This document shows, piece by piece, positions 1-64,000 of a stretch of 64,000 nt of DNA. How positions within the stretch are numbered: the first letter of the stretch is position 1; each line of letters starts with the position of its first letter. Source of the DNA: Haematobia irritans (taxonomy: Eukaryota; Arthropoda; Insecta; Diptera; Muscidae); contig NC_134399.1 of assembly GCF_050003625.1 (NCBI RefSeq), forward strand, positions 146,624,473 to 146,688,472, given 5' to 3'. Below the pieces are notes generated by a model. That model worked only from the letters and a program-made list of their open reading frames with translations, made no database searches and was not told the origin of the DNA. A program made the translations under genes and the position numbers.

Positions 1-400
1 TGTGGACCAATTTTTGCATGGTTGTTAGAGATCATATGCTGAAATTTCAGGTGGATCTGATGAAATTTGCTTCTCTTAGAGTCCCCGCAAGCCAAATTGG
101 GGGGTCCGTTTATATGGGGGCTATACGTAAAAGTGGACCGATATGGCCCATTTGTAATACCATCCGACCTACATCATTAACAACTACTTGTGCCAAGTTT
201 CAAGTCGATAGCTTGTTTCGTTCGGAAGTTATCGTGATTTCAACAGACGGACGGACGGACTGACATCAGATCGACTCAGAATTTCACCACGACCCAGAAT
301 ATATATACTTTATGGGGTCTTAGAGCAATATTTCGATGTGTTACAGGCGGAATGACAAAGTTAATATACCCCCATCCTATGGTGGAGGGTATAATAAAAT
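1..400 (-). mobile_element. Family A Helentron-like element, 5' part (cut by window edge)
   Basis: On the minus strand it begins TATACCCTCCACCATAGG and then runs through the family module (ACTTTATGGGGTC, GTCCGTCCGTC) into the last 153-bp body monomer. The opposite hairpin end lies outside the window. Readings of 81 and 69 codons here are repeat read-through, not genes. Confidence 0.75.
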
Positions 401-499
401 GAATTCTATTGTTTTGTTTTCAAAAATGTATGCTACTTCAATTTTATTCAATATACTCCACTTTTTTCCAAAATCTACTTCACTCAATTTTTCACTAGC

Positions 500-1200
500 G
501 GCAGCACTGTTCCTCAGTTATCTTTTATACTCTCCCGTATTCTAAGGTTGTCAATTTAGTGTTTTAGATATATGCATAATGCAAGACAGTACTCTCTCTT
601 TGCTATAGATCTAATATCTTGTGTGAGAGAGAAAGAGATTGTAGATAAATTCTTGCAGCGAAATTTCCGTTTCCATCGTTGAAGTGTTTTATATACACAT
701 CCGTTTCTCTATATACAGAGAATGTTGAGTATTTTTGTCTTCCAATAATTTTTTTAGCTAAAAGAGTGTTTAGTTATTCTCGATTGTTCCTCGAGTTCGG
801 TTTATTCAATGAATGATCGTGGATCGGCTTGTGAAAAATATATTTTGTTTTATTATATGCCCAGTAAATTTTTTGGAAAATGTCTGTGTGCTTTTGTAAA
901 CTTTTAGACTGTACCGCAAAAAACACAATATAAAGGGAATTGTGTTGTGTACCTAGATTGTGTTGAAAATATTCGATACAATTTTATTCTACTATCAAAT
1001 TATGTACATCAAACCATTAAAACAAAATGCAAACACAAAAACAAAATGCAAACCCATGGACCTTCTCTCTCATATTTAAGCCTTTTTGCAAGTTGTGTGT
1101 GTCTAAAAAATGTTTTTAAACGTTTTTAGACGTTTGTACAGTACCTACAGTGTGTTGTATATATAATGGCGAGTAATAAGTAATTGTACGTGGAACTTTC
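500..1200 (+). promoter_or_regulatory. T unit 1: promoter-like repeat with Inr and DPE
   Basis: First member of the T-unit array. It has GAGAG stretches (about 625-640), the CCGTTTC...ATATACAGAGAATGT block, then TTAGTT at 770-775. Taking the A at 772 as +1, GGTTT lies at +28 to +32 (799-803), the position of a downstream promoter element. The far end (1080-1190) matches the first-exon end of the T1 subtype, including ATGGCGAGTAATAAG at 1167, where the reading frame soon stops. No TATA box is placed at -30. Promoter function is inferred from motif geometry and conservation between copies. Confidence 0.5.
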
Positions 1201-1216
1201 TTGCAATTAAATTATT

Positions 1217-1289
1217 CTTCTCGAGGAACACTCGAGAATAACTAAACACTCTTTTTTTAGCGAAATTGTTATTGGATACCAAAAAAACG
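1217..1289 (-). repeat. Inverted fragment of a T-unit core promoter
   Basis: Reverse complement of the 1683-1755 part of T unit 2, from GGTATCCAATAAC through TTAGTTATTCTCGAG. It sits between units 1 and 2 and points the other way, so a local rearrangement took place inside the array. Confidence 0.7.
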
Positions 1290-1298
1290 TTTTGATTC

Positions 1299-2000
1299 TA
1301 ATCAATTTCCAACACACTTAGATAAAATTATGTATAACAAAACATCAATGTACTCTTAGAGTCATTATTGTTGTTGTTGGTGTGGGTTTAGGTATTTTGC
1401 AAAATCAAAACAAACAAGAAATACAAAATCATTTAACTTCTCTCTTAAATTATCTTTTTATACTCACTCACATTCCCAGTGTTGTCAATTTAGTGTTTTA
1501 TATATAGGTTTACTGCAAAACAGTACAATAAAGAGTTTCCTGACTCTCTTCACAATAGCTCAAATATATTGTGTGTGTGAGAGATGGGGAGAGAGAGAGA
1601 GTAGATAAATTCTCGCAACGGAAATTTTCGTTTCCATCGTTTAGATATACATCCGTTTCTCTATATACAGAGAATGTGCGTGTTTTTGGTATCCAATAAC
1701 AATTTCGCTAAAAAAGAGGGTTTAGTTATTCTCGAGTGTTCCTCGAGTTCGGCTTATTCAATGAATGAACGTGGATCGGTTTTTTGTGAGACGGCTTGTG
1801 AAAAATATACATATTTTATTTTATTAAATGACCCGTAAATTTTTTGGAAAATAATTTCTTTGGCTGTGTGCTTTTGAAAACTTTTGAACTGTACCGCAAC
1901 AAATACAATATAAAGGAATTGTGCTGTGTACCTAGATTGTGTTGAATGTAGAATTGTGAGAAGTCAGTGAAGGTATGTATAATGAATATTCTTGCAATCA
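1299..2000 (+). promoter_or_regulatory. T unit 2 (T2 subtype): promoter-like repeat
   Basis: Starts AATCAATTTCCAAC, passes a GTTGTTGTTG tract, CTCTCTTAAATTATC, CCCAGTGTTGTCAATTTAGTG, and a GAGAGA tract at 1580-1605. TTAGTT is at 1722-1727 (A+1 at 1724) and GGCTT at +28 (1751-1755), a weak DPE match. The sequence between (TTCTCGAGTGTTCCTCGAG) looks like alternating heat-shock-element pentamers. It ends GTCAGTGAAG|GTATGT near 1970, a good 5' splice site, but the upstream ATG found in other units reads ATTG here. Confidence 0.5.
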
Positions 2001-2287
2001 AATTTATGTGCTGAATATGACATTTATGCCAAACAAATTCAATGCAATTTTATTCGTGTTTCTTCTTGTTATGTACATACTTAGCGAAAACAAAATGCAA
2101 ACCCATGGACTTTCTCTCTCATATTTAACCCTTAAATGCACAAGCTCACCGATTCCTCCGAAAAAATATATAATGTGCAAATTGTAAATAAAGAACATCT
2201 GTATACCACATTAAAAAAATAGTGGTTGTATCTTAAAAAATACTGTGCGAATTATTTTTTTTTTTATTTTAAATTTTTATTTACAAA
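2001..2287 (+). other. Array body, no gene seen
   Basis: AT-rich spacer following T unit 2. It contains ACCCATGGAC and AATGTGCAAATTGTAAATAAAG, the last resembling a polyadenylation signal (AATAAA at about 2187). The same spacer recurs at 8396-8680. Confidence 0.4.
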
Positions 2288-2807
2288 CACACAAAAAAAG
2301 TGAACCCAACGAGGAAGAAAATGTAGGTATATTTTAGAAAATTTTAACTAAAATAGTTTTCTAATTGCAAAATGTTATAAATAAGTTAATACTTTTTCGG
2401 AAGATTTTTTTTTGTTAAATAATTAATTTTTTTCTGTTGTTCAAGAAAATTTCATATGCTGAAATAAAAAATTGGATTTAAAAATTGTTAAAATGTCTTT
2501 AGCGCTGTACGAAGTTCAAGACAGGTACAAGTTTAGCAAAATTTACTCATTTGAGAGACTTATGAACTCAATTTAAGCAAACTTCTGCCATTTTAGGAAA
2601 ATATGAACTATTTTATTTTGTAATAAAATTGTGCACTATATTTGTATAGAACTTTTTTCTTATTTTTAGTTCACGTCATTAAAGTTAGCAAAAAATTATT
2701 CAAATAAGGAACATTTACTCATATTGTGCAAAATTTAACTAAAATCAACTAATCTTCATGAACTAAAATAAAATTCAGTTGGCATTAGAGCCCCTTTTTT
2801 CTGCGTG
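2288..2807 (+). mobile_element. CAC-ended MITE-like element in array body
   Basis: Ends are CACACAAAAAAAGTGAACCC on the left and, reversed, CACGCAGAAAAAAGGGGCTC on the right, like the TA-flanked elements elsewhere in the window. The interior repeats words such as AACTAAAATAG and AGTTCA...TGAACT. No coding frame. It predates the tandem duplication, since the second copy spans 8680-11174. Confidence 0.5.
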
Positions 2808-3205
2808 AATAGACAGTTTGATTTTAGTAAAGAATATATATATGTTTACCCTACACAGCTTTTTTACCAATATTACTTTAATCTCTGGTAAATATTATTA
2901 AACTTCCAATTTGTATTTTTGATCACAATTTGATTTTTAATTTTGGCGTCAGATTACACAGAAGTACAACGAATTTTCCGAAAAACTTATTTTTAGAAAT
3001 AGCGCTATGACGTACTAAATACAACAAACCTAATTTTATAGATTTCGGTCAACATTTTAAGGCGTACAATTTTCTAACAAAATGTACTTTCTCCATAAAT
3101 CCATTAATATCTATTTATATATTGAACACTAAAATACCATGTTATTAATACATTTATAAACTATTTTTGTATAGAAGGTTTTTGCTAATAGTTTTCCTTC
3201 AGACA
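2808..3205 (+). repeat. Array body with a short direct repeat
   Basis: The stretch 2988-3065 (AGAAATAGCGCTATGACGTAC ... GATTTCGGTC, spaced) recurs at 5228-5305, giving an internal direct repeat of about 80 bp. In the second duplication copy the pair is at 11350-11430 and 11700-11765. Nothing coding is visible. Confidence 0.6.
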
Positions 3206-3207
3206 TA

Positions 3208-4140
3208 AAGGGTGATTCTTTTGAGGTTAGGATTTTCATGCATTAGTATTTGACAGATCACGTGGGATTTCAGACATGGTGTCAAAGAGAAAGATGCTCA
3301 GTATGCTTTGACATTTCATCATGAATAGACTTACTAACGAGCCACAACGTCAAATTTTCAGTGAATGGGCCCTAGAAAAGTTGGCAGAAAATCCGCTTTT
3401 TTATCGACAAATTTTGTTCAGCGATGAGGCTCATTTCTGGTTGAATGGCTACGTAAATAAGCAAAATTGCCGCATTTGGAGTGAAGAGCAACCAGAAGCC
3501 GTTCAAGAACTGCCCATGCATCCCGAAAAATGCACTGTTTGGTGTGGTTTGTACGCTGGTGGAATCATTGGACCGTATTTTTTCAAAGATGCTGTTGGAC
3601 GCAACGTTACGGTGAATGGCGATCGCTATCGTTCGATGCTAACAAACTTTTTGTTGCCAAAAATGGAAGAACTGAACTTGGTTGACATGTGGTTTCAACA
3701 AGATGGCGCTACATGCCACACAGCTCGCGATTCTATGACCATTTTGAGGGAAAACTTCGGAGAACAATTCATCTCAAGAAATGGACCGGTAAGTTGGCCA
3801 CCAAGATCATGCGATTTGACGCCTTTAGACTATTGTTTGTGGGGCTACGTCAAGTCTAAAGTCTACAGAAATAAGCCAGCAACTATTCCAGCTTTGGAAG
3901 ACAACATTTCCGAAGAAATTCGGGCTATTCCGGCCGAAATGCTCGAAAAAGTTGCCCAAAATTGGACTTTCTGAATGGACCACCTAAGACGCAGCCGCGG
4001 TCAACATTTAAATGAAATTATCTTCAAAAAGTAAATGTCATGGACCAATCTAACGTTTCAAATAAAGAACCGATGAGATTTTGCAAATTTTATGCGTTTT
4101 TTTTTTTAAAAAGTTATCAAGCTCTTAACAAATCACCCTT
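3208..4140 (+). mobile_element. DD41D (rosa-like) Tc1/mariner element, internally deleted, copy 1
   Basis: 933 bp with 10-bp terminal inverted repeats AAGGGTGATT flanked by TA on both sides (3206-3207, 4141-4142). The paralogous empty site in the second duplication copy (11541-11556) reads the same flanks with CA in place of TA, so the limits are set by comparison. It lies head-to-head with a near-identical copy 65 bp downstream. Confidence 0.92.
3321..3974 (+). CDS. DD41D transposase without its DNA-binding domain, premature stop
   Basis: 217 codons. The catalytic core is present: Asp35 in FSDEAHFWLNG, Asp128 in WFQQDGATCHTA and Asp170 in CDLTPLDYCLWGY. Forty-one residues separate the last two, which fits the DD41D (rosa-like) branch of the IS630-Tc1-mariner superfamily. 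The N-terminus MNRLTNE is joined directly to PQRQIFSEWALEKL; family members known to me have about 120 residues of helix-turn-helix DNA-binding region between these two motifs, so an in-frame internal deletion is inferred. The family C-terminus ending NEIIFKK is cut off by TGA after NWTF (an Arg codon in copy 2). The catalytic triad alone should not bind the element ends, so this copy is unlikely to be autonomous. The ATG at 3321 is chosen because MNRLTNE matches the usual family start. Confidence 0.85.
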   Translation: MNRLTNEPQRQIFSEWALEKLAENPLFYRQILFSDEAHFWLNGYVNKQNCRIWSEEQPEAVQELPMHPEKCTVWCGLYAGGIIGPYFFKDAVGRNVTVNGDRYRSMLTNFLLPKMEELNLVDMWFQQDGATCHTARDSMTILRENFGEQFISRNGPVSWPPRSCDLTPLDYCLWGYVKSKVYRNKPATIPALEDNISEEIRAIPAEMLEKVAQNWTF

Positions 4141-4205
4141 TATTATCATTAAAGAACAAAACAAAAAATATTATGTACTATACCACAATTCTAATATTCT
4201 AGATA

Positions 4206-5140
4206 AAGGGTGATTTGTTAAGAGCTTGATAACTTTAAAAAAAAAAAAAAACGCATAAAATTTGCAAAATCTCATCGGTTCTTTATTTGAAACGTTAGAT
4301 TGGTCCATGACATTTACTTTTTGAAGATAATTTCATTTAAATGTTGACCGCGGCTGCGTCTTAGGTGGTCCATTCGGAAAGTCCAATTTTGGGCAACTTT
4401 TTCGAGCATTTCGGCCGGAATAGCCCGAATTTCTTCGGAAATGTTGTCTTCCAAAGCTGGAATAGTTGCTGGCTTATTTCTGTAGACTTTAGACTTGACG
4501 TAGCCCCACAAAAAATAGTCTAAAGGCGTCAAATCGCATGATCTTGGTGGCCAACTTACCGGTCCATTTCTTGAGATGAATTGTTCTCCCAAGTTTTCCC
4601 TCAAAATGGCCATAGAATCGCGAGCTGTGTGGCATGTAGCGCCATCTTGTTGAAACCACATGTCAACCAAGTTCAGTTCTTCCATTTTTGGCAACAAAAA
4701 GTTTGTTAGCATCGAACGATAGCGATCGCCATTCACCGTAACGTTGCGTCCAACAGCATCTTTGAAAAAATACGGTCCAATGATTCCACCAGCGTACAAA
4801 CCACACCAAACAGTGCATTTTTCGGGATGCATGGGCAGTTCTTGAACGGCTTCTGGTTGCTCTTCACTCCAAATGCGGCAATTTTGCTTATTTACGTAGC
4901 CATTCAACCAGAAATGAGCCTCATCGCTGAACAAAATTTGTCGATAAAAAAGCAGATTTTCTGCCAACTTTTCTAGGGCCCATTCACTGAAAATTTGACG
5001 TTGTGGCTCGTTAGTAAGTCTATTCATGATGAAATGTCAAAGCATACTGAGCATCTTTCTCTTTGACACCATGTCTGAAATCCCACGTGATCTGTCAAAT
5101 ACTAATGCATGAAAATCCTAACCTCAAAAGAATCACCCTT
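4206..5140 (-). mobile_element. DD41D (rosa-like) Tc1/mariner element, internally deleted, copy 2
   Basis: 935 bp, inverted relative to copy 1 and differing by few substitutions. Same AAGGGTGATT ends with TA target duplication (4204-4205, 5141-5142). The empty site at 11600-11622 reads ATTCTAGATATAAGG, exactly the flanks with one TA, so insertion was clean. The shared internal deletion shows both copies descend from one deleted ancestor. Confidence 0.93.
4314..5027 (-). CDS. DD41D transposase without its DNA-binding domain, full C-terminus
   Basis: 237 codons, open from MNRLTNE to NEIIFKK. It has the same in-frame loss of the N-terminal helix-turn-helix region as the neighbour at 3321-3974, and the same triad Asp35, Asp128, Asp170 (DD41D). 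It differs by a handful of residues (for example Leu for Pro at 25, Ala for Thr in the MTIL segment, Phe for Cys in DYFLW) and keeps Arg where the neighbour has a stop. An uninterrupted 237-codon frame in a non-autonomous element could mean recent amplification or selection for a short protein; a truncated transposase may act as an inhibitor, as in some other DNA transposons, but that is speculation. No promoter is recognisable beyond the element ends. Confidence 0.87.
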   Translation of the reverse strand: MNRLTNEPQRQIFSEWALEKLAENLLFYRQILFSDEAHFWLNGYVNKQNCRIWSEEQPEAVQELPMHPEKCTVWCGLYAGGIIGPYFFKDAVGRNVTVNGDRYRSMLTNFLLPKMEELNLVDMWFQQDGATCHTARDSMAILRENLGEQFISRNGPVSWPPRSCDLTPLDYFLWGYVKSKVYRNKPATIPALEDNISEEIRAIPAEMLEKVAQNWTFRMDHLRRSRGQHLNEIIFKK

Positions 5141-5142
5141 TA

Positions 5143-5664
5143 TAAGGCTAAGCCACTTCTGTGCAATACCTTTAGAAAGATAAGAAAGAAAATTGAATAA
5201 TCTTACTATTAAATAAAGAATGAATAAATTATTTTTAGAAGTAGCGCTATGATGTACTAAATAAAACAAACCTAATTTCATAGATTTCGGTCAAAATTTT
5301 AAGACATAAGATTTTTTTTGGTTGTATCTTGAAAAATACAACGCGTATTTAAGGGTTAAGTTTATTTTTTCGCATTATTGTAATATCACTATATCACTAT
5401 GCTTTCCGTTTTAATCATAGTGCTGTTAATTTCGTAGAGCACAGAAACTTTTATTCAATTTTCTGTTTTAATAATGGCTCGAAAAATTTATCAAGAAAAT
5501 GTTGCTATACATTTCAGTGACCGTACAAATGTTTCACGTTAACTAAAGCATAAGAAAATTGTTGTAAACTTTTCCAAATAGTAAGAATATACTAAAGTGT
5601 GGTTAATATGATCATTATGATTTTCTTGTTGTATTTTTTAAATTTGAAATTAATTTTTTTTCGT
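5143..5664 (+). other. Array body, no gene seen
   Basis: AT-rich continuation of the duplicated backbone, matched at 11611-12106. Contains the second member of the 80-bp direct repeat (5228-5305). No coding frame or RNA signal found. Confidence 0.5.
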
Positions 5665-5667
5665 TTA

Positions 5668-6031
5668 AGGCCGATATGCACCTCTAGCGAAATTTTCGGT
5701 AGCAAAAGTTTATTTAAGTCTACAACAAAAAAACAGGGCTGTGTACACAAATTTTAAAGCAGCTAATCGCTTTTAAAAATTGTTAATATATGTTCCAAAT
5801 ATTCCTCAAATAAATTGTTTATTATTTACAGACCTTTTAAAACTTTTACGCACACAATGTTTGTAATAAATTAAATGTTTGCTGCCAAAATATGCTTTTG
5901 ACAACCCTGTTATTTTCATTAGAGGTGCGTACCAGCTTACGAAATTGAACGCTACCGGAAATTTCGTTAGCATAAATAGCAATGCATTTCTTATGGGAAT
6001 GAAATTTTTCGCTAGAGGTGCATACCGGCCT
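5668..6031. mobile_element. MITE with about 28-bp TIRs and TTA target duplication (PIF/Harbinger-like)
   Basis: 364 bp. Left end AGGCCGATATGCACCTCTAG, right end its inverted near-copy AGGCCGGTATGCACCTCTAG. Flanked by TTA at 5665-5667 and 6032-6034. The second duplication copy has the empty site CGTTTAATTGG at 12104-12114. A 3-bp TTA duplication is typical of PIF/Harbinger; the superfamily call is inferred from this and not from any transposase. Confidence 0.8.
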
Positions 6032-6375
6032 TTAACTGGAAGTTGTTTTCTTTGGTGTCTACACGCAAAAAAATAATTCTTTCCTCCCAAACGAAATTTT
6101 AGAAAAACAAAGTTCGTTTCTCACAGCTTTTCGCTGTAAGGAAGTGTATTTGGAAGAAAAGTATATACTTTTTGAGATAAACGTTTATTATTTTCCAGGA
6201 TGTAAAAACAATTTCATAAAGACAAACTCAAAAAAAAAAAGACATTGTTTTCTTGCTAATTGCATTTTCTCTCACATCCACGAGGTTTTTTAGTTCGTAA
6301 CACCTTTTCCTGTAATACCAACAATGTAGAAGAAATTATACGATTTTATAAATTTTTAAAATTTTGTTACCTTTC

Positions 6376-6440
6376 GCCTGGACGGAGAATCGAACCGGAC
6401 CATGCACTTTGTAAGCCAACACACTAACCACTGAGATATG
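6376..6440 (-). ncRNA. tRNA-like segment (Pol III boxes), minus strand
   Basis: Read on the minus strand: TATCTCAGTGGTTAGTGTG (A-box-like) and, about 35 bases later, GGTTCGATTCTCCG (B-box). The stems do not pair well enough for a working tRNA. Related copies lie at 12438-12502, 48850-48915 and 59563-59640, so it is a repeat-borne SINE head and not a tRNA gene. Confidence 0.5.
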
Positions 6441-6558
6441 TTTCTGTTATGGTCATCAATAGATAAATATCCATATAAGTTATATTTATATAGCATAGCT
6501 TGCGGCGCGCACGAACCGAATAAACAAAGTTTATTTAACATAAACAAACATTTAGTTT

Positions 6559-6632
6559 GGCACCGTGGCGCAGTGGTTGCTACGTCCGACTTGGATGCCA
6601 AGGGTCGTGGGTTCGATCCCTGCTTCGACCCA
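6559..6632 (+). ncRNA. tRNA-like segment (Pol III boxes), plus strand
   Basis: GCACCGTGGCGCAGTGGTT (A-box-like) and GTGGGTTCGATCCCTGC (B-box), followed by an oligo-T run that could end Pol III transcripts. The words CACCGTGG, GGTCGTGGGTTCGAT and CCTGCTTCGACC are the same as in the head of the window's SINEs, so both derive from one tRNA-like ancestor. Confidence 0.55.
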
Positions 6633-6930
6633 AGTTTTTTTTTGTACATATATTCTAGATATGTTCGAGAGATTCCGACAAAATGTTCAACATAACATTG
6701 CAGTATATTAAATTTTGAACTGTAAAATATGTCTTATTAACTACCTAAAGTCAGAAAAGAACAGTGTTTGATATAAACGAAATGGACTGTGTTGTTGTTT
6801 CAAAAATAACTTTTTTAATGAAAAAATAAAAATTTTGTAACAAACAAATTTTTTTAAATTTTGGAAACAATTCAAAAAACTCTAACAAAAAAAACCGTTT
6901 CCGGTACACGTTTTGTTTTCTTTGCGTGTA

Positions 6931-7289
6931 TAATTCAAAATGAATTATATGTCACATTGACAAATTCAAATTTCTACGACTCCTAAACAATTGTTTTATA
7001 TTCAAATTGTTTTTTCTTTAGCCTACTTGAGAAATCTTAAAGTAGAAAACGCTTCACAAGCAGACCTACAGGTGATTGTTAAATTCTTCTTTTTTGTAAA
7101 CGTTTGAAAACGAAACGTTTTTCCACCAAAAAACACCAACCACGCATGGTGTTTTGCTAAACTCTTCTATTTTTTTATGAGATGTGCTTAAATGCGTTAC
7201 ATACTGCAGTTAAAACAAATTTGTTTTTTTTTTTTGTCTTTGTTTGAGAAAAAGACATTCAACAAGTTTCAACAAAGAGATGTTTTGTT
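6931..7289 (+). other. Array body upstream of T unit 3, no gene seen
   Basis: Contains TTAGCCTACTTGAGAAATC and ACCTACAGGTGATTGTTAAA, blocks that also precede T units 5 (13070-13370) and 7 (14430-14690). They therefore belong to the array repeat and not to an insertion. Confidence 0.5.
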
Positions 7290-7693
7290 TTAAAATAAGA
7301 CCTCTCTTTCTCTCCGAGAATATCCGTTTCCACTAATTGATATTTTTGATGTTTCCATCCGTTTCTATTCTATGCAGAAAGTGTTGCTTCATTGTAGGTA
7401 TCCAGCAACTATTTAGCGAGAAGGCCGGTTAGTTCTAATCAAGCGTTCATTTCGATCGGTTGTTGTCTTGCTTCGTCGTTGATTTTTTGTTTTGCTTGTG
7501 AAATATATACTGTGTTTATTGATAATCTAAATGACTACTTAAGTTGTGTGTGGCTATGAAATGTTTTTAAGCGTTTTTAGACGTTTGTACTGTACCTAAT
7601 GTGTGTTGTATATAATGGCGAGTAATAGTAAAGGTATGTCGAACTTTCCTGCAATTACAATAGTCTTCTGCATGTAGCTTTCCAGTTTTGCTA
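7290..7693 (+). promoter_or_regulatory. T unit 3 (T1 subtype): promoter plus first exon candidate
   Basis: TATA-less. TTAGTT at 7429-7434 with A+1 at 7431; GGTTG at 7458-7462 is exactly +28 to +32 and fits the DPE consensus RGWYV. About 184 bases downstream lies ATG (7615) opening ATGGCGAGTAATAGTAAAG, directly followed by GTATGT (7634), a strong insect 5' splice site. The inferred first exon is 203 nt, the same length as in unit 5. TACTAAT (7693) resembles a branch point but no acceptor is clear. Confidence 0.55.
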
Positions 7694-8395
7694 CTAATCA
7701 ATTTCCAACGCACTCATATAAAACTATGTATAAGAAAACATCAATGTACTCTTGGAGTCATTATTGTTGTTGTTGTTGTGTGTTAAGGCATTGTGCAAAA
7801 CCAAAACAAACAAAAAATGCAAATTCATTGAACCTCTCTCTTAAATTATCTTTTTATTCTCTCTCGCATTCCCAGTGTTGTCAATTTAGTGTTTTATATA
7901 TAGGTTTACTGCAAGGCAGTACAATAAAGAGTTTCCTGACTCTCTTCACAATAGCTCAAATATATTGTGTGTGCGAGAGATGGGGAGAGAGAGTAGATAA
8001 ATTCTCGCAACAGAAATTTCCGTTTTAGATATACATCCGTTTCTCTATATACAGTGAATGTGCGTGTTTTTGGTATCCAATAACAATTTTGCTGAAAAAG
8101 AGTGTTTAGTTATTCTCGAGTGTTCCTCGAGTTCGGCTTATTCAATGAATTATCGTGGATCGGTTTGTTGTGAGACGGCTTGTGAAAAATATACATATTT
8201 TGTTTTATTAAATGACCAGTAAATTTTTTGGAAAATAATTTCTTTGACTGTGTGCTTTTGAAAACTTTTGAAGTGTACCGCAACAAATACAATATAAAGG
8301 AATTTTGTGGTGTACCTAGATTGTGATGAATGTAGAATTGTGAGAAGTCAGTGAAGGTATGTATAATGAATATTCTTGCAATCAAATTTATGTGC
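7694..8395 (+). promoter_or_regulatory. T unit 4 (T2 subtype): promoter-like repeat
   Basis: Duplicate of unit 2. GAGAGA tract at 7975-7995, TTAGTT with A+1 at 8108, GGCTT at +28 (8135-8139). A TTCTCGAGTGTTCCTCGAG block lies between them. Ends GTCAGTGAAG|GTATGT near 8365. Confidence 0.5.
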
Positions 8396-8679
8396 TGAAT
8401 ATGACATTTATGCCAAACAAATTCAATGCAATTTTATTCGTGTTTCTTCTTGTTATGTACATACTTAGCGAAAACAAAATGCAAACCCATGGACCTTCTC
8501 TCTCGTATTTAACCCTTACAAGGGTCACCGATTCTTAAATGCACAAGGTCACCGCTTCCTCCGAAAAAATATATAATGTGCAAATTGTAAATAAAGAACA
8601 TCTGTATACCACATTAAAAAAATAGTGGTTGTATCTTAAAAAATACGGTGCGAATTATACTAAATTTTTATTTACAAAC
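8396..8679 (+). other. Array body, no gene seen
   Basis: Copy of 2001-2287, with a short local duplication of CACCGATTC / CACCGCTTC around 8525-8555. Confidence 0.4.
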
Positions 8680-9034
8680 ACCAAACAAAAAAAAAATGAA
8701 CCCAACGGGGAAGAAAATGTTGGTTTATTTTAGAAAAAATTAACTAAAATAGTTTTCTAATTGCAACATGTTATAAATAAGTTAATACTTTTTCGGAAGA
8801 TTTTTTTTTTAATAATTCATTTTTTTCTGTTGTTCAAGAAAATTTCATATGTTGAAAGAAAAAAAATTGGATTTAAAAACTGTTAAAATGTCTTTAGCGC
8901 TGTACGAAGTTCAAGACAGGTACAAGTTTAGCAAAATTTATGAACTCAATTTAAGCAAACTTCTGCCATTTTAGGCAAATATGAACTATTTTATTTTGTA
9001 GTAAAATTGTGCACTATATTTGTATACAACTTTT

Positions 9035-11021
9035 TATACCCTAAACCACATAGTGGTCAGGGTATAATAAGTTTGATCGGCCAAAAAATATGCCTACCAG
9101 AAATATTGATTTTAGACCCCATGAAATATATACCGATCGACTCAGAATCACCTCCTGAGTCGATCTAGCGCTTGGTGTCCGTCCGTCTGTTCATGTATTT
9201 GTTGTTCACAGGATTCCGGTCGCAATTATTAACCGATTTTGATGAAATTTGGTACAGGGAGTTTTTTTGGGCACAAGGACGAACGCTATTGAATTTGGAA
9301 GAAATCGGATCAAATTTAGGTCACGTTGCGCATTTTTTCAAACGGATCGTCACCAAATTTGCCAAAAGGTAATCCTTTTCATCGTCCTTCAAGTCTGCAA
9401 AATTTTATCCAAATCGATTCAGATTAAGATATAGCTCTCATATATATGTATCGCCCGATTTTCCCAAATTTGGCCACAAAACCTTTATTTATCAACCGAT
9501 CTTACTCAAAGTTGGCTAAATATAATCTTCTATAGCACTAACTATATGTGCAAAAAATCATCGAAATCGGTTCAGATGTAGCTATAGCTCCCATATATAT
9601 GTACCGCCCGATTTTTCTAAATTTGGCCATAAAACCCTTATTTATCAACCGATCTTACTCAAATGTGGCTATACGTAGTCTTCTATAGCACTAACTATAT
9701 GTGCAAAATTTCATCGAAATCGGTTCAGATGTAGATATAACTCCCATATATTTATCACCCGATTTTGAAAAATTTGCCCCTAATAACCTTATGTTTGACC
9801 ATACAGGCCTCATTTCTTAACTGATCTTATTCAAATCTTGCATAAGATTACCTTTTTGTGGTATTAATCAAACCAGCAAAATATTATGCAAATTGGTTCA
9901 GATTTAGATATAGCTTCCATATATATACATCGCTCGAGTTTCCCAAATTTGGCCATAGTACTCTTATTTATCAACCAATGTTACTCAAATTTCAAATTTT
10001 GATGTACTAGCCGATCGTACTTATCCTACATAAGAATATTGCTCGATTTTTACAAATTTGTATTTATTACCCACACTAATTTAACGATTTTCTCTTTTTT
10101 AATAATGGGCTCAATATTAGTGGCATACTAGCTCCGTAGGTGCAATATCAACACTGCCAGTGTTGCTAGAAGTAGGTGAAATTCCCTAGATGTAGGGTTT
10201 TTCTAATATTAAGCGTCTTGTAGGGACGTAGGGCCACAATGTAGGACATTCTCACTCAACACAATTTATAATAATTTTTACATTTTGGTGGCTCTAGATG
10301 AGGAAATTAGAAGCCGGCAAGGCTTGATCTTTAATAATGTGTGGTAAACTTTATTCCTGTAGAAAATTTTGTCAACATTTTATTTCTATAGAACATTTTG
10401 TCAAAATTGTATTTCTATAGAAATTTTTTTTCAAAATATTATTTCTATAAAAATTTTTCTCAAAATTTTATTTCTGTGGAATTTTTTCTCAAAATGTTAT
10501 TTCTATAGAAACATTTCTCACAAAAATTTGTTTATAGAAACTTTTTCCAAAATTTTATTTTTATAAAGATTTAACAAAAAAGATTACTAATTTGGGTAGA
10601 ATTCTACCAACTGCGGCAACCGTGGTCGTAATACAAATTTATATTCTAAGTTATATATGTTGCATATTCATGTTTTAAGATAATAAAGTACTTAGAACCA
10701 TTTTTGTTTTGTAAAATTTTTTAAATTTAACGAAAAATATAGTAGGGAAAATTGTTTGGGAATGTATAGGAAACTAGGGAACTTTTTTTGTCCTTGTAGG
10801 GTAAACCGAACATTTTCCCTGCCAACATTGACTATGAGCTATAGTCAGATTGACACAAAGCACCCATAGACATGTACCCCTTAATTTTCTTAAGTATGCA
10901 ACAGCGGTTTATCTCCCAGACATATATGTTACCCCATAAATGCTTATGATTACTAATTCTGTAATGGTGGTTCAGGATATGATATAGTCGGCCCCGCCCG
11001 ACTTTCTACTTTACTTACTTG
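9035..11021 (+). mobile_element. Family D Helentron-like element, complete
   Basis: Begins ATACCCTAAACCACATAGTGG with a sub-terminal inverted repeat (CAGGGTATAA) and ends AGTCGGCCCCGCCCGACT hairpin followed by ...CTTACTTG. Inserted in a T tract: copy 1 of the duplication has the empty site at about 2651-2660 (ACTTTTTTCTT). No target duplication is visible apart from Ts, which fits rolling-circle insertion between T residues. The front part carries 153-bp monomers (CGCCCGATTTT at 9452 and 9605). It contains a 29-bp minisatellite stretch. No Rep/helicase is encoded, so it is non-autonomous. Confidence 0.8.
10340..10570. repeat. 29-bp palindromic minisatellite, short run
   Basis: About eight diverged monomers with core TTTCTATAGAAA, followed by the flank CTACCAACTGCGGCAACCGTG that also ends the large element at 52616-56816. 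Confidence 0.8.
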
Positions 11022-11174
11022 TTTTCCTTATTTTTAGTTCACGTCATTAAAGTTAGCAAAAAATTATTCATATAAGGAACATTTACTCATATTGTGCAAA
11101 ATTTAACTAAAATCAACTAATCTTCATGAACTAAAATAAAGTTCAGTTGGAATTAGAGCCCCTTTTTTCTGGGT

Positions 11175-12106
11175 GAATAGACAGTTTGATTTTAGTAAAG
11201 AATAGATATATGTTTACACTACACAACTTTTTTTACCAACATTACTTTAATCTCTGGTAAATATTATTAAACTTCCAATTTGTATTTGTGGTCAAAAAAT
11301 GATTTTTATTTTTGGCGGCAGATTACACAGAAGTACAACGAATTTTCCGAAAAACTTATTTTTAGAAATAGCGCTATGATGTACTAAATACAACAAATTT
11401 AATTTCATAGATTTCGGTCAAAATTTTAAGGCGTACAATTTTCGAACAAAATGTACTTTCTCCATAACATTAAAATACCATGTTATTAATACACATATAA
11501 ACTATTTTTGTACAGAAGGTTTTTGCTAATAGTTTTCCTTCAGACACATTATCATTAAAGAACAAAACAAAAAATATTATGTACTATACCACAATTCTAA
11601 TATTCTAGATATAAGGCTAAGCCACTTCTGTGCAATACCTTTAGAAAGATAAGAAAGAAAATTGAATAATCTTACTATTAAATAAAGAATGAATAAATTA
11701 TTTTTAGAAGTAGCGCTATGATGTACTAAATAAAACAAACCTAATTACATAGATTTCGGTTCGATTGTATCTTGAAAAATACAACGCGTATTTAAGGGTT
11801 AAGCTTGCTTTTTCGCATTATTGTAATATCACTATATCACTTGCTTTCCGTTTTAATCCTAGTGCTGTTAATTTCGTAGAGCACAGAAACTTTTATTCAA
11901 TTTTCTGTTTTAATAATGGCTCGAAAAATTTATCAAGAAAATGTTGCTATACATTTCAGTGACCGTACAAATGTTTCACGTTAACTAAAGCATAAGAAAA
12001 TTTTTGTAAACTTTTCCAAATAGTAAGAATATACTAAAGTGTGGTTAATATGATCATTATGATTTTCTTTTTGTATTTTTTAAATTTGAAATTAATTTTT
12101 TTTCGT
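11175..12106 (+). other. Array body with empty sites for three elements
   Basis: Unoccupied counterparts: DD41D copy 1 at 11541-11556, DD41D copy 2 at 11600-11622, and the TTA-flanked MITE at 12104-12114. No gene seen; the 65-codon reading near 11765 is not conserved in copy 1. Confidence 0.8.
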
Positions 12107-12437
12107 TTAATTGGAAGTTGTTTTCTTTGGTGTCTACACGCAAAAAAAAATAATTCTTTCCTCCCAAACGAAATTTTAGAAAAACAAAGTTCGTTTCTCA
12201 CAGCTTTTCGCTGTAAAGAAGTGTATTTGGAAGAAAAGTATATACTTTTTGTGATAAACGTTTATTATTTTCCAGGATGTAAAAGACAAACTCAAAAAAA
12301 AACATTGTTTTCTTGTTAATTGCATTTTCTCTCACATCCACGAGGTTTTTTAGTTCGTAACACCTTTTCCTGTAATACCAACAATGTAGAAGAAATTATA
12401 CGATTTTATAAATTTTTAAAATTTTGTTACCTTTCGC

Positions 12438-12502
12438 CTGGACGGAGAATCGAACCGCGGACCATGTACTTTGTAAGCCAACACACTAACCACTGAGATA
12501 TG
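12438..12502 (-). ncRNA. tRNA-like segment, minus strand (second copy)
   Basis: Same A- and B-box layout as 6376-6440, with the more complete GCGGTTCGATTC box. Confidence 0.5.
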
Positions 12503-12620
12503 TTTCTGTTATGGTCATCAATAGATAAATATCCATATAAGTTATATTTATATAGCACAGCTTGCGGCGCCCACGAACCGAATAAACTAAGTTTATTTAA
12601 CATAAACAAACATTTAGTTT

Positions 12621-12693
12621 GGCACCGTGGCGCAGTGGTTGCTACGTCCGACTTGGATGCCAAGGGTCGTGGGTTCGATCCCTGCTTCGACCC
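12621..12693 (+). ncRNA. tRNA-like segment, plus strand (second copy)
   Basis: Same as 6559-6632, B-box GTGGGTTCGATCC, then an oligo-T tract. Confidence 0.55.
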
Positions 12694-13369
12694 AAGTTTT
12701 TTTTTGTACATATATTCCAGATATGTTCGAGAGATTCCGAAAAAATGTTCAACATAACATTGCAGTATATTAAATTTTGAACTGTAAAATATGTCTTATT
12801 AACTACCTAAAGTCAGAAAAGAACAGTGTTTGATATAAACGAAATGGACTGTGTTGTTGTTTCAAAAATAACTTTTTTAATGAAAAAATAAAAATTTTGT
12901 AACAAACGAATTTTTTAAAAATTTTGAAACAATTCAAAAAACTCTAACAAAAAAAAACCGTTTCCGGTACACGTTTTGTTTTCTTCGCGTGTATAATTCA
13001 AAATGAATTAGATGTCACATTGACAAATTCAAATTTCTACGACTCCTAAACAATTGTTTTATATTCAAATTTCTTTAGCCTACTTGAGAAATCTTAACGT
13101 AGAAAACGCTTCACAAGCAGACCTACAGGTGATTGTTAAATTCTTCTTTTATTAGATCTTTTTTGTAAACGTTTGAAAACGAAACGTTTTTCCACCAAAA
13201 AACACCAACCACGCATGGTGTTTTGCTAAACTCTTTTATTTGTTTTTTTTCTATCTATGAGATGTGCTTAAATGCGTTACATACTGCAGTTAAAACAAAT
13301 TTGTTTTTTTTTTTGTCTTTGTTTGAGAAAAAGACATTCAACAAGTTTCAACAAAGAAATGTTTTGTTT

Positions 13370-13772
13370 TAAAATAAGACCTCTCTTTCTCTCCGAGAAT
13401 ATCCGTTTCCACTAATTGATATTTTTGATGTTTCCATCCGTTTCTCTTCTCTGCAGAAAGTATTTCTTCATTGTAGGTATCCAGCAACTATTTAGCGAGA
13501 AGGCCGGTTAGTTCTAATCAAGTGTTCATTTCGATCGGTTGTTGTCGTGCTTCGTCGTTGATTTTTTTGATTTGCTTGTGAAATATATATTGTGTTTCTC
13601 GATAATCTAAATGACTACTTAAGTTGTGTGTGGCTATGAAATGTTTTTAAGCGATTTTAGACGTTTGTACTGTACCTAAAGTGTGTTGTATATAATGGCG
13701 AGTAATAGTAAAGGTATGTGGAACTTTCCTGCAATTACAATAGTCTTCTGCATGTAGCTTTCCAGTTGTGCT
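13370..13772 (+). promoter_or_regulatory. T unit 5 (T1 subtype): promoter plus first exon candidate
   Basis: TTAGTT with A+1 at 13511; GGTTG at 13538-13542 is +28 to +32. ATG at 13695 opens ATGGCGAGTAATAGTAAAG|GTATGT with the splice site at 13714. The inferred first exon is again 203 nt, and the start codon, six codons and splice site are unchanged from unit 3. Confidence 0.55.
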
Positions 13773-14043
13773 ACTAATCAATTTCCAACGCACTCATATA
13801 AAATTATGTATAAGAAAACATCAATGTACTCTTGGAGTCATTATTGTTGTTGTTGTTGTGTGTTAAGGCATTGTGCAAAACCAAAACAAACAAAAAATGC
13901 AAATTCATTGAACCTCTCTCTTAAATTATCTTTTTATTCTCTCTCGCATTCCCAGTGTTGTCAATTTAGTGTTTTATATATAGGTTTACTGTAAGGCAGT
14001 ACACTAAAGTGTTTCCACAGTCCCTTCACAATAGCTCAAATAT
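13773..14043 (+). promoter_or_regulatory. T unit 6 (T2 subtype), truncated before its core promoter
   Basis: Matches units 2 and 4 from AATCAATTTCCAAC to CACAATAGCTCAAATATA and then diverges at about 14044, so the tandem duplication or a third partial copy ends here. Inr and DPE are absent. Confidence 0.6.
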
Positions 14044-14747
14044 ATATTCATTTGAGTAAATTTTTTATTACTAGCTTTTTCATATGTTTAATAGGAAATT
14101 TAAAATTGTTGTGTTTCAAATTGGTTAAAAACTGACAAAGAATTAATAAAATGATAGAATTTTTTTTTAAATTTTGGCGAAAAAAAAATGCTACATTCAT
14201 TCTAGAAAAATTGCGATGTATTTGTATATTAATACATGTATTAAAAAAGAAAGTAAATAGTCGTTAGATAAAGTCTGCATCGTAATTTTAATATTTATTG
14301 AGCCTAAATATAAAGACAGATAACTTCATAAAAACTGTCTTTATTTTAAAGGTGAATAATCTTTCTTTTGGAATCAATGCCAAAATCTTTAAAGGAAGGT
14401 AAAAACTTTGAATCCAAGTTAACTTTTCCGTTAGCCTTTTTGAGAAGTTTCAAAGTAGAAAACTTTGGGAATTTTCAAAGTAGAATTTTCAAAGTAGACT
14501 TACTGGTGATTGTCAAATACTTTTTTTTATCAGTTTTTTTCTTATAAAACTTTTTGCACCAAAATCCATCAGAGAGTTTAGCACTACACGCAGGGTATTT
14601 CTTTTTTTGTTTTTATTTGAAAAAAATACATTCAACAAGTTTCAACAAAGAGGAGTGTTTTAAAAGAGTAGGCCTCTCTCTCTCTCTCTTTCAAATGGCT
14701 ATTTCATTTTGGAAAAGAGAGATTCTATTCATTTTTGCAGTGAGAAC
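14044..14747 (+). other. Diverged array body before T unit 7
   Basis: AT-rich. 14430-14690 matches the blocks that precede units 3 and 5 (TTAGCCTTTTTGAGAAG, ACTTACTGGTGATTGTC) and ends in a (TC)n run at 14675-14690. No gene. Confidence 0.5.
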
Positions 14748-14914
14748 CAGTGTTGCCAGTATTGGGGATTTTTCCCCAACTTGGGGATATTTTTTCGTAA
14801 ATGTGGACGATATTCCTGAGCTGGGGACTTGGGGATTTGGTGGGGAATTTCGATTAATTTGAGGATTTTTTCGAAAAAAAACTATTTAATCTGTTTTAAT
14901 AAAATATTATTTCA

Positions 14915-15075
14915 ACAGACAATTTTGGCAAAATTTTATTTCTATACAAAATTTTGTTAAAATTTTATTTTTTTAAGAATTTTGTCAAAATTTCTGCGGA
15001 AAATTTTGTCAAAATTTTATTTCTATAGAAAATTTTGCCATAATTTTATTTCTATATAAAATTTTATCAAAATGA
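14915..15075. repeat. 29-bp palindromic minisatellite, left run in hAT
   Basis: About five monomers, diverged; interrupted by the nested element that starts GACTAAACTACAAG. Confidence 0.75.
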
Positions 15076-16560
15076 CTAAACTACAAGTGTAGCTTAACCA
15101 ACAGAGGAAAAGAATGTTTGTCAAATTTATTTGGGCAAAGCCCTATAGACTGCAAGATGGTTGGATGGACGCACGTTTCGGAATTACCACATTCCTCATC
15201 AGCATCCTCTACTTGCAGCAAAACTATCAACCAATTATCAGAATAAATTCAGGCAGTTTATTAAACCCAACAAAAACCACACTTGAACCCTCCGAAAAAA
15301 GGTTTTACATTGATAGCCGGCTTATGCCGAAATAAATTCGAAACAAACATATCTCTTTTCCTACACGGATGAAAAAGACTGTTTTTCATATGTTTGGCTA
15401 TAAACATTATATGTTTGGAACACAAATTTTTAAACACAATATTTTTGAGTGCAAGCATATAATGTTCATAAACTAGCATAACATGTTTGGGACATATATG
15501 TTAATATGTTAGAACATATTATGTTTGGGACATAAAATGTTTGTAAATATAATATGCTTGGATGCAAACATATATTAATTTAGAAATAGTCTATAAACAT
15601 ATATGTGTTTAGTAGCTTGGAGCGCTATTTAACAGGGAGCGATATTGAATTAAGTTGGTGGTTGTTGCTTGTTATTACAAAATTTACATTTTATTTTTCC
15701 TTGGGCAATTGATCAGCTTCTTCTTTGATCCTTACAAACTGTGTGGTCCGCTGTTCGAATCCCCGTCCGGCAAAAGGTAAAATTAAAATAAAAAAAAAAA
15801 TTGAATAATTTCTTCTACAATGTTTGTATTACAGAAAAAGGTGCTAAGAACTAAAAAATATCTTGGAAGTGAGAAAGATGTGGGGGAATATACAATTAGG
15901 CAGAAACAAAATTTTGAGCATTCAGGTCGAAAACCTATGTTGTTAGCACCTATATTACCTGTTTATTTTCATAATTCACTATGATTGTAAATATATAAAT
16001 AAATAAATAAAATTTTGAGCACAATATTGTTTGGGAGAATTTTTTAAGCATATAATATTTTTGGTTGCAAAATGCTTCCAAACATATTATATGTTCACAA
16101 AATAACATATTGTTTTTTGGAAGACAACATTATTGAATTTGGATGCAAAAATACAAAATGTTTGGAACTTAGACTACCCAAACATATATTGTTTAGACCA
16201 ATATGCTTTCAAACATATTATATATTGGAAGAGATCAAACATATAAATGTTTGGGCAATACCCAAAAATATATATGCTTGAAGCAAAATATGTTTGGGAG
16301 TATATGTTACAGAAGCGATTTTTTGTGAGCGTGTATGCCACTGTCAAATCATCGATTTGAATTCACATGGCTGGGTTTATTCTGAGCGTGCCTCCTCTTC
16401 TTTTTCCATTTGTTTTGTTTTGTTATTGTTGGTTTTGTTCTTTAAGCATTGTTGATGTTTTTTATTGCAGCTTAAAACCATACATTGACTAAACTACAAG
16501 TGTAGCTTAACCAACAGAGGTTTTAAGCTGCAATAAAAAACAACAACAATGCTTAAAGAA
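15076..16560. mobile_element. Unnamed element X, hit by a 970-bp MITE
   Basis: Begins CTAAACTACAAGTGTAGCTTAACC; the same block recurs near 16488, so its end is duplicated. The middle matches 55985-56290 in reverse, where the site of the 970-bp MITE is empty. Words include GGTTGGATGGAC and AACTATCAACCAATTATC. No coding frame; class unknown. Confidence 0.5.
15364..16333 (+). mobile_element. TA-flanked element with ATATGTTTGG word repeats
   Basis: 970 bp. Left CACGGATGAAAAAGACTG, right end reversed CACGCTCACAAAAAATCGC, with TA outside both (15362-15363, 16334-16335). The interior repeats ATATGTTTGG-like words in both orientations dozens of times. A tRNA-like B-box (GCTGTTCGAATCCCCGTCC, 15751-15769) lies inside. 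A second copy in reverse is at 48290-49252. Confidence 0.8.
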
Positions 16561-16564
16561 CAAA

Positions 16565-16990
16565 ACCAACAATTTTATCAAAATTTTATTTCTATAGAAA
16601 ATTTTGCCATAATTTTATTTCTACAGATAATTTTGTCAAAATTTTATTTCTATAGAAAATTTTGTCAAAATTTTATTTCTAAAGAAAATTTTGTCAAAAT
16701 TTTATTTCTATAGAAAATTTTGTCAAAATTTTATTTCTATAGAAAATTTTGCCAAAATTTTATTTCTATAGAAAATTTTGCCAAAATTTTATTTCTATAG
16801 AAAATTTTGCCAAAATTTTATTTCTATAGAAAATTTTGCCATAATTTTATTTCTACAGATAATTTTGTCAAAATTTTATTTCCATTTAAAAAAAAAAATT
16901 CACATTTTTTTCCATATAGAAAATTTTCTCAAAATTATATTTCTATATAGAAAATTTTGTCAGAAGTTTATTTGTATAGAAAAGTTGTGA
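16565..16990. repeat. 29-bp palindromic minisatellite, right run in hAT
   Basis: About 14 monomers with core TTTCTATAGAAA and link AAAATTTTGCC or GTC, ending in CTACCATTACTTGTAGAATTC and TGGCAACGTG, the usual flank of this minisatellite. Confidence 0.85.
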
Positions 16991-17321
16991 CAAATTCTAC
17001 CAATTTACCAAAAATAATCTACCATTACTTGTAGAATTCTATCAACTTTGGCAACGTGTCTACCACCCAATTTTACTACTTGAATATGTAGCAGTAAATT
17101 TTTGTTCATAAATACAAGGAGACCGATAACCATTTGCTTGGAGTTGTGGATTTTACAAAATTTTAATTTTTAAATGATTACTGATTTTCTACAGCAGGGC
17201 CTTTTGCTTTTTTTTCAAAACAAAAAAAAAAAAAAATACATATCAAAAATGTATTGGGAATTTTTGGGAACGAAAACATCATAATTTGGGGACAAGAATC
17301 AGAAAAATACTGGCAACACTG

Positions 17322-17750
17322 GTGAGAATATCCGTTTCCACTAATGGATTTTTTGATGTTTCCATCAGTTTCTCTTCTATACAGAAAGTTTTGCGTCAGG
17401 TTAGGTACTATTTTGCCAGAAGGCTGATTAGTTCAATTCAAGTGTTCATTTCGATCGGTTTTTGTCTTGCTTCGTCGCTGATCTTTTTGATTTGCTTTTG
17501 AAATAAATATTGTGTTTATTAATAAACTAAATGACTATGCAAGATGTGTGCTTTTGAAATCATTTCACACTGTAACAAAAAACCAAAATGTAGAAAGACA
17601 TTTGACTTAAAGAGTCTTGTGTATAGAATGGCTACACATTTAAGTGAAGGTATATTGGAGCTTTTTATTTTGAAATTTACCTGCAATTACATTAGTCTTC
17701 TGAATATAGTTTTTCAGTTTTGCCAATATTGTTCAATGCTATACTAATCA
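17322..17750 (+). promoter_or_regulatory. T unit 7 (T1 subtype), right part after hAT insertion
   Basis: Continues the unit broken at 14747. TTAGTT with A+1 at 17430; GGTTT at 17457 is +28. The start region reads ATGGCTACACATTTAAGTGAAG followed by GTATAT (17628-17655): ATG and splice site are kept though the codons between have changed and one has been added. Confidence 0.5.
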
Positions 17751-18350
17751 ACTTCCAAGGAATTCATATAAAAGTATATAGAACAAAACATCAATGTACT
17801 CTTAGTCAATATTGTTGTTGTTGTGTGGTTAGTTATTTTGCAAAACAAAAAACACATACCAAATTTTTGAACTTTTCTCTTAAATTATCTGTTGATACTC
17901 TCTCGCATTCTCAGTGTTGTCAATATAGTGTTTAATGCTACGCAGTAAAACAAAGAGTCTCCCTCTCTCTTTCCAATATTATCGTGTGAGAGAGTTTAGA
18001 TAAATTCTCGCAGCAAAAATTTCCGTTTCCATTGTTGAAGTGTTTTATAATACATCCGTTTCTCTGCAGAGAATGTTTGCATTATTTTTGGTATCCAATA
18101 ACTGTTTAGCCAAAAGAGTGATTAGTTAGTTTCGAGGGTTTTTCGTGATCGGTTTATTGAGTGAAGGTCGTTGATCGATTTTTTGCAAATCCGCTTGTGG
18201 AAAATATATTTTGTTTTATTAAATGACTATTAATTTATTGGAAATCAATACTAAACTGTACTGACAAAACTAAAATAAACACCGAATTTTATTTTATGGT
18301 GTACCTAAAGTGTGTTGAATATAAAATGGTGAGTAGTCAATGAAGTTAGT
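17751..18350 (+). promoter_or_regulatory. T unit 8 (T2 subtype): promoter-like repeat
   Basis: CTCAGTGTTGTCAATATAG, GAGAGAG at about 17985, GGTATCCAATAACTG, TTAGTT with A+1 at 18124, GGTTT at 18151 (+28). Downstream AAAATGGTGAGTAGTCAATGAAG (split here by coordinates 18324-18346) keeps an ATG but its frame stops and the GT donor is lost. Confidence 0.5.
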
Positions 18351-20438
18351 ACACTGACAAAAAAAAAAAAAAAAAACAGTGAACCCACCAGCAAGAACAT
18401 TTTTGGTTTACTTTAAAAACTATAGATTATTTTTAGAAAATTTTTAACTAAACAGTATTACAAGCGCTGGCATCACGCCGATATCACAAAAATAAGTAAA
18501 TATTTTTCGACACATTCAAGAAAATTGATTACACATAATTAATTTTGTAGTTTGAAGGAAAAAATGGGAGTGCCATACGATGTTCACGATGCATCGTGGG
18601 TTGAGCGGTAGGCAAAGTGGCGATTAATTCAGGAAAGCCGTAATTTTAAAATATTGTTATTTTTTATTGATGGATATTCATAAATACATAAAAAGGCATA
18701 ACTAGAAACAACAACAAAAATTTTAAAAATTGTTGTTTTAATCTTTTATAGCCTTTTTTGTATTTTGGAAAAAGTGGTCTTATATCACAATTTTCGCTGT
18801 AACTTTTCAAAGAAAAACGATAAATTAGGAAATGCAATTGAAAATTAGAGTATACTTAATGTGCTTTTAGAAAAAAAAATGTTCTTAAAAAATAAAAATT
18901 AATAAATATATAATCTGTATTTATATACCCAAAATTTTAAATTAAAATCCGATTTTTTTTCTTCAAGTTCCGTAATTCCACATATTTAAAAAAAAAATTA
19001 CATTAGAAAATATTATTATATCTTATTGAACAATATTCATAAAAAACATAGTATACAAATAAAACAAACAACCATTAAAGGAAAAAAATAAGTAAAAAAA
19101 ATATAATTGTACGGTTTTTTTATTTACTTCATTTCATTAATTTTAAAAGTATTCATAATCATCATTTACTTCACAACCATTATAAAATTAATTTACTTAA
19201 TAATAATAATTTTCTTCTTAATCATCATACAATTCGTTAACATAATCTTCATCTTCATTATCTTCATCATCTTCGTCACCATTATCATTTTCATTTTGGG
19301 TAAGAATAAGTAACTCCAATGCAGTCTAAGGCATTTGCTGCATTTTCATTTTGCAACTCTTTCTCTTGCTCGAAATAAATGGATCTGAACTTAGAAGAAA
19401 TCTATTAAAGACGTCTTCTATTGTATTTTCCCGACTGAATTTACGGGAAAAGTGCTCCCTATAGCTTTTGAAGTCCTTATTTCTGGCTTCCTGATATTCT
19501 TCAGTTAGCTTATGAAGCTTTGTAAGTAATTTGGAATTAATTAATTAATTTTTTTTCGTGAGTGCGCGTGATTTAAAATTACTCACGTACCCATCTCTAA
19601 TAAACTGCACACTCAGTAGCTACAATAACAAATACTAAACGGAATATAAAGACAAAAGCTAATAAGGTCAAAGTGATTTTTTGTTTATTTTATTTTTTCA
19701 TATATATATTTTTATTTTACAAATTATTTAATAAGTCAAAAAATGCAACAAAAAGGCAAAAAGATGTTTTGGAATGTATAAGCTGAAACTTCATATTTTA
19801 AGAAAATATAAGCAGTTTTACTAAGTTTCACCGATAATTCAGTTGAAATCCTACAAACATCAAAAATACCTCATTTTTGGAGCAATTTCCTAATATTTTA
19901 TTTTTTTTCAATATTTCCAAAACATTTATCTAAACAAACAAATATTTATCATATGCTCAAATACCTGAAGTAGACGGCTTCATTATAAAATTTTCACCTT
20001 TAGAAGTCTTAATTAAAAAAATGATCACTGGAAATATGCAAATTTTCACTTTTAACCAATGCGCGCAAAAATAATAATAATTATTGAACTTTGAAGACAC
20101 ACTGCAAATAAAGTAAACGACTAAGAACTTTTATTTTGGCAAGTAGTGATGTAGAATTTTATCTTCTTTCACCCGGTACCAAATACGGTTATTAAAGTTA
20201 AAGTTCATCCTTTGAATTAATCGCCAGTTTTGATGGATTTCAACCCTCTGTGCGATGGACGCATTTGTATTAAAATTTAAATAATGAACTATTTTGTTAA
20301 AAGTACGAATTTAGTAAATTTTTATGCTTCATTTGTGTATATTTTTTCCGGTTTTTTAGTTCATTTAACGAAACATAATAATTCCATGAACTAAAAGAAA
20401 GTTAACTTGGCTTTAGTGAAATAAAGGATTCATTTTTT
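18351..20438 (+). other. Diverged array body, mostly non-coding
   Basis: Starts with a CACTGAC(A)n GTGAACCC end homologous to the CAC-ended element at 2288 and ends with a homologue of its right part (20290-20430), so this is the same body expanded by about 1.5 kb of unmatched AT-rich sequence. Contains one possible coding relic on the minus strand (19210-19547). Confidence 0.5.
19210..19547 (-). pseudogene. Possible coding relic with acidic tail, unrecognised
   Basis: On the minus strand a frame without stops runs from about 19547 to a TAG at 19326-19328 (about 74 codons). It is charged and non-repetitive, with KLHKLTEEYQEARNKDF and EDVFNRFLLSSDPFISSKR. Beyond, in another frame, comes an acidic stretch NGDEDDEDNEDEDYV (about 19230-19275). 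The frame change suggests decay. I do not recognise the family and no start codon or splice site is convincing. A chance open frame in low-complexity DNA is the main alternative. Confidence 0.3.
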
Positions 20439-21519
20439 ATACCCTAAACCCCATAGTGGTCAGGGTATAATAAGTTTGATCTGCCAAAAAATGTGCCTAC
20501 CAGAAATATTGATTTTAGACCCCATAAAATATATGCCGATCGACTCAGAATCACCTCCTGAGTCGATCTAGCGCTTGGTGTCCGTCCGTCTCTCCATGTA
20601 TTTTTTGTTCACAGGATCCGGTCGCAATTATTAACCGAATTTGCAAAAAGTCATCGAAATCGGTTCAGATTTAGCTATAGCTCCCATATATATGTATAGG
20701 CCGATTTTCCCAAGTTTGGTCATAGAACCCTTATTTATTAATCGATCTTACTCAAAGTTGGCTAGATCTAGTTCTCTATAGTACTAGCGGTATATGCAAA
20801 ATTTCATCGAAATCGGTTCAGATTTATATATAGCTCCCATATATGTATCGCCCGATTTTGATAAATTCGCCCCTAATAACCTTATGTTTGACCATACAGG
20901 CCTCATTTCTTAACTGATCTTACTCAAATCTTGCAAGAGGTAACGTTTTGTGGTATTAATCAAACCCGCAAAATATTATGCAAATTGGTTCAGATTTAGA
21001 TATAGCTTCCATATATATGCATCACTCGATTTTCCCAAATTTGGCCATAGTACTCTTATTTATTAACCAATGCTACTCAAATTTCAAATTTTGATGTACT
21101 GGCCGATCCTATTTATATGTACTTGTAGCTCTTACATAAGAATATTGCTCGATTTTTACAAATTTGGATTTATTACCCACACTAATTGAGCGATTTTCCC
21201 TTTTTTAATAATGGGCTCAATATTAGTGGCATACTAACTCCGTAGGTACAATATCAACTACAGCCAGTGTTGCTAGAAGTAGGGGAAATTTCTTATATGT
21301 AGGTTTTTTCTAATAGTTAGCGTCTTGTAGGGACGTAGGACCACAAAGTCATTTTCACCCAATACAATTTGTAATAATTTTTACATTTTGGTGGCTCTAG
21401 AGGAGGAAATTAGAAGCCGACAATGCTTGATCTTTAACAATGTGTGGTAACAACAGTTACCACTCGTGTCAAAAAAATTCTAACAAAATTTGAGGATTAC
21501 CACAAATCTACCAAACAAA

Positions 21520-21800
21520 TATTTCTATAGAAATTTATGCCAAAACTTTATTCCTGTAGAAAATTTTGTTAACATTTTATTTCTATAGAAAATTATGTCA
21601 AAATTGTATTTCTATAGAAATTTTTTTCAAAATGTTATTTCTTTAAAAAAATTTTCTCAAAATTTTATTTCTATGGAATTTTTTCTCAAAATTTTATTTC
21701 TATAGAATTTATTATCAAAATTTTATTTCTATAGAAAAATTTCTCAAAAAAAAAAATTGTTTATAAAAACTTTTTCCAAAATTTTATTTCTATAGAGATT
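21520..21800. repeat. 29-bp palindromic minisatellite run in family D
   Basis: About ten diverged monomers, bounded by GTTACCACTCGTG on the left and CTACCAACTGTGGCAACCGTG on the right, an imperfect inverted pair. Confidence 0.8.
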
Positions 21801-21862
21801 AAAAAAAATACTAGTTTTGGTAGAATTCTACCAACTGTGGCAACCGTGTTGGTAATACATAT

Positions 21863-22263
21863 CAAAGATAATTAAGAAGAAGATGCAGTCTTGTCATAGC
21901 AAAACTGAAGCACCAGAGGACTCTGCCAACAAAATATCATAAAGTTTGCGTCGACGTGTTTCTCAAATGTACTGCCGTTTGCGTCGGAAAATATAACATT
22001 TGTGTTTCTCATAAATTTCTGAATAAAAACCCACAAAAGCAATACCAAAACGATTGTAGAAAATGAAAGTTTTTGTATTTTAAAGCGAATATTCATTATG
22101 TTTTTATGTGAATATTGCCGTTTAAATTTATTCCTGGGCAGAGCTGCTTTGGAAACAATTGACAAATAAAACAATTTTTTTTCTCATAGCCCTCTACACC
22201 TTGACATTTGTTTTCTTTTTATAAGAGCACAATGCTTAATCTTGTTATACTCAATTATCTTTG
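21863..22263. mobile_element. 401-bp MITE inside family D
   Basis: TIRs CAAAGATAATTAAG and, reversed, CAAAGATAATTGAG. The site is uninterrupted in the other family D copy near 10632 (GTAATACAAATTT). TACA appears on both sides, but the exact duplication is uncertain because four extra bases (ATAT) precede the left TIR. A 100-codon minus-strand reading inside is probably chance. Confidence 0.7.
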
Positions 22264-22577
22264 TACAAATTTATGTTCTCGGTTATACACGTTGCATTTT
22301 CATGTTTTAAGATAATAAAGTACATAAAACCATTTTTGATTTGTAAAAATTGTTTAAATTTAACGAAAAATATTGTAGGGAAAATTGTTGGGGAATGTAT
22401 GGGAAGTAGGGAACCTTTTTTGTCCTTGTAGGGTAAACCGAAACCTTCCCCTGGCAACACTGACTATGAGCTATACTCAGATTGAGACAAAGCACCCATA
22501 AACATGTACCTCTTAATTTTCTTAAATATGCAACTGCGGTTTATCTCCCAGACCTATATCAGTGTTACCCCACAATG

Positions 22578-22966
22578 AAAGTCCAAAAGACAATAAACTT
22601 TTCTATAAGTCCTTTTGTCCTTACAAAGAAGTGATTCGACTTAAAAATGGGTATCTTAAAATTAAGGAAAATTTTGTTTAACTACGGTGAACTTGTATTT
22701 AATAATTATGAAAAAATCTGCAAAATTGTCTTTTAATGTGTCGTCGTAAAAATAGATGTTGTTTTGCAACACTTTATTACAAAGACGATATTTACTTGAA
22801 ACTTAACATAATTTCATCTTAAAATCGAGTATAAATTTGAAATTTTAAGTTGTCGTTAAGACCTTTAATAACACATGATGTAAATATGGTCGCCACAAAT
22901 ATAGCTCCTCTCATATTATTTTACTCTTCGAGTATAATTGTCTCAATTATGTTTCTTCTCTGTGTG
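22578..22966 (-). mobile_element. Partial TA-flanked CACGCA-type element
   Basis: Reversed, it starts CACACAGAGAAGAAACATAA and matches the left 80 bp of 33044-34146 (ATAATATGA, GGAGCTAT, GCGACCAT). TA follows at 22967-22968. The far end is missing at the junction with family D, so a deletion or recombination joined the two. Confidence 0.65.
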
Positions 22967-22968
22967 TA

Positions 22969-23240
22969 GTAGCTATTTAGCCTGAAGGCTGGTTAGTTTT
23001 ATTCAGTGTTTACTTCGCTCGGGTTTTGTCTTGCTTCGTCGTTGATCGTTTTGATTAGCTTATGAAATATATATTGTGTTTATTAATAATCTAGATGACT
23101 ACTCAAGTTGTCTGTCTAACATATGAATTTTTTTTTAACCTTAAAGAAACACCCAAAATGTAAATAGACATTTGTACTATACCTAAAGTGTGTTGTGTAT
23201 AGAATTTTGTTCAAAGGTATACTAATACATTTTCAAACAC
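22969..23240 (+). promoter_or_regulatory. T unit 9 (T1 subtype), 5' part replaced
   Basis: TTAGTT with A+1 at 22995; GGTTT at 23022 is +28 in spite of an indel between the two. The ATG is lost (GAATTTTG) but AAAG|GTATAC remains near 23213. Confidence 0.45.
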
Positions 23241-24180
23241 ACTCATATACAATTATATATATAACAAAGCATCAATGTACTCTTGAAATCATTATTGGTG
23301 TTGTTGTTGTTGTATGGTTAGTTATTTGCAAAAAAACAAACGGATACAAAATAATTGAAGCTCTCTCTTAAATTATCTTTTTGTTCTCTCTCACATTCCC
23401 AGTATTGTCAATTAAGAGTTTTGAATATATGCTAAATGCAATGCAGTACAAGAGAGACCATAGACTATAGACTTTAGATAGATGATCCACTATTCTCTTT
23501 AAAAAAAATGTGTCAGTTCCAAAAATTAATTTTCTGACATTTCGTTTTGATTTTTTCGTAAAGAGTCAGTCCCAAACATTAATTTTCGTGCATTTGCTTT
23601 TGTGTTGTTCGTAAAGAGCAATGCTGCTCAAAATTAAATTTCGTATTTTCGCGATTTTGGTCACAATTTTTTGTTCAAATATGAACTTTTAATATATTAA
23701 TTTATTTATAAATCCTCTGTTGCATCATACACGTTCTAATTTTGTGTAAAATTAGCAAACTACAAAAAGGAAAACGAAAGAGATTGTAAGCGTGCTCTTA
23801 TTTTTCTCGTTTATTCTTAATCTTCGGAACTATCAAAAATAGTTTGACACTCATGGCTCATCTATCTAAAGTCTATAGTCTATGAGAGAGACTCCCTCTC
23901 GCATTCCAATGGAACTATTTTCTTGTGTGTGAAAGAAAGAGAGACAGAGTGTGTACATAAATTCTCGCAGCGAGAATTTCCGTTTCCATCGTTGAAGTGT
24001 TTTGATATACATTCGTTTCTCTACATACAGATAATTTTGCCTTATTTTTGTTATCCAAAAAATATTTGGTCGCAAGAGTGGTTAGTTATTTTCGAGTATT
24101 TCTCGTGATCGGTTAATGCAATGAATGGTCGTTGATCGAATTTTTTCTTTCAAACTACGAAATTTTCTTTAATAAGTGAC
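23241..24180 (+). promoter_or_regulatory. T unit 10 (T2 subtype), interrupted by a MITE
   Basis: GTTGTTGTTG tract, CCCAGTATTGTCAATTAAG, then a MITE at 23459-23884, then GAGAG runs, CCGTTTCCATCGTTGAAGTG and TTAGTT with A+1 at 24084. GGTTA at 24111-24115 is +28 to +32, a full RGWYV match. Confidence 0.5.
23459..23884. mobile_element. 426-bp MITE with 27-bp perfect TIRs and 8-bp target duplication
   Basis: TIRs start CATAGACTATAGACTTTAG and are perfect inverted copies over 27 bp. AGAGAGAC is duplicated exactly at 23451-23458 and 23885-23892. Eight-base duplications are made by hAT and P superfamilies; the CA start and long perfect TIR are closer to P elements, but no transposase is present. The perfect ends suggest a recent insertion. 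Confidence 0.9.
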
Positions 24181-25684
24181 AAATAATAATTTTGTCTAAT
24201 AAATTTTCTTAACCCTGGAAAGTCATCCTTAGTTTTTGTACACTAACTTTTTTTGCAAGACGCTATAATTTACATCGTGAGCAAAAATGAGTACCAAAAT
24301 CGAGTTTATTTTCTTATTCAATTTGTTTTTATATACTTAGTATAAAACAAAAATTAATAAAATGGTTGAATTACTATAACTTAAATTTATTTTAATTATT
24401 TATTTACAAAATTAGACTTATAGTATAATATAAGAATAATATTACAATAGTACAGAGGCCATCAGCTAAAACTTAAATTTATTATTTCCCAATCGACTAA
24501 AATGCATTTTAGATCGAAAATGAAATAACGCGTCATCATTTTGATGAAGGATGATTGTCTAGGGTTAAATTTGTCAAATAATATTTTCTTATTTTTGTGA
24601 AATCAGCGTGACTTCTAGGTTTCTAATACAGTTTAGTTAAAATTTTCTAAAATTAACTAAAATTGTGTTCACAGAGAAGCGGCTTGACACCCATAATTTA
24701 GTATATACAGTGAACACGCGGTAACAATAACAACAATAAATACTGCGTAAGGTTAACAAAATTGGCAGCTCTATAACATGAACAAATTTTGTCAGGCAAC
24801 GCTGAAATACATGTCAAATACAATATCAAATGCACCGATGGATTTTTTGTGATCTTCTTTAGCTTTTTTCATGAGTTTTAATTATTAACTTAAATTTCTT
24901 TATAATTCCATACCCACTGATATTTTTCCGATCTATTGTTTAAATTTGTTCATGAAATTAAATTTATATTTTCTTTTAATCCCAACAAAAAAATTTGGAA
25001 GTTCTTCTCAAGGTAAAACTTTAAAAGAACTTCCAAAAATGCTCTTCCAAAGATGTTCTTTATTTTAACTGCACAGAAAGTTCATTTTAGTCAATTTTTT
25101 TTTATAACCGATTTGTTCATATTTCTAATGGGAAATATATTTTTATTTGTTTCAAATAGGTTAAAAACATATTAAGAATTGATAAAATGGTACAAATTAT
25201 TTAAATTTAGCCGAAAAAATGTTAAATCCTTTCTAGAAAAATTGCGACTTTTTGAAAATATTTGATGACAAAAATTCCAAATTAAATTATTTATTTATCA
25301 AAATATCACAAAAAATCTTAATTCACATCCCAAACACTGAATTCACCTCACACCTTAAGAAGTGATGCAAATTCAGTGCAACGTCTGTCGAAATGGAGAA
25401 CATCCGTCCTATGACAAAGCCCTTGTTAAATTCATCGCTTCTGCGTCAATTTGGCACCACTTCCGGATCAAAAAAGAATATTTTCACTATTTTTTTGGCG
25501 CCGCTTTTTTTTTGCTGGAAAGTTACTAATAACAAAACTATAAGACTATCACGCTAGAACGTGTTAAACTCCTGAATATGGCAATGTTTTTTTCTGAAAA
25601 TCAAAGTCCGCTAACGTGAACATTTTCGATAACGTGAACTCTGATGATTTTAAATATTGCTAAAAATACTAGATTTGTATTTGA
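24181..25684 (+). other. AT-rich region, remnants of array body
   Basis: Has blocks shared with the array body (AGTTAAAATTTTCTAAAATTAAC near 24635, in part). At 25330-25500 a short repeat-like block contains GAACATCCGTCCTATGAC and TTGGCACCACTTCCGG. No gene seen. Confidence 0.4.
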
Positions 25685-27381
25685 AACAAGTATATACGGC
25701 CGTAAGTTCGGCCAGGCCGAATCTTATGTACCCTCCACCATGGATTGCGTAGAAACTTCAACGAAAGACTGTCATCAACAATCGAATTACTTGGGTTGTG
25801 GTATCTTAAAACTTCTTAACATCGTTTTCTAAATTGTGAGTTAGTCCATACGTGGTATATATTAGACAAAAAATTTATGTATAGGTAAGTCTACAAATAA
25901 TTACGAATCGGTATGGACTTTTTGCACGGTACGTAGAGGGCCAGAATTGAAATATGGGGGTCGCTTATATGGGGGCTATATACAATTATGAACGTGATAT
26001 GGACCAATTTTTGAGTGATTGGGAATCGATTTATCTGAGGGCTATATATAACTATAGACCGATATGGACCTAGTTAGGCATGGTTGTTAACGGCCATATA
26101 CTAGCACAATGTACCAAATTTCAACTGACTCGGATGAAATTTGCTCCTCCAAGAGGCTCCAAGACCAAATCTCGGGATCGGTTCATATGGGGGCTATATA
26201 TGATTATGGACTGATATGGACCACTTTTGGCATGGTTGTTAAACATCATATTCTACCACCACGTACCAAATTTCAACCAGATCGGATGAATTTTGCTTCT
26301 CCAAAAGGCACCGGAGGTCAAATGTGGGGATCGGTTTATATGGGAGCTATATATAATTATGGACTGATAGGAACCAATTCCTGCATGGTTGTTGGATACC
26401 ATATACTAACATCACGTACCAAATTTCTAACGAATCGGAAGAATTTTGCTCTTCCAAGGGGGTTGCGGAGCTCAAATCTGGGGATCGGTTTATATGGGGC
26501 CTATATATAATTATGGACCGATATCGACCAAGTTTTGCATTGGTGTTTGAGGCCATATATTGACACCACGTACCAAATTTCAACTGAATAAGATGAATTA
26601 TGGTCTTCCAAGGGGCTCCGGAGGTCAAATCTGGTGATCGGTTTATATGGGGGCTATATATAATTATGGACCGATGTGGTCCATTTTTAGCATGGTCATT
26701 AGAGACCATATACTAACACCATGTACCAAATTTCAGCCGGATCGGATGAAATTTGCTTCTCTTAGAGACTCCGCAAGCCAAATCGGGGATCGGTTTATAT
26801 GGGGGCTAGATATAATTATGAACTGATGTGGACCAGTTTTTGCTTGGTTGTTAGATACCATTTACTAACACCATTTACCAAATTTCAGCCGGATCGGATG
26901 ATATTTGCTTCTCTTAAAGGCTCCGCAAGCCAAATCGGGGGATCGGTTTATATGGGGGCTATATATAATTATGGACTGAAGTGGACCAATATTTGCATGG
27001 TTGTTAGAGACCATATATTAACACCATATACCAAATTTCAGCCGGATCGGATGAAATTTGCTTCTCTTAGAGGATCTGCAAGCCAAATTAGGAGGTCCGT
27101 TTATATTTCGGCTATATGTAATAGTGGACCGATATGGCCCAGTTGCAATACCATCCGACCTACATCAATAACAACTACTTGTACCAAGTTTCAAGTCGAT
27201 AGCTTGTTTCGTTCGGAAGTTAGCGTGATTTCAACAGACGGACGGATATGCTCAGATCGACTCAGAATTTCACCACGACCCAGAATATATATACTTTATG
27301 GGGTCTTAGAGCAATATTTCGATGTGTTACAAACGGAATGACAAAGTTAATATACCCCCATCCTATGGTGAAGGGTATAAA
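25685..27381 (-). mobile_element. Family A Helentron-like element, near full length
   Basis: Left end ACAAGTATATACGGCCG then the palindrome TTCGGCCAGGCCGAA and TACCCTCCACCATGG; right end reversed TACCCTTCACCATAGG. Between are about eight 153-bp monomers with words ATCGGTTTATATGGG, GGACCGAT, CATGGTTGTTAG and CAAATTTCA. Because 153 is 51 codons, monomers read through in one frame (for example 180 codons at 26799-27341), which is not evidence of a gene. Confidence 0.85.
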
Positions 27382-27454
27382 AAGCTAAAACATGATAACA
27401 GCTAAATGAAAATTTTGCGGCTAAATACAAAAAGTAAATGCTAAAACACACTGC

Positions 27455-27612
27455 TATACACACATTAATGTACTCCTAAAGTCACTATTGTTGTTTTTGT
27501 TGTGAGTTAAGGTATTTAGCAAGAACAAAACCTAAAAACAAAATCATTGAAGCTCTCTCCAATATATAATCATTTTATGTTCTCTCGTATTACCAGTGTT
27601 GTCAATTTAGTA
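27455..27612 (+). promoter_or_regulatory. T unit 11, fragment only
   Basis: CATTAATGTACTCCTAAAGTC, GTTGTTTTTGTTGTG and ACCAGTGTTGTCAATTTAGT mark the upstream half of a T2 unit. The Inr/DPE part is absent. Confidence 0.55.
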
Positions 27613-28664
27613 TCATTTAGAAAATTACTCCTTTTCATGAAGGAAAAATCATTGGCGCTTTACATTGAACTTATTTGTACGGTCGTTGATTTAAGATGTA
27701 TATGACAATAAATGCATTACATCTTGGTATCTTGACAACGTACGTATGTTCAATTTAAAAATTCCAAAAAATAATACAAATATGGACGCATATAAAGTGA
27801 GATTATGCATCCGTTAACTATACTACAAATTAGAGTTCATTAAGAAAAAATTGGAACAAAACCACCAGTTATGCCATACGTATGAATAGCACATTACAAG
27901 GCTTTCGACTCCGTCCGTTCGGGCTGATATAGCAAAAGAGATTTTTAAAAATGCATAAACAAAAAAAAAAAACTTAAAAATAAGCAGAGATCACTAGGTG
28001 ATTTCGTAGAAATTAGAATCTCTGAACATTTAATCCTTTCACCACCGAAATAAATCCACTGTTACACCCTTTAATTTTTCTTCTGTCTTTACTTGTACTA
28101 ACAGTATGTAGAACAAAAATTTTAATTTTGAGGACCTATCTCAATTACTTCAAGACCTATACGAATGTGTTCTGAAAATTTGATTCTTGAATTCTTGAAT
28201 TCTGGCATTATGGCTTTACGAAAATAAGCGCTATTTGGCCTATAATATCTTCTGAAGTGTTGGAAAAAATACAAAAAAGAACCCGAACAAATATCGGCTA
28301 TAGTTTTTGTATAAATGTCCATTTACCAGAGACGTACAAAAATTTCGTATTTTTCGTTTATTGTTAAAGAAGTTTATAAAAATCCATTTTAGTACGCAAC
28401 AATATAGAAAATATTTATAGCTTATTTTATTTACACTTTAGGACACGTTTTGGACTCGTTCCTTAGGACACGTCCTGGGACATTTTAGTAGTAGCACTCC
28501 ATAGACAGGTCCTCATGAACCAGTCTCGAACAATTTCTTAGAAATCTCTTTCAGTTTTGTTATCCGAATCACAGCAGAAATGAAAAACTTTTGAAAAATG
28601 TTGAACAATAGGTTATTCTGGTAATTCTACTTCACTAAATGTGTGGATCCAATAAGATTTTTAT
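27613..28664. other. Intergenic sequence, nothing recognised
   Basis: AT-rich with no coding frame, RNA or repeat I recognise. Confidence 0.4.
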
Positions 28665-28802
28665 ATCAAGCCAGTATGGAAATAATTGAATTATGACTAT
28701 TTAAAAACTGCGACAAACTGGTTCACCGGTACCATCAAGCGAGTATGGAAATAATTGAATTATGACTATTTAAAAACTGCGACAAACTGGTTCACCGGTA
28801 CC
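28665..28802 (+). repeat. Perfect or near-perfect 69-bp tandem duplication
   Basis: Two adjacent copies (28665-28733, 28734-28802) beginning ATCAAG(C)CAGTATGG / ATCAAGCGAGTATGG and ending GGTTCACCGGTACC. Only one or two differences, so it is recent or an assembly effect. Confidence 0.85.
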
Positions 28803-30047
28803 AGTCCTGTGATAGGTCCGTCAGTGGCAATTTGCACAAATTTCCCGTAGGGATAGTTTGCTGCCGTTTTCGAATGTCCTCCTATGTGGACATCAGTAGT
28901 CAAAGGGTTAAGCTAAACGCATGGCAAAACAACTTTCCATGGCATATTTGCTGGGTTGACTTTGGTGGCGGTAATGATAACGAGATGGTGAAATGATGAC
29001 ATAATTATTCGCATTTACACATTTTCCAGCTTGTGCAAAGGCTGGCGGCTGGATGTCACATTCAAATATGTGTAAGTGTGCCGGTATGTTAGTAGATATT
29101 CCTGTTTTTACTTAGACAACTACATGTAGAATTCTCTTACAAAGATATCTGGAAGATTTCGTTCTATTCCCTAGGGTTAACAATAAGAATAACTTATTTG
29201 AACGTTGGTCTGTGCTCTGGCTGATACTGATGACTTAGCAGAACTTTCTGCGAAGTTCAGAAAGAAGAAAATAGGGAGCAAAAAAAAAACGAAATCCCAT
29301 AACTTTGAAGTGATGAGATATATAATACAAACGGGCAGATATGGAACACATGAGTAGAACTTTAGTTGCTCCAGAAACTTCTCAGTAACTTGTGGGACAA
29401 TCTTCTTCTAAGGATAACGTGAAACTATCACAGTGGTTTAGTTTTACATGTGTTCTGTCTATTGGGGGTTTGGACAAAATGCAACTTACCAAAGGCCTGT
29501 CTTCAGGACGCCGATAACTTTTATCTGCATAAAAATATATGAACCTTAACAGTTCAGATTAATATTAATCTCAAAATCGTTTCGTTCGGAAGTGATATCA
29601 ACAGACGGACGTACTGCGCTGAATCGACTCAGAATTTCACCAATACTCAAAATGCATATACTTTATGGGGTCCAGTATTGCTAGTATTTCTCTGGCACTT
29701 GTCCTCAAATTTATACGCTTTCGTTCCCAAAACAACCCAATTTAATTTTTTAATTTTTTTTTGACAATTTTTATGAAAACTAATAGTAAAAGAGGCTCTG
29801 TTTGTCATATCCGCACACAAAACCAGGAGACAGGTTACCGTCTTTCAAATGCTATAAGGTTGAATTAAATATCATGCGTTATTCCCTGCGTTGATGGAAG
29901 GGTTGATACTTTTCAGTTTGAAGCACTCTAACAAAACTGTTGCTATAAATGATAAAATTCAACCCTTCAATCAACGGACGCATTAACGCATGGTATGTAA
30001 CTTAACCTATAGACATGAAAATAAGAGTTAGGTCACCGTGTATTCAT
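28803..30047. other. Mostly single-copy-like intergenic sequence
   Basis: No gene recognised. A family A fragment lies at 29577-29675 (TTTCGTTCGGAAGTG, ACTTTATGGGGTC). A short inverted similarity (CAACCCTTCAATCAACG near 29951 against CGTTGATGGAAGGGTTG near 29890) brackets about 60 bp. Confidence 0.4.
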
Positions 30048-30052
30048 AAACT

Positions 30053-31628
30053 ACAAGTAAGGAAAGTCTAAAGTCGGGCGGGGCCGACTATATTGTACCC
30101 TGCACCACTTTGTAGATCCACATTTTCGATACCATATCACATTCGTCAAATGTGTTAGGTGCTATATATAAAGGTTTGTCCCAAATACATACATTTAAAT
30201 ATCACTCGATCTGGACAGAATTTGATAGACTTCTACAAAATCTATAGACTCAAAACCTAAGACGGCTAATGCACTAGGGTGGAACACAATTTTATTAAAA
30301 ACCAAGTAAGGAAAGGCTTAAGTCGGGCGGGGCCGACTATATTATACCCTACACGACTTTGTAGATCTAAATTTTCGATACCATATCACATCCGTCAAAT
30401 GTGTTGGGTGCTATATATAAAGGTTTGTCCCAAATATATACATTTAAATATCACTCGATTTGGACAGAATTTGATAGACTTTTACAAAATCTATAGACTC
30501 AAGATTGGCTAATGCACTAGGGTGGAACACAATTTTAGTAAAAAATATGGGAAACATTTAAATCTGAAGCAATTTTAAGGAAACTTCGCAAAAGTTTATT
30601 TATGATTTATCGCTCGATATATATGTATTAGAAGTTTAGGAAAATTAGAGTAATTTTTACAACTTTTCAACTAAGCAGTGGCGATTTTACAAGGAAAATG
30701 TTGGTATTTTGACCATTTTTGACGAAATCAGAAAAACATATATATGGGAGCTATATCTAAATCTGAACCGATGTCAACCAAATTTGGCACGCATAGCCAC
30801 AATGATAATTCTACTCCCTGTGCAAAATTTCAACTAAATCGGAGTTAAAAATTGGCCTCTGTGGTATATGAGTGTAAATCGGGCGAAAGCTATATATGGG
30901 AGATATATCCAAATCTGAACCGATTTCAACCAAATTTAGCACGCATAGCTACAATGCTAATTCTACTCCCTGTGCAAAATTTCAATTAAATCGGAGTAAA
31001 AGATTGGCCACGGTGGTCATATGGGAGTAAATCGGGCGAACAATATATATGGAAGCTATATCTATATCTGAACCGATTTCAATAAAATTTGCCACACTTG
31101 ACTACACTACTAATTGTACTCCTAGTCCAAAATTTCAACCAAATTGGGGTAAAACTCTGGCTTCTGGGACCGTATTAGTCCATATCGGGCGAAAGATATA
31201 TATGGGAGCTATATCTAAATCTGAACCGATTTCAATAAAATTTAGCACACTTGACTATAGCACTAATTGTTCTTCTTGTGCAAAATTTTAAGCGAATTTG
31301 TATAAAACTCTGGCTTCTGGGGCCATATAAGTCCATATCGGGCGAAATATATATATGGGAGCTATATTCCAAAATCAATAGGGTTCTATTCTGAGCCAAA
31401 ACACATACTTGTGCCAAATTTGAAGTCAATAGGACTAAAACTGCGACCTAGACTTTGATTACAAAAATGTGTTCACGGACAGACGGACATGGCTATGTCG
31501 ACTCAGGAGCCCACCCCGAGCATTTTTGCCAAAGACACCATGTGTCTATCTCTTCTCCTTCTGGGTGTTGCAAACATATGCACTAACTTATAATACAATG
31601 TTCCACAGTGTGGCGCAGGGTATACAAA
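30053..31628 (-). mobile_element. Family B Helentron-like element with tandem-duplicated 3' end
   Basis: Left end ACAAGTAAGGAAAGTCTAAAG with the AGTCGGGCGGGGCCGACT hairpin; right end reversed TACCCTGCGCCACACTG. The first 250 bp occurs twice in direct order (30053-30300 and 30304-30545), a truncated copy joined to a whole one. Body monomers repeat every 151-153 bp (GCTATATC at 30752, 31055, 31207). Confidence 0.85.
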
Positions 31629-31683
31629 TGTACAAAATTTAAAAATGAGTCCTCACGAAATGATTTCACAATTGTAAAATATG

Positions 31684-31993
31684 TCTTAGGTTAGGTTAGG
31701 TGGCAGACCGATGTATTGGTGAACTTCTCTCTTATCACTGAGTGCTGCCCGATTCCATGTTAAGCTCAATGACAAGGGACCTCCTTTTTATAGCCGAGTC
31801 CGAACGGCGTTCCAAATTGCACTGAAACTACTTAGAGAAGCTTTGAAACCCTCAGAAATGTCACCAGCATCACTGAGGTGGGAAAATCCACCGTTGAAAA
31901 ACTTGTTTGGTGTTCGGTCGAAGCAGGAATTGAACCCACGACCTTGTGTATGCAAGGCGGGCATGCTAACCATTGCACCACGGTGGCTCTTAG
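31684..31993 (-). mobile_element. tRNA-derived SINE with internal deletion
   Basis: Minus strand: head CACCGTGGTGCAATGGTTAG and GTGGGTTCAATTCCTGC, body CGGACTCGGCTATAAAAAGG, tail (CCTAA)n. About 40 bp of the LINE-related tail is deleted between GATGTAT and ATTGGTGAAC. Confidence 0.9.
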
Positions 31994-32099
31994 TCAACCT
32001 GAGTGATATTATAAATTAGGCACAATGAAATCCTGTGTCTGTTTCTAGTCCAATTCTCAATTTACACAATATTGTATGTCGTGGAATTAAAAGGGGGTA

Positions 32100-32240
32100 T
32101 CTATTTTAAATTTTGAGAAACATTCCCATATTTATGGAAATTTCTCGTCAATCCCCAAGTTCCCAACTCAAAAATTTCGTCCCCATCCACGAAAAAATAT
32201 TCCAAATTTTGGAGGGAAATCTCCAAGACTGAAAAACTGA
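32100..32240 (-). mobile_element. hAT end fragment
   Basis: Reversed it starts CAGTCTTGGAGATTTCCC and matches the left end of 14748-17321 (ATATTTTTTCGT, GGGAACTTGGGGAT). Only about 140 bp remain. Confidence 0.6.
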
Positions 32241-33043
32241 TGGGATTTGAGATAATTATTTTGATTTTTTTACGAACGAAATAACAAAGTTTGCATACTA
32301 TCCTATAGTGGAGGGTATAAAAATCAAGAAGAGGCAGCCGAGCGGGCCGCGTTTGGCTTGCATACTTATAAATATATGATCGGCGATTGATATTTCGATG
32401 TGTTTCCAACTGCATTTTGCGTTCTGTTTACTACAACTAACCACTGTATCTCCATGAGGCATTCAATAAGACTTTCGTTTACTTCTCCTTCTGTACATGT
32501 GAAGATTACAGTATAGCTGACGTATGTGTAGAACATTTCCAGTGAATATGCATTTTTGCATGTATATTAGTACGCGGTGTTCTGTGTTTGTATGCATGTT
32601 TGTATATCATGTGTGCATTTTTATTTAAAAATTTCCCATATTCTAAAACGTATCTACTTGAAAGGCAGGTTTTCATTTCCGTTACCACATTTGCCCTTGC
32701 ACAATCTTAAACGAACTGAAATACACACGAGCTCACACACACTACAGTAAATGAAAAAAACAAATGAAAACGAGTGCAAAATGATGAGAAAACGCTGAGA
32801 ATTGCCAAGAAAGTTTATTTTAATGAATATGTATGAGTGAAATATGAAAATTAAAGTTATAATTTGTAAACGTATTATAAAGATTTCGTAATAATAATTG
32901 CATACGTTGTAGAGGAAAACGAGGCAAAACAAAATAATAACAATCCTCTTTTTACGAGGGCTAGTTTATAATGCAAAAGACTGTGCTATATTCATTTTTC
33001 TATTTCTTTGTAAAAATAATATAGCCTTCAATCAAAGTTTATA
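32241..33043. other. No gene seen
   Basis: AT-rich DNA. A TATAGTGGAGGGTATAAAA remnant at 32304-32322 is a stray family A end. Other readings are short and not supported. Confidence 0.4.
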
Positions 33044-34146
33044 CACGCAGAGAAGAAACATGATTGTCACAATCATATTCGAAGAGCAAAATAATATGAT
33101 AGGAGCTATTTTTGCTGCGACCATGTAACATTTTAACCAGCAATCATGTTGGCTCAGTGAACATGGTTCTAAGAAAAATATAATTGTCCTCATCTAATAT
33201 GTTATTATATTGATAAAAATAATTTTGTTTGAATGAAAAGACAATGGTCACGATTTAAAATGTTATGGTATTAATTAAAAATGTTTTTCTCCTAGTTAAA
33301 AGAACCTTAAATGTTTTGATCTTTATGAAACAACTTTTTTCATCGTCTAAAAAAGGAAGCCACTTGAGAAAAGAAACACACAAAATTAACTTTATTTGTT
33401 TGTTTTTATTTATTTATAAACTAATTCATTGTTTATTTGTATTTATAATGCCGTTCAAGCAAACATCATATATTTTTACACACTCTTTTTTTCTTCAATA
33501 TCAACAATAAGTAATTATTCCATATTTATATCGTTCCCATCAAATGTACAAACGCAGACATCATGTAACTGCAAATAAAAATAAGTGATCCATATAGCAA
33601 AATGCAGAACAAAAAACAGGTACATTGTTTTCAATTACACCACGTGCCACTTCTGAATAAATAAATTAACACAAAACACAGTAAATCCGTATCCATTCAA
33701 GAAACAATCAACACACGACTGACGCGCAAAATGAAAATCGTGTGTACCTGCTCAATGTTTTTATAAAATTCTTTTCGCTGCAAAAAAGTTAAAAAATTAA
33801 ATGGTCACGAAAAAAATGTAAATGGTCTCTATGGCCATGTAATGGTTCTAGACATGTCTATACTTTACCTATAAAAATACTTTTTTCCCTGTAAAAAAGT
33901 AAAAAAATGGAATGGTCATGTACATGATTTTCCCCATTTAATGGTCTCAAATTCTATCATTTAAATGATACAACATGTTTGCGGTATTTGAGAACCATTC
34001 AAATGCTTATTGCTACCATACATTTTTCTCCGCTCGAAAACTATTTTTACAAAAACAAAATACATGGTTATCGCGGCAATTACATGCTCTAGATAAGCAT
34101 TAAATGGATGCGGCAACCATGTCCAAACATGGTTTTTCTGTGCGTG
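33044..34146. mobile_element. TA-flanked CACGCA-ended element with ATGGTC/CATGTAA words
   Basis: 1103 bp. Left CACGCAGAGAAGAAACATG, right reversed CACGCACAGAAAAACCATG, TA on both sides (33042-33043, 34147-34148). The interior repeats ATGGTC, ACCATGT and CATGTAA in both orientations near both ends. It landed in the TA of a family A 5' end (TTTATACCC), since CCCTCCACCATAGG follows directly. Confidence 0.8.
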
Positions 34147-35218
34147 TACCCTCCACCATAGGATGGGGGTATATTAACTTTGTCATTCCGTTTGTAACAC
34201 ATCGCAATATTGCTCTAAGACCCCATAAAGTATATATTCTGGGTCCTGGTGAAATTCTGAGTCGATCTGAGCATGTCCGTCCGTCTGTTGAAATCACGCT
34301 AACTTCCGAACGAAACAAGCTATCGACTTGAAACTTGGCACATGTAGTTGTTATTGATGTAGGTCGGATGGTATTGCAAATGGGCCATATCGGTAAACTT
34401 TTACGTATAGCCCCCATATAAACCTATCCCCCGATTTGGCTTCCGGAGCCTCTAAGAGAAGCAAATTACATCCGATCCGCCTGAAATTTGGTACATGGTG
34501 TTAGTATATGGTCTCTAATAACCATGCAAAAATTGGTCCACATCGGTCCATAGTTATATATAGCCCCCCATATAAACCGATCCCCAGATTTGGCTTGCGG
34601 AGCCTCTAATAGAAGCACATTTCATCCAATCCGGCTGAAATTTGCTACATGATGTCAGCATATGATCTCTAACAACCATGCAAAAATTGGTCCACAGCGA
34701 TCCATAATTATATATAGCCCCCATATAAACCGATCCCCCGATTTGGCTTGCGGAGCCTGTACGAGAAGCAAATTTCATCCGATCCGTCTGAAATTTGGTA
34801 CATGGTGTTAGTGTATGGTCTCTAAAAACCACATCGGTCCATAATTATATATAGCCCCTATATAAACAGATCCCCTGATTTGGTTTGCGGAGCCTCAAAG
34901 AGAAACAAAATTCATCCGGTCCGGCTGAAATTTAGTACATGGTGTTAGTTAGTATATGGTCTCTAACAACTATGCAAAAATTGGTTCACTTCGGTCCATA
35001 ATTATATATAGCTCCCATATAAACCGATCCCCAGATTTGGCTTGCGGAGCATCGAAGAGAAGCAAATTCCATCCGATCCGGTTGAAATTTAGTATTTGAT
35101 GTTGGTATATGGTCTCTAACAACCATGCAAAAATTGGTCCACATCGGTCCATAATTATATAACATATAGCCCCCATATAAATCGATCCCCAGATTTGGCT
35201 TGCGAAGACTCTAAGAGC
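34147..35218 (+). mobile_element. Family A Helentron-like element, 5' part
   Basis: Starts TACCCTCCACCATAGGATGG and runs through about five 153-bp monomers until it breaks at a 29-bp minisatellite block. The hairpin end is missing here. Confidence 0.8.
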
Positions 35219-35465
35219 CAAAAATAATCTACCAAAATTGTATTTCCATAGAAAATGTTGTCAAAATTTTATATTTCTATAGAAAATATTGTTAAAATTT
35301 TATTTCTATAGAAAATATTGTTAAAATTTTATTTCTTTAGAAATTTTTGTCAAAACATTAACTCTATAGAAAATTTTGTTAAAAATTTATTTCAATAGAA
35401 TTTTTTTTCAGAATATTATTTCTGTAGAAAATTTTGTCAAAATTTTATTTCTATAGAAAATTTAT
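35219..35465. repeat. 29-bp palindromic minisatellite run
   Basis: About eight monomers with core TTTCTATAGAAA, preceded by AATAATCTACCAAAATTG as in other runs. Confidence 0.85.
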
Positions 35466-35567
35466 GAAGCACCTCTTAGTTAGAGAGGAATATTTTGCAA
35501 AACATCCAAAAGATCAGGAAAAAATCTGTCATTTTTGGTAGTATCGTGTGCATAATTGTATATATCA

Positions 35568-35880
35568 GGCTCACTTAGACTATTCAGTCCATTGTGATAC
35601 CACATTGGTGAACTTCTCTCTTATCACTGAGTGCTGCCCGATTCCATGTTAAGCTCAATGACAAGGGACCTCCTGTTTATAGCCGAGTCCGAACGGCGTT
35701 CCACATTGCAGTGAAACCACTTAGAGAAGCTTTGAAACCCTCAGAAAAGTCCACAGTATTACTGAGGTGGGATAATCCACCGCTGAAAAACTTTTTGGTG
35801 TTCGGTCGAAGCAGGAATCGAACCCACGATCTTGTGTATGCAAGGCGGGCATGCTAACCATTGCACCACGGTGGCTCCCA
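35568..35880 (-). mobile_element. tRNA-derived SINE, tail-truncated
   Basis: Minus strand: head CACCGTGGTGCAATGGTTAG, body, and most of the LINE-like tail, but the CTAACC repeat is missing at the left edge. Confidence 0.9.
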
Positions 35881-35986
35881 TACGTGGTACATAACTGGTT
35901 GTGAATTTTGAACGGACCGTTAAGTATACGCTATGTAATTTATTAGCGTATGTAAATTATCAGCATAAAAAGTTAAAAGTATAATT

Positions 35987-36235
35987 ATACCCTGCGCCAC
36001 ACTGTAGAACAAGGTATTATAAGTTAGTGCATATGTTTGCAACACCCAAAAGGAGACGAGATAGACACATGGTGTCTTTGGCAATAATGCTCAGGGTGGG
36101 TCCCTGAGTACATCTAGCCATGTCCGTCTGTCCGTCCGTTTTGTGATCAAAGTCTAGGTCGCATTTTAAGTCCAATCGCCTTCAAATTTGGCACAAGTTC
36201 CTGTTTTGGCTCAGAATAGAACTCTATTGATTTTC
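35987..36235 (+). mobile_element. Family B 5' fragment
   Basis: Starts ATACCCTGCGCCACACTGTAG and carries the module GACACATGGTGTCTTTGGC and GTCCGTCTGTCCG. It then passes into family A-like sequence, so this is a mosaic. Confidence 0.75.
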
Positions 36236-36404
36236 ATCCGATCCGGATGAAACCTGTTACATTTCGCTAGTGTATGGCCGACAATTTATGAAGCATTTCA
36301 TAGTTGAAGATGAATATTTTGCAAAATCTTACAAAACATCAAGAATTCTACCAATCTACCAAACATAAAAAATCTGCCATTTTTGGTAGACTCGTGCTCA
36401 TAAT

Positions 36405-36745
36405 TGTACGTTATATAGCCCCCATATAAAGCGACACCGTATTTCAATTCTGGCTTTATAATTACCGCACAAGTGTTCATATCGGTTCGCAATAATTTCT
36501 TCCCTATATATACCGGTCAAGCCCTGAATATATACGTATTTATTCGGCCTTTGTTTTGCATAATATATATCCCGCATGGACTAACTCACAATTTAAAAGA
36601 TGGTGTTGAGAAGTTTTAAGATGCCCTGCCTTCGGCCGCAACCCAAGTAATTGCGTAAAAACTTTAATAGAAGATTCTACGCAATCCATGGTGGAGGGTA
36701 CATAAGATTCGGCCTGGCCGAAATTACGGCCTTATATACTTGTTA
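36405..36745 (+). mobile_element. Family A 3' fragment with hairpin end
   Basis: Ends CCATGGTGGAGGGTAC, TTCGGCCTGGCCGAA palindrome and ATATACTTGTTACTTGTT. Short body only; together with 35987-36235 it could be one recombinant element. Confidence 0.8.
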
Positions 36746-37430
36746 CTTGTTAAAATTATCTTATTAAATGCAAATAATATTCGTTACCAAGTTTGTACTT
36801 TGTATCGCCTGAAAGAAACTACTTTAACATTAATTTCGATTGCGAGAAAAGAAACAATTTTTTTGCGTGTGTGGTACGGTACACATTTGTTTAGACCACA
36901 ATCATGTACAACAAATCATTATGACTGAATTGTTTGCTTCATATCTCCAATCTTTCTGTCTTAGCTTCAGACATGTGTAATTAAATCTCGCATCCAATAT
37001 TTCCATATGGAGAGAAAACTCATTGTGTCAGCATATTCAACTACAAACGCCTGAACTGTCAATTGTATTAATTACAGCCATCGCTTGCTCTGTGGTATTT
37101 TGTTCTAGGCATTACTATTCTGCCACGCAATCCATTATAATTCTTCTTGGAAAAATTTGAATTCTTACTCAGAGTGCTTGTAGACAAGTGCTTATTTTGC
37201 TATAGCAACTTTAGCAATCCTTGAGCTCCGTATTTTTGGGTGGCTTGTTGCAATTAGGAGATTTATAATGGATCTGTGCAAGTGAAATTAATTGCCTCTT
37301 TGATAGGCTATACATGTGTTAATTGATTCCTTTCCTACGTTATCATTATCATCACATAAGTAGATCTGAAATGTCCGCCAGCCGGGAATAAAAGACTTTG
37401 GCACAGTGGATCGAAATTAAAACACGAACA
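36746..37430. other. Single-copy-like DNA, nothing recognised
   Basis: Less repetitive than the surroundings and with ordinary base composition. No open frame above noise; could be intron or intergenic DNA of a neighbouring gene. Confidence 0.4.
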
Positions 37431-37683
37431 AGTAAGAATTAAAGTCAATTTGCGTTTTGAGGAAAATGTTATATTGTATGAATGAAAAAGTTAGTTTAAT
37501 TTATTTAATGTTTTATTTATATATTATTTTATACACAACACAATAGGATGAGAACATTTTGTTAAAATTTTCTATAGAAATTTTGAAAAAATTTTCGATG
37601 TGTGCACTTAACTTTTAACAAAAATTCATTTTTATAGGATATAGAGAAAATGCTGCAACCGAATGATACAACTCATGAATTTA

Positions 37684-38937
37684 ACAAGTTGGCTGATAAG
37701 TCCCCTGTCTAACAAAGAAAAACACAATTCGTTTTTATTATTCAACATAGTTCCCTTTAAGAGCGATACAACGATTATAACGACCTTCCAATTTTTTGAT
37801 ACCATTTTGATAGTACTCCTTCGGTTTTGCCTCAAAATAGGCCTCAGTTTCGGCGATCACCTCTTCATTGCAGCCAAAAATTTTCCCTGCGAGCATCCTT
37901 TTGGGGTCTGAGAACAAGAAAAAGTCGCTGGGGGCCAGATCTGGAGAATACGGTGAGTGGGGAAGCAATTCGAAGTCCAATTCATGAATTTTTGTCATTG
38001 TTCTCAATGACTTGTGGCACGGTGCGTTGTCTTGGTGGAACAACACTTTTTTCTTCTTCATATGGGGCCGTTTTGCCGCGATTTCGACCTTCAAACGCTC
38101 CAATAACGCCATGTAATAGTCACTGTTGATGTTTTTTTCCCTTCTCAAGATAATCGATAAAAATTATTCGATGCGCATCCTAAAAAACAGAGGCCATTAC
38201 TTTGCCAGCGGACTTTTGAGTCTTTCCACGCTTCGGAGACGGTCCACCGGTCGCTGTCCACTCAGCCGACTGTCGATTGGACTCAGGAGTGTAGTGATGG
38301 ATGGATGGGACCGAAAAACTCGGGTGTATTACGAGTTAACAGCTGCAAACACCGCTCAGAATCATCAACACGTTGTTGTTTTTGGTCAAATGTGAGCTGG
38401 CGCGGCACCCATTTTGCACAGAGCCTCCGCACATCCAAATATTGATGAATGATATGACCAACACGTTCCTTTGATATCTTTAAGGCCTCTGCTATTTCGA
38501 TCAACTTCATTTTACGGTCATTCAAAATCATTTTGTGGATTTTTTTGATGTTTTCGTCGGTAACCACCTCTTTCGGGCGTCCACTTCGTTCACCGTCCTT
38601 CGTGCTCATTTCACCACGCTTGAATTTTGCATACCAATCAATTATTGTTGATTTCCCTGGGACAGAGTCCGGAAACTCATTATCAAGTCAAGTTTTTGCT
38701 TCCACCGTATTTTTTCCCTTCAGAAAACAGTATTTTATCAAAACACGAAATTCCTTTTTTTCCATTTTTTTTTTCACAATAACAAAAGTTGCTTAAAAAA
38801 AGACGCTCTATCTCACAAACTAATTGACTTACATACGTCAAATTTTGACACGAATCATTTGAAGGTTGGTACTATAAAAAAATAATATGCATTTAATACT
38901 ACCGGGCCGGGGACCGGGGACTTATCTGCCAACCTGT
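37684..38937 (-). mobile_element. irritans-type mariner (Himar1-like), dead copy
   Basis: 1254 bp with TIRs close to those of Himar1 (minus-strand start ACAGGTTGGCAGATAAGTCC, other end ACAAGTTGGCTGATAAGTCC), flanked by TA at 37682-37683 and 38938-38939. The empty site is seen in copy B at 41414-41432 (GAATTTATGTATTTTTAC) with a single TA. Confidence 0.95.
37738..38765 (-). pseudogene. Himar1-like mariner transposase, inactivated
   Basis: Cut-and-paste transposase of the mariner DD34D group. From ATG at 38765 it reads MEKKEFRVLIKYCF, then a TGA replaces Trp in the helix-turn-helix region (38688-38690). Residues GRPKEVVTDENIKKIHKMI and the WVPRQLTFDQKQQRV segment follow. A small deletion near 38310 removes the block with the first catalytic Asp (the usual MDETW motif) and shifts the frame. 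A TAG at 38180-38182 replaces another Trp, and an extra A in an A-run (about 38131-38137) shifts the frame again. The second and third catalytic Asp are present (FHQDNAPCHKS, SPDLAPSDFF; 34 residues apart). The protein cannot be active. Confidence 0.93.
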
Positions 38938-39254
38938 TATGTATTTTTACCCACTGTGCACAAAGATTTTCTGTCAATTCAGACATGCAGACAGTTTTTA
39001 TACAATCGTGGTATTGTTTGATGGTTTTCAGTCTTAATATGTGTCGTTTCTCCAGAGGCAAGAACATAACAAACAAATTAAATTTTTTAATAGGTTTAAA
39101 CAGATATGACGATATTAAAAAATTTTGTAGTTTTTTAAATATCTTTTACTTTGTTTTACTTTTAACAAAAAATCATTTTTATAGGAAATTCCTATAGAAA
39201 TGCAATTCTAACAAAAATTTTCTATAAAAATGAAATAAATCATTGTGTATAAAC

Positions 39255-41600
39255 TTAGGACTTTCGAGGGGAAAATGCTAGATGTATGTTGATTAAAAAG
39301 TTAGTTGAATCAATTAATGTTTTATTTATATATTACTAGCATAACCCGGCCCGCTTCGCTGCGCTATCCGAAGCGTTTTTGTAGGAACATTTTGCATTAA
39401 CTTAGTCAACCATATCCTTCGTGCTGAAAACAAATTCGAAAAGATTTGAATTGTTTCAAACAAATCGGACTACTTGCTTTTTCGTTTATAGGTACAAATA
39501 CGGCGGATATGCATATGTAAAACGGTTCGCCTTAAAAAATGTCGGGGAGAGTGTGTACCCTTTCCTCCAGGTTTTTTAAATAATGTTCTGTATTCAAGTA
39601 GTTGGACAATCTTCTATATTTCTTGTGAATTTTAAGTGTGGTTTCTCAAAGAAAGGTATCCTTCCCCTCAACATATCTGAAAATTAAGCACTATATTATA
39701 ATAACATACAAAGAATTACTGTTTCCCATCCAATAAATCGGAAAAAGCAAAAGTAGTAAAAAATTTTACCACATTAGCATTTGCTAAAATGTTGGAAAAT
39801 GATGCACCCTCTACGTTGGTTGCCAATTTCATGTAAATTTAAGTTCTTTACTAAAAAGAAGTCTGGCAGAAGCCTGTGCAAAAATCATAAAATTATTCCC
39901 TCCTCCCCACCTTCGCTCCACTCCGACCTGATATCGGACTATCACGTACCCAATATTAATTTCACATCTACTCAATGGTCCCTGTAAATTCTATCGAAGT
40001 AAATTTACAAAGTTTATTTCAATTTTCCCCTTCCCCAACCAGATATCGAAAAATCATATACTAATTTAAAAATCATGTATAAATTTAATCACCTCCTCCC
40101 AACTTCCCTGTAAATTTCAAGTAGATCGGAGATGTTTAAATTTTGCTCAATTGTTTTAAAGGGACGTCACTTTCCCCGACGCAATATCAACAAACACCGT
40201 AGTGAATAGCACCCCTAACCTTCCCTGAAAATTCTTGAAACTTTCCTTCAAGTGTGCGCCAAGGAAGATTGCCTCTTCGTTCATAACCTTCCCCCACTGC
40301 CTATGTAAATTTCAAGAAAACTTAAGATTTTTTATTTTATTTTTGCAGTTTTAGAGGAGGACCTCCTCCCCGACGAAATATCGAAAAGTGATGTAGCGTA
40401 TCTTTTGTAAATGTCCCAGAAAATGTCAAGCAAATTATAAGCCTAGAGGGGCGGCCTCTCTACCGTCCAAATACCACAAAATCATGTATCAACTATTAAT
40501 ATCATAACTTCTCCCCAGTCCTCTGTAAATGTCAAGTAACTCGGTAAAGTTTAATTGTTCCTCTGTATGTACTTAAGAGAAGCGGATGTCTCCCTATGCC
40601 CTTTTATTTTTTATTAAAAAATCAGGAACCTGATATAAATTTCATAACCTCACCCATTTTTTCCGTAAAATTTCAGTCGGGGGAGTTTAGTTTTGTTTTC
40701 ACTGTACTTTAAGAAAAAGTCGGGCAAAGGGGTGGTCCCTCTACCCGACCAAATATAGAAAAATAATGTAGCGGATTTTTGTCTAGATGCCAACTCCAAC
40801 ATTCAATGAAAATTTCAAGCAAATCGCATAATTTTGATCCAAGTTTCAAAACGTAGAGTAAGGGGAGGTCCCCCTCCCCGTCCACATATGAAATCATCAG
40901 GTACCACATATTAATTCCATAACCTCACCGCATGTTCTCTGTAAATCTCAGATAATTTAGAGAATTTTAGGTTTTTCACTGTATTTTAAAAAAAGTCGAA
41001 CAAAGAGGAGGTCCCCCTCCGCCACCAAATATCCAAATATAAAGTAGCGGATCTTTGTCTAGATGCCAACCCCAACCTTCAATGGAAATTTCAAGCAAAT
41101 CGGTCAACTTTGGTCCAATTTTCAAAAAGTCCGACAAAGGTATCAAAAAATGAGGTACCCTATTTTCACCACATGAACACCCCGATACGATCTCTGAAAG
41201 TTTAAAATAAATCGGTTCTGCCGTTTCGGAGCCAACTCGGAACATACAAGCAAACAATCAAATAATCAAATAAACAAACATAGATTGATTTTTTTTCATA
41301 TATAGATTTTATACCCAACACAATAGGATGAGACAATTTTGTTAAAATTTTCTATAGAAATAAAATTCATTTTTATAGGATATAGAGAAAATGCTGCAAC
41401 CGAATGATACAACGCATGAATTTATGTATTTTTACGCACTGTGCACAAAGCTTTTCTGTCAATTCAGATTGATGGGTTTCAATATGGGTCGTTTCTTCAG
41501 AGGCAAGAACATAACAAACAAATTAAATTTTTTAATAGATTTAAACAGATATGACAATATTTAAAAATTTGTTGTTGTTAAAAAAAAAAACAATTTTTAC
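39255..41600 (+). repeat. Small tandem duplication, copy B (holds a 2-kb element)
   Basis: Begins with the GTATGTTGATTAAAAAGTTAG block and resumes after the insertion at about 41306. It contains the unoccupied mariner site at 41423-41424. About 90 bp between the mariner flanks and the GGCAAGAACATAAC block is shorter than in copy A. Confidence 0.85.
39336..41305. mobile_element. Unnamed 2-kb element starting CATAACCCGGCCCGCTTCGC
   Basis: The uninterrupted site in copy A (ATATATTATTTTATAC, about 37523-37538) fixes its limits to within a few bases. Starts CTAGCATAACCCGGCCCGC and ends AACAAACATAGATTGATTTTTTT. The inside has irregular tandem blocks of about 130-150 bp (CCCTCCCC..CCAAATAT, TTTCAAGCAAATCG, GTAAATTTCAAG). 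No enzyme frame; class unknown. Target duplication unclear because the site is TA-rich. Confidence 0.7.
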
Positions 41601-42408
41601 TGTGTTTTTAGATTATTTTTAAATACTATAGACACTCTATATATGTCGTTTTGTGATAGCACCTTCAATATAACAAACATGCCAATTTCTGCCCCTTTAA
41701 AAACAACTGTACTGGTCTATCGTACGATGATGATGTTCGATTTCATGTTTTCCTCATGATTCTACGAATCTCCTTAACAGACCACTAAAGCAACATTGGT
41801 AACAAACTAACAATAACTCCAAAGGAGAAATGTAAACTACCACAGATCAATTGGGAAGGAAAAACTCGATGGAGTTTGGATTCTTAAAAGGCCTATGAAC
41901 AAAACAAATGTCATGAGAATTGCACAGAGTTGTAAGGCAAGAAAAAAGATGAGAAGAGAACGTTAAAACCTCACATATCATTCACATGAGGCATTAGGAA
42001 GGCAACAAATCCCACACACATTGCCGATGTGGTCACAGTATTGTACAAAATTGGGGAATTTAAATAAATCATTTTTCCTTAAATTATTATAAATAATTAT
42101 CAAAAACAGCCAAACTTACTGGAGGAAAGTGATATTCCTGTTTTCTGGGTCAATATAGAACTGAATTTTATGACGAAATAATGAGTAACCGGTTCGCACC
42201 GGTACATCATTGAAAAATGTAAGACCTTCCAAATGAAGTATGAATCGAGCTTAGTCGATTATCTGTTTTGGTTTTTGATTTGTAGCCATACAAATTGGTG
42301 TTTTGCTGAATAAATTATTGTATTATAATCCATTTGAATGTTGTTTTCACACTGAATGTGAAAAGAACAGTGATATATTTGTGATTGTTTGATAACCTGG
42401 TATTATCT
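41601..42408. other. Single-copy-like DNA, nothing recognised
   Basis: No coding frame, repeat or RNA found. Confidence 0.4.
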
Positions 42409-42655
42409 TCATACCCTCCACCAAAGGATGGGTGCTAAATTTGTCATTCCGTTTGTAACACTTAAAAATATTGTTCTCAAACCCCCTAAAGTATATACAT
42501 ATATTTTCTGAGTCGTGGTGAAATTCGGAGTCGATCTAGAGATGTCCGTCCGTCCGTCTATTGAAATCTGGCACGAGTAGTTGTTATTGATGTAGGTCGG
42601 ATGGTATTGCAAATGGATCATATCTGTCCTCATAGTTATATATAGCCTCCATATA

Positions 42656-43731
42656 GGTTAGGTTAAGGTTAGGTTAAAGTGGCAGCCCGATTAAGATTCA
42701 GGCTCACTTAGACTATTCAGTCCATTGTGATACCACATTAACTAAAAGTACCTATTACATATGGGCACTTCTAGTTTTAACCGTTGAACCTTCTCGATTA
42801 TTTTCTTCTGTTGAACCAACCAGATTGTTCCAAAAACATTAGCAGACTGCTTAAGTTAACGTTTTACAGTAAACGTCCGCCAGTAATCTGAAACTATGTG
42901 CCCCTAAAATTTGCTTACGCCTTACACAAAATGCAGGACACTCACACAAGAGGTGTTTTATTGATTCCTTTTCCTCCGCATCATGACAGCTCATACAATA
43001 GTCATTATACTTCGCACCAATAGTTTTTGCAAAATCGCCTATCAGGCAGCGACCCGTTATAACAGATATCAGGAGTGATATCTGGCGTCTCGAGAACACT
43101 AGCATATCTAGTGTGCGGTTTAAGTTTAAATGGGGCCATATTTGCTTGGTGTCGTTACAACCCTTACAATTCTCCCATCGAACATTTGCCATCATGACAG
43201 CCTTCTCACGCAGTAAGAGCTTGCAGGTAGCCAGAGGCATACCAACAGATTCTAGTTCCCCTGGAATACGTAAGGTAGTACCTAGCTCATCTGCTTCACA
43301 GTTCCCCGGTATGTTCCTATGGCCAGGCACCCATATTAGGTGAATATTGTGCTGCTCAGCCATTTCATTGAGAGATTTGCGGCAGTCGATGGCCGTTTTC
43401 GAGTTGAGGAACACAGAGTCCAAGGATTTTATTGCAGGTTGACCGTCTGAGTATATATTAATGCCAATATTGCTTGGGGCATTACTTCTCAGCCAATTCA
43501 CCACTTCTCTTATTGCTAATATTTCAGCCTGAAAAACACTACAGTGATCAGGTAATCTTTTCGCTATTCGAAGTTCCAGATCTTTAGAATATACTCCGAA
43601 ACACACTTGGCCATCCAATTTGGAGCCATCAGTGTGGAAATCTATATATCTTTTATTCCCCGGGGTCCGTGTACACCACGCCTCACTGTTGGGAATTAGA
43701 GTCTCAAACTTTTTTACGAAAAGTGGACTCG
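42656..43731 (-). mobile_element. 5'-truncated LINE with SINE-like 3' tail
   Basis: Flanked by the 7-bp duplication CCATATA. Transcribed leftwards: RNase H domain, a Cys/His cluster, 3' UTR, then a tail (42656-42753) reading AATGTGGTATCACAATGG, ACTGAATAGTCTAAGTGAG, CGGGCTGCCACTT and (AACCTT/AACCTA)n. That tail is shared with the SINEs of this window. 5' truncation with target duplication is the usual result of target-primed reverse transcription. Confidence 0.92.
42851..43729 (-). CDS. LINE ORF2 C-terminal part: RNase H and zinc-knuckle-like region
   Basis: About 290 codons of LINE origin (readings further upstream come from family A). RNase H acidic residues are visible: Asp in DFHTDGSK, Glu in FQAEILAIREV, Asp in IYSDGQPAIKS, and the last site in GNCEADELG. 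WVPGHRNIPGN is the typical motif before it. Near the C-terminus CMSCHDAEEKESIKHLLCECPAF gives the C-x2-C..H-x4-C cluster found after RNase H in several insect LINE clades. The frame is open through the RNase H domain, so the copy is fairly young. Reverse transcriptase and endonuclease are lost by 5' truncation. The clade is not decided from this part alone. Confidence 0.9.
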   Translation of the reverse strand, partial: SPLFVKKFETLIPNSEAWCTRTPGNKRYIDFHTDGSKLDGQVCFGVYSKDLELRIAKRLPDHCSVFQAEILAIREVVNWLRSNAPSNIGINIYSDGQPAIKSLDSVFLNSKTAIDCRKSLNEMAEQHNIHLIWVPGHRNIPGNCEADELGTTLRIPGELESVGMPLATCKLLLREKAVMMANVRWENCKGCNDTKQIWPHLNLNRTLDMLVFSRRQISLLISVITGRCLIGDFAKTIGAKYNDYCMSCHDAEEKESIKHLLCECPAFCVRRKQILGAHSFRLLADVYCKTLT

Positions 43732-44005
43732 CCATATAAGCCGATCCACAGATTTGGCTTAAGGGGGCTCCTGGAGATGCACATTTCATCATATACGGTA
43801 TAAATTAGGCACGTGGTGTTAATCAGTGGCCTCTAAAAACTATGAAAAAATTGGTCCATATCGTTTTATAGCTATATACACACGCCAGATTTGATATCCA
43901 AAACTTCCTGGATGTTCAAATTTAATCCGATCCGAATGGAATTTTGTTCGTGGTGTTAATCGGTGACCTTTAACAACCATCCAAAAAATCGGTCCATACA
44001 CTAAT

Positions 44006-44235
44006 AGAACAATAAAACGGACACGTTCACAAAAAATCAAAACAGAATGTTCACGATTTCATTCACGGGCATCCACGATTTCATAATTTTTTTGTTTTTT
44101 GCCTTGAAAAGTCTTAAAATAATCGTTAGACGGTTGTTATGGCAACTCCGCCTATGGTCGAATGAGCTAAGGCGACTGTTAACGCGTATGGTGCAGACAA
44201 CACCGGTTCGAGTAACGGTACCGGAAATCTTTTTT
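44006..44235 (+). ncRNA. tRNA-like segment (44135-44225) in unmatched spacer
   Basis: TGGTCGAATGAGCTAAGGCG resembles an A-box region and GGTTCGAGTAACGGTACC a B-box, about 50 bases apart. Different from the other tRNA-like heads here. It could be a second SINE type or chance; stem pairing was not established. Confidence 0.3.
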
Positions 44236-46279
44236 ATACCCTCCATCATAGGATGGGGTATATTAACTGTGTCATTCCGTTTGTAACACATCGAAATATT
44301 GCTCGTGGTGAAATTCTGAGTCGATCTGAGCATGTCCGTCTACCCGTCTGTTGAAATCACGCTAACTTCCGAACTAAACAAAATATCGACTTGAAACTTG
44401 GCGCAAGTAGTTGTTATTGATGTAGGTCAGATGGTATTGCAAATGGGCCATATCGGTCCACTTTTACGTATAGCCCCCATATAAACGGACCCCCAAATTT
44501 GGCTTGCGATTGCTCTAAGAGAAGCAAATTTCATCCGATCCGGCTGAAATTTGGTACATGGTGTTGGTATATGGTCTCTAACAACCTTGCACAAATTGGT
44601 CAACATCGGTCCATAATTATATATAGTCCCCATATAAACCGATCCCCCGATTTGGCTTGCGGAGCCTCTAAGAGGAGCAAATTTCATCCGATCCGGCTGA
44701 AATTTGGTACATGGTGTTAGTATACGGTCTCTAAGAACCCTGCAAAAATTGATCCACATCGGTCCATAATTATATATAGCCCCCATATAAACCGATCCCC
44801 CGATTTGGCTTGCGGAGCCTCTAAGAGAAGCAAATTTCATCCGATCCGGCTGAAATTTAGTATATGGTGTTAGTTTATTTTCGAGAGTCACCGTGGTGCA
44901 ATGGTTAGCATGCCCGCCTTGCATACACAAGGTCGTGGGTTCGATTCCTGCTTCGACCGAACACCAGAAAGTTTTTCAGCGGTGGATTATACCACCTCAG
45001 TAATGCTGGTGAAATTTCTGAGGGTTTCAAAGCTTCTCTAAGTGGTTTCACTGCACTGGAACGCCGTTCGGACTCGGCTATAAAAAGGAGGTCCCTTTGT
45101 CATTGAGCTTAACATGGAATCGGGCAGCACTCAGTGATAAGAGAGAAGTTCACCAATGTGGTATCACAATGGACTGAATAGTCTAAGTGAGCCTGATACA
45201 TCGGGCTGCCACTTAAGCTAACCTAACCTAACCTAAACTAACCTAACCTAGTATATGGCCTCTAATGACCATGCAAAAATTGGTCCACATCGGTCCACAA
45301 TTATATATAGCCCCCATATAAACAGATCACCAGATTTGACCTCCAGAGCCTCTTGGAAGACCAAAATTCATCTGATTCAGTTCAAATTTGGTACATGGTG
45401 TTAATATATGGCCTCAAACACCCATGCAAAAATTGGTCGAAATCGGCATTTAATTATATATAGGCCCCATATAAACCGATCCCCAGATTTGTCCCCCGGA
45501 GCCCCTTGGAAGAGCAAAATTCTTCCCATTCGGTTGATATTTGGTACGTGATGTTAGTATATGGTATACAACAACCATGCAGGAATTGGTTCCTATCAGT
45601 CCATAATTATATATAGCTCCCATATAAACTGATCCCCAAATTTGACCTCCGGTGCCTTTTGGAGAAGCAAAATTCATCCGATCTGGTTGAAATTTGGTAC
45701 GCGGTGGTAGTATATGATATTTAAGAACCATGCCAAAAGTGGTCCATATCAGTCCATAATCATATATAGCCCCCATATATACCGATCCCGAGATTTGGTT
45801 TTGGAGCCTCTTGGAGGAGCAAATTTCATCCGAGTGAGTTGAAATTTGGTATATTGTGCTAGTATATGGTCGTTAACAACCATGCCTAACTAGGTCCATA
45901 TCGGTCTATAGTTATATATATCCCTCAGATATATCGATTTCCAATCACACAAAAATTGGTCCATATCAAGTGCATAATTCTATATAGCCCCCATATAAGC
46001 GACCCCCGTATTTCAATTCTGGCTCTCTACGTACCGTGCAAAAAGTCCATATCGATTCGTAATTATTTGAAGACTTAACTATACATACCTTTTTTGTCTA
46101 ATATATACCACGTATGGACTAACTCACAATTCAGAAAACGATGTTAAGAAGTTTTAAGATACCACAACCCAAGTAATTCGATTGTGGATGACAGTCTTTC
46201 GCAGAAGTTTCTACGCAATCCATGGTGGAGGGTACATAAGATTCGGCCTGGCCGAACTCACGGCCGTATATACTTGTTA
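44236..46279 (+). mobile_element. Family A Helentron-like element, full length, holding a SINE
   Basis: Starts ATACCCTCCATCATAGG and ends CCATGGTGGAGGGTAC, TTCGGCCTGGCCGAA-type palindrome (46242-46256), GGCCGTATATACTTGTT. Body of about ten 153-bp monomers, interrupted by a SINE at 44886-45250. Best complete example of family A in the window. Confidence 0.88.
44886..45250 (+). mobile_element. tRNA-derived SINE, full length
   Basis: Head CACCGTGGTGCAATGGTTAG (A-box) and GTGGGTTCGATTCCTGC (B-box); unique body GTTTTTCAGCGGTGGATTA to CTATAAAAAGGAGG; 3' part AATGTGGTATCACAATGG...CGGGCTGCCACTT shared with the LINE at 42656; tail (CTAACC)n. Same family at 31684, 35568, 58644 and 59339. Flanking duplication is not clean here. 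Confidence 0.93.
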
Positions 46280-46379
46280 TATTGTTAATAAATTCGTACC
46301 CATTACGTTTTCAGATCATGAATTCTGGTTGTCATTTTGACAACGCATGGTGTCATTTAAACGTTGTCAGATTGACCCC

Positions 46380-46882
46380 GTCTGTTCTCCATAATTATTT
46401 ATAGCCCCTATATAAGCAGATTCCCAGATTTTACTTTTTGACCTTCCTGGAAAAGCAAATTTCATCCGATCCGGTTAAAATTTGGTACGCGATGTCAGTA
46501 TATGCTCTCAACTAATCATGTAAATATCGGTTCATAGTTAAATTTAGCCCCCATTATAAACCGACCCCCAAATTCAACTTCTGGGCCTCATGGAGGAATA
46601 AATTTCGTCCGATCCGATTGTAATTTGGCTCTCTAATCAGCGAAAAACCGATAGAGAACTGAGTTGACCTTTTTTTGTCTAACATAGACTCCATATGGAC
46701 TAACTTACAATTTAAAAGACAACGTTAAGAAGGTTTAAGATACCTTGGCAAAGTCAAATGTTACCACAACCCTTGTAATTCGAATATGGCCAACAGTCAT
46801 TAGTAGAATTTTCTAAGCAATCCATGGCGGAGCGTACATAAGATTCGGCCTGGCCGAACTTTTGGCCGTATTTACTTGTTAA
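46380..46882 (+). mobile_element. Family A fragment with 3' hairpin end
   Basis: Three diverged monomers, then CCATGGCGGAGCGTAC, TTCGGCCTGGCCGAA and GTATTTACTTGTT. The 5' end is missing. Confidence 0.8.
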
Positions 46883-47985
46883 CTACTACGCCCAACCGTT
46901 TTGAAAACTTCAATTTATATTAAATTTGGAAAAGCGAGGTCCATTTTCCCTACTTATAGTCTTTTGAGGTGAAAGGTAATATATAAACGGCCCTACATGA
47001 GTTTGTCTTTTATTAGAAGTTTGGAAGTTATATTAAACTGATTTCTAATTAATGGTTTAAAAAAGAATTCAGATGGAATGAGTTCGTGTATCATGAAATT
47101 TCATCCCACACTGTAGGTAATGTCGTTCCAAAGCTCAAAGACGCTTTGGTTTTTAAACAAAAATTCTACAGCAAAAATTAAGAAAAAAAAAACAAACAAA
47201 CAAACAAAACAGCAACATTCACGAATACATCTCAAAGCGCAAAATAAAGACTCCAGAGTAAAAACCTCGACATAAAGCTAAACTCCTTTTTGTCGGTCTT
47301 TTCGATTTGTGCATCATATGGGATCCTATTTTTTTTTCTACACAGCCTCTATTTTTCAAAGGTTTTGAGTGGTGGGTAAAAGACAAGAAGAAATGAAACA
47401 AAAGGCATGCTTAAGCTTCAATTTGTGATATCTGCGTGATTACATGTGTCTGTGGGTTTCAAGCAAGAGATGATGCTTCTTTCCCTCCGTCCATTTACCA
47501 AAGGAAGAAAAAGGCATTAGATCCCAATGGCGTTAAACCTACGGGATTCACTTGGTGGATTACCCACATGTGTGCGTATGTGTGCATTTCGGTGGTTGTC
47601 TTTATCAACGTGTGTGCGTTTCTGCTATATCATTGTGTTCGTTCGTATGTATTTGGCAAAGAAAATCGTGGTTTTGGTAACCAAAGAAAGACCAGAAAAA
47701 ATTCTAAGGATTAAAAATGTTTGTCTAAATTTCAGGAGATGGGATTTAAAGTCATTTTCATTATTTTTGCTGTGTTAGCGCTATTTTTCCACCTCAAGAA
47801 TATAATTCGGGTGAATTACTGAAAGTCGCTAAAGAATTGAATAGTTGTGTAGTAGGACCGGAAAAAGTTTTTTTTTTTTTAATCTATTGTAATCTTTATT
47901 CATGCTATGAAAATAAGAACTTTCGAAAATTTCAAAATTTAAGTTCACTGAAAATGATCATAGCAAATGAGAATTTAAAAAGTCC
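46883..47985. other. Single-copy-like DNA, nothing recognised
   Basis: Lower repeat content. A 92-codon reading at 47436-47714 is Cys- and Val-rich, owing to GTGTGTG-rich DNA, and lacks family features, so I do not call it a gene. Confidence 0.4.
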
Positions 47986-47989
47986 AAAT

Positions 47990-48289
47990 AGTGTAGATAC
48001 AGTCAAAAAAAGTGATAGAGGGTTCACTAAAGCCAATTTAACTTAATAGTTCATTTTTTCTTTAAATAGGTAAATGCGCCTATATTGAACTTCGTTTTGT
48101 ACTAAAAACATTCTTGCAATTTTGAACTCCAATTATTTCCTTGAAACTACAAAATTTTCTTTAACAATTGAAAACTATTAATTATGTCTAATAAATTTTC
48201 TTGAATTTGTCGAAAAATATTTACTTTCTTTTGTGATATCGGCGTAATGTTTGCGAAATTTTCTAAAATTAACAAAAAATTTTCCCCTT
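47990..48289 (-). repeat. Reverse fragment of array body
   Basis: Reverse complement of parts of 18380-18560 and its homologues (GATATCGGCGTAATG against CATCACGCCGATATC; TTTCTTTAACAATTG). It lies directly left of the ATATGTTTGG element. Confidence 0.6.
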
Positions 48290-49252
48290 CACGCTCACAA
48301 AAAATCGCTTCTGTAACATATACTCCCAAACATATTTTGCTTCAAGCATATATATTTTTGGGTATTGCCCAAACATTTATATGTTTGATCTCTTCCAATA
48401 TATAATATGTTTGAAAGCATATTGGTCTAAACAATATATGTTTGGGTACTCTAAGTTCCAAACATTTTGCATTTTTGCATCCAAATTCAATAATGTTGTC
48501 TTCCAAAAAACAATATGTTATTATGTGAACATATAATATGTTTGGAAGCATTTTGCACCCAAAATTATTATATGCTTAAAAAAAATTCTCAAAATTTTAT
48601 TTATTTATTTATATATTTACAATCATAATGAATTATGAAAATAAACAGGTAATATAGGTGCTAACAACATAGGTTTTCGACCTGAATGCTCAAAATTTTG
48701 TTTCTGCCCAATTGTATATTCCCCGACATCTTTCTCACTTCCACGAGATTTTTTAGTTCTTAGCACCTTTTTCTGTAATACAAACATTGTAGAAGAAATT
48801 ATTCAATTTTATGATTTTTTATTTTTATTTTAATTTTACCTTTTGCCGGACGGGGATTCGAACAGCGGACCACACAGTTTGTAAGGATCAAAGAAGTAGC
48901 TGATCAATTGCCCAAGGAAAAATAAAATGTTAATTTTGTAATAACAAGCAACAACCACCAATTTAATTCAATATCGCTCCCTGTTAAATAGCGCTCCGAG
49001 CTACTAAACACATATATGTTTATAGGCTATTTCTAAATTAATATATGTTTGCATCCAAGCATATTATATTTACAAACATTTTATGTCCCAAACATAATAT
49101 GTTCTAACATATTAACATATATGTCCCAAACATGTTATGCTAGTTTATGAACGTTATATGCTTGCACTCAAAAATATTGTGTTTAAAAATTTGTGTTCCA
49201 AACATATAATGTTTATAGCCAAACATATGAAAAACAGTCTTTTTCATCCGTG
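48290..49252 (-). mobile_element. ATATGTTTGG-word element, second copy
   Basis: Reverse of 15364-16333, about 963 bp, ends CACGCTCACAAAAAATCGC and CACGGATGAAAAAGACTG. TT, not TA, flanks both ends here, either a changed target site or mutation. Includes the minus-strand tRNA-like segment at 48850-48915 (GACGGGGATTCGAACAGCGG in reverse). Confidence 0.8.
48850..48915 (-). ncRNA. tRNA-like segment within MITE
   Basis: Minus strand B-box-like GTTCGAATCCCCGTCC; the A-box part is degraded. Confidence 0.4.
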
Positions 49253-49394
49253 TTCATGAAGGTGGGTTCCCTGTTTTTTTGCAGTGTATATTAATAATGT
49301 CTCCCCTTTGGCAAATCTCGGGAAAATACGAATTTTTTGTGCCTTAATAATGTTTAGAGCAACTATGTCATTTCTAAAATTCAAATTGAAACAA

Positions 49395-51045
49395 ATATAT
49401 ACGGCCGTAAGTTCGGCCAGGCCGAATCTTATGTACCCTCCACCATGGATTGCGTAGAAACTTCTACGAAAGACTGTCGTCCACAATGTAATTACTTAGA
49501 TTGTAGTAATAACTTACCGATGGCAAGGAATCTTAAAACTTCTTAAAATCATTTTCTAAATTGTGAGTTAGTCCATACGTGGTATATGTTAGACAAAAAA
49601 GGTATATATAGAGAGCCAGAAAATATGGGGGTCGCTATATGGGTCCTATATACAATTATGAACTTGATATGGACCAATTTTTGTGTGATTGGTGATTGAT
49701 TTATCTGAGGGCTATATTTAACTAAAGACCTATATCGACCTACACAGAAAAAAATATCACGAAAATTTTTCCAATTAAAATTTTAATTGAGTTTTAAAAA
49801 AATATTCAATTAAAAATTTAATTGATTCAACAAATTTTTTAATTGAAACAAAAATCAATCACAAAAATTAATAGCATCAATTAATTTTTTAATTGGATCA
49901 ATTAATTGTTTAATTAACCTTCAATTAATTTTTTAATTGATACTATCATTTCTGTGATTGAAGACATTTCAATTAAAAAATTAATTGGATCAATTAATTT
50001 CGTGATTGAATCAGAAAAAAATTTGTTTGTGTGTAGTTAGGCATGGTTGTTAACGGTCATATACTAGCACAATGTACCAAATTTCAACTGACTCGGATGA
50101 AATTTGCTCCTCCAAGGGGCTCCAAAACCAAATCTCGGGATCGGTTTATATGGGGCTATATATAATTATGGACTGATATGAATACCTGCATGGTTCTTAG
50201 AGACCATATACTAACACTACGTACTAAATTTCAATCAGATTGAATGAATTTTGCTTCTCCAAAAGGCACCGGTGGTCAAATCTGGGGATCGGTTTATATG
50301 GGGGCTATATATAATTATAGACCGATATGGACCAATTCCTGCATGGTTGTTATAGACCATATACTAACATCACGTACCAAATTTCAACCGAATCGGATGA
50401 AATTTGCTCTTCCAAAGGACTCCGGAGGTCAAATCTGGGGATCGGTTTATATGGGGGCTATATATAATTATGGACCGATGTGTACCAATGTGGACCAATT
50501 TTTGCATGATTGTTAGATACCATATACTAACACCATGCACCAAATTTCAGCCGGATCGGATGAAATTTGCTTCTCTTAGAGGCTCCGCAAGCCAAATCTG
50601 GGGATCGGTTTATATGGGGGCTATATATAACTATGGACCGATGTGGACCAGTTTTTGCATAGTTATTAGAGACCATATACTTACACCATGTACCAAATTT
50701 CAGCCGGATCGAATGAAATTTGCTTCTCTTAGAGGATCCGAAAGCCAAATCTGGGGGTCCGTTTATATGGGGGCTATACGTAAAAGTGGTGCAATATGGC
50801 CCATTTGCAATACCATCCGACCTACATCAATAACAACTATTTGTGCAAAGTTTCAAGTCGATAGCTTGTGTCGTTCGGAAGTTAGCGTGATTTTAACAGA
50901 CGGACGGACAGACATGCCTAGATCTACTCAGAATTTCACCAAGACCCAGAATATATATACTTTTTGGGGTCTTTGAGCAATATTTCGATGTATTACAAAA
51001 GGAATGACAAAGTTAATATACCCCCCATCCTATGGTGGAGGTTAT
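49395..51045 (-). mobile_element. Family A Helentron-like element with nested fold-back element
   Basis: Left end ATATACGGCCGTAAGTTCGG plus hairpin and TACCCTCCACCATGG; right end reversed ATAACCTCCACCATAGG. Body monomers at 50281, 50434, 50597 and 50750 (spacings 153, 163, 153; the 163 has a 10-bp duplication GTGTACCAAT). Interrupted at 49743-50033. Confidence 0.85.
49743..50033. mobile_element. 291-bp TA-flanked fold-back element of AATTAATTTTTTAATT words
   Basis: Ends CACAGAAAAAAATATCACG and, reversed, CACACAAACAAATTTTTTTC, with TA at 49741-49742 and 50034-50035. The family A copy at 26060-26080 is uninterrupted (GGACCTAGTTAGGC). The inside is nearly all palindromic CAATTAATTTTTTAATTG units. 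Confidence 0.85.
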
Positions 51046-51327
51046 AAAAATTTAGATGGCTGTTAATTTGCTTTTCAGAAAAACAAATTAAACTGTGGTG
51101 TAAATACTTGACACTTATGTTAAGGTTGTTTTTGAACATATTAATATTCTTGGACTCACACGAATATAGTACCTTAAAACAAAGTAATTTTTAAAGTGTT
51201 TTATGTTCTATATATTTCTAGAAGAGGACATAAGCTTTCCAGTAAGGTCCGAGGCTTTAAAATGTTTAAATAAATATAGAAAATAAAAATAAAAAAACAT
51301 TGAAATATTTTAATTTCGATTTTTTTA
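51046..51327. other. No feature seen
   Basis: AT-rich spacer between two elements. Confidence 0.4.
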
Positions 51328-52352
51328 CACCCATCAACATTGATGGAGGGTATACTTTACCATGATGTTTCTAAAGCTTACAAATATCCAGTCTGAGATT
51401 CCCTAGAGTATCTTCTTGATCGTGGTGAAATTCTGAGTTGATCTAGCCATGCTGTCCCGTTCTTCCGTTTACATCACGTTAATTTCCAAACAAATTGAGT
51501 TATCTGCTTAAGATATCCGTTAGATAAAAAGTCAGAGACTAAACATATCTATAACCAACAACCGATATGGACCAAATCTCGAATGGTAGTTAGCGGGCAT
51601 ATACTGACATCGTACACAGAATTTCAACCAGATCGAATGAATTTTCTTGGGACCGGTTTAACTATGAGTCGATTTGAACCAATAGATACCAAAGCGCATA
51701 CATCAACACCAAATATCAAATTTCAACTGGATCGGATGAATTGTGCTCCTTCAGGTCTCTGCTATGTGGCTAACATGTAATACAGCAAGGTACCAAACTG
51801 TCGAGAATAACATCAAATTTTACAATCAGTTTAGATTTGTTCGAATTTGATACATTTGGCACGAATTATGACCTTCAAACGGCCTACAAATACATCACAC
51901 GAAACGGCTTGCGGTATTTCCGACCAAGCTGCTGACCTCTTTGACAAGTTATTCCGTTATTCTTGTATATCTTTTTTGCACTTTTTACAATTTTAATGGC
52001 TATTGTCCAAATCCATTGTCTAATATGTTCTGTATTTCTTCTTGGTGCAAACAGATCGAGCAGCAACACTTTACATCCCGTACTCCCGTTGCATATACAG
52101 ATATTGTCCTTTATATAATAAATGTAAGTCCCAGCCTTCGCAGTCAAATCTAGTGAATCGGTTTATATGGGGTCCAATATGACATTTGTACTATCATCTG
52201 AACTACATCAATAACAAATGTTGTTGAAGTCGATAGCTAGTTTCGTTCGGAAGTTAACGTGATTTCAACAGACTGGCTAATGGACAACGCTAGGTCGACT
52301 TTAGGGAGTCGGAAACAAATATTTTGATGTGAATTTATGGTGGAGGTTATAC
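51328..52352. mobile_element. Old family A-like pair in inverted order
   Basis: 51328-51780 starts TACACCCATCAACATTGATGG and has diverged monomers on the plus strand. 52140-52352 is a family A 5' end on the minus strand (TTTCGTTCGGAAGTTAACG, ATGGTGGAGGTTATAC). The 360 bp between are not recognised. Confidence 0.55.
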
Positions 52353-52615
52353 AAATATTTAAGAAATTTTTATTATCATTTTTGATATAAAATTTGTGTA
52401 AATCGAGTAATTTTCCACTAATCGTACACTTTCATATGTAAATGAAAATCTTAAATTATGGTTAAATTTTACATTTGCACAAAACCTTAAACTGAGTCTC
52501 GACACACTTTTTTTAACCGAGCATTGTTGTGATGCCAATTGGTTTAACACCGCTAAACACGGTAAGCAATACTGACGGTGTTTTGGTTGTTGCATTGTTA
52601 TTAACGCAAACGAAC
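52353..52615. other. No feature seen
   Basis: AT-rich flank of the large minisatellite element; no gene. Confidence 0.4.
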
Positions 52616-52679
52616 CACGGTTGCCACTCGAGCCAAAACTAATCTACCAAAATTGGGGAAAATTTTACCAAACATTTTT

Positions 52680-54360
52680 TGGGTTTTATTTGTATAGCAA
52701 ATTTTGTCAAAATTTTATTTCTATAGACATTCTTGTCAACATTTTATTTCCATAGAAAATTTTGTTAAAATTTTATTTCTATAGCAAATTTTGTCAAAAT
52801 TTTATTTCTATAGAAATTTTTGTCAAAACTTTATTTCTATAGAAAATTTTGTCAAAACTTTATTTCTATAGAAATTTTTGTCAAGATTTTATTTCTATAG
52901 AAAATTTTGTCAAAATTTTATTTCTATAGAAATCCTTGTCAAAATTTTTTTTCTATAGAAAATTTTGTTAAAATTTTATTTCTATAGAAAATTTTGTCAA
53001 AATTTTATTTCTATAGAAAATTTTGTCAAAATGTTATTTCTATAGAAAATTTTGTGAAAATTTTATTTCTATAGAAATTCTTCTCAAAATTTTTTTTTCT
53101 ATAGAAAATTTTGTTAAAATTTTATTTCTATAGAAAATTTTGTCAAAATTTTATTTCTATAGAAAATTTTGTCAAAATGTTATTTCTATAGAAAATTTTG
53201 TGAAAATTTTATTTCTATAGAAAATTTTGTCAAAATTTTATATCTATAGAAAATTTTGTCAAAATTTTATTTCTATAGAAAATTTTGTCGAAATTTTGTT
53301 TCTATAGAAATTTTTGTCAAAATTTTATTTCTATAGAAATTTTTGTCAAGATTTTATTTATATAGAAAATTTTGCCAAAATTTTATTTCTGTAGAAATTT
53401 TTGTCAAAATTTTATTTCTATAGCAAATTTTGTCAAAATTTTATTTCTATAGAAATTCTTGTCAAAACTTTATTTCTATAGAAAATTTTGTCAAAATTTT
53501 ATTTCTATAGAAATTTTTGTCAACATTTTATTTCTATAGCAAATTTTGTCAAAATTTTATTTCTATAGAAATTCTTGTCAAAACTTTATTTCTATAGAAA
53601 ATTTTGTCAAAATTTTATTTCTATAGAAAATTTTGTTAACATTTTATTTCTATAGCAAATTTTGTCAAAATTTTATTTCTATAGAAATTTTTGTCAAGAT
53701 TTTATTTCTATAGAAAATTTTGCCAAAAATTTATTTCTATAGAAATTTTTGTCAAAATTTTATTTCTATAGAAAATTTTGTCAACATTTTATTTCTATAG
53801 CAAATTTTGTCAAAATTTTATTTCTATAGCAATTCTTGTCAAAACTTTATTTCTATAGAAAATTTGGTTAAAATTTTATTTCTATAGAAAATTTTGTCAA
53901 AATTTTATTTCTATAGAAAATTTCGTCAAAATGTTATTTCTATAGAAAACTTTTTCAAAATTTTATTTTTATAGAAAATTTTGTCAAAATTTTATTTCTA
54001 TAGAAAATTTTGTAAAAACTTTAGTTCTATAGAAAATTTTGTAAAAATTTTATTTCTATAGAAAATTTTGTCAAAGTTATGTTTCTATAGAAATTTTTGT
54101 CAAAATTTTATTTCTATAGAAAATTTTGCAAAAATTTTATTTCTATAGAAGATTTTGTAAAAATTTTATTTCTAGAGAAAATTTCGTCAAAATTTTATTT
54201 ATATAGAACATTTTTATTTGTATAGAAAGTTTTGTCAAAATGTTATTTTTATAGAAAATTGTGCCAAATTTCATTTCTTTAGAAAAATTTGTCAAAATTT
54301 TATTTCTATAGAAAATTTTGTCAAAATTTTATCTATATAGAAAATTTTGTCAAAATTGTT
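52680..54360. repeat. 29-bp palindromic minisatellite, main array part 1
   Basis: About 57 head-to-tail monomers of 29 bp. Each has the palindromic core TTTCTATAGAAA and links AAAATTTTGTC and AAAATTTTA; one common variant has lost a base (GAAATTTTTGTC). Spacing measured as 29 at 52981-53010. Confidence 0.95.
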
Positions 54361-55510
54361 GAACTGCGTTCCACAAACTTATATAATTTTCTTTAAATCT
54401 TTCAATGATTTCTATAGAAAATTTTGTTAACATTTTATTTCTATAACAAATTTTGTCAAAATTTTATTTCTATAGAAATTCTTGTCAAAACTTTATTTCT
54501 ATAGAAAATTTTGTTAAAATTTTATTTCTATAGAAAATTTTGTCAAAATGTTATTTCTATAGAAAATTTTGTGAAGATTTTATTTCTATAGAAAATTTGT
54601 CAAAATTTTATATCCATAGAAAATTTTGTCAAAATTTTATTTCTATAGAAAATTTTGTCGAAATTTTGTTTCTATAGAAATTTTTGTCAAAATTTTATTT
54701 CTATAGAAAATGTTGTCAAAATTTTATTTCTATAGAAACTTTTGCCAAAACCTTATTTCTATAGAAATTTTTGTCAAGATTTTATTTATATAGAAAATTT
54801 TGCCAAAATTTTATTTCTATAGAAATTTTTGTCAAAATTTTATTTCTATAGAAAATTTTGTCAACATTTTATTTCTATAGAAAATTTTGTCAACATTTTA
54901 TTTCTATAGAAAATTTTGTCAAAATTTTATTTCTATAGAAATTCTTGTCAAAACTTTATTTCTATAGAAAATTTGGTTAAAATTTTATTTCTATAGAAAA
55001 TTTTGTCAAAATTTTATTTCTATAGAAAATTTCGTCAAAATGTTATTTCTATAGAAAACTTTTTCAGAATTTTATTTTTATAGAAAATTTTGTGAAAATT
55101 TTCTATAGATTTTGTAAAAACTTTATTTCTATAGAAAATTTTGTCAAAATTTTAGTTCTATATAAAAATTTTGTAAAAATTTTATTTCTATAGAAAATTT
55201 TGTCGAAATTATGTTTCTATAGAAATTTTTGTCAAAATTTTATTTCTATAGAAAATTTTGCAAAAATTTTATTTCTATAGAAGATTTTGTAAAAATTTTA
55301 TTTCTACAGAAAATTTCGTCAAAATTTTATTTCTATAGAAAATTTTTATTTGTATAGAAAGTTTTGTCAAAATGTTATTTTTATAGAAAATTGTGCCAAA
55401 TTTCATTTCTTTAGAAAAATTTGTCAAAATTTTATTTCTATAGAAAATTTTGTCAAAATTGTTGAACTGCGTTCCACAAACTTATATAATTTTCTTTAAA
55501 TCTTTCAAAT
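54361..55510. repeat. 29-bp minisatellite part 2 with higher-order copy
   Basis: A non-minisatellite tag, TTGAACTGCGTTCCACAAAC..., occurs at 54359-54408 and again at 55459-55508, 1100 bp apart. The order of variant monomers before the two tags is similar, so a block of about 1.1 kb was duplicated as a unit. Confidence 0.85.
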
Positions 55511-55984
55511 GAAGTGTTCTACGTGAATTCTAATCCAATATAACGAAGTTTTTATTATCGTAACATACTGAATTATTCGAATATATTATAAATAATTATT
55601 CTAAATTAGGCTATATCTATATGGCAACTATCTATCCATGAACATATCGATAAATCTTTCTCAAATCTAAGATGTTCTCCATATTTGAATTGTTGCTCTA
55701 ATAGATAAATCAATTCCACTCAAATAATCATAACGCCTGCGTGCGAACCATATTACTTCATTTGTGCATTATAATCTGAAGCGGTAAGAAGCCATACCCT
55801 GTCAATAAAACTGCATTAAACTGAACCTGGATTACCTTTTTTTCTTTTATTTGTATATAATATAACTGCTATACTCTTGCGGAGATACACTTTAATACAA
55901 TACTGTCCACTTATAGAATACCGCATTTGTTCAAAAATTTTATTTCTATAAAAAAAAAATTGTCAACATTTTCTTTCTATAGAA
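55511..55984. other. AT-rich insertion in the minisatellite element
   Basis: No match to other parts of the window except one minisatellite monomer at 55930-55985. Contains no gene. Confidence 0.4.
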
Positions 55985-56290
55985 AATTAGAGTGCAGCCA
56001 ACTACACTCAAATCGATGATTTGACTTTGGCAAAGGAAAAGTGTATATTTGTATAAGAAACCTCCCGAAAAAGGGGTTTAGTAAATTACCCTAATTTATT
56101 CTGATAATTGGTTGATAGTTTTGCTGCAAATAGAGGATGCTGATGACGAATGTGGTAATTCCAAAACGGCTGTCCATCCAACCATCTTGCAGTCATAGGG
56201 CTTTGCCTAAATAAATTTGGCAAATATAATTTTCCTCTGCTGGTTAAGGTACTCTTGTAGTTTAGTTAGCGCAATGGTTTTAAGCTGAGA
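55985..56290 (-). mobile_element. Element X fragment, site of the 970-bp MITE empty
   Basis: Reverse of 15080-15350 and 16337-16370, with CAAATCGATGATTTGAC and TTTGGCAAAGGAAAAG running across the point where the other copy carries the ATATGTTTGG element. Confidence 0.65.
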
Positions 56291-56299
56291 GATGAACAT

Positions 56300-56710
56300 C
56301 AAATATATAGAAAACTTTGTCAAAATTTTATTTCTATAGAAAATTTTGTCAAAATTTTATTTCTATAGAAAATTTTGTCAAAATTTTATTTCTATAGAAA
56401 ATTTTCTCAAAATTTTATTTCTATAGAAAATTTTCTCAAAATTTTATTTCTATAGAAAATTTTCTCAAAATTTTATTTCTATAGAAAATTTTCTCAAAAT
56501 TTTATTTCTATAGAAAATTTTCTCAAAATTTTATTTCTATATAAAATTTTGTCAAAATTTTATTTCTATAGAAAATATTGTTAAAATTGTATTTCTGTAG
56601 AAAATGTTGTCAAAATTTAATTTCTATACAAAAATTTTGTCAAAATTTAATTTCTATACAAAAATTTTGTCAACATTTAATTTCTATAGAAAATTTTGCC
56701 AAAAGTATAT
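56300..56710. repeat. 29-bp minisatellite, terminal run
   Basis: About 14 monomers, with a homogenised sub-run of the variant AAAATTTTCTC (56400-56530), which points to recent local copying. Confidence 0.9.
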
Positions 56711-56816
56711 TTTTGCTCTTTGTAAAATCTACCAAAACATAAGGAATACTACCAATCTACCAAACAGTAAAAATTCTACCATTTTTGCTAGAATTCTACC
56801 AACTGTGGCAACCGTG

Positions 56817-58067
56817 AAAGGAAGGCATGGTAATTGTTTTCTTACTCACTGCCACCGATATTTCTGCGTAACACTGTAAAACGAAAAAAGTCACCGCTAA
56901 GTCTGGTATGAACGTTTTGGGTATTTTGGAATTTCATTAGTTTTTTTGGAAATTAAAATAATTTTCGATTAACTTAAAGATAGTATCGATATTGATTGTA
57001 CTATTCTCCTTTTTCCTGAAGGTTTTAAATACGATTATATTAGCATGTCTTCTTTATCGGATTCCCCATTCCGCTTAGGAATTATGCTACTGTCGACAAC
57101 TGAATGTCTGCGTAAAACTTTGTAGACGAAGTTCATCACTACTGAATCCTCTTAGTTGACACTCGAAATAAAGAAGAATACAATGCAGCTTCATGAAACA
57201 TGCCACAAATGTGGATGTCGTCCCATATGAAAAAGATAAAAAAAGAGTTTTCAAAGAAGAGAAAATAAAAACTACGCATATTCTTCGAGATTTCAAAGCA
57301 AAACGCAATTGGCATGTACGAAGGATACGTTTTGTCCCCCTTCAATTTTACTTCTAGCTAAAACATTTCACTCTTCACCAGTTGGGTATTAGTTTCTTCA
57401 TCATCGTTGTTCATGATTCAAAATCCATTGTTGTTGAGTAGTTAGTGTACCATAAGATCGTGGCATTGTAAAAAATCGTGAAAAACAACAACCAGACATA
57501 ATAATACAAACGAAAAAGTGTTAGGAAAATAAGACAAAAAGTGGAGAAATCACGAAAGCTGTAGAGAACCAAAACAAAAAAAAAAGAATTTCTTATCGAA
57601 CGTGCAACATTGAACGTCAAGTATTATAGTGTGAAGAATAAACACATGGTGTGCCAGGATAAGCGACGAATTCACTGGAATACTGCACACGTTGCAACAT
57701 TAGTACTTAGTGTTAGAAATTAGCAAAAAATAACACAATGTGCATGTAACTTAAAATCTCTAGAATAATGGTGCAAGTGTTCCTTCCACCGGAACGAGTA
57801 ACTTTTTTCTCTTTAGTCTTCGTAACAAAACCAAAATCATTGAACACTAGACATCAAGGAAATGATTTAAAGGGATACAAAACTCATAAGGTACATCGAT
57901 TTTCTTTAACCGAAACTGATGGATGTATTATTTTTTTTTTATTTGCAAGGGGTGGTAATAGCAGAATAAAAATTCGGAAAAGCAGTTTTTGATATTTTTA
58001 CCCTCTTGATCGGCTGTCTTTAGGGGAATCTTTCAAAACCTAAGTTCTCTGATTTGCTTAACATTTG
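56817..58067. other. Single-copy-like DNA, possible upstream region of an unseen gene
   Basis: Not repetitive. 57460-57770 is purine-rich and looks like a fly 5' untranslated region (AAAATCGTGAAAAACAACAACC, split; AAAAGTGTTAGG), but the ATG at 57768 opens only a 74-codon frame without recognisable features. Function not assigned. Confidence 0.25.
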
Positions 58068-58265
58068 CTCATACCCACGACCATATGATGATGATGATAG
58101 GGGTATAGTAAGTTCGCCATTTCGTTTGCAGCACATAGAATTCCAGATTTCTGACTATATAGAGTATATATATATTCTTGATCAAGAAGGAGTTCTAAGA
58201 CGCTTTAATCATGTCAGTCTGTTTGTCTCTTGTAATCCCTCTCAGACTAGACGCAAAGAAAGTTA
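58068..58265 (+). mobile_element. Family C 5' fragment
   Basis: CATACCCACGACCATATGATG, then ACTATATAGAGTATATATA and TTCTTGATCAAGAAGG, the same module as at 61066-61240. Confidence 0.7.
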
Positions 58266-58351
58266 ACCATCCAGAGCACAAAAGTCAATTTAACTCTATT
58301 TTAGTTCATGGACTAGTTATATTTTGAAGAAGGTTCCTTGTCTTTAATAAT
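58266..58351. other. Short spacer
   Basis: Nothing seen. Confidence 0.3.
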
Positions 58352-59085
58352 TATACCCTACGATACACTGTGAAACAGTGCATATGTTTGCAACATCCAG
58401 AAGGAGACGAGATATACAGGGTCGCCCCTGCGTCAACCTAGCCATGTCCGTTGTCTGAGGACACATATTTGTGATCAAAGTCTAAGTTTTGCGTCAGAAT
58501 ACAACCTTATTGCTTTTCAAACAAATCGATTCAGAATTCAGAATATATATCAATGGCCGATATGAACTTATTTGGATCCACGAATCATAGTTTTATCTTG
58601 ATTTACTTTAAATTTTGCATAAGGAATACAATTTATAGTGTGCTAGGTTAGTTTAGGTTAGGTGGCAGCCCGATGTATCAGGCTCACTTAGACTATTCAG
58701 TCCATTGTGATACCACATTGGTGAACTTCTCTCTTATCACTGAGTGCTGCCCGATTCCATGTTAAGCTCGATTTCAGGGGACCTCCTTTTTATAGCCGAG
58801 TCCGAACGGCGTTCCACATTGCAGTGAAACCACTTAGAGAAGCTTTGAAGCCCTCAGAAATGTCACCAGCATTACTGAGGTGGGATAATCCACCGCTGAA
58901 AAACTTTTTGGTGTTCGGTCGAAGCAGGAATCGAACCCACGACCTTGTGTATGCAAGGCGGGCATGCTAACCATTGACCACGGTGGCTCCCTATAGTGTG
59001 CAAATGTGCCTAGTTTGGTTGAAATTGGCTCAGATTTATATATAGCTCCCATATATATCTTTCGCCCGATTTAGACTCATATGAC
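58352..59085 (+). mobile_element. Family B fragment, holding a SINE
   Basis: ATACCCTACGATACACTGTG, GTTTGCAACATCCAGAAGG and, after the SINE, TATATATAGCTCCCATATATA with TTTCGCCCGATTTAG. The 3' hairpin is missing. Confidence 0.75.
58644..58991 (-). mobile_element. tRNA-derived SINE with 10-bp target duplication
   Basis: Inserted in family B; TATAGTGTGC occurs at 58634-58643 and 58992-59001. Head at the right (CCACGGTGG in plus orientation), CTAACC tail at the left. One base is missing in the A-box region (CATTGACCACGG). Confidence 0.93.
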
Positions 59086-59338
59086 CACCGTATAGTCAAT
59101 AAAGAAATGTCAATTTCCTAATTATTCTATTTTTACAAGTTTATTAGTTCAGTATGTAAAGAAGAAGTTATTTCTATTAATTTTGAGGCATTCGAACGGT
59201 ATGTTACCTACAGTCTATACTATGATACAGAGGGTTAAGAAAACACATTTTGAAGTTGAATAGTAAAAATTTAATATAGTAGTATATAATGTCGAATATC
59301 TTTCCGGAATCTTCTGAATATATTTAGAATACGTGTAA
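59086..59338. other. No feature seen
   Basis: AT-rich spacer. Confidence 0.35.
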
Positions 59339-59431
59339 AAAAACTTTTTGGTGTCCGGTCGAAGCAAGGATTGAACCCACGACCCTTGGTATGCAAGGCC
59401 GGGAGGTTAACCATGGCTCCACGGTGACTAA
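59339..59431 (-). mobile_element. SINE head fragment
   Basis: Minus strand TCACCGTGGAGCCATGGTTA and GTGGGTTCAATCCTTGC, with the first body words CACCAAAAAG; the rest is missing. Confidence 0.75.
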
Positions 59432-59562
59432 CTAAATGTACATTTATGTTTCCTTAATCGGCTCGTGGGCGCCGAAAACTATGCTATATAAGTATAACTA
59501 TTTTACGGTATGCGTTGCTTGTGCGTTGATAGCGATAGTTGTCTGTTAATTACAATAACAGC

Positions 59563-59640
59563 TACGTAGACCAGTGGATATTGTGGTTGTTTACAAACTC
59601 TTTGGTCCGCTGTTCGATTTTCCGTCCAGGCGAAAGGTAA
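59563..59640 (+). ncRNA. tRNA-like segment
   Basis: GACCAGTGGATATTGTGG and GCTGTTCGATTTTCCGTCCAGG followed by GCGAAAGGTAAAATT (pieces listed separately), the same head as 6376-6440 and directly before a family A element. Confidence 0.4.
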
Positions 59641-59650
59641 AATTAAACAC

Positions 59651-60941
<1,291 letters not shown>

Positions 60942-61041
60942 NNNNNNNNNNNNNNNNNNNNNNNNNNNNNNNNNNNNNNNNNNNNNNNNNNNNNNNNNNN
61001 NNNNNNNNNNNNNNNNNNNNNNNNNNNNNNNNNNNNNNNNN
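60942..61041. other. Assembly gap of 100 N
   Basis: Exactly 100 undetermined bases, most likely a placeholder of unknown real size. Confidence 0.99.
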
Positions 61042-61065
61042 GGTACATTCGAAGCTGATGCATGC

Positions 61066-63135
61066 ATTATTATACCCACCACCATAGAATGGTGACGGGG
61101 GTATAATAAGTTTGTCATTCCGCTTGGAACACATCGAAATATCGATTTCCGACTATATAAAGTATATATATTCTTGATCAGGGAGAAATTCTAAGACGAT
61201 ATAACAATGTCCGTCTGTCCGTCTGTCTGTCTGTCTGTTGTAATCACGCTACAGTCTACAATAATGAAGCAATCCTTCTGAAATTTTGCACAAACTCGTC
61301 TTTTGTCTGCAGACAGGTCAAGTTCGAAGATGGGCTATATGGGTCCAGGTTTTGATATAGTCCCCATATAAACCAACCTCCCGATTTGGGGTCTTGGCTT
61401 ATAGAAATCGAAGTTTTTATCCAATTTGCCTGAAATTTGAAATCTAGAGGTATTTTATGACCATAAAGAGGTGTGCCAAAAATGTTGAGGTATTTTATGA
61501 CTATAAAGAGGTGTGCCAAAAATGGTGAGTATCGGTCCATGTTTTGGTATAGCCCCCATATAGACCGATCTCCCGATTTTACTTCTTGGCCTTATAGAAA
61601 CCGCAGTTTTTATTCAATTTAACTGAAATTGGAAATCTGGAGGTATTGTAGGACCACAAATACGTGTGCCAAAAATTGTGAGTATCGGTCGATACTTTGG
61701 TATAGCCCCCATATAAACCGACCTCCCGATTTGGGGTCTTGGGCTTATAGAAATCGAAGTTTTTATCCAATTTGCCTGAAATTTGAAATCTAGAGGTATT
61801 TTATGACCATAAAGAGGTGTGCCAAAAATGTTGATTATCGGTCCATGTTTTGGTATAGCCCCCATAAGACCGATCTCCCGATTTTACTTCTTGGGCTTAT
61901 AGAAACCGCAGTTTTTATTCAATTTACCTGAAATTGGAAATCTGGAGGTATTGTAGGACCACAAATACGTGTGCCAAAAACTGTGAGTATCGGTCCATGT
62001 TTTGGTATGGTCCCCATATAAACCGACCTCCCGATTTTGGGTCTTGGGCTTATAGAAATCGAAGTTTTTATCCAATTTGCCTGAAATTTGAAATCTAGAG
62101 GAATTATATGACCATAAATAGGTGTGCCAAAAATGTTGATTATCGGTCCATGTTTTGGTATAGCCCCCATATAGTCCGATCTCCCGATTTTACTTCTTGG
62201 GCTTATAGAAACCGCAGTTTTTATTCAATTTAACTAAAATTGGAAATCTAGAGGTATTGTAGGACCACAAATACGTGTGCCAAAAATTGTGAGTATCGGT
62301 CCATATTTTGGTATAGCCCCCATATAGACCGATCTCCCGATTTTACTTCTTGGGCTTAAAGAAACCGCAGTTTTTATTCAATTTACCTGAAATTGGAAAT
62401 CTAGAGGTATTGTAGGACCACAAATACGTGTGCCAAAAATTGTGAGTATCGGTCCATGTTTTGATATAGTCCCCATATAAACCAACCTCCCGATTTGGGG
62501 TCTTGGGCTTATAGAAATGGAAGTTTTTATCCAATTTGCCTGAAATTTGAAATCTAGAGGTATTTTATGACTATAAAGAGGTGTGCCGAAAATGGTGAGT
62601 ATCGGTCCATATGTTAGTATAGCCTCCTTAAGAACGATCTCCCGATTTAACTTCTTCGGTTTCTAGAAACCGTAGTTTTTATCTGATTTGCCTGAAATTG
62701 TAAATATTCTGGTATTTTAGGCTCACAAAAACGTGTATCGGATTAAGTTTTTATCGGTCCATTTGGTAATGCCTCCATATAGACTGACTTCATTTCTTGA
62801 GGGTGTAGAAGGCGCACTGATCATGAAAATTGCTTGAAACTCAATGTAAAATTTCCAGATTTTACTTCTACAGACTTAAGATTTCAAATCAAGACGTTAT
62901 TTTATAATTTCTTGCACACTTACAAGAGATGTTAATGATTCCTCTAAAACTCAAACAAAAATGGTTCTTATAAATCCAGAATCTGAGATAGTCCTCATAC
63001 GTGAAATCTTTAAATTTATCTTCGGGAAGTGTCCTCAAGCCCTCCTGAAATTTCAAAGGAAACCCTAATATTTGGTTCATGGTGGTGGGTATTTAAGATT
63101 CGGCCCGGCCGAACTTAGTGCTGTATATACTTGTT
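61066..63135 (+). mobile_element. Family C Helentron-like element, full length
   Basis: Starts ATACCCACCACCATAGAATGG and ends CATGGTGGTGGGTATTTAAG, TTCGGCCCGGCCGAA, AGTGCTGTATATACTTG. CTCCCGAT recurs at 61570, 61723, 61875, 62028, 62181, 62334, 62487 and 62639: spacing 153, with two cases of 152. Monomers alternate between two types (TTTACTTCTTGG and TTGGGGTCTTGG), giving a 306-bp dimer period over part of the array. Confidence 0.88.
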
Positions 63136-63138
63136 TTT

Positions 63139-63965
63139 TTATACCCTTCACCACTACTGTGGTACAGGGTCCTGTTTCGGCTCAAAGACGATCCCTATTG
63201 ATTTTCAGATTTAGATATAGTTGGCATATATATTTTTCACCGATCTGGTCATAATTGGCGTGTATATCAACCGATCTTGCTCAAATTCCGTACATCCCAA
63301 TATTTTATGAGTCTCGAAAAACTTGCAAACTATCAGCCAAATCGGTTCAGATTTAGATGTAGCTCCCATATATAGCTTTCGCCCGATATTCACTCATTTT
63401 CCCACGGAGGCCAATTTTTAACTCCGATTTAGTTGAAATTTTGCACAGGGAGTAGAATTACCATTGTGGCTATGCGTGCCAAATTTGGTTGACATTCGTT
63501 CAGATTTAGATATAGCTCCCATATATATGTTTTTCTGATTTCGACAAAAATGATCAAAAGTCCAACATTTTCCTTGTTAAATCGCCACTGCTTAGTCGAA
63601 AAGTTGTAAAAATGACTCTAATTTTCCTAAACTTCTAATACATATATATCGAGCGATAAATCATAAATAAACTTTTGCGAAGTTTCCTTAAAATTGCTTC
63701 AGATTTAAATGTTTCCCATATTTTTTTACTAAAATTGTGTTCCACCCTAGTGCATTAGCCAACTTTAATTTTAAGTCTATAGATTTTGTAAAAGTCTATC
63801 AAATTCTGTCCAAATCGAGTGATATTTAAATGTATGTATTTGGGACAAACCTTTATATATAGCCCCCAACACGGATGTGATATGGTATCGAAAATTTAGA
63901 TCTACAAAGTGGTGTAGGGTATAATATAGTCGGCCCCGCCCGACTTTAGACTTTCCTTACTTGTT
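63139..63965 (+). mobile_element. Family B Helentron-like element, short but with both ends
   Basis: Starts ATACCCTTCACCACTACTG right after the T tract that ends family C, and ends AGTCGGCCCCGCCCGACT, TTTAGACTTTCCTTACTTG. Its inner part is the reverse of 30053-30900. Confidence 0.85.
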
Positions 63966-64000
63966 ATACCCTCCACCATAGGATGGGGGTATATTAACTT
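63966..64000 (+). mobile_element. Family A 5' end (cut by window edge)
   Basis: TTATACCCTCCACCATAGG begins within two bases of the family B end, making three elements joined head to tail. Confidence 0.85.

Follow-up and report, generated by a model that had tools for sequence, protein, structure and literature searches.

Does the constant distance that separates GG(T/C)T at +28 from an initiator-like TTAGTT, repeated along the 64,000-nucleotide stretch of Haematobia irritans DNA analysed here (the window), reflect selection on promoter geometry, and what kind of array carries it? The initial annotation had listed nine promoter-like units with both elements, and we recovered TTAGTT in 9/9 of them; the first base of GG(T/C)T is at +28 exactly in every one (9/9). 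The initiator A (A+1) of the fifth unit, placed at 13511 by that annotation, is at 13510. The compensated indel reported for the ninth unit (A+1 at 24084) is absent there; the eighth unit (22995) retains GGT at +28 despite the deletion of 1 nt near +10, and does so through a GGG run, with no compensating insertion. There are 40 occurrences of TTAGTT on the plus strand of the window, of which 10 have GG[TC]T at +28 (the nine units, and one further site at 29440); on the minus strand, GG[TC]T at +28 accompanies 0 of 33. Given the background GG[TC]T frequency of 0.0053 per position, about 0.2 chance matches are expected among 40. The nine units are homologous copies, not nine independent events.

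The repeated element is a block of promoter-like and first-exon-like DNA, of which at least ten old, diverged copies are clustered at one chromosomal spot, nine oriented rightward and one leftward. The unit is a tandem monomer of ~0.7 kb that contains, in this order, a GA/CT-rich block (in the T1 copies, not in T2), a TATA-less initiator-like start and a putative exon of ~203–249 nt. Two sub-types, T1 (six of the ten copies) and T2 (four copies), alternate in the order T2-T1, and divergence among copies ranges from about 4 to 40% over the unit. The initial annotation had overlooked the sub-types, the tenth copy (minus strand, A+1 at window coordinate -1074, that is, 1.07 kb left of the window), several array fragments that are present besides the full copies, and a donor-like splice site that closes most of the putative exons. 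A profile scan of 264 kb identified the 10 copies and seven partial or weak matches, all within -1.5 to +27.6 kb. The components of the array inside the window are:

518-970, plus strand: T1 copy, A+1 at 772 (BLAST; profile match 526-970; alignment); no good donor at the homologous place of the putative exon
1088-1221, plus strand: what is left of a T2 putative exon, the promoter part being absent (block comparison, profile match)
1220-1289, minus strand: inverted 70-bp fragment of the T1 core, about -45 to +24 (95.7% to 1679-1747; profile match)
1459-2023, plus strand: T1 copy, A+1 at 1724 (profile match); donor AAG/GTATGT at 1973, score 5.6
7313-7680, plus strand: T2 copy, A+1 at 7431 (profile match); donor AAG/GTATGT at 7634, score 5.6
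7685-7855, plus strand: CT-tract block between T2 exon and T1 promoter, recurring in other modules (BLAST with the block as query; self-comparison)
7855-8407, plus strand: T1 copy, A+1 at 8108 (profile match); donor AAG/GTATGT at 8357, score 5.6
13392-13760, plus strand: T2 copy, A+1 at 13510 (BLAST, profile match); donor AAG/GTATGT at 13714, score 5.6
13935-14045, plus strand: truncated upstream part of a T1 copy (profile match)
14663-14767, plus strand: weak fragment of the upstream region of the unit (profile match, E 0.00036)
17288-17711, plus strand: T2 copy, A+1 at 17430 (profile match); weak donor AAG/GTATAT at 17650, score 1.0
17894-18399, plus strand: T1 copy, A+1 at 18124 (profile match); best donor shifted, ATG/GTGAGT at 18329, score 6.9
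22968-23242, plus strand: T2 copy, A+1 at 22995, with the 1-nt deletion near +10 (alignment, profile); upstream non-homologous; no good donor at the homologous place
23382-23457, plus strand: fragment of the region upstream of T1; unrelated sequence lies between it and the 24084 copy (profile match)
23878-24145, plus strand: T1 copy, A+1 at 24084 (BLAST, profile); homology ends at about +62; donor not seen
27462-27611, plus strand: fragment of the block that precedes T1, beyond which no trace of the array was seen on the right (75-81% to its counterparts in the other modules; self-comparison)

Comparison of the block that follows T1 to the block that follows T2 gave a score reached by 0/500 shuffles in one case, and scores reached by 4/500 and 35/500 shuffles in the other two; the resemblance seen in one of the three suggests that the tandem was monomeric in origin. 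The site at 29440 was considered as an eleventh unit and rejected: TTAGTT and GG[TC]T at +28 are present, but the homology is unconvincing (alignment score reached by 135/500 shuffles against a T1 unit and by 20/500 against a T2 unit), and the unit profile did not recover it at E 0.1.

Searches of the genome (1.17 Gb) with a T1 query of 181 bases and a T2 query of 421 bases, which had limited sensitivity and scored the best candidates only, identified 7 matches each, all in the array. Genome-wide, 11 sites match the 31-bp core pattern with at most 1 mismatch. Nine of them (7 exact) belong to the array; the other 2 lie elsewhere, have one mismatch each and are at chance level, a reversed-pattern control giving an equal number. 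These searches bear on the possibility that the copies are parts of a mobile element, either LTRs or non-LTR 5' ends with an internal Inr/DPE promoter. Such internal promoters occur in fly non-LTR elements, and transposon ORFs sit between the copies of the array; however, no dispersed copies were found across the 1.17 Gb, and the copies are arranged in tandem, with T2 and T1 alternating. Because the unit was seen only at the array, a dispersed transposon hardly fits, and we regard a mobile origin as very improbable.

The copies share several, although not all, features of a TATA-less fly promoter. As the initial annotation had claimed, the TATA box is absent, with no TATAWA at -45 to -20 in 9/9 units (the minus-strand copy lies outside this test). 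The GAGA-type tracts that it had described upstream of the units are enriched in the six T1 copies but not in the four T2 copies: GAGAG/CTCTC occurs 4-11 times per 300 bp upstream of T1 and 0-2 times upstream of T2, the window background per 300 bp being 0.41 on average (95th percentile 2, 99th percentile 6.9), and three of the six T1 copies surpass the 99th percentile. TTAGTT is invariant in all ten copies; among the 385 alignment columns that at least 8 copies cover, no invariant run is longer than its 6 letters. The minus-strand copy also has GGTT at +28, and the downstream block TCGG is an invariant run of 4, equalled by two other runs of 4 located elsewhere. The fly Inr consensus around A+1 is TCAKTY; 0/10 copies match it strictly, each with a single mismatch (T for C at -1), and the looser form YYANWYY fits the four T2 copies only. 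The strict DPE, RGWYV exactly at +28, is found in 3/10 copies (7431, 13510 and 24084), DSWYVY is matched in 2/10, and the exact pause button KCGRWCG is found at +22 in 3/10, with no match to the MTE and bridge motifs in the copies. In a predicted 5'-terminal hairpin of the T1 RNA (+8 to +24), 90% of cells pair, with no both-side change among 6 sequences.

At the other end of the unit, the best donor-like site within +60 to +330 is the homologous end of the putative exon in 7/10 copies, with scores of 4.6-6.9 in six copies and 1.0 in one, the donor being weak or missing in 4/10 copies; the window background of donor-like sites per kb per strand is 0.38 for scores of at least 4.2 and 0.13 for scores of at least 5.6. 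Alignment, inspected by eye, reveals no conserved reading frame in the putative exon: the ATGs of T1 and T2 are out of phase, T1 contains stops, some copies have no ATG, and the ATG that certain T2 copies have ahead of the donor is not retained across copies. Given an array that the genome searches placed at this locus only, the initiator-like start, the lack of TATA, the GA/CT tracts before T1 and the exon-like segment that ends in a donor-like site, the alternative-promoter part of the initial proposal is the best reading. We favour, with moderate confidence and on the strength of sequence features, an old, locus-specific tandem array of ~0.7 kb monomers, each with a promoter and a non-coding first exon, that may serve as alternative starts for one downstream transcript. 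In an intact copy, RNA polymerase II would start in a TATA-less region that carries the initiator-like TTAGTT and the downstream TCGG block, with GA/CT tracts ahead of it in T1 copies; the non-coding first exon that follows, about 203-249 nt long, would end in a 5' splice site. Several copies would act as alternative promoters, with their leader exons spliced to common downstream exon(s) of one transcript, and these target exon(s) could lie at a great distance rightward, beyond an intron filled with transposons. Initiation at the A, splicing and a single target common to the copies are what we infer from these motifs.

The other part of the proposal, that the spacing itself is constrained, fared less well. 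All copies share ancestry, so that the fixed spacing is inherited from their common ancestor; the array might be a decaying tandem duplication, in which unequal crossing-over multiplied one promoter and first exon; one or two of the copies may still work, the others being neutral relics that share their spacing through inheritance only. The indels speak against such decay. Pairwise gap events per 100 columns number 0.6 in -2 to +32 vs. 2.7-5.4 in most other blocks, two further blocks being gap-poor as well (1.0 at +32 to +52, and 1.2 at +142 to +172), and the events counted on a tree are 1 in -2 to +32 and 2 in -2 to +50 vs. 50-58 elsewhere (four alignment settings). The core is the least indel-prone stretch of the unit; this deficit is associated with p = 0.02-0.05 per letter, and is not significant relative to substitutions (p = 0.07-0.35). 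In the comparison of +1 to +28 with the rest of the unit that the initial annotation had put forward, equal indel rates are not clearly seen, and constraint is not established either.

Conversely, the substitutions are compatible with decay. Their frequency per letter is 0.089 in -2 to +50, 0.097 upstream and 0.112 downstream, i.e., the core is not clearly slower. In recent duplicate pairs, they are significantly more frequent in the unit (64/1340) than in the flanks (36/1490; p = 0.0007), and sequence constraint on all copies is therefore not supported. When gene conversion was considered as the source of this excess, both states were found in other copies at 0/14 differing sites for the T2 pair and at 6/21 for the T1 pair. 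The same pairs are, however, poor in indels relative to substitutions, with indel to substitution ratios of 3:64 in the unit vs. 13:36 in the flanks (p = 0.0009; p = 0.02 per base), and of 1:64 vs. 5:36 after removal of simple-repeat indels (p = 0.03; p = 0.22 per base). Decay is further suggested by the truncation of the copies at 22995 and 24084, by the lack of a good donor in these two and in the copy at 772, and by the DPE consensus being kept in so few copies, whereas the invariance of TTAGTT and the good donors that six of 10 copies retain, at the exon end or close to it, argue against it. On balance, we consider decay a possible but doubtful account, and the alignments lend weak support to selection on the Inr-to-DPE distance.

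ORF scans over 284 kb (264 kb, with stop-to-stop ORFs of at least 110 aa or scored ORFs, and an additional 20 kb with ORFs of at least 60 aa) recognised no host target gene. Most of what they identified is transposon ORFs or the translation of 153-bp and 29-bp repeats; at most two small candidate exons, which are putative, came with these. Rightward of the array, these scans, which could miss short exons, recognised no shared downstream constant exons. An acceptor-like sequence precedes the ORF at 152279. When nine ORFs were analysed with Pfam, a single one, at -4.7 kb, had a family above the cut-off; this is a BED zinc finger, and the ORF probably belongs to a hAT element. Homeobox and BTB searches gave at least 96 and at least 76 matches, respectively, the nearest on the contig of the window (C3) among the matches listed being 4.6 Mb and 1.9 Mb away. 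No Rfam family reached the gathering threshold in the window or in 22 other loci scanned, and no tRNA genes were found in the window (ARAGORN, bacterial code).

DNA rightward of the array is rich in transposons. In the 204 kb on that side, LTR-type ORFs occur at two loci (eight ORFs scanned), both antisense to the array, on the minus strand, and non-LTR and Tc1/mariner-like ORFs are found on both strands; the class names given to the transposon ORFs around the array are, in part, those that we presume. This setting evokes a long non-coding transcript that crosses transposon-rich DNA and has the copies as its promoters, for example a flamenco-like piRNA source of the unistrand type. According to PMC10643416, the transcripts of unistrand clusters are spliced and come from discrete promoters, and an Inr is present in the flam promoters; here, the transposon-rich DNA with no host gene recognised and the antisense orientation of the LTR-type ORFs are in line with such a source. 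However, the ORF scan picked out only the two LTR-type loci, and the other transposon classes are on both strands, so we deem this explanation improbable.

If the favoured alternative promoters are active, the locus is a natural experiment on core-promoter spacing, with ten related promoters in one place that changed in their letters but hardly in the distance to the downstream element. Active copies would, in addition, represent an unusual amplification of a promoter and leader exon without a recognised amplification of the gene body, a case in which to study the origin of such arrays and whether they increase dosage or divide expression between tissues. A bolder version, which is speculative and which we think unlikely, is that a transcription unit amplified its own paused-type promoter and leader exon to at least ten copies, with selection keeping the length of the core while its letters drift, the array then serving to set the dosage or choose the tissue of a single distant transcript, which may be non-coding. 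If the copies are inactive, the array shows that inherited spacing among duplicates can mimic functional constraint. To our knowledge, ten diverged tandem copies of one promoter are unusual, and none of the papers listed in our literature searches describes such a fly array.

Among known systems, the flamenco-type unistrand piRNA cluster (PMC10643416) is similar in that a possible initiator-driven, spliced transcript would run into transposon-rich DNA, and different in that the array has many promoters instead of one and that no dense antisense Gypsy array was noticed among the ORFs scanned. Compared to the Drosophila TATA-less Inr/DPE promoters and paused promoters (pause button, GAGA), as characterised in PMC8461331 and PMC10950481, the copies have an initiator-like element without TATA, a GC-bearing element at about +22 to +33 and, in T1, GA/CT tracts upstream, but differ in having T instead of C at -1 throughout, the strict DPE in a minority, and the MTE and bridge motifs unmatched. 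In the UGT1 and clustered protocadherin loci, variable first exons have a promoter each, according to PMC3325998 and PMC1885805. Unlike those loci, where the first exons are protein-coding and the constant exons in common are known, the array has an exon without a conserved reading frame, no recognised downstream exons and one inverted copy; like them, it appears to consist of tandemly duplicated units of a promoter and a first-exon-like segment at one locus, mostly in one direction, and most of these units end in a donor-like site.

The initial annotation described a promoter-like array of nine + strand units, each with TTAGTT at the initiator A (A+1) and GG(T/C)T beginning at +28. All nine units were confirmed in the sequence, with one position off by one (the A of unit 5 lies at 13510), and the two motifs were present at this distance in 9/9. 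A minus-strand tenth copy was identified; its A falls at -1074 in window numbering (negative positions lie left of the window), and it has GGTT at its +28. The copies form two groups on a tree, T1 and T2, with 60-66% identity between the groups over the aligned unit and 96% between the closest copies.

Copies of the unit (position of A+1, strand, group on the tree, donor-like site; scores use approximate donor frequencies)
772, +: T1, no good donor-like site at the homologous end
1724, +: T1, AAG/GTATGT (5.6)
7431, +: T2, AAG/GTATGT (5.6)
8108, +: T1, AAG/GTATGT (5.6)
13510, +: T2, AAG/GTATGT (5.6)
17430, +: T2, AAG/GTATAT (1.0, weak)
18124, +: T1, ATG/GTGAGT (6.9)
22995, +: T2, no good donor-like site at the homologous end
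24084, +: T1, no good donor-like site at the homologous end
-1074, minus ("minus copy"): T1, GTGAGA (4.6) and GTATGT (4.2)

Partial pieces of the unit
about -569 to -367, left of the window
1088-1221
1220-1289, inverted
13935-14045
14663-14767
23382-23457
27462-27611

T2-T1 pairs alternate at a spacing of 677-694 bp (7431/8108 and 17430/18124), and the pair 22995/24084 is spaced by 1089 bp. The block following T1 is similar to the block following T2 (one comparison exceeds 500/500 shuffles; in two further, weaker comparisons the score was reached by 4/500 and 35/500 shuffles), a likeness that suggests an ancestral tandem monomer of ~0.7 kb. Later duplications (1289-2657 with 7685-9035, and 5141-7965 with 11610-14045) and transposon insertions are superimposed on the original array. 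In searches of the whole genome (1.17 Gb in 181 contigs), a T1 query (181 b) and a T2 query (421 b) gave 7 matches each, 7/7 inside the array in both cases; such DNA searches omit common words and score the best candidates only, and strongly diverged copies elsewhere could escape them. With at most one mismatch, the core pattern occurred at 11 places genome-wide, namely 9 array copies (22995 is absent because of a deletion) and 2 places elsewhere with one mismatch each; a reversed-pattern control also gave 2. These searches argue strongly against a dispersed transposon. The array is real and, as far as they reach, confined to one locus, with an unusual number of copies.

On the + strand of the window, 10 of 40 TTAGTT occurrences had GG(T/C)T at +28, compared to 0 of 33 on the minus strand; the tenth + strand match, at 29440, was rejected as a unit, its homology not being convincing. 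Over the 385 columns with at least eight copies, TTAGTT is the longest invariant run, and three of the invariant runs are 4 letters long, TCGG (+26 to +29) among them. Against consensus strings for Inr, DPE, MTE and bridge, all 10 copies match TCAKTY with one mismatch (T at -1), all four T2 copies match YYANWYY, 3/10 copies match RGWYV exactly at +28, 2/10 match DSWYVY, and none of the 10 matches the MTE or bridge consensus. A passage of PMC8461331 states that the DPE needs strict spacing. The pause-button consensus KCGRWCG, whose preferred Drosophila position is given as +26 in a passage of PMC10950481, was found exactly at +22 in 3/10 copies (T2 copies 7431, 13510 and 17430). TATAWA was absent at -45 to -20 in 9/9 units tested, in agreement with the reported lack of a TATA box. 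The reported upstream GAGA-type tracts hold for the six T1 copies (5, 8, 9, 6, 4 and 11 GAGAG/CTCTC in 300 bp) but not for the four T2 copies (2, 2, 0 and 1), against a window background with mean 0.41, 95th percentile 2 and 99th percentile 6.9.

A constraint on spacing had been proposed, together with a compensated indel in 24084. The affected copy is instead 22995, where the tree-based count gives a 1-nt deletion near +10 and requires no insertion; a GGG run keeps GGT at +28. Pairwise gap events, which score the same events repeatedly, numbered 0.6 per 100 alignment columns at -2 to +32, 1.0 at +32 to +52, 1.2 at +142 to +172, and 2.7-5.4 in other blocks. Under four alignment settings, tree-based counting placed 1 indel event at -2 to +32, 2 at -2 to +50, and 50 to 58 outside -2 to +50, and the core is the least indel-prone window of 52 columns. 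The core deficit had p = 0.02-0.05 per letter, and p = 0.07-0.21 (-2 to +50) or 0.16-0.35 (-2 to +32) relative to substitutions, which were similar per letter in the core (0.089), upstream (0.097) and downstream (0.112). Two recent duplicate pairs (7316-7965 vs. 13395-14045, and 1289-1990 vs. 7685-8376) differ within the whole unit by 64 substitutions plus 3 indels over 1340 aligned bases, and within the flanks by 36 substitutions plus 13 indels over 1490 bases. The indel to substitution ratio differed between unit and flanks (p = 0.0009, or 0.03 minus simple-repeat indels, 1 in the unit and 5 in the flanks); for indels per aligned base, p = 0.02, or 0.22 without simple-repeat indels. The substitution excess in the unit was about twofold (p = 0.0007), and one 150-bp patch contributes to it (19 substitutions in 1289-1438); gene conversion could be the cause of this patch, and a test for gene conversion in the recent pairs gave no clear sign. 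These non-independent witnesses are weak evidence that letters drift while length is preserved somewhat beyond expectation; the proposed constraint on promoter geometry is suggestive only.

The best donor-like GT within +60 to +330 coincides with the homologous end of the exon-like segment (+204 to +250) in 7/10 copies; in the window, sites scoring at least 4.2 occur at 0.38 per kb per strand, and those scoring at least 5.6 at 0.13. As judged by eye from the alignment, the ATG preceding the donor in some T2 copies is not conserved, the reading phase in T1 is not that in T2, and stops occur in T1, so that the exon-like segment is best read as non-coding. Most likely, the copies would serve RNA polymerase II as alternative promoters in an array, with every copy yielding a short non-coding leader exon that would be spliced to one common, distant downstream exon; here we infer transcription, splicing and the common target. 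The main rival is decay, under which the majority of copies would be relics.

The region around the array is transposon-rich, and ORF scans of 264 kb plus 20 kb further right recognised no host gene. A non-coding transcript, for instance from a flamenco-like source of piRNAs, is a possible alternative with little support; two LTR-type loci, both antisense to the array, lie right of it (among eight ORFs scanned). Candidate exons to the right of the window are a unique 69-aa + strand ORF without repeated words at 152279-152485 (stretch L022), which is preceded by acceptor-like TTCTATTCAG, gave nothing above the Pfam cut-off and may belong to a gene or be a transposon remnant, and a small unique minus strand ORF, KRLVTIEEDGRTIRFFAADKPHCNTNHTMGKDKTQ, ~216 kb from the window start (1575-1790 of stretch L029), which on visual inspection resembles a cellular coding exon. 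Among the matches listed, no homeobox or BTB lies near the array or in the 57-Mb stretch C3:144.7-202 Mb, on the contig that carries the window (C3:146,624,473-146,688,472); thus, the array may border a gene-poor region that is perhaps pericentromeric. Repeats of the window comprise 29-bp CAAAATTTTATTTCTATAGAA tandem arrays (a long one, with about 95 copies, at 52684-55460), 153-bp tandem units (several arrays elsewhere in the window) and mariner-type ORFs, a set that appears to resemble calyptrate fly repeats. Two mariner/Tc1-like elements adjoin in opposite orientation (about 3205-4145 and 4205-5145); the 240-aa ORF at 4317-5036 matched no Pfam family at E 0.001, and ORFs resembling it lie at about -39, -8, +87 and +185 kb. 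A tRNA-like stretch (GTGGCGCAGTGG ... GGTTCGATCCC) within repeats at 6565-6620 and 12627-12682, in which ARAGORN called no tRNA, is perhaps a tRNA-derived SINE. At 60836-61041, a perfect (TA)53 tract is directly followed by 100 N (60942-61041).

The UGT1 and protocadherin clusters consist of tandem alternative promoters with first exons, whereas the putative first exons of the Haematobia irritans array would be non-coding. The array appears best classed with tandem alternative promoters and first exons of the UGT1/protocadherin type.
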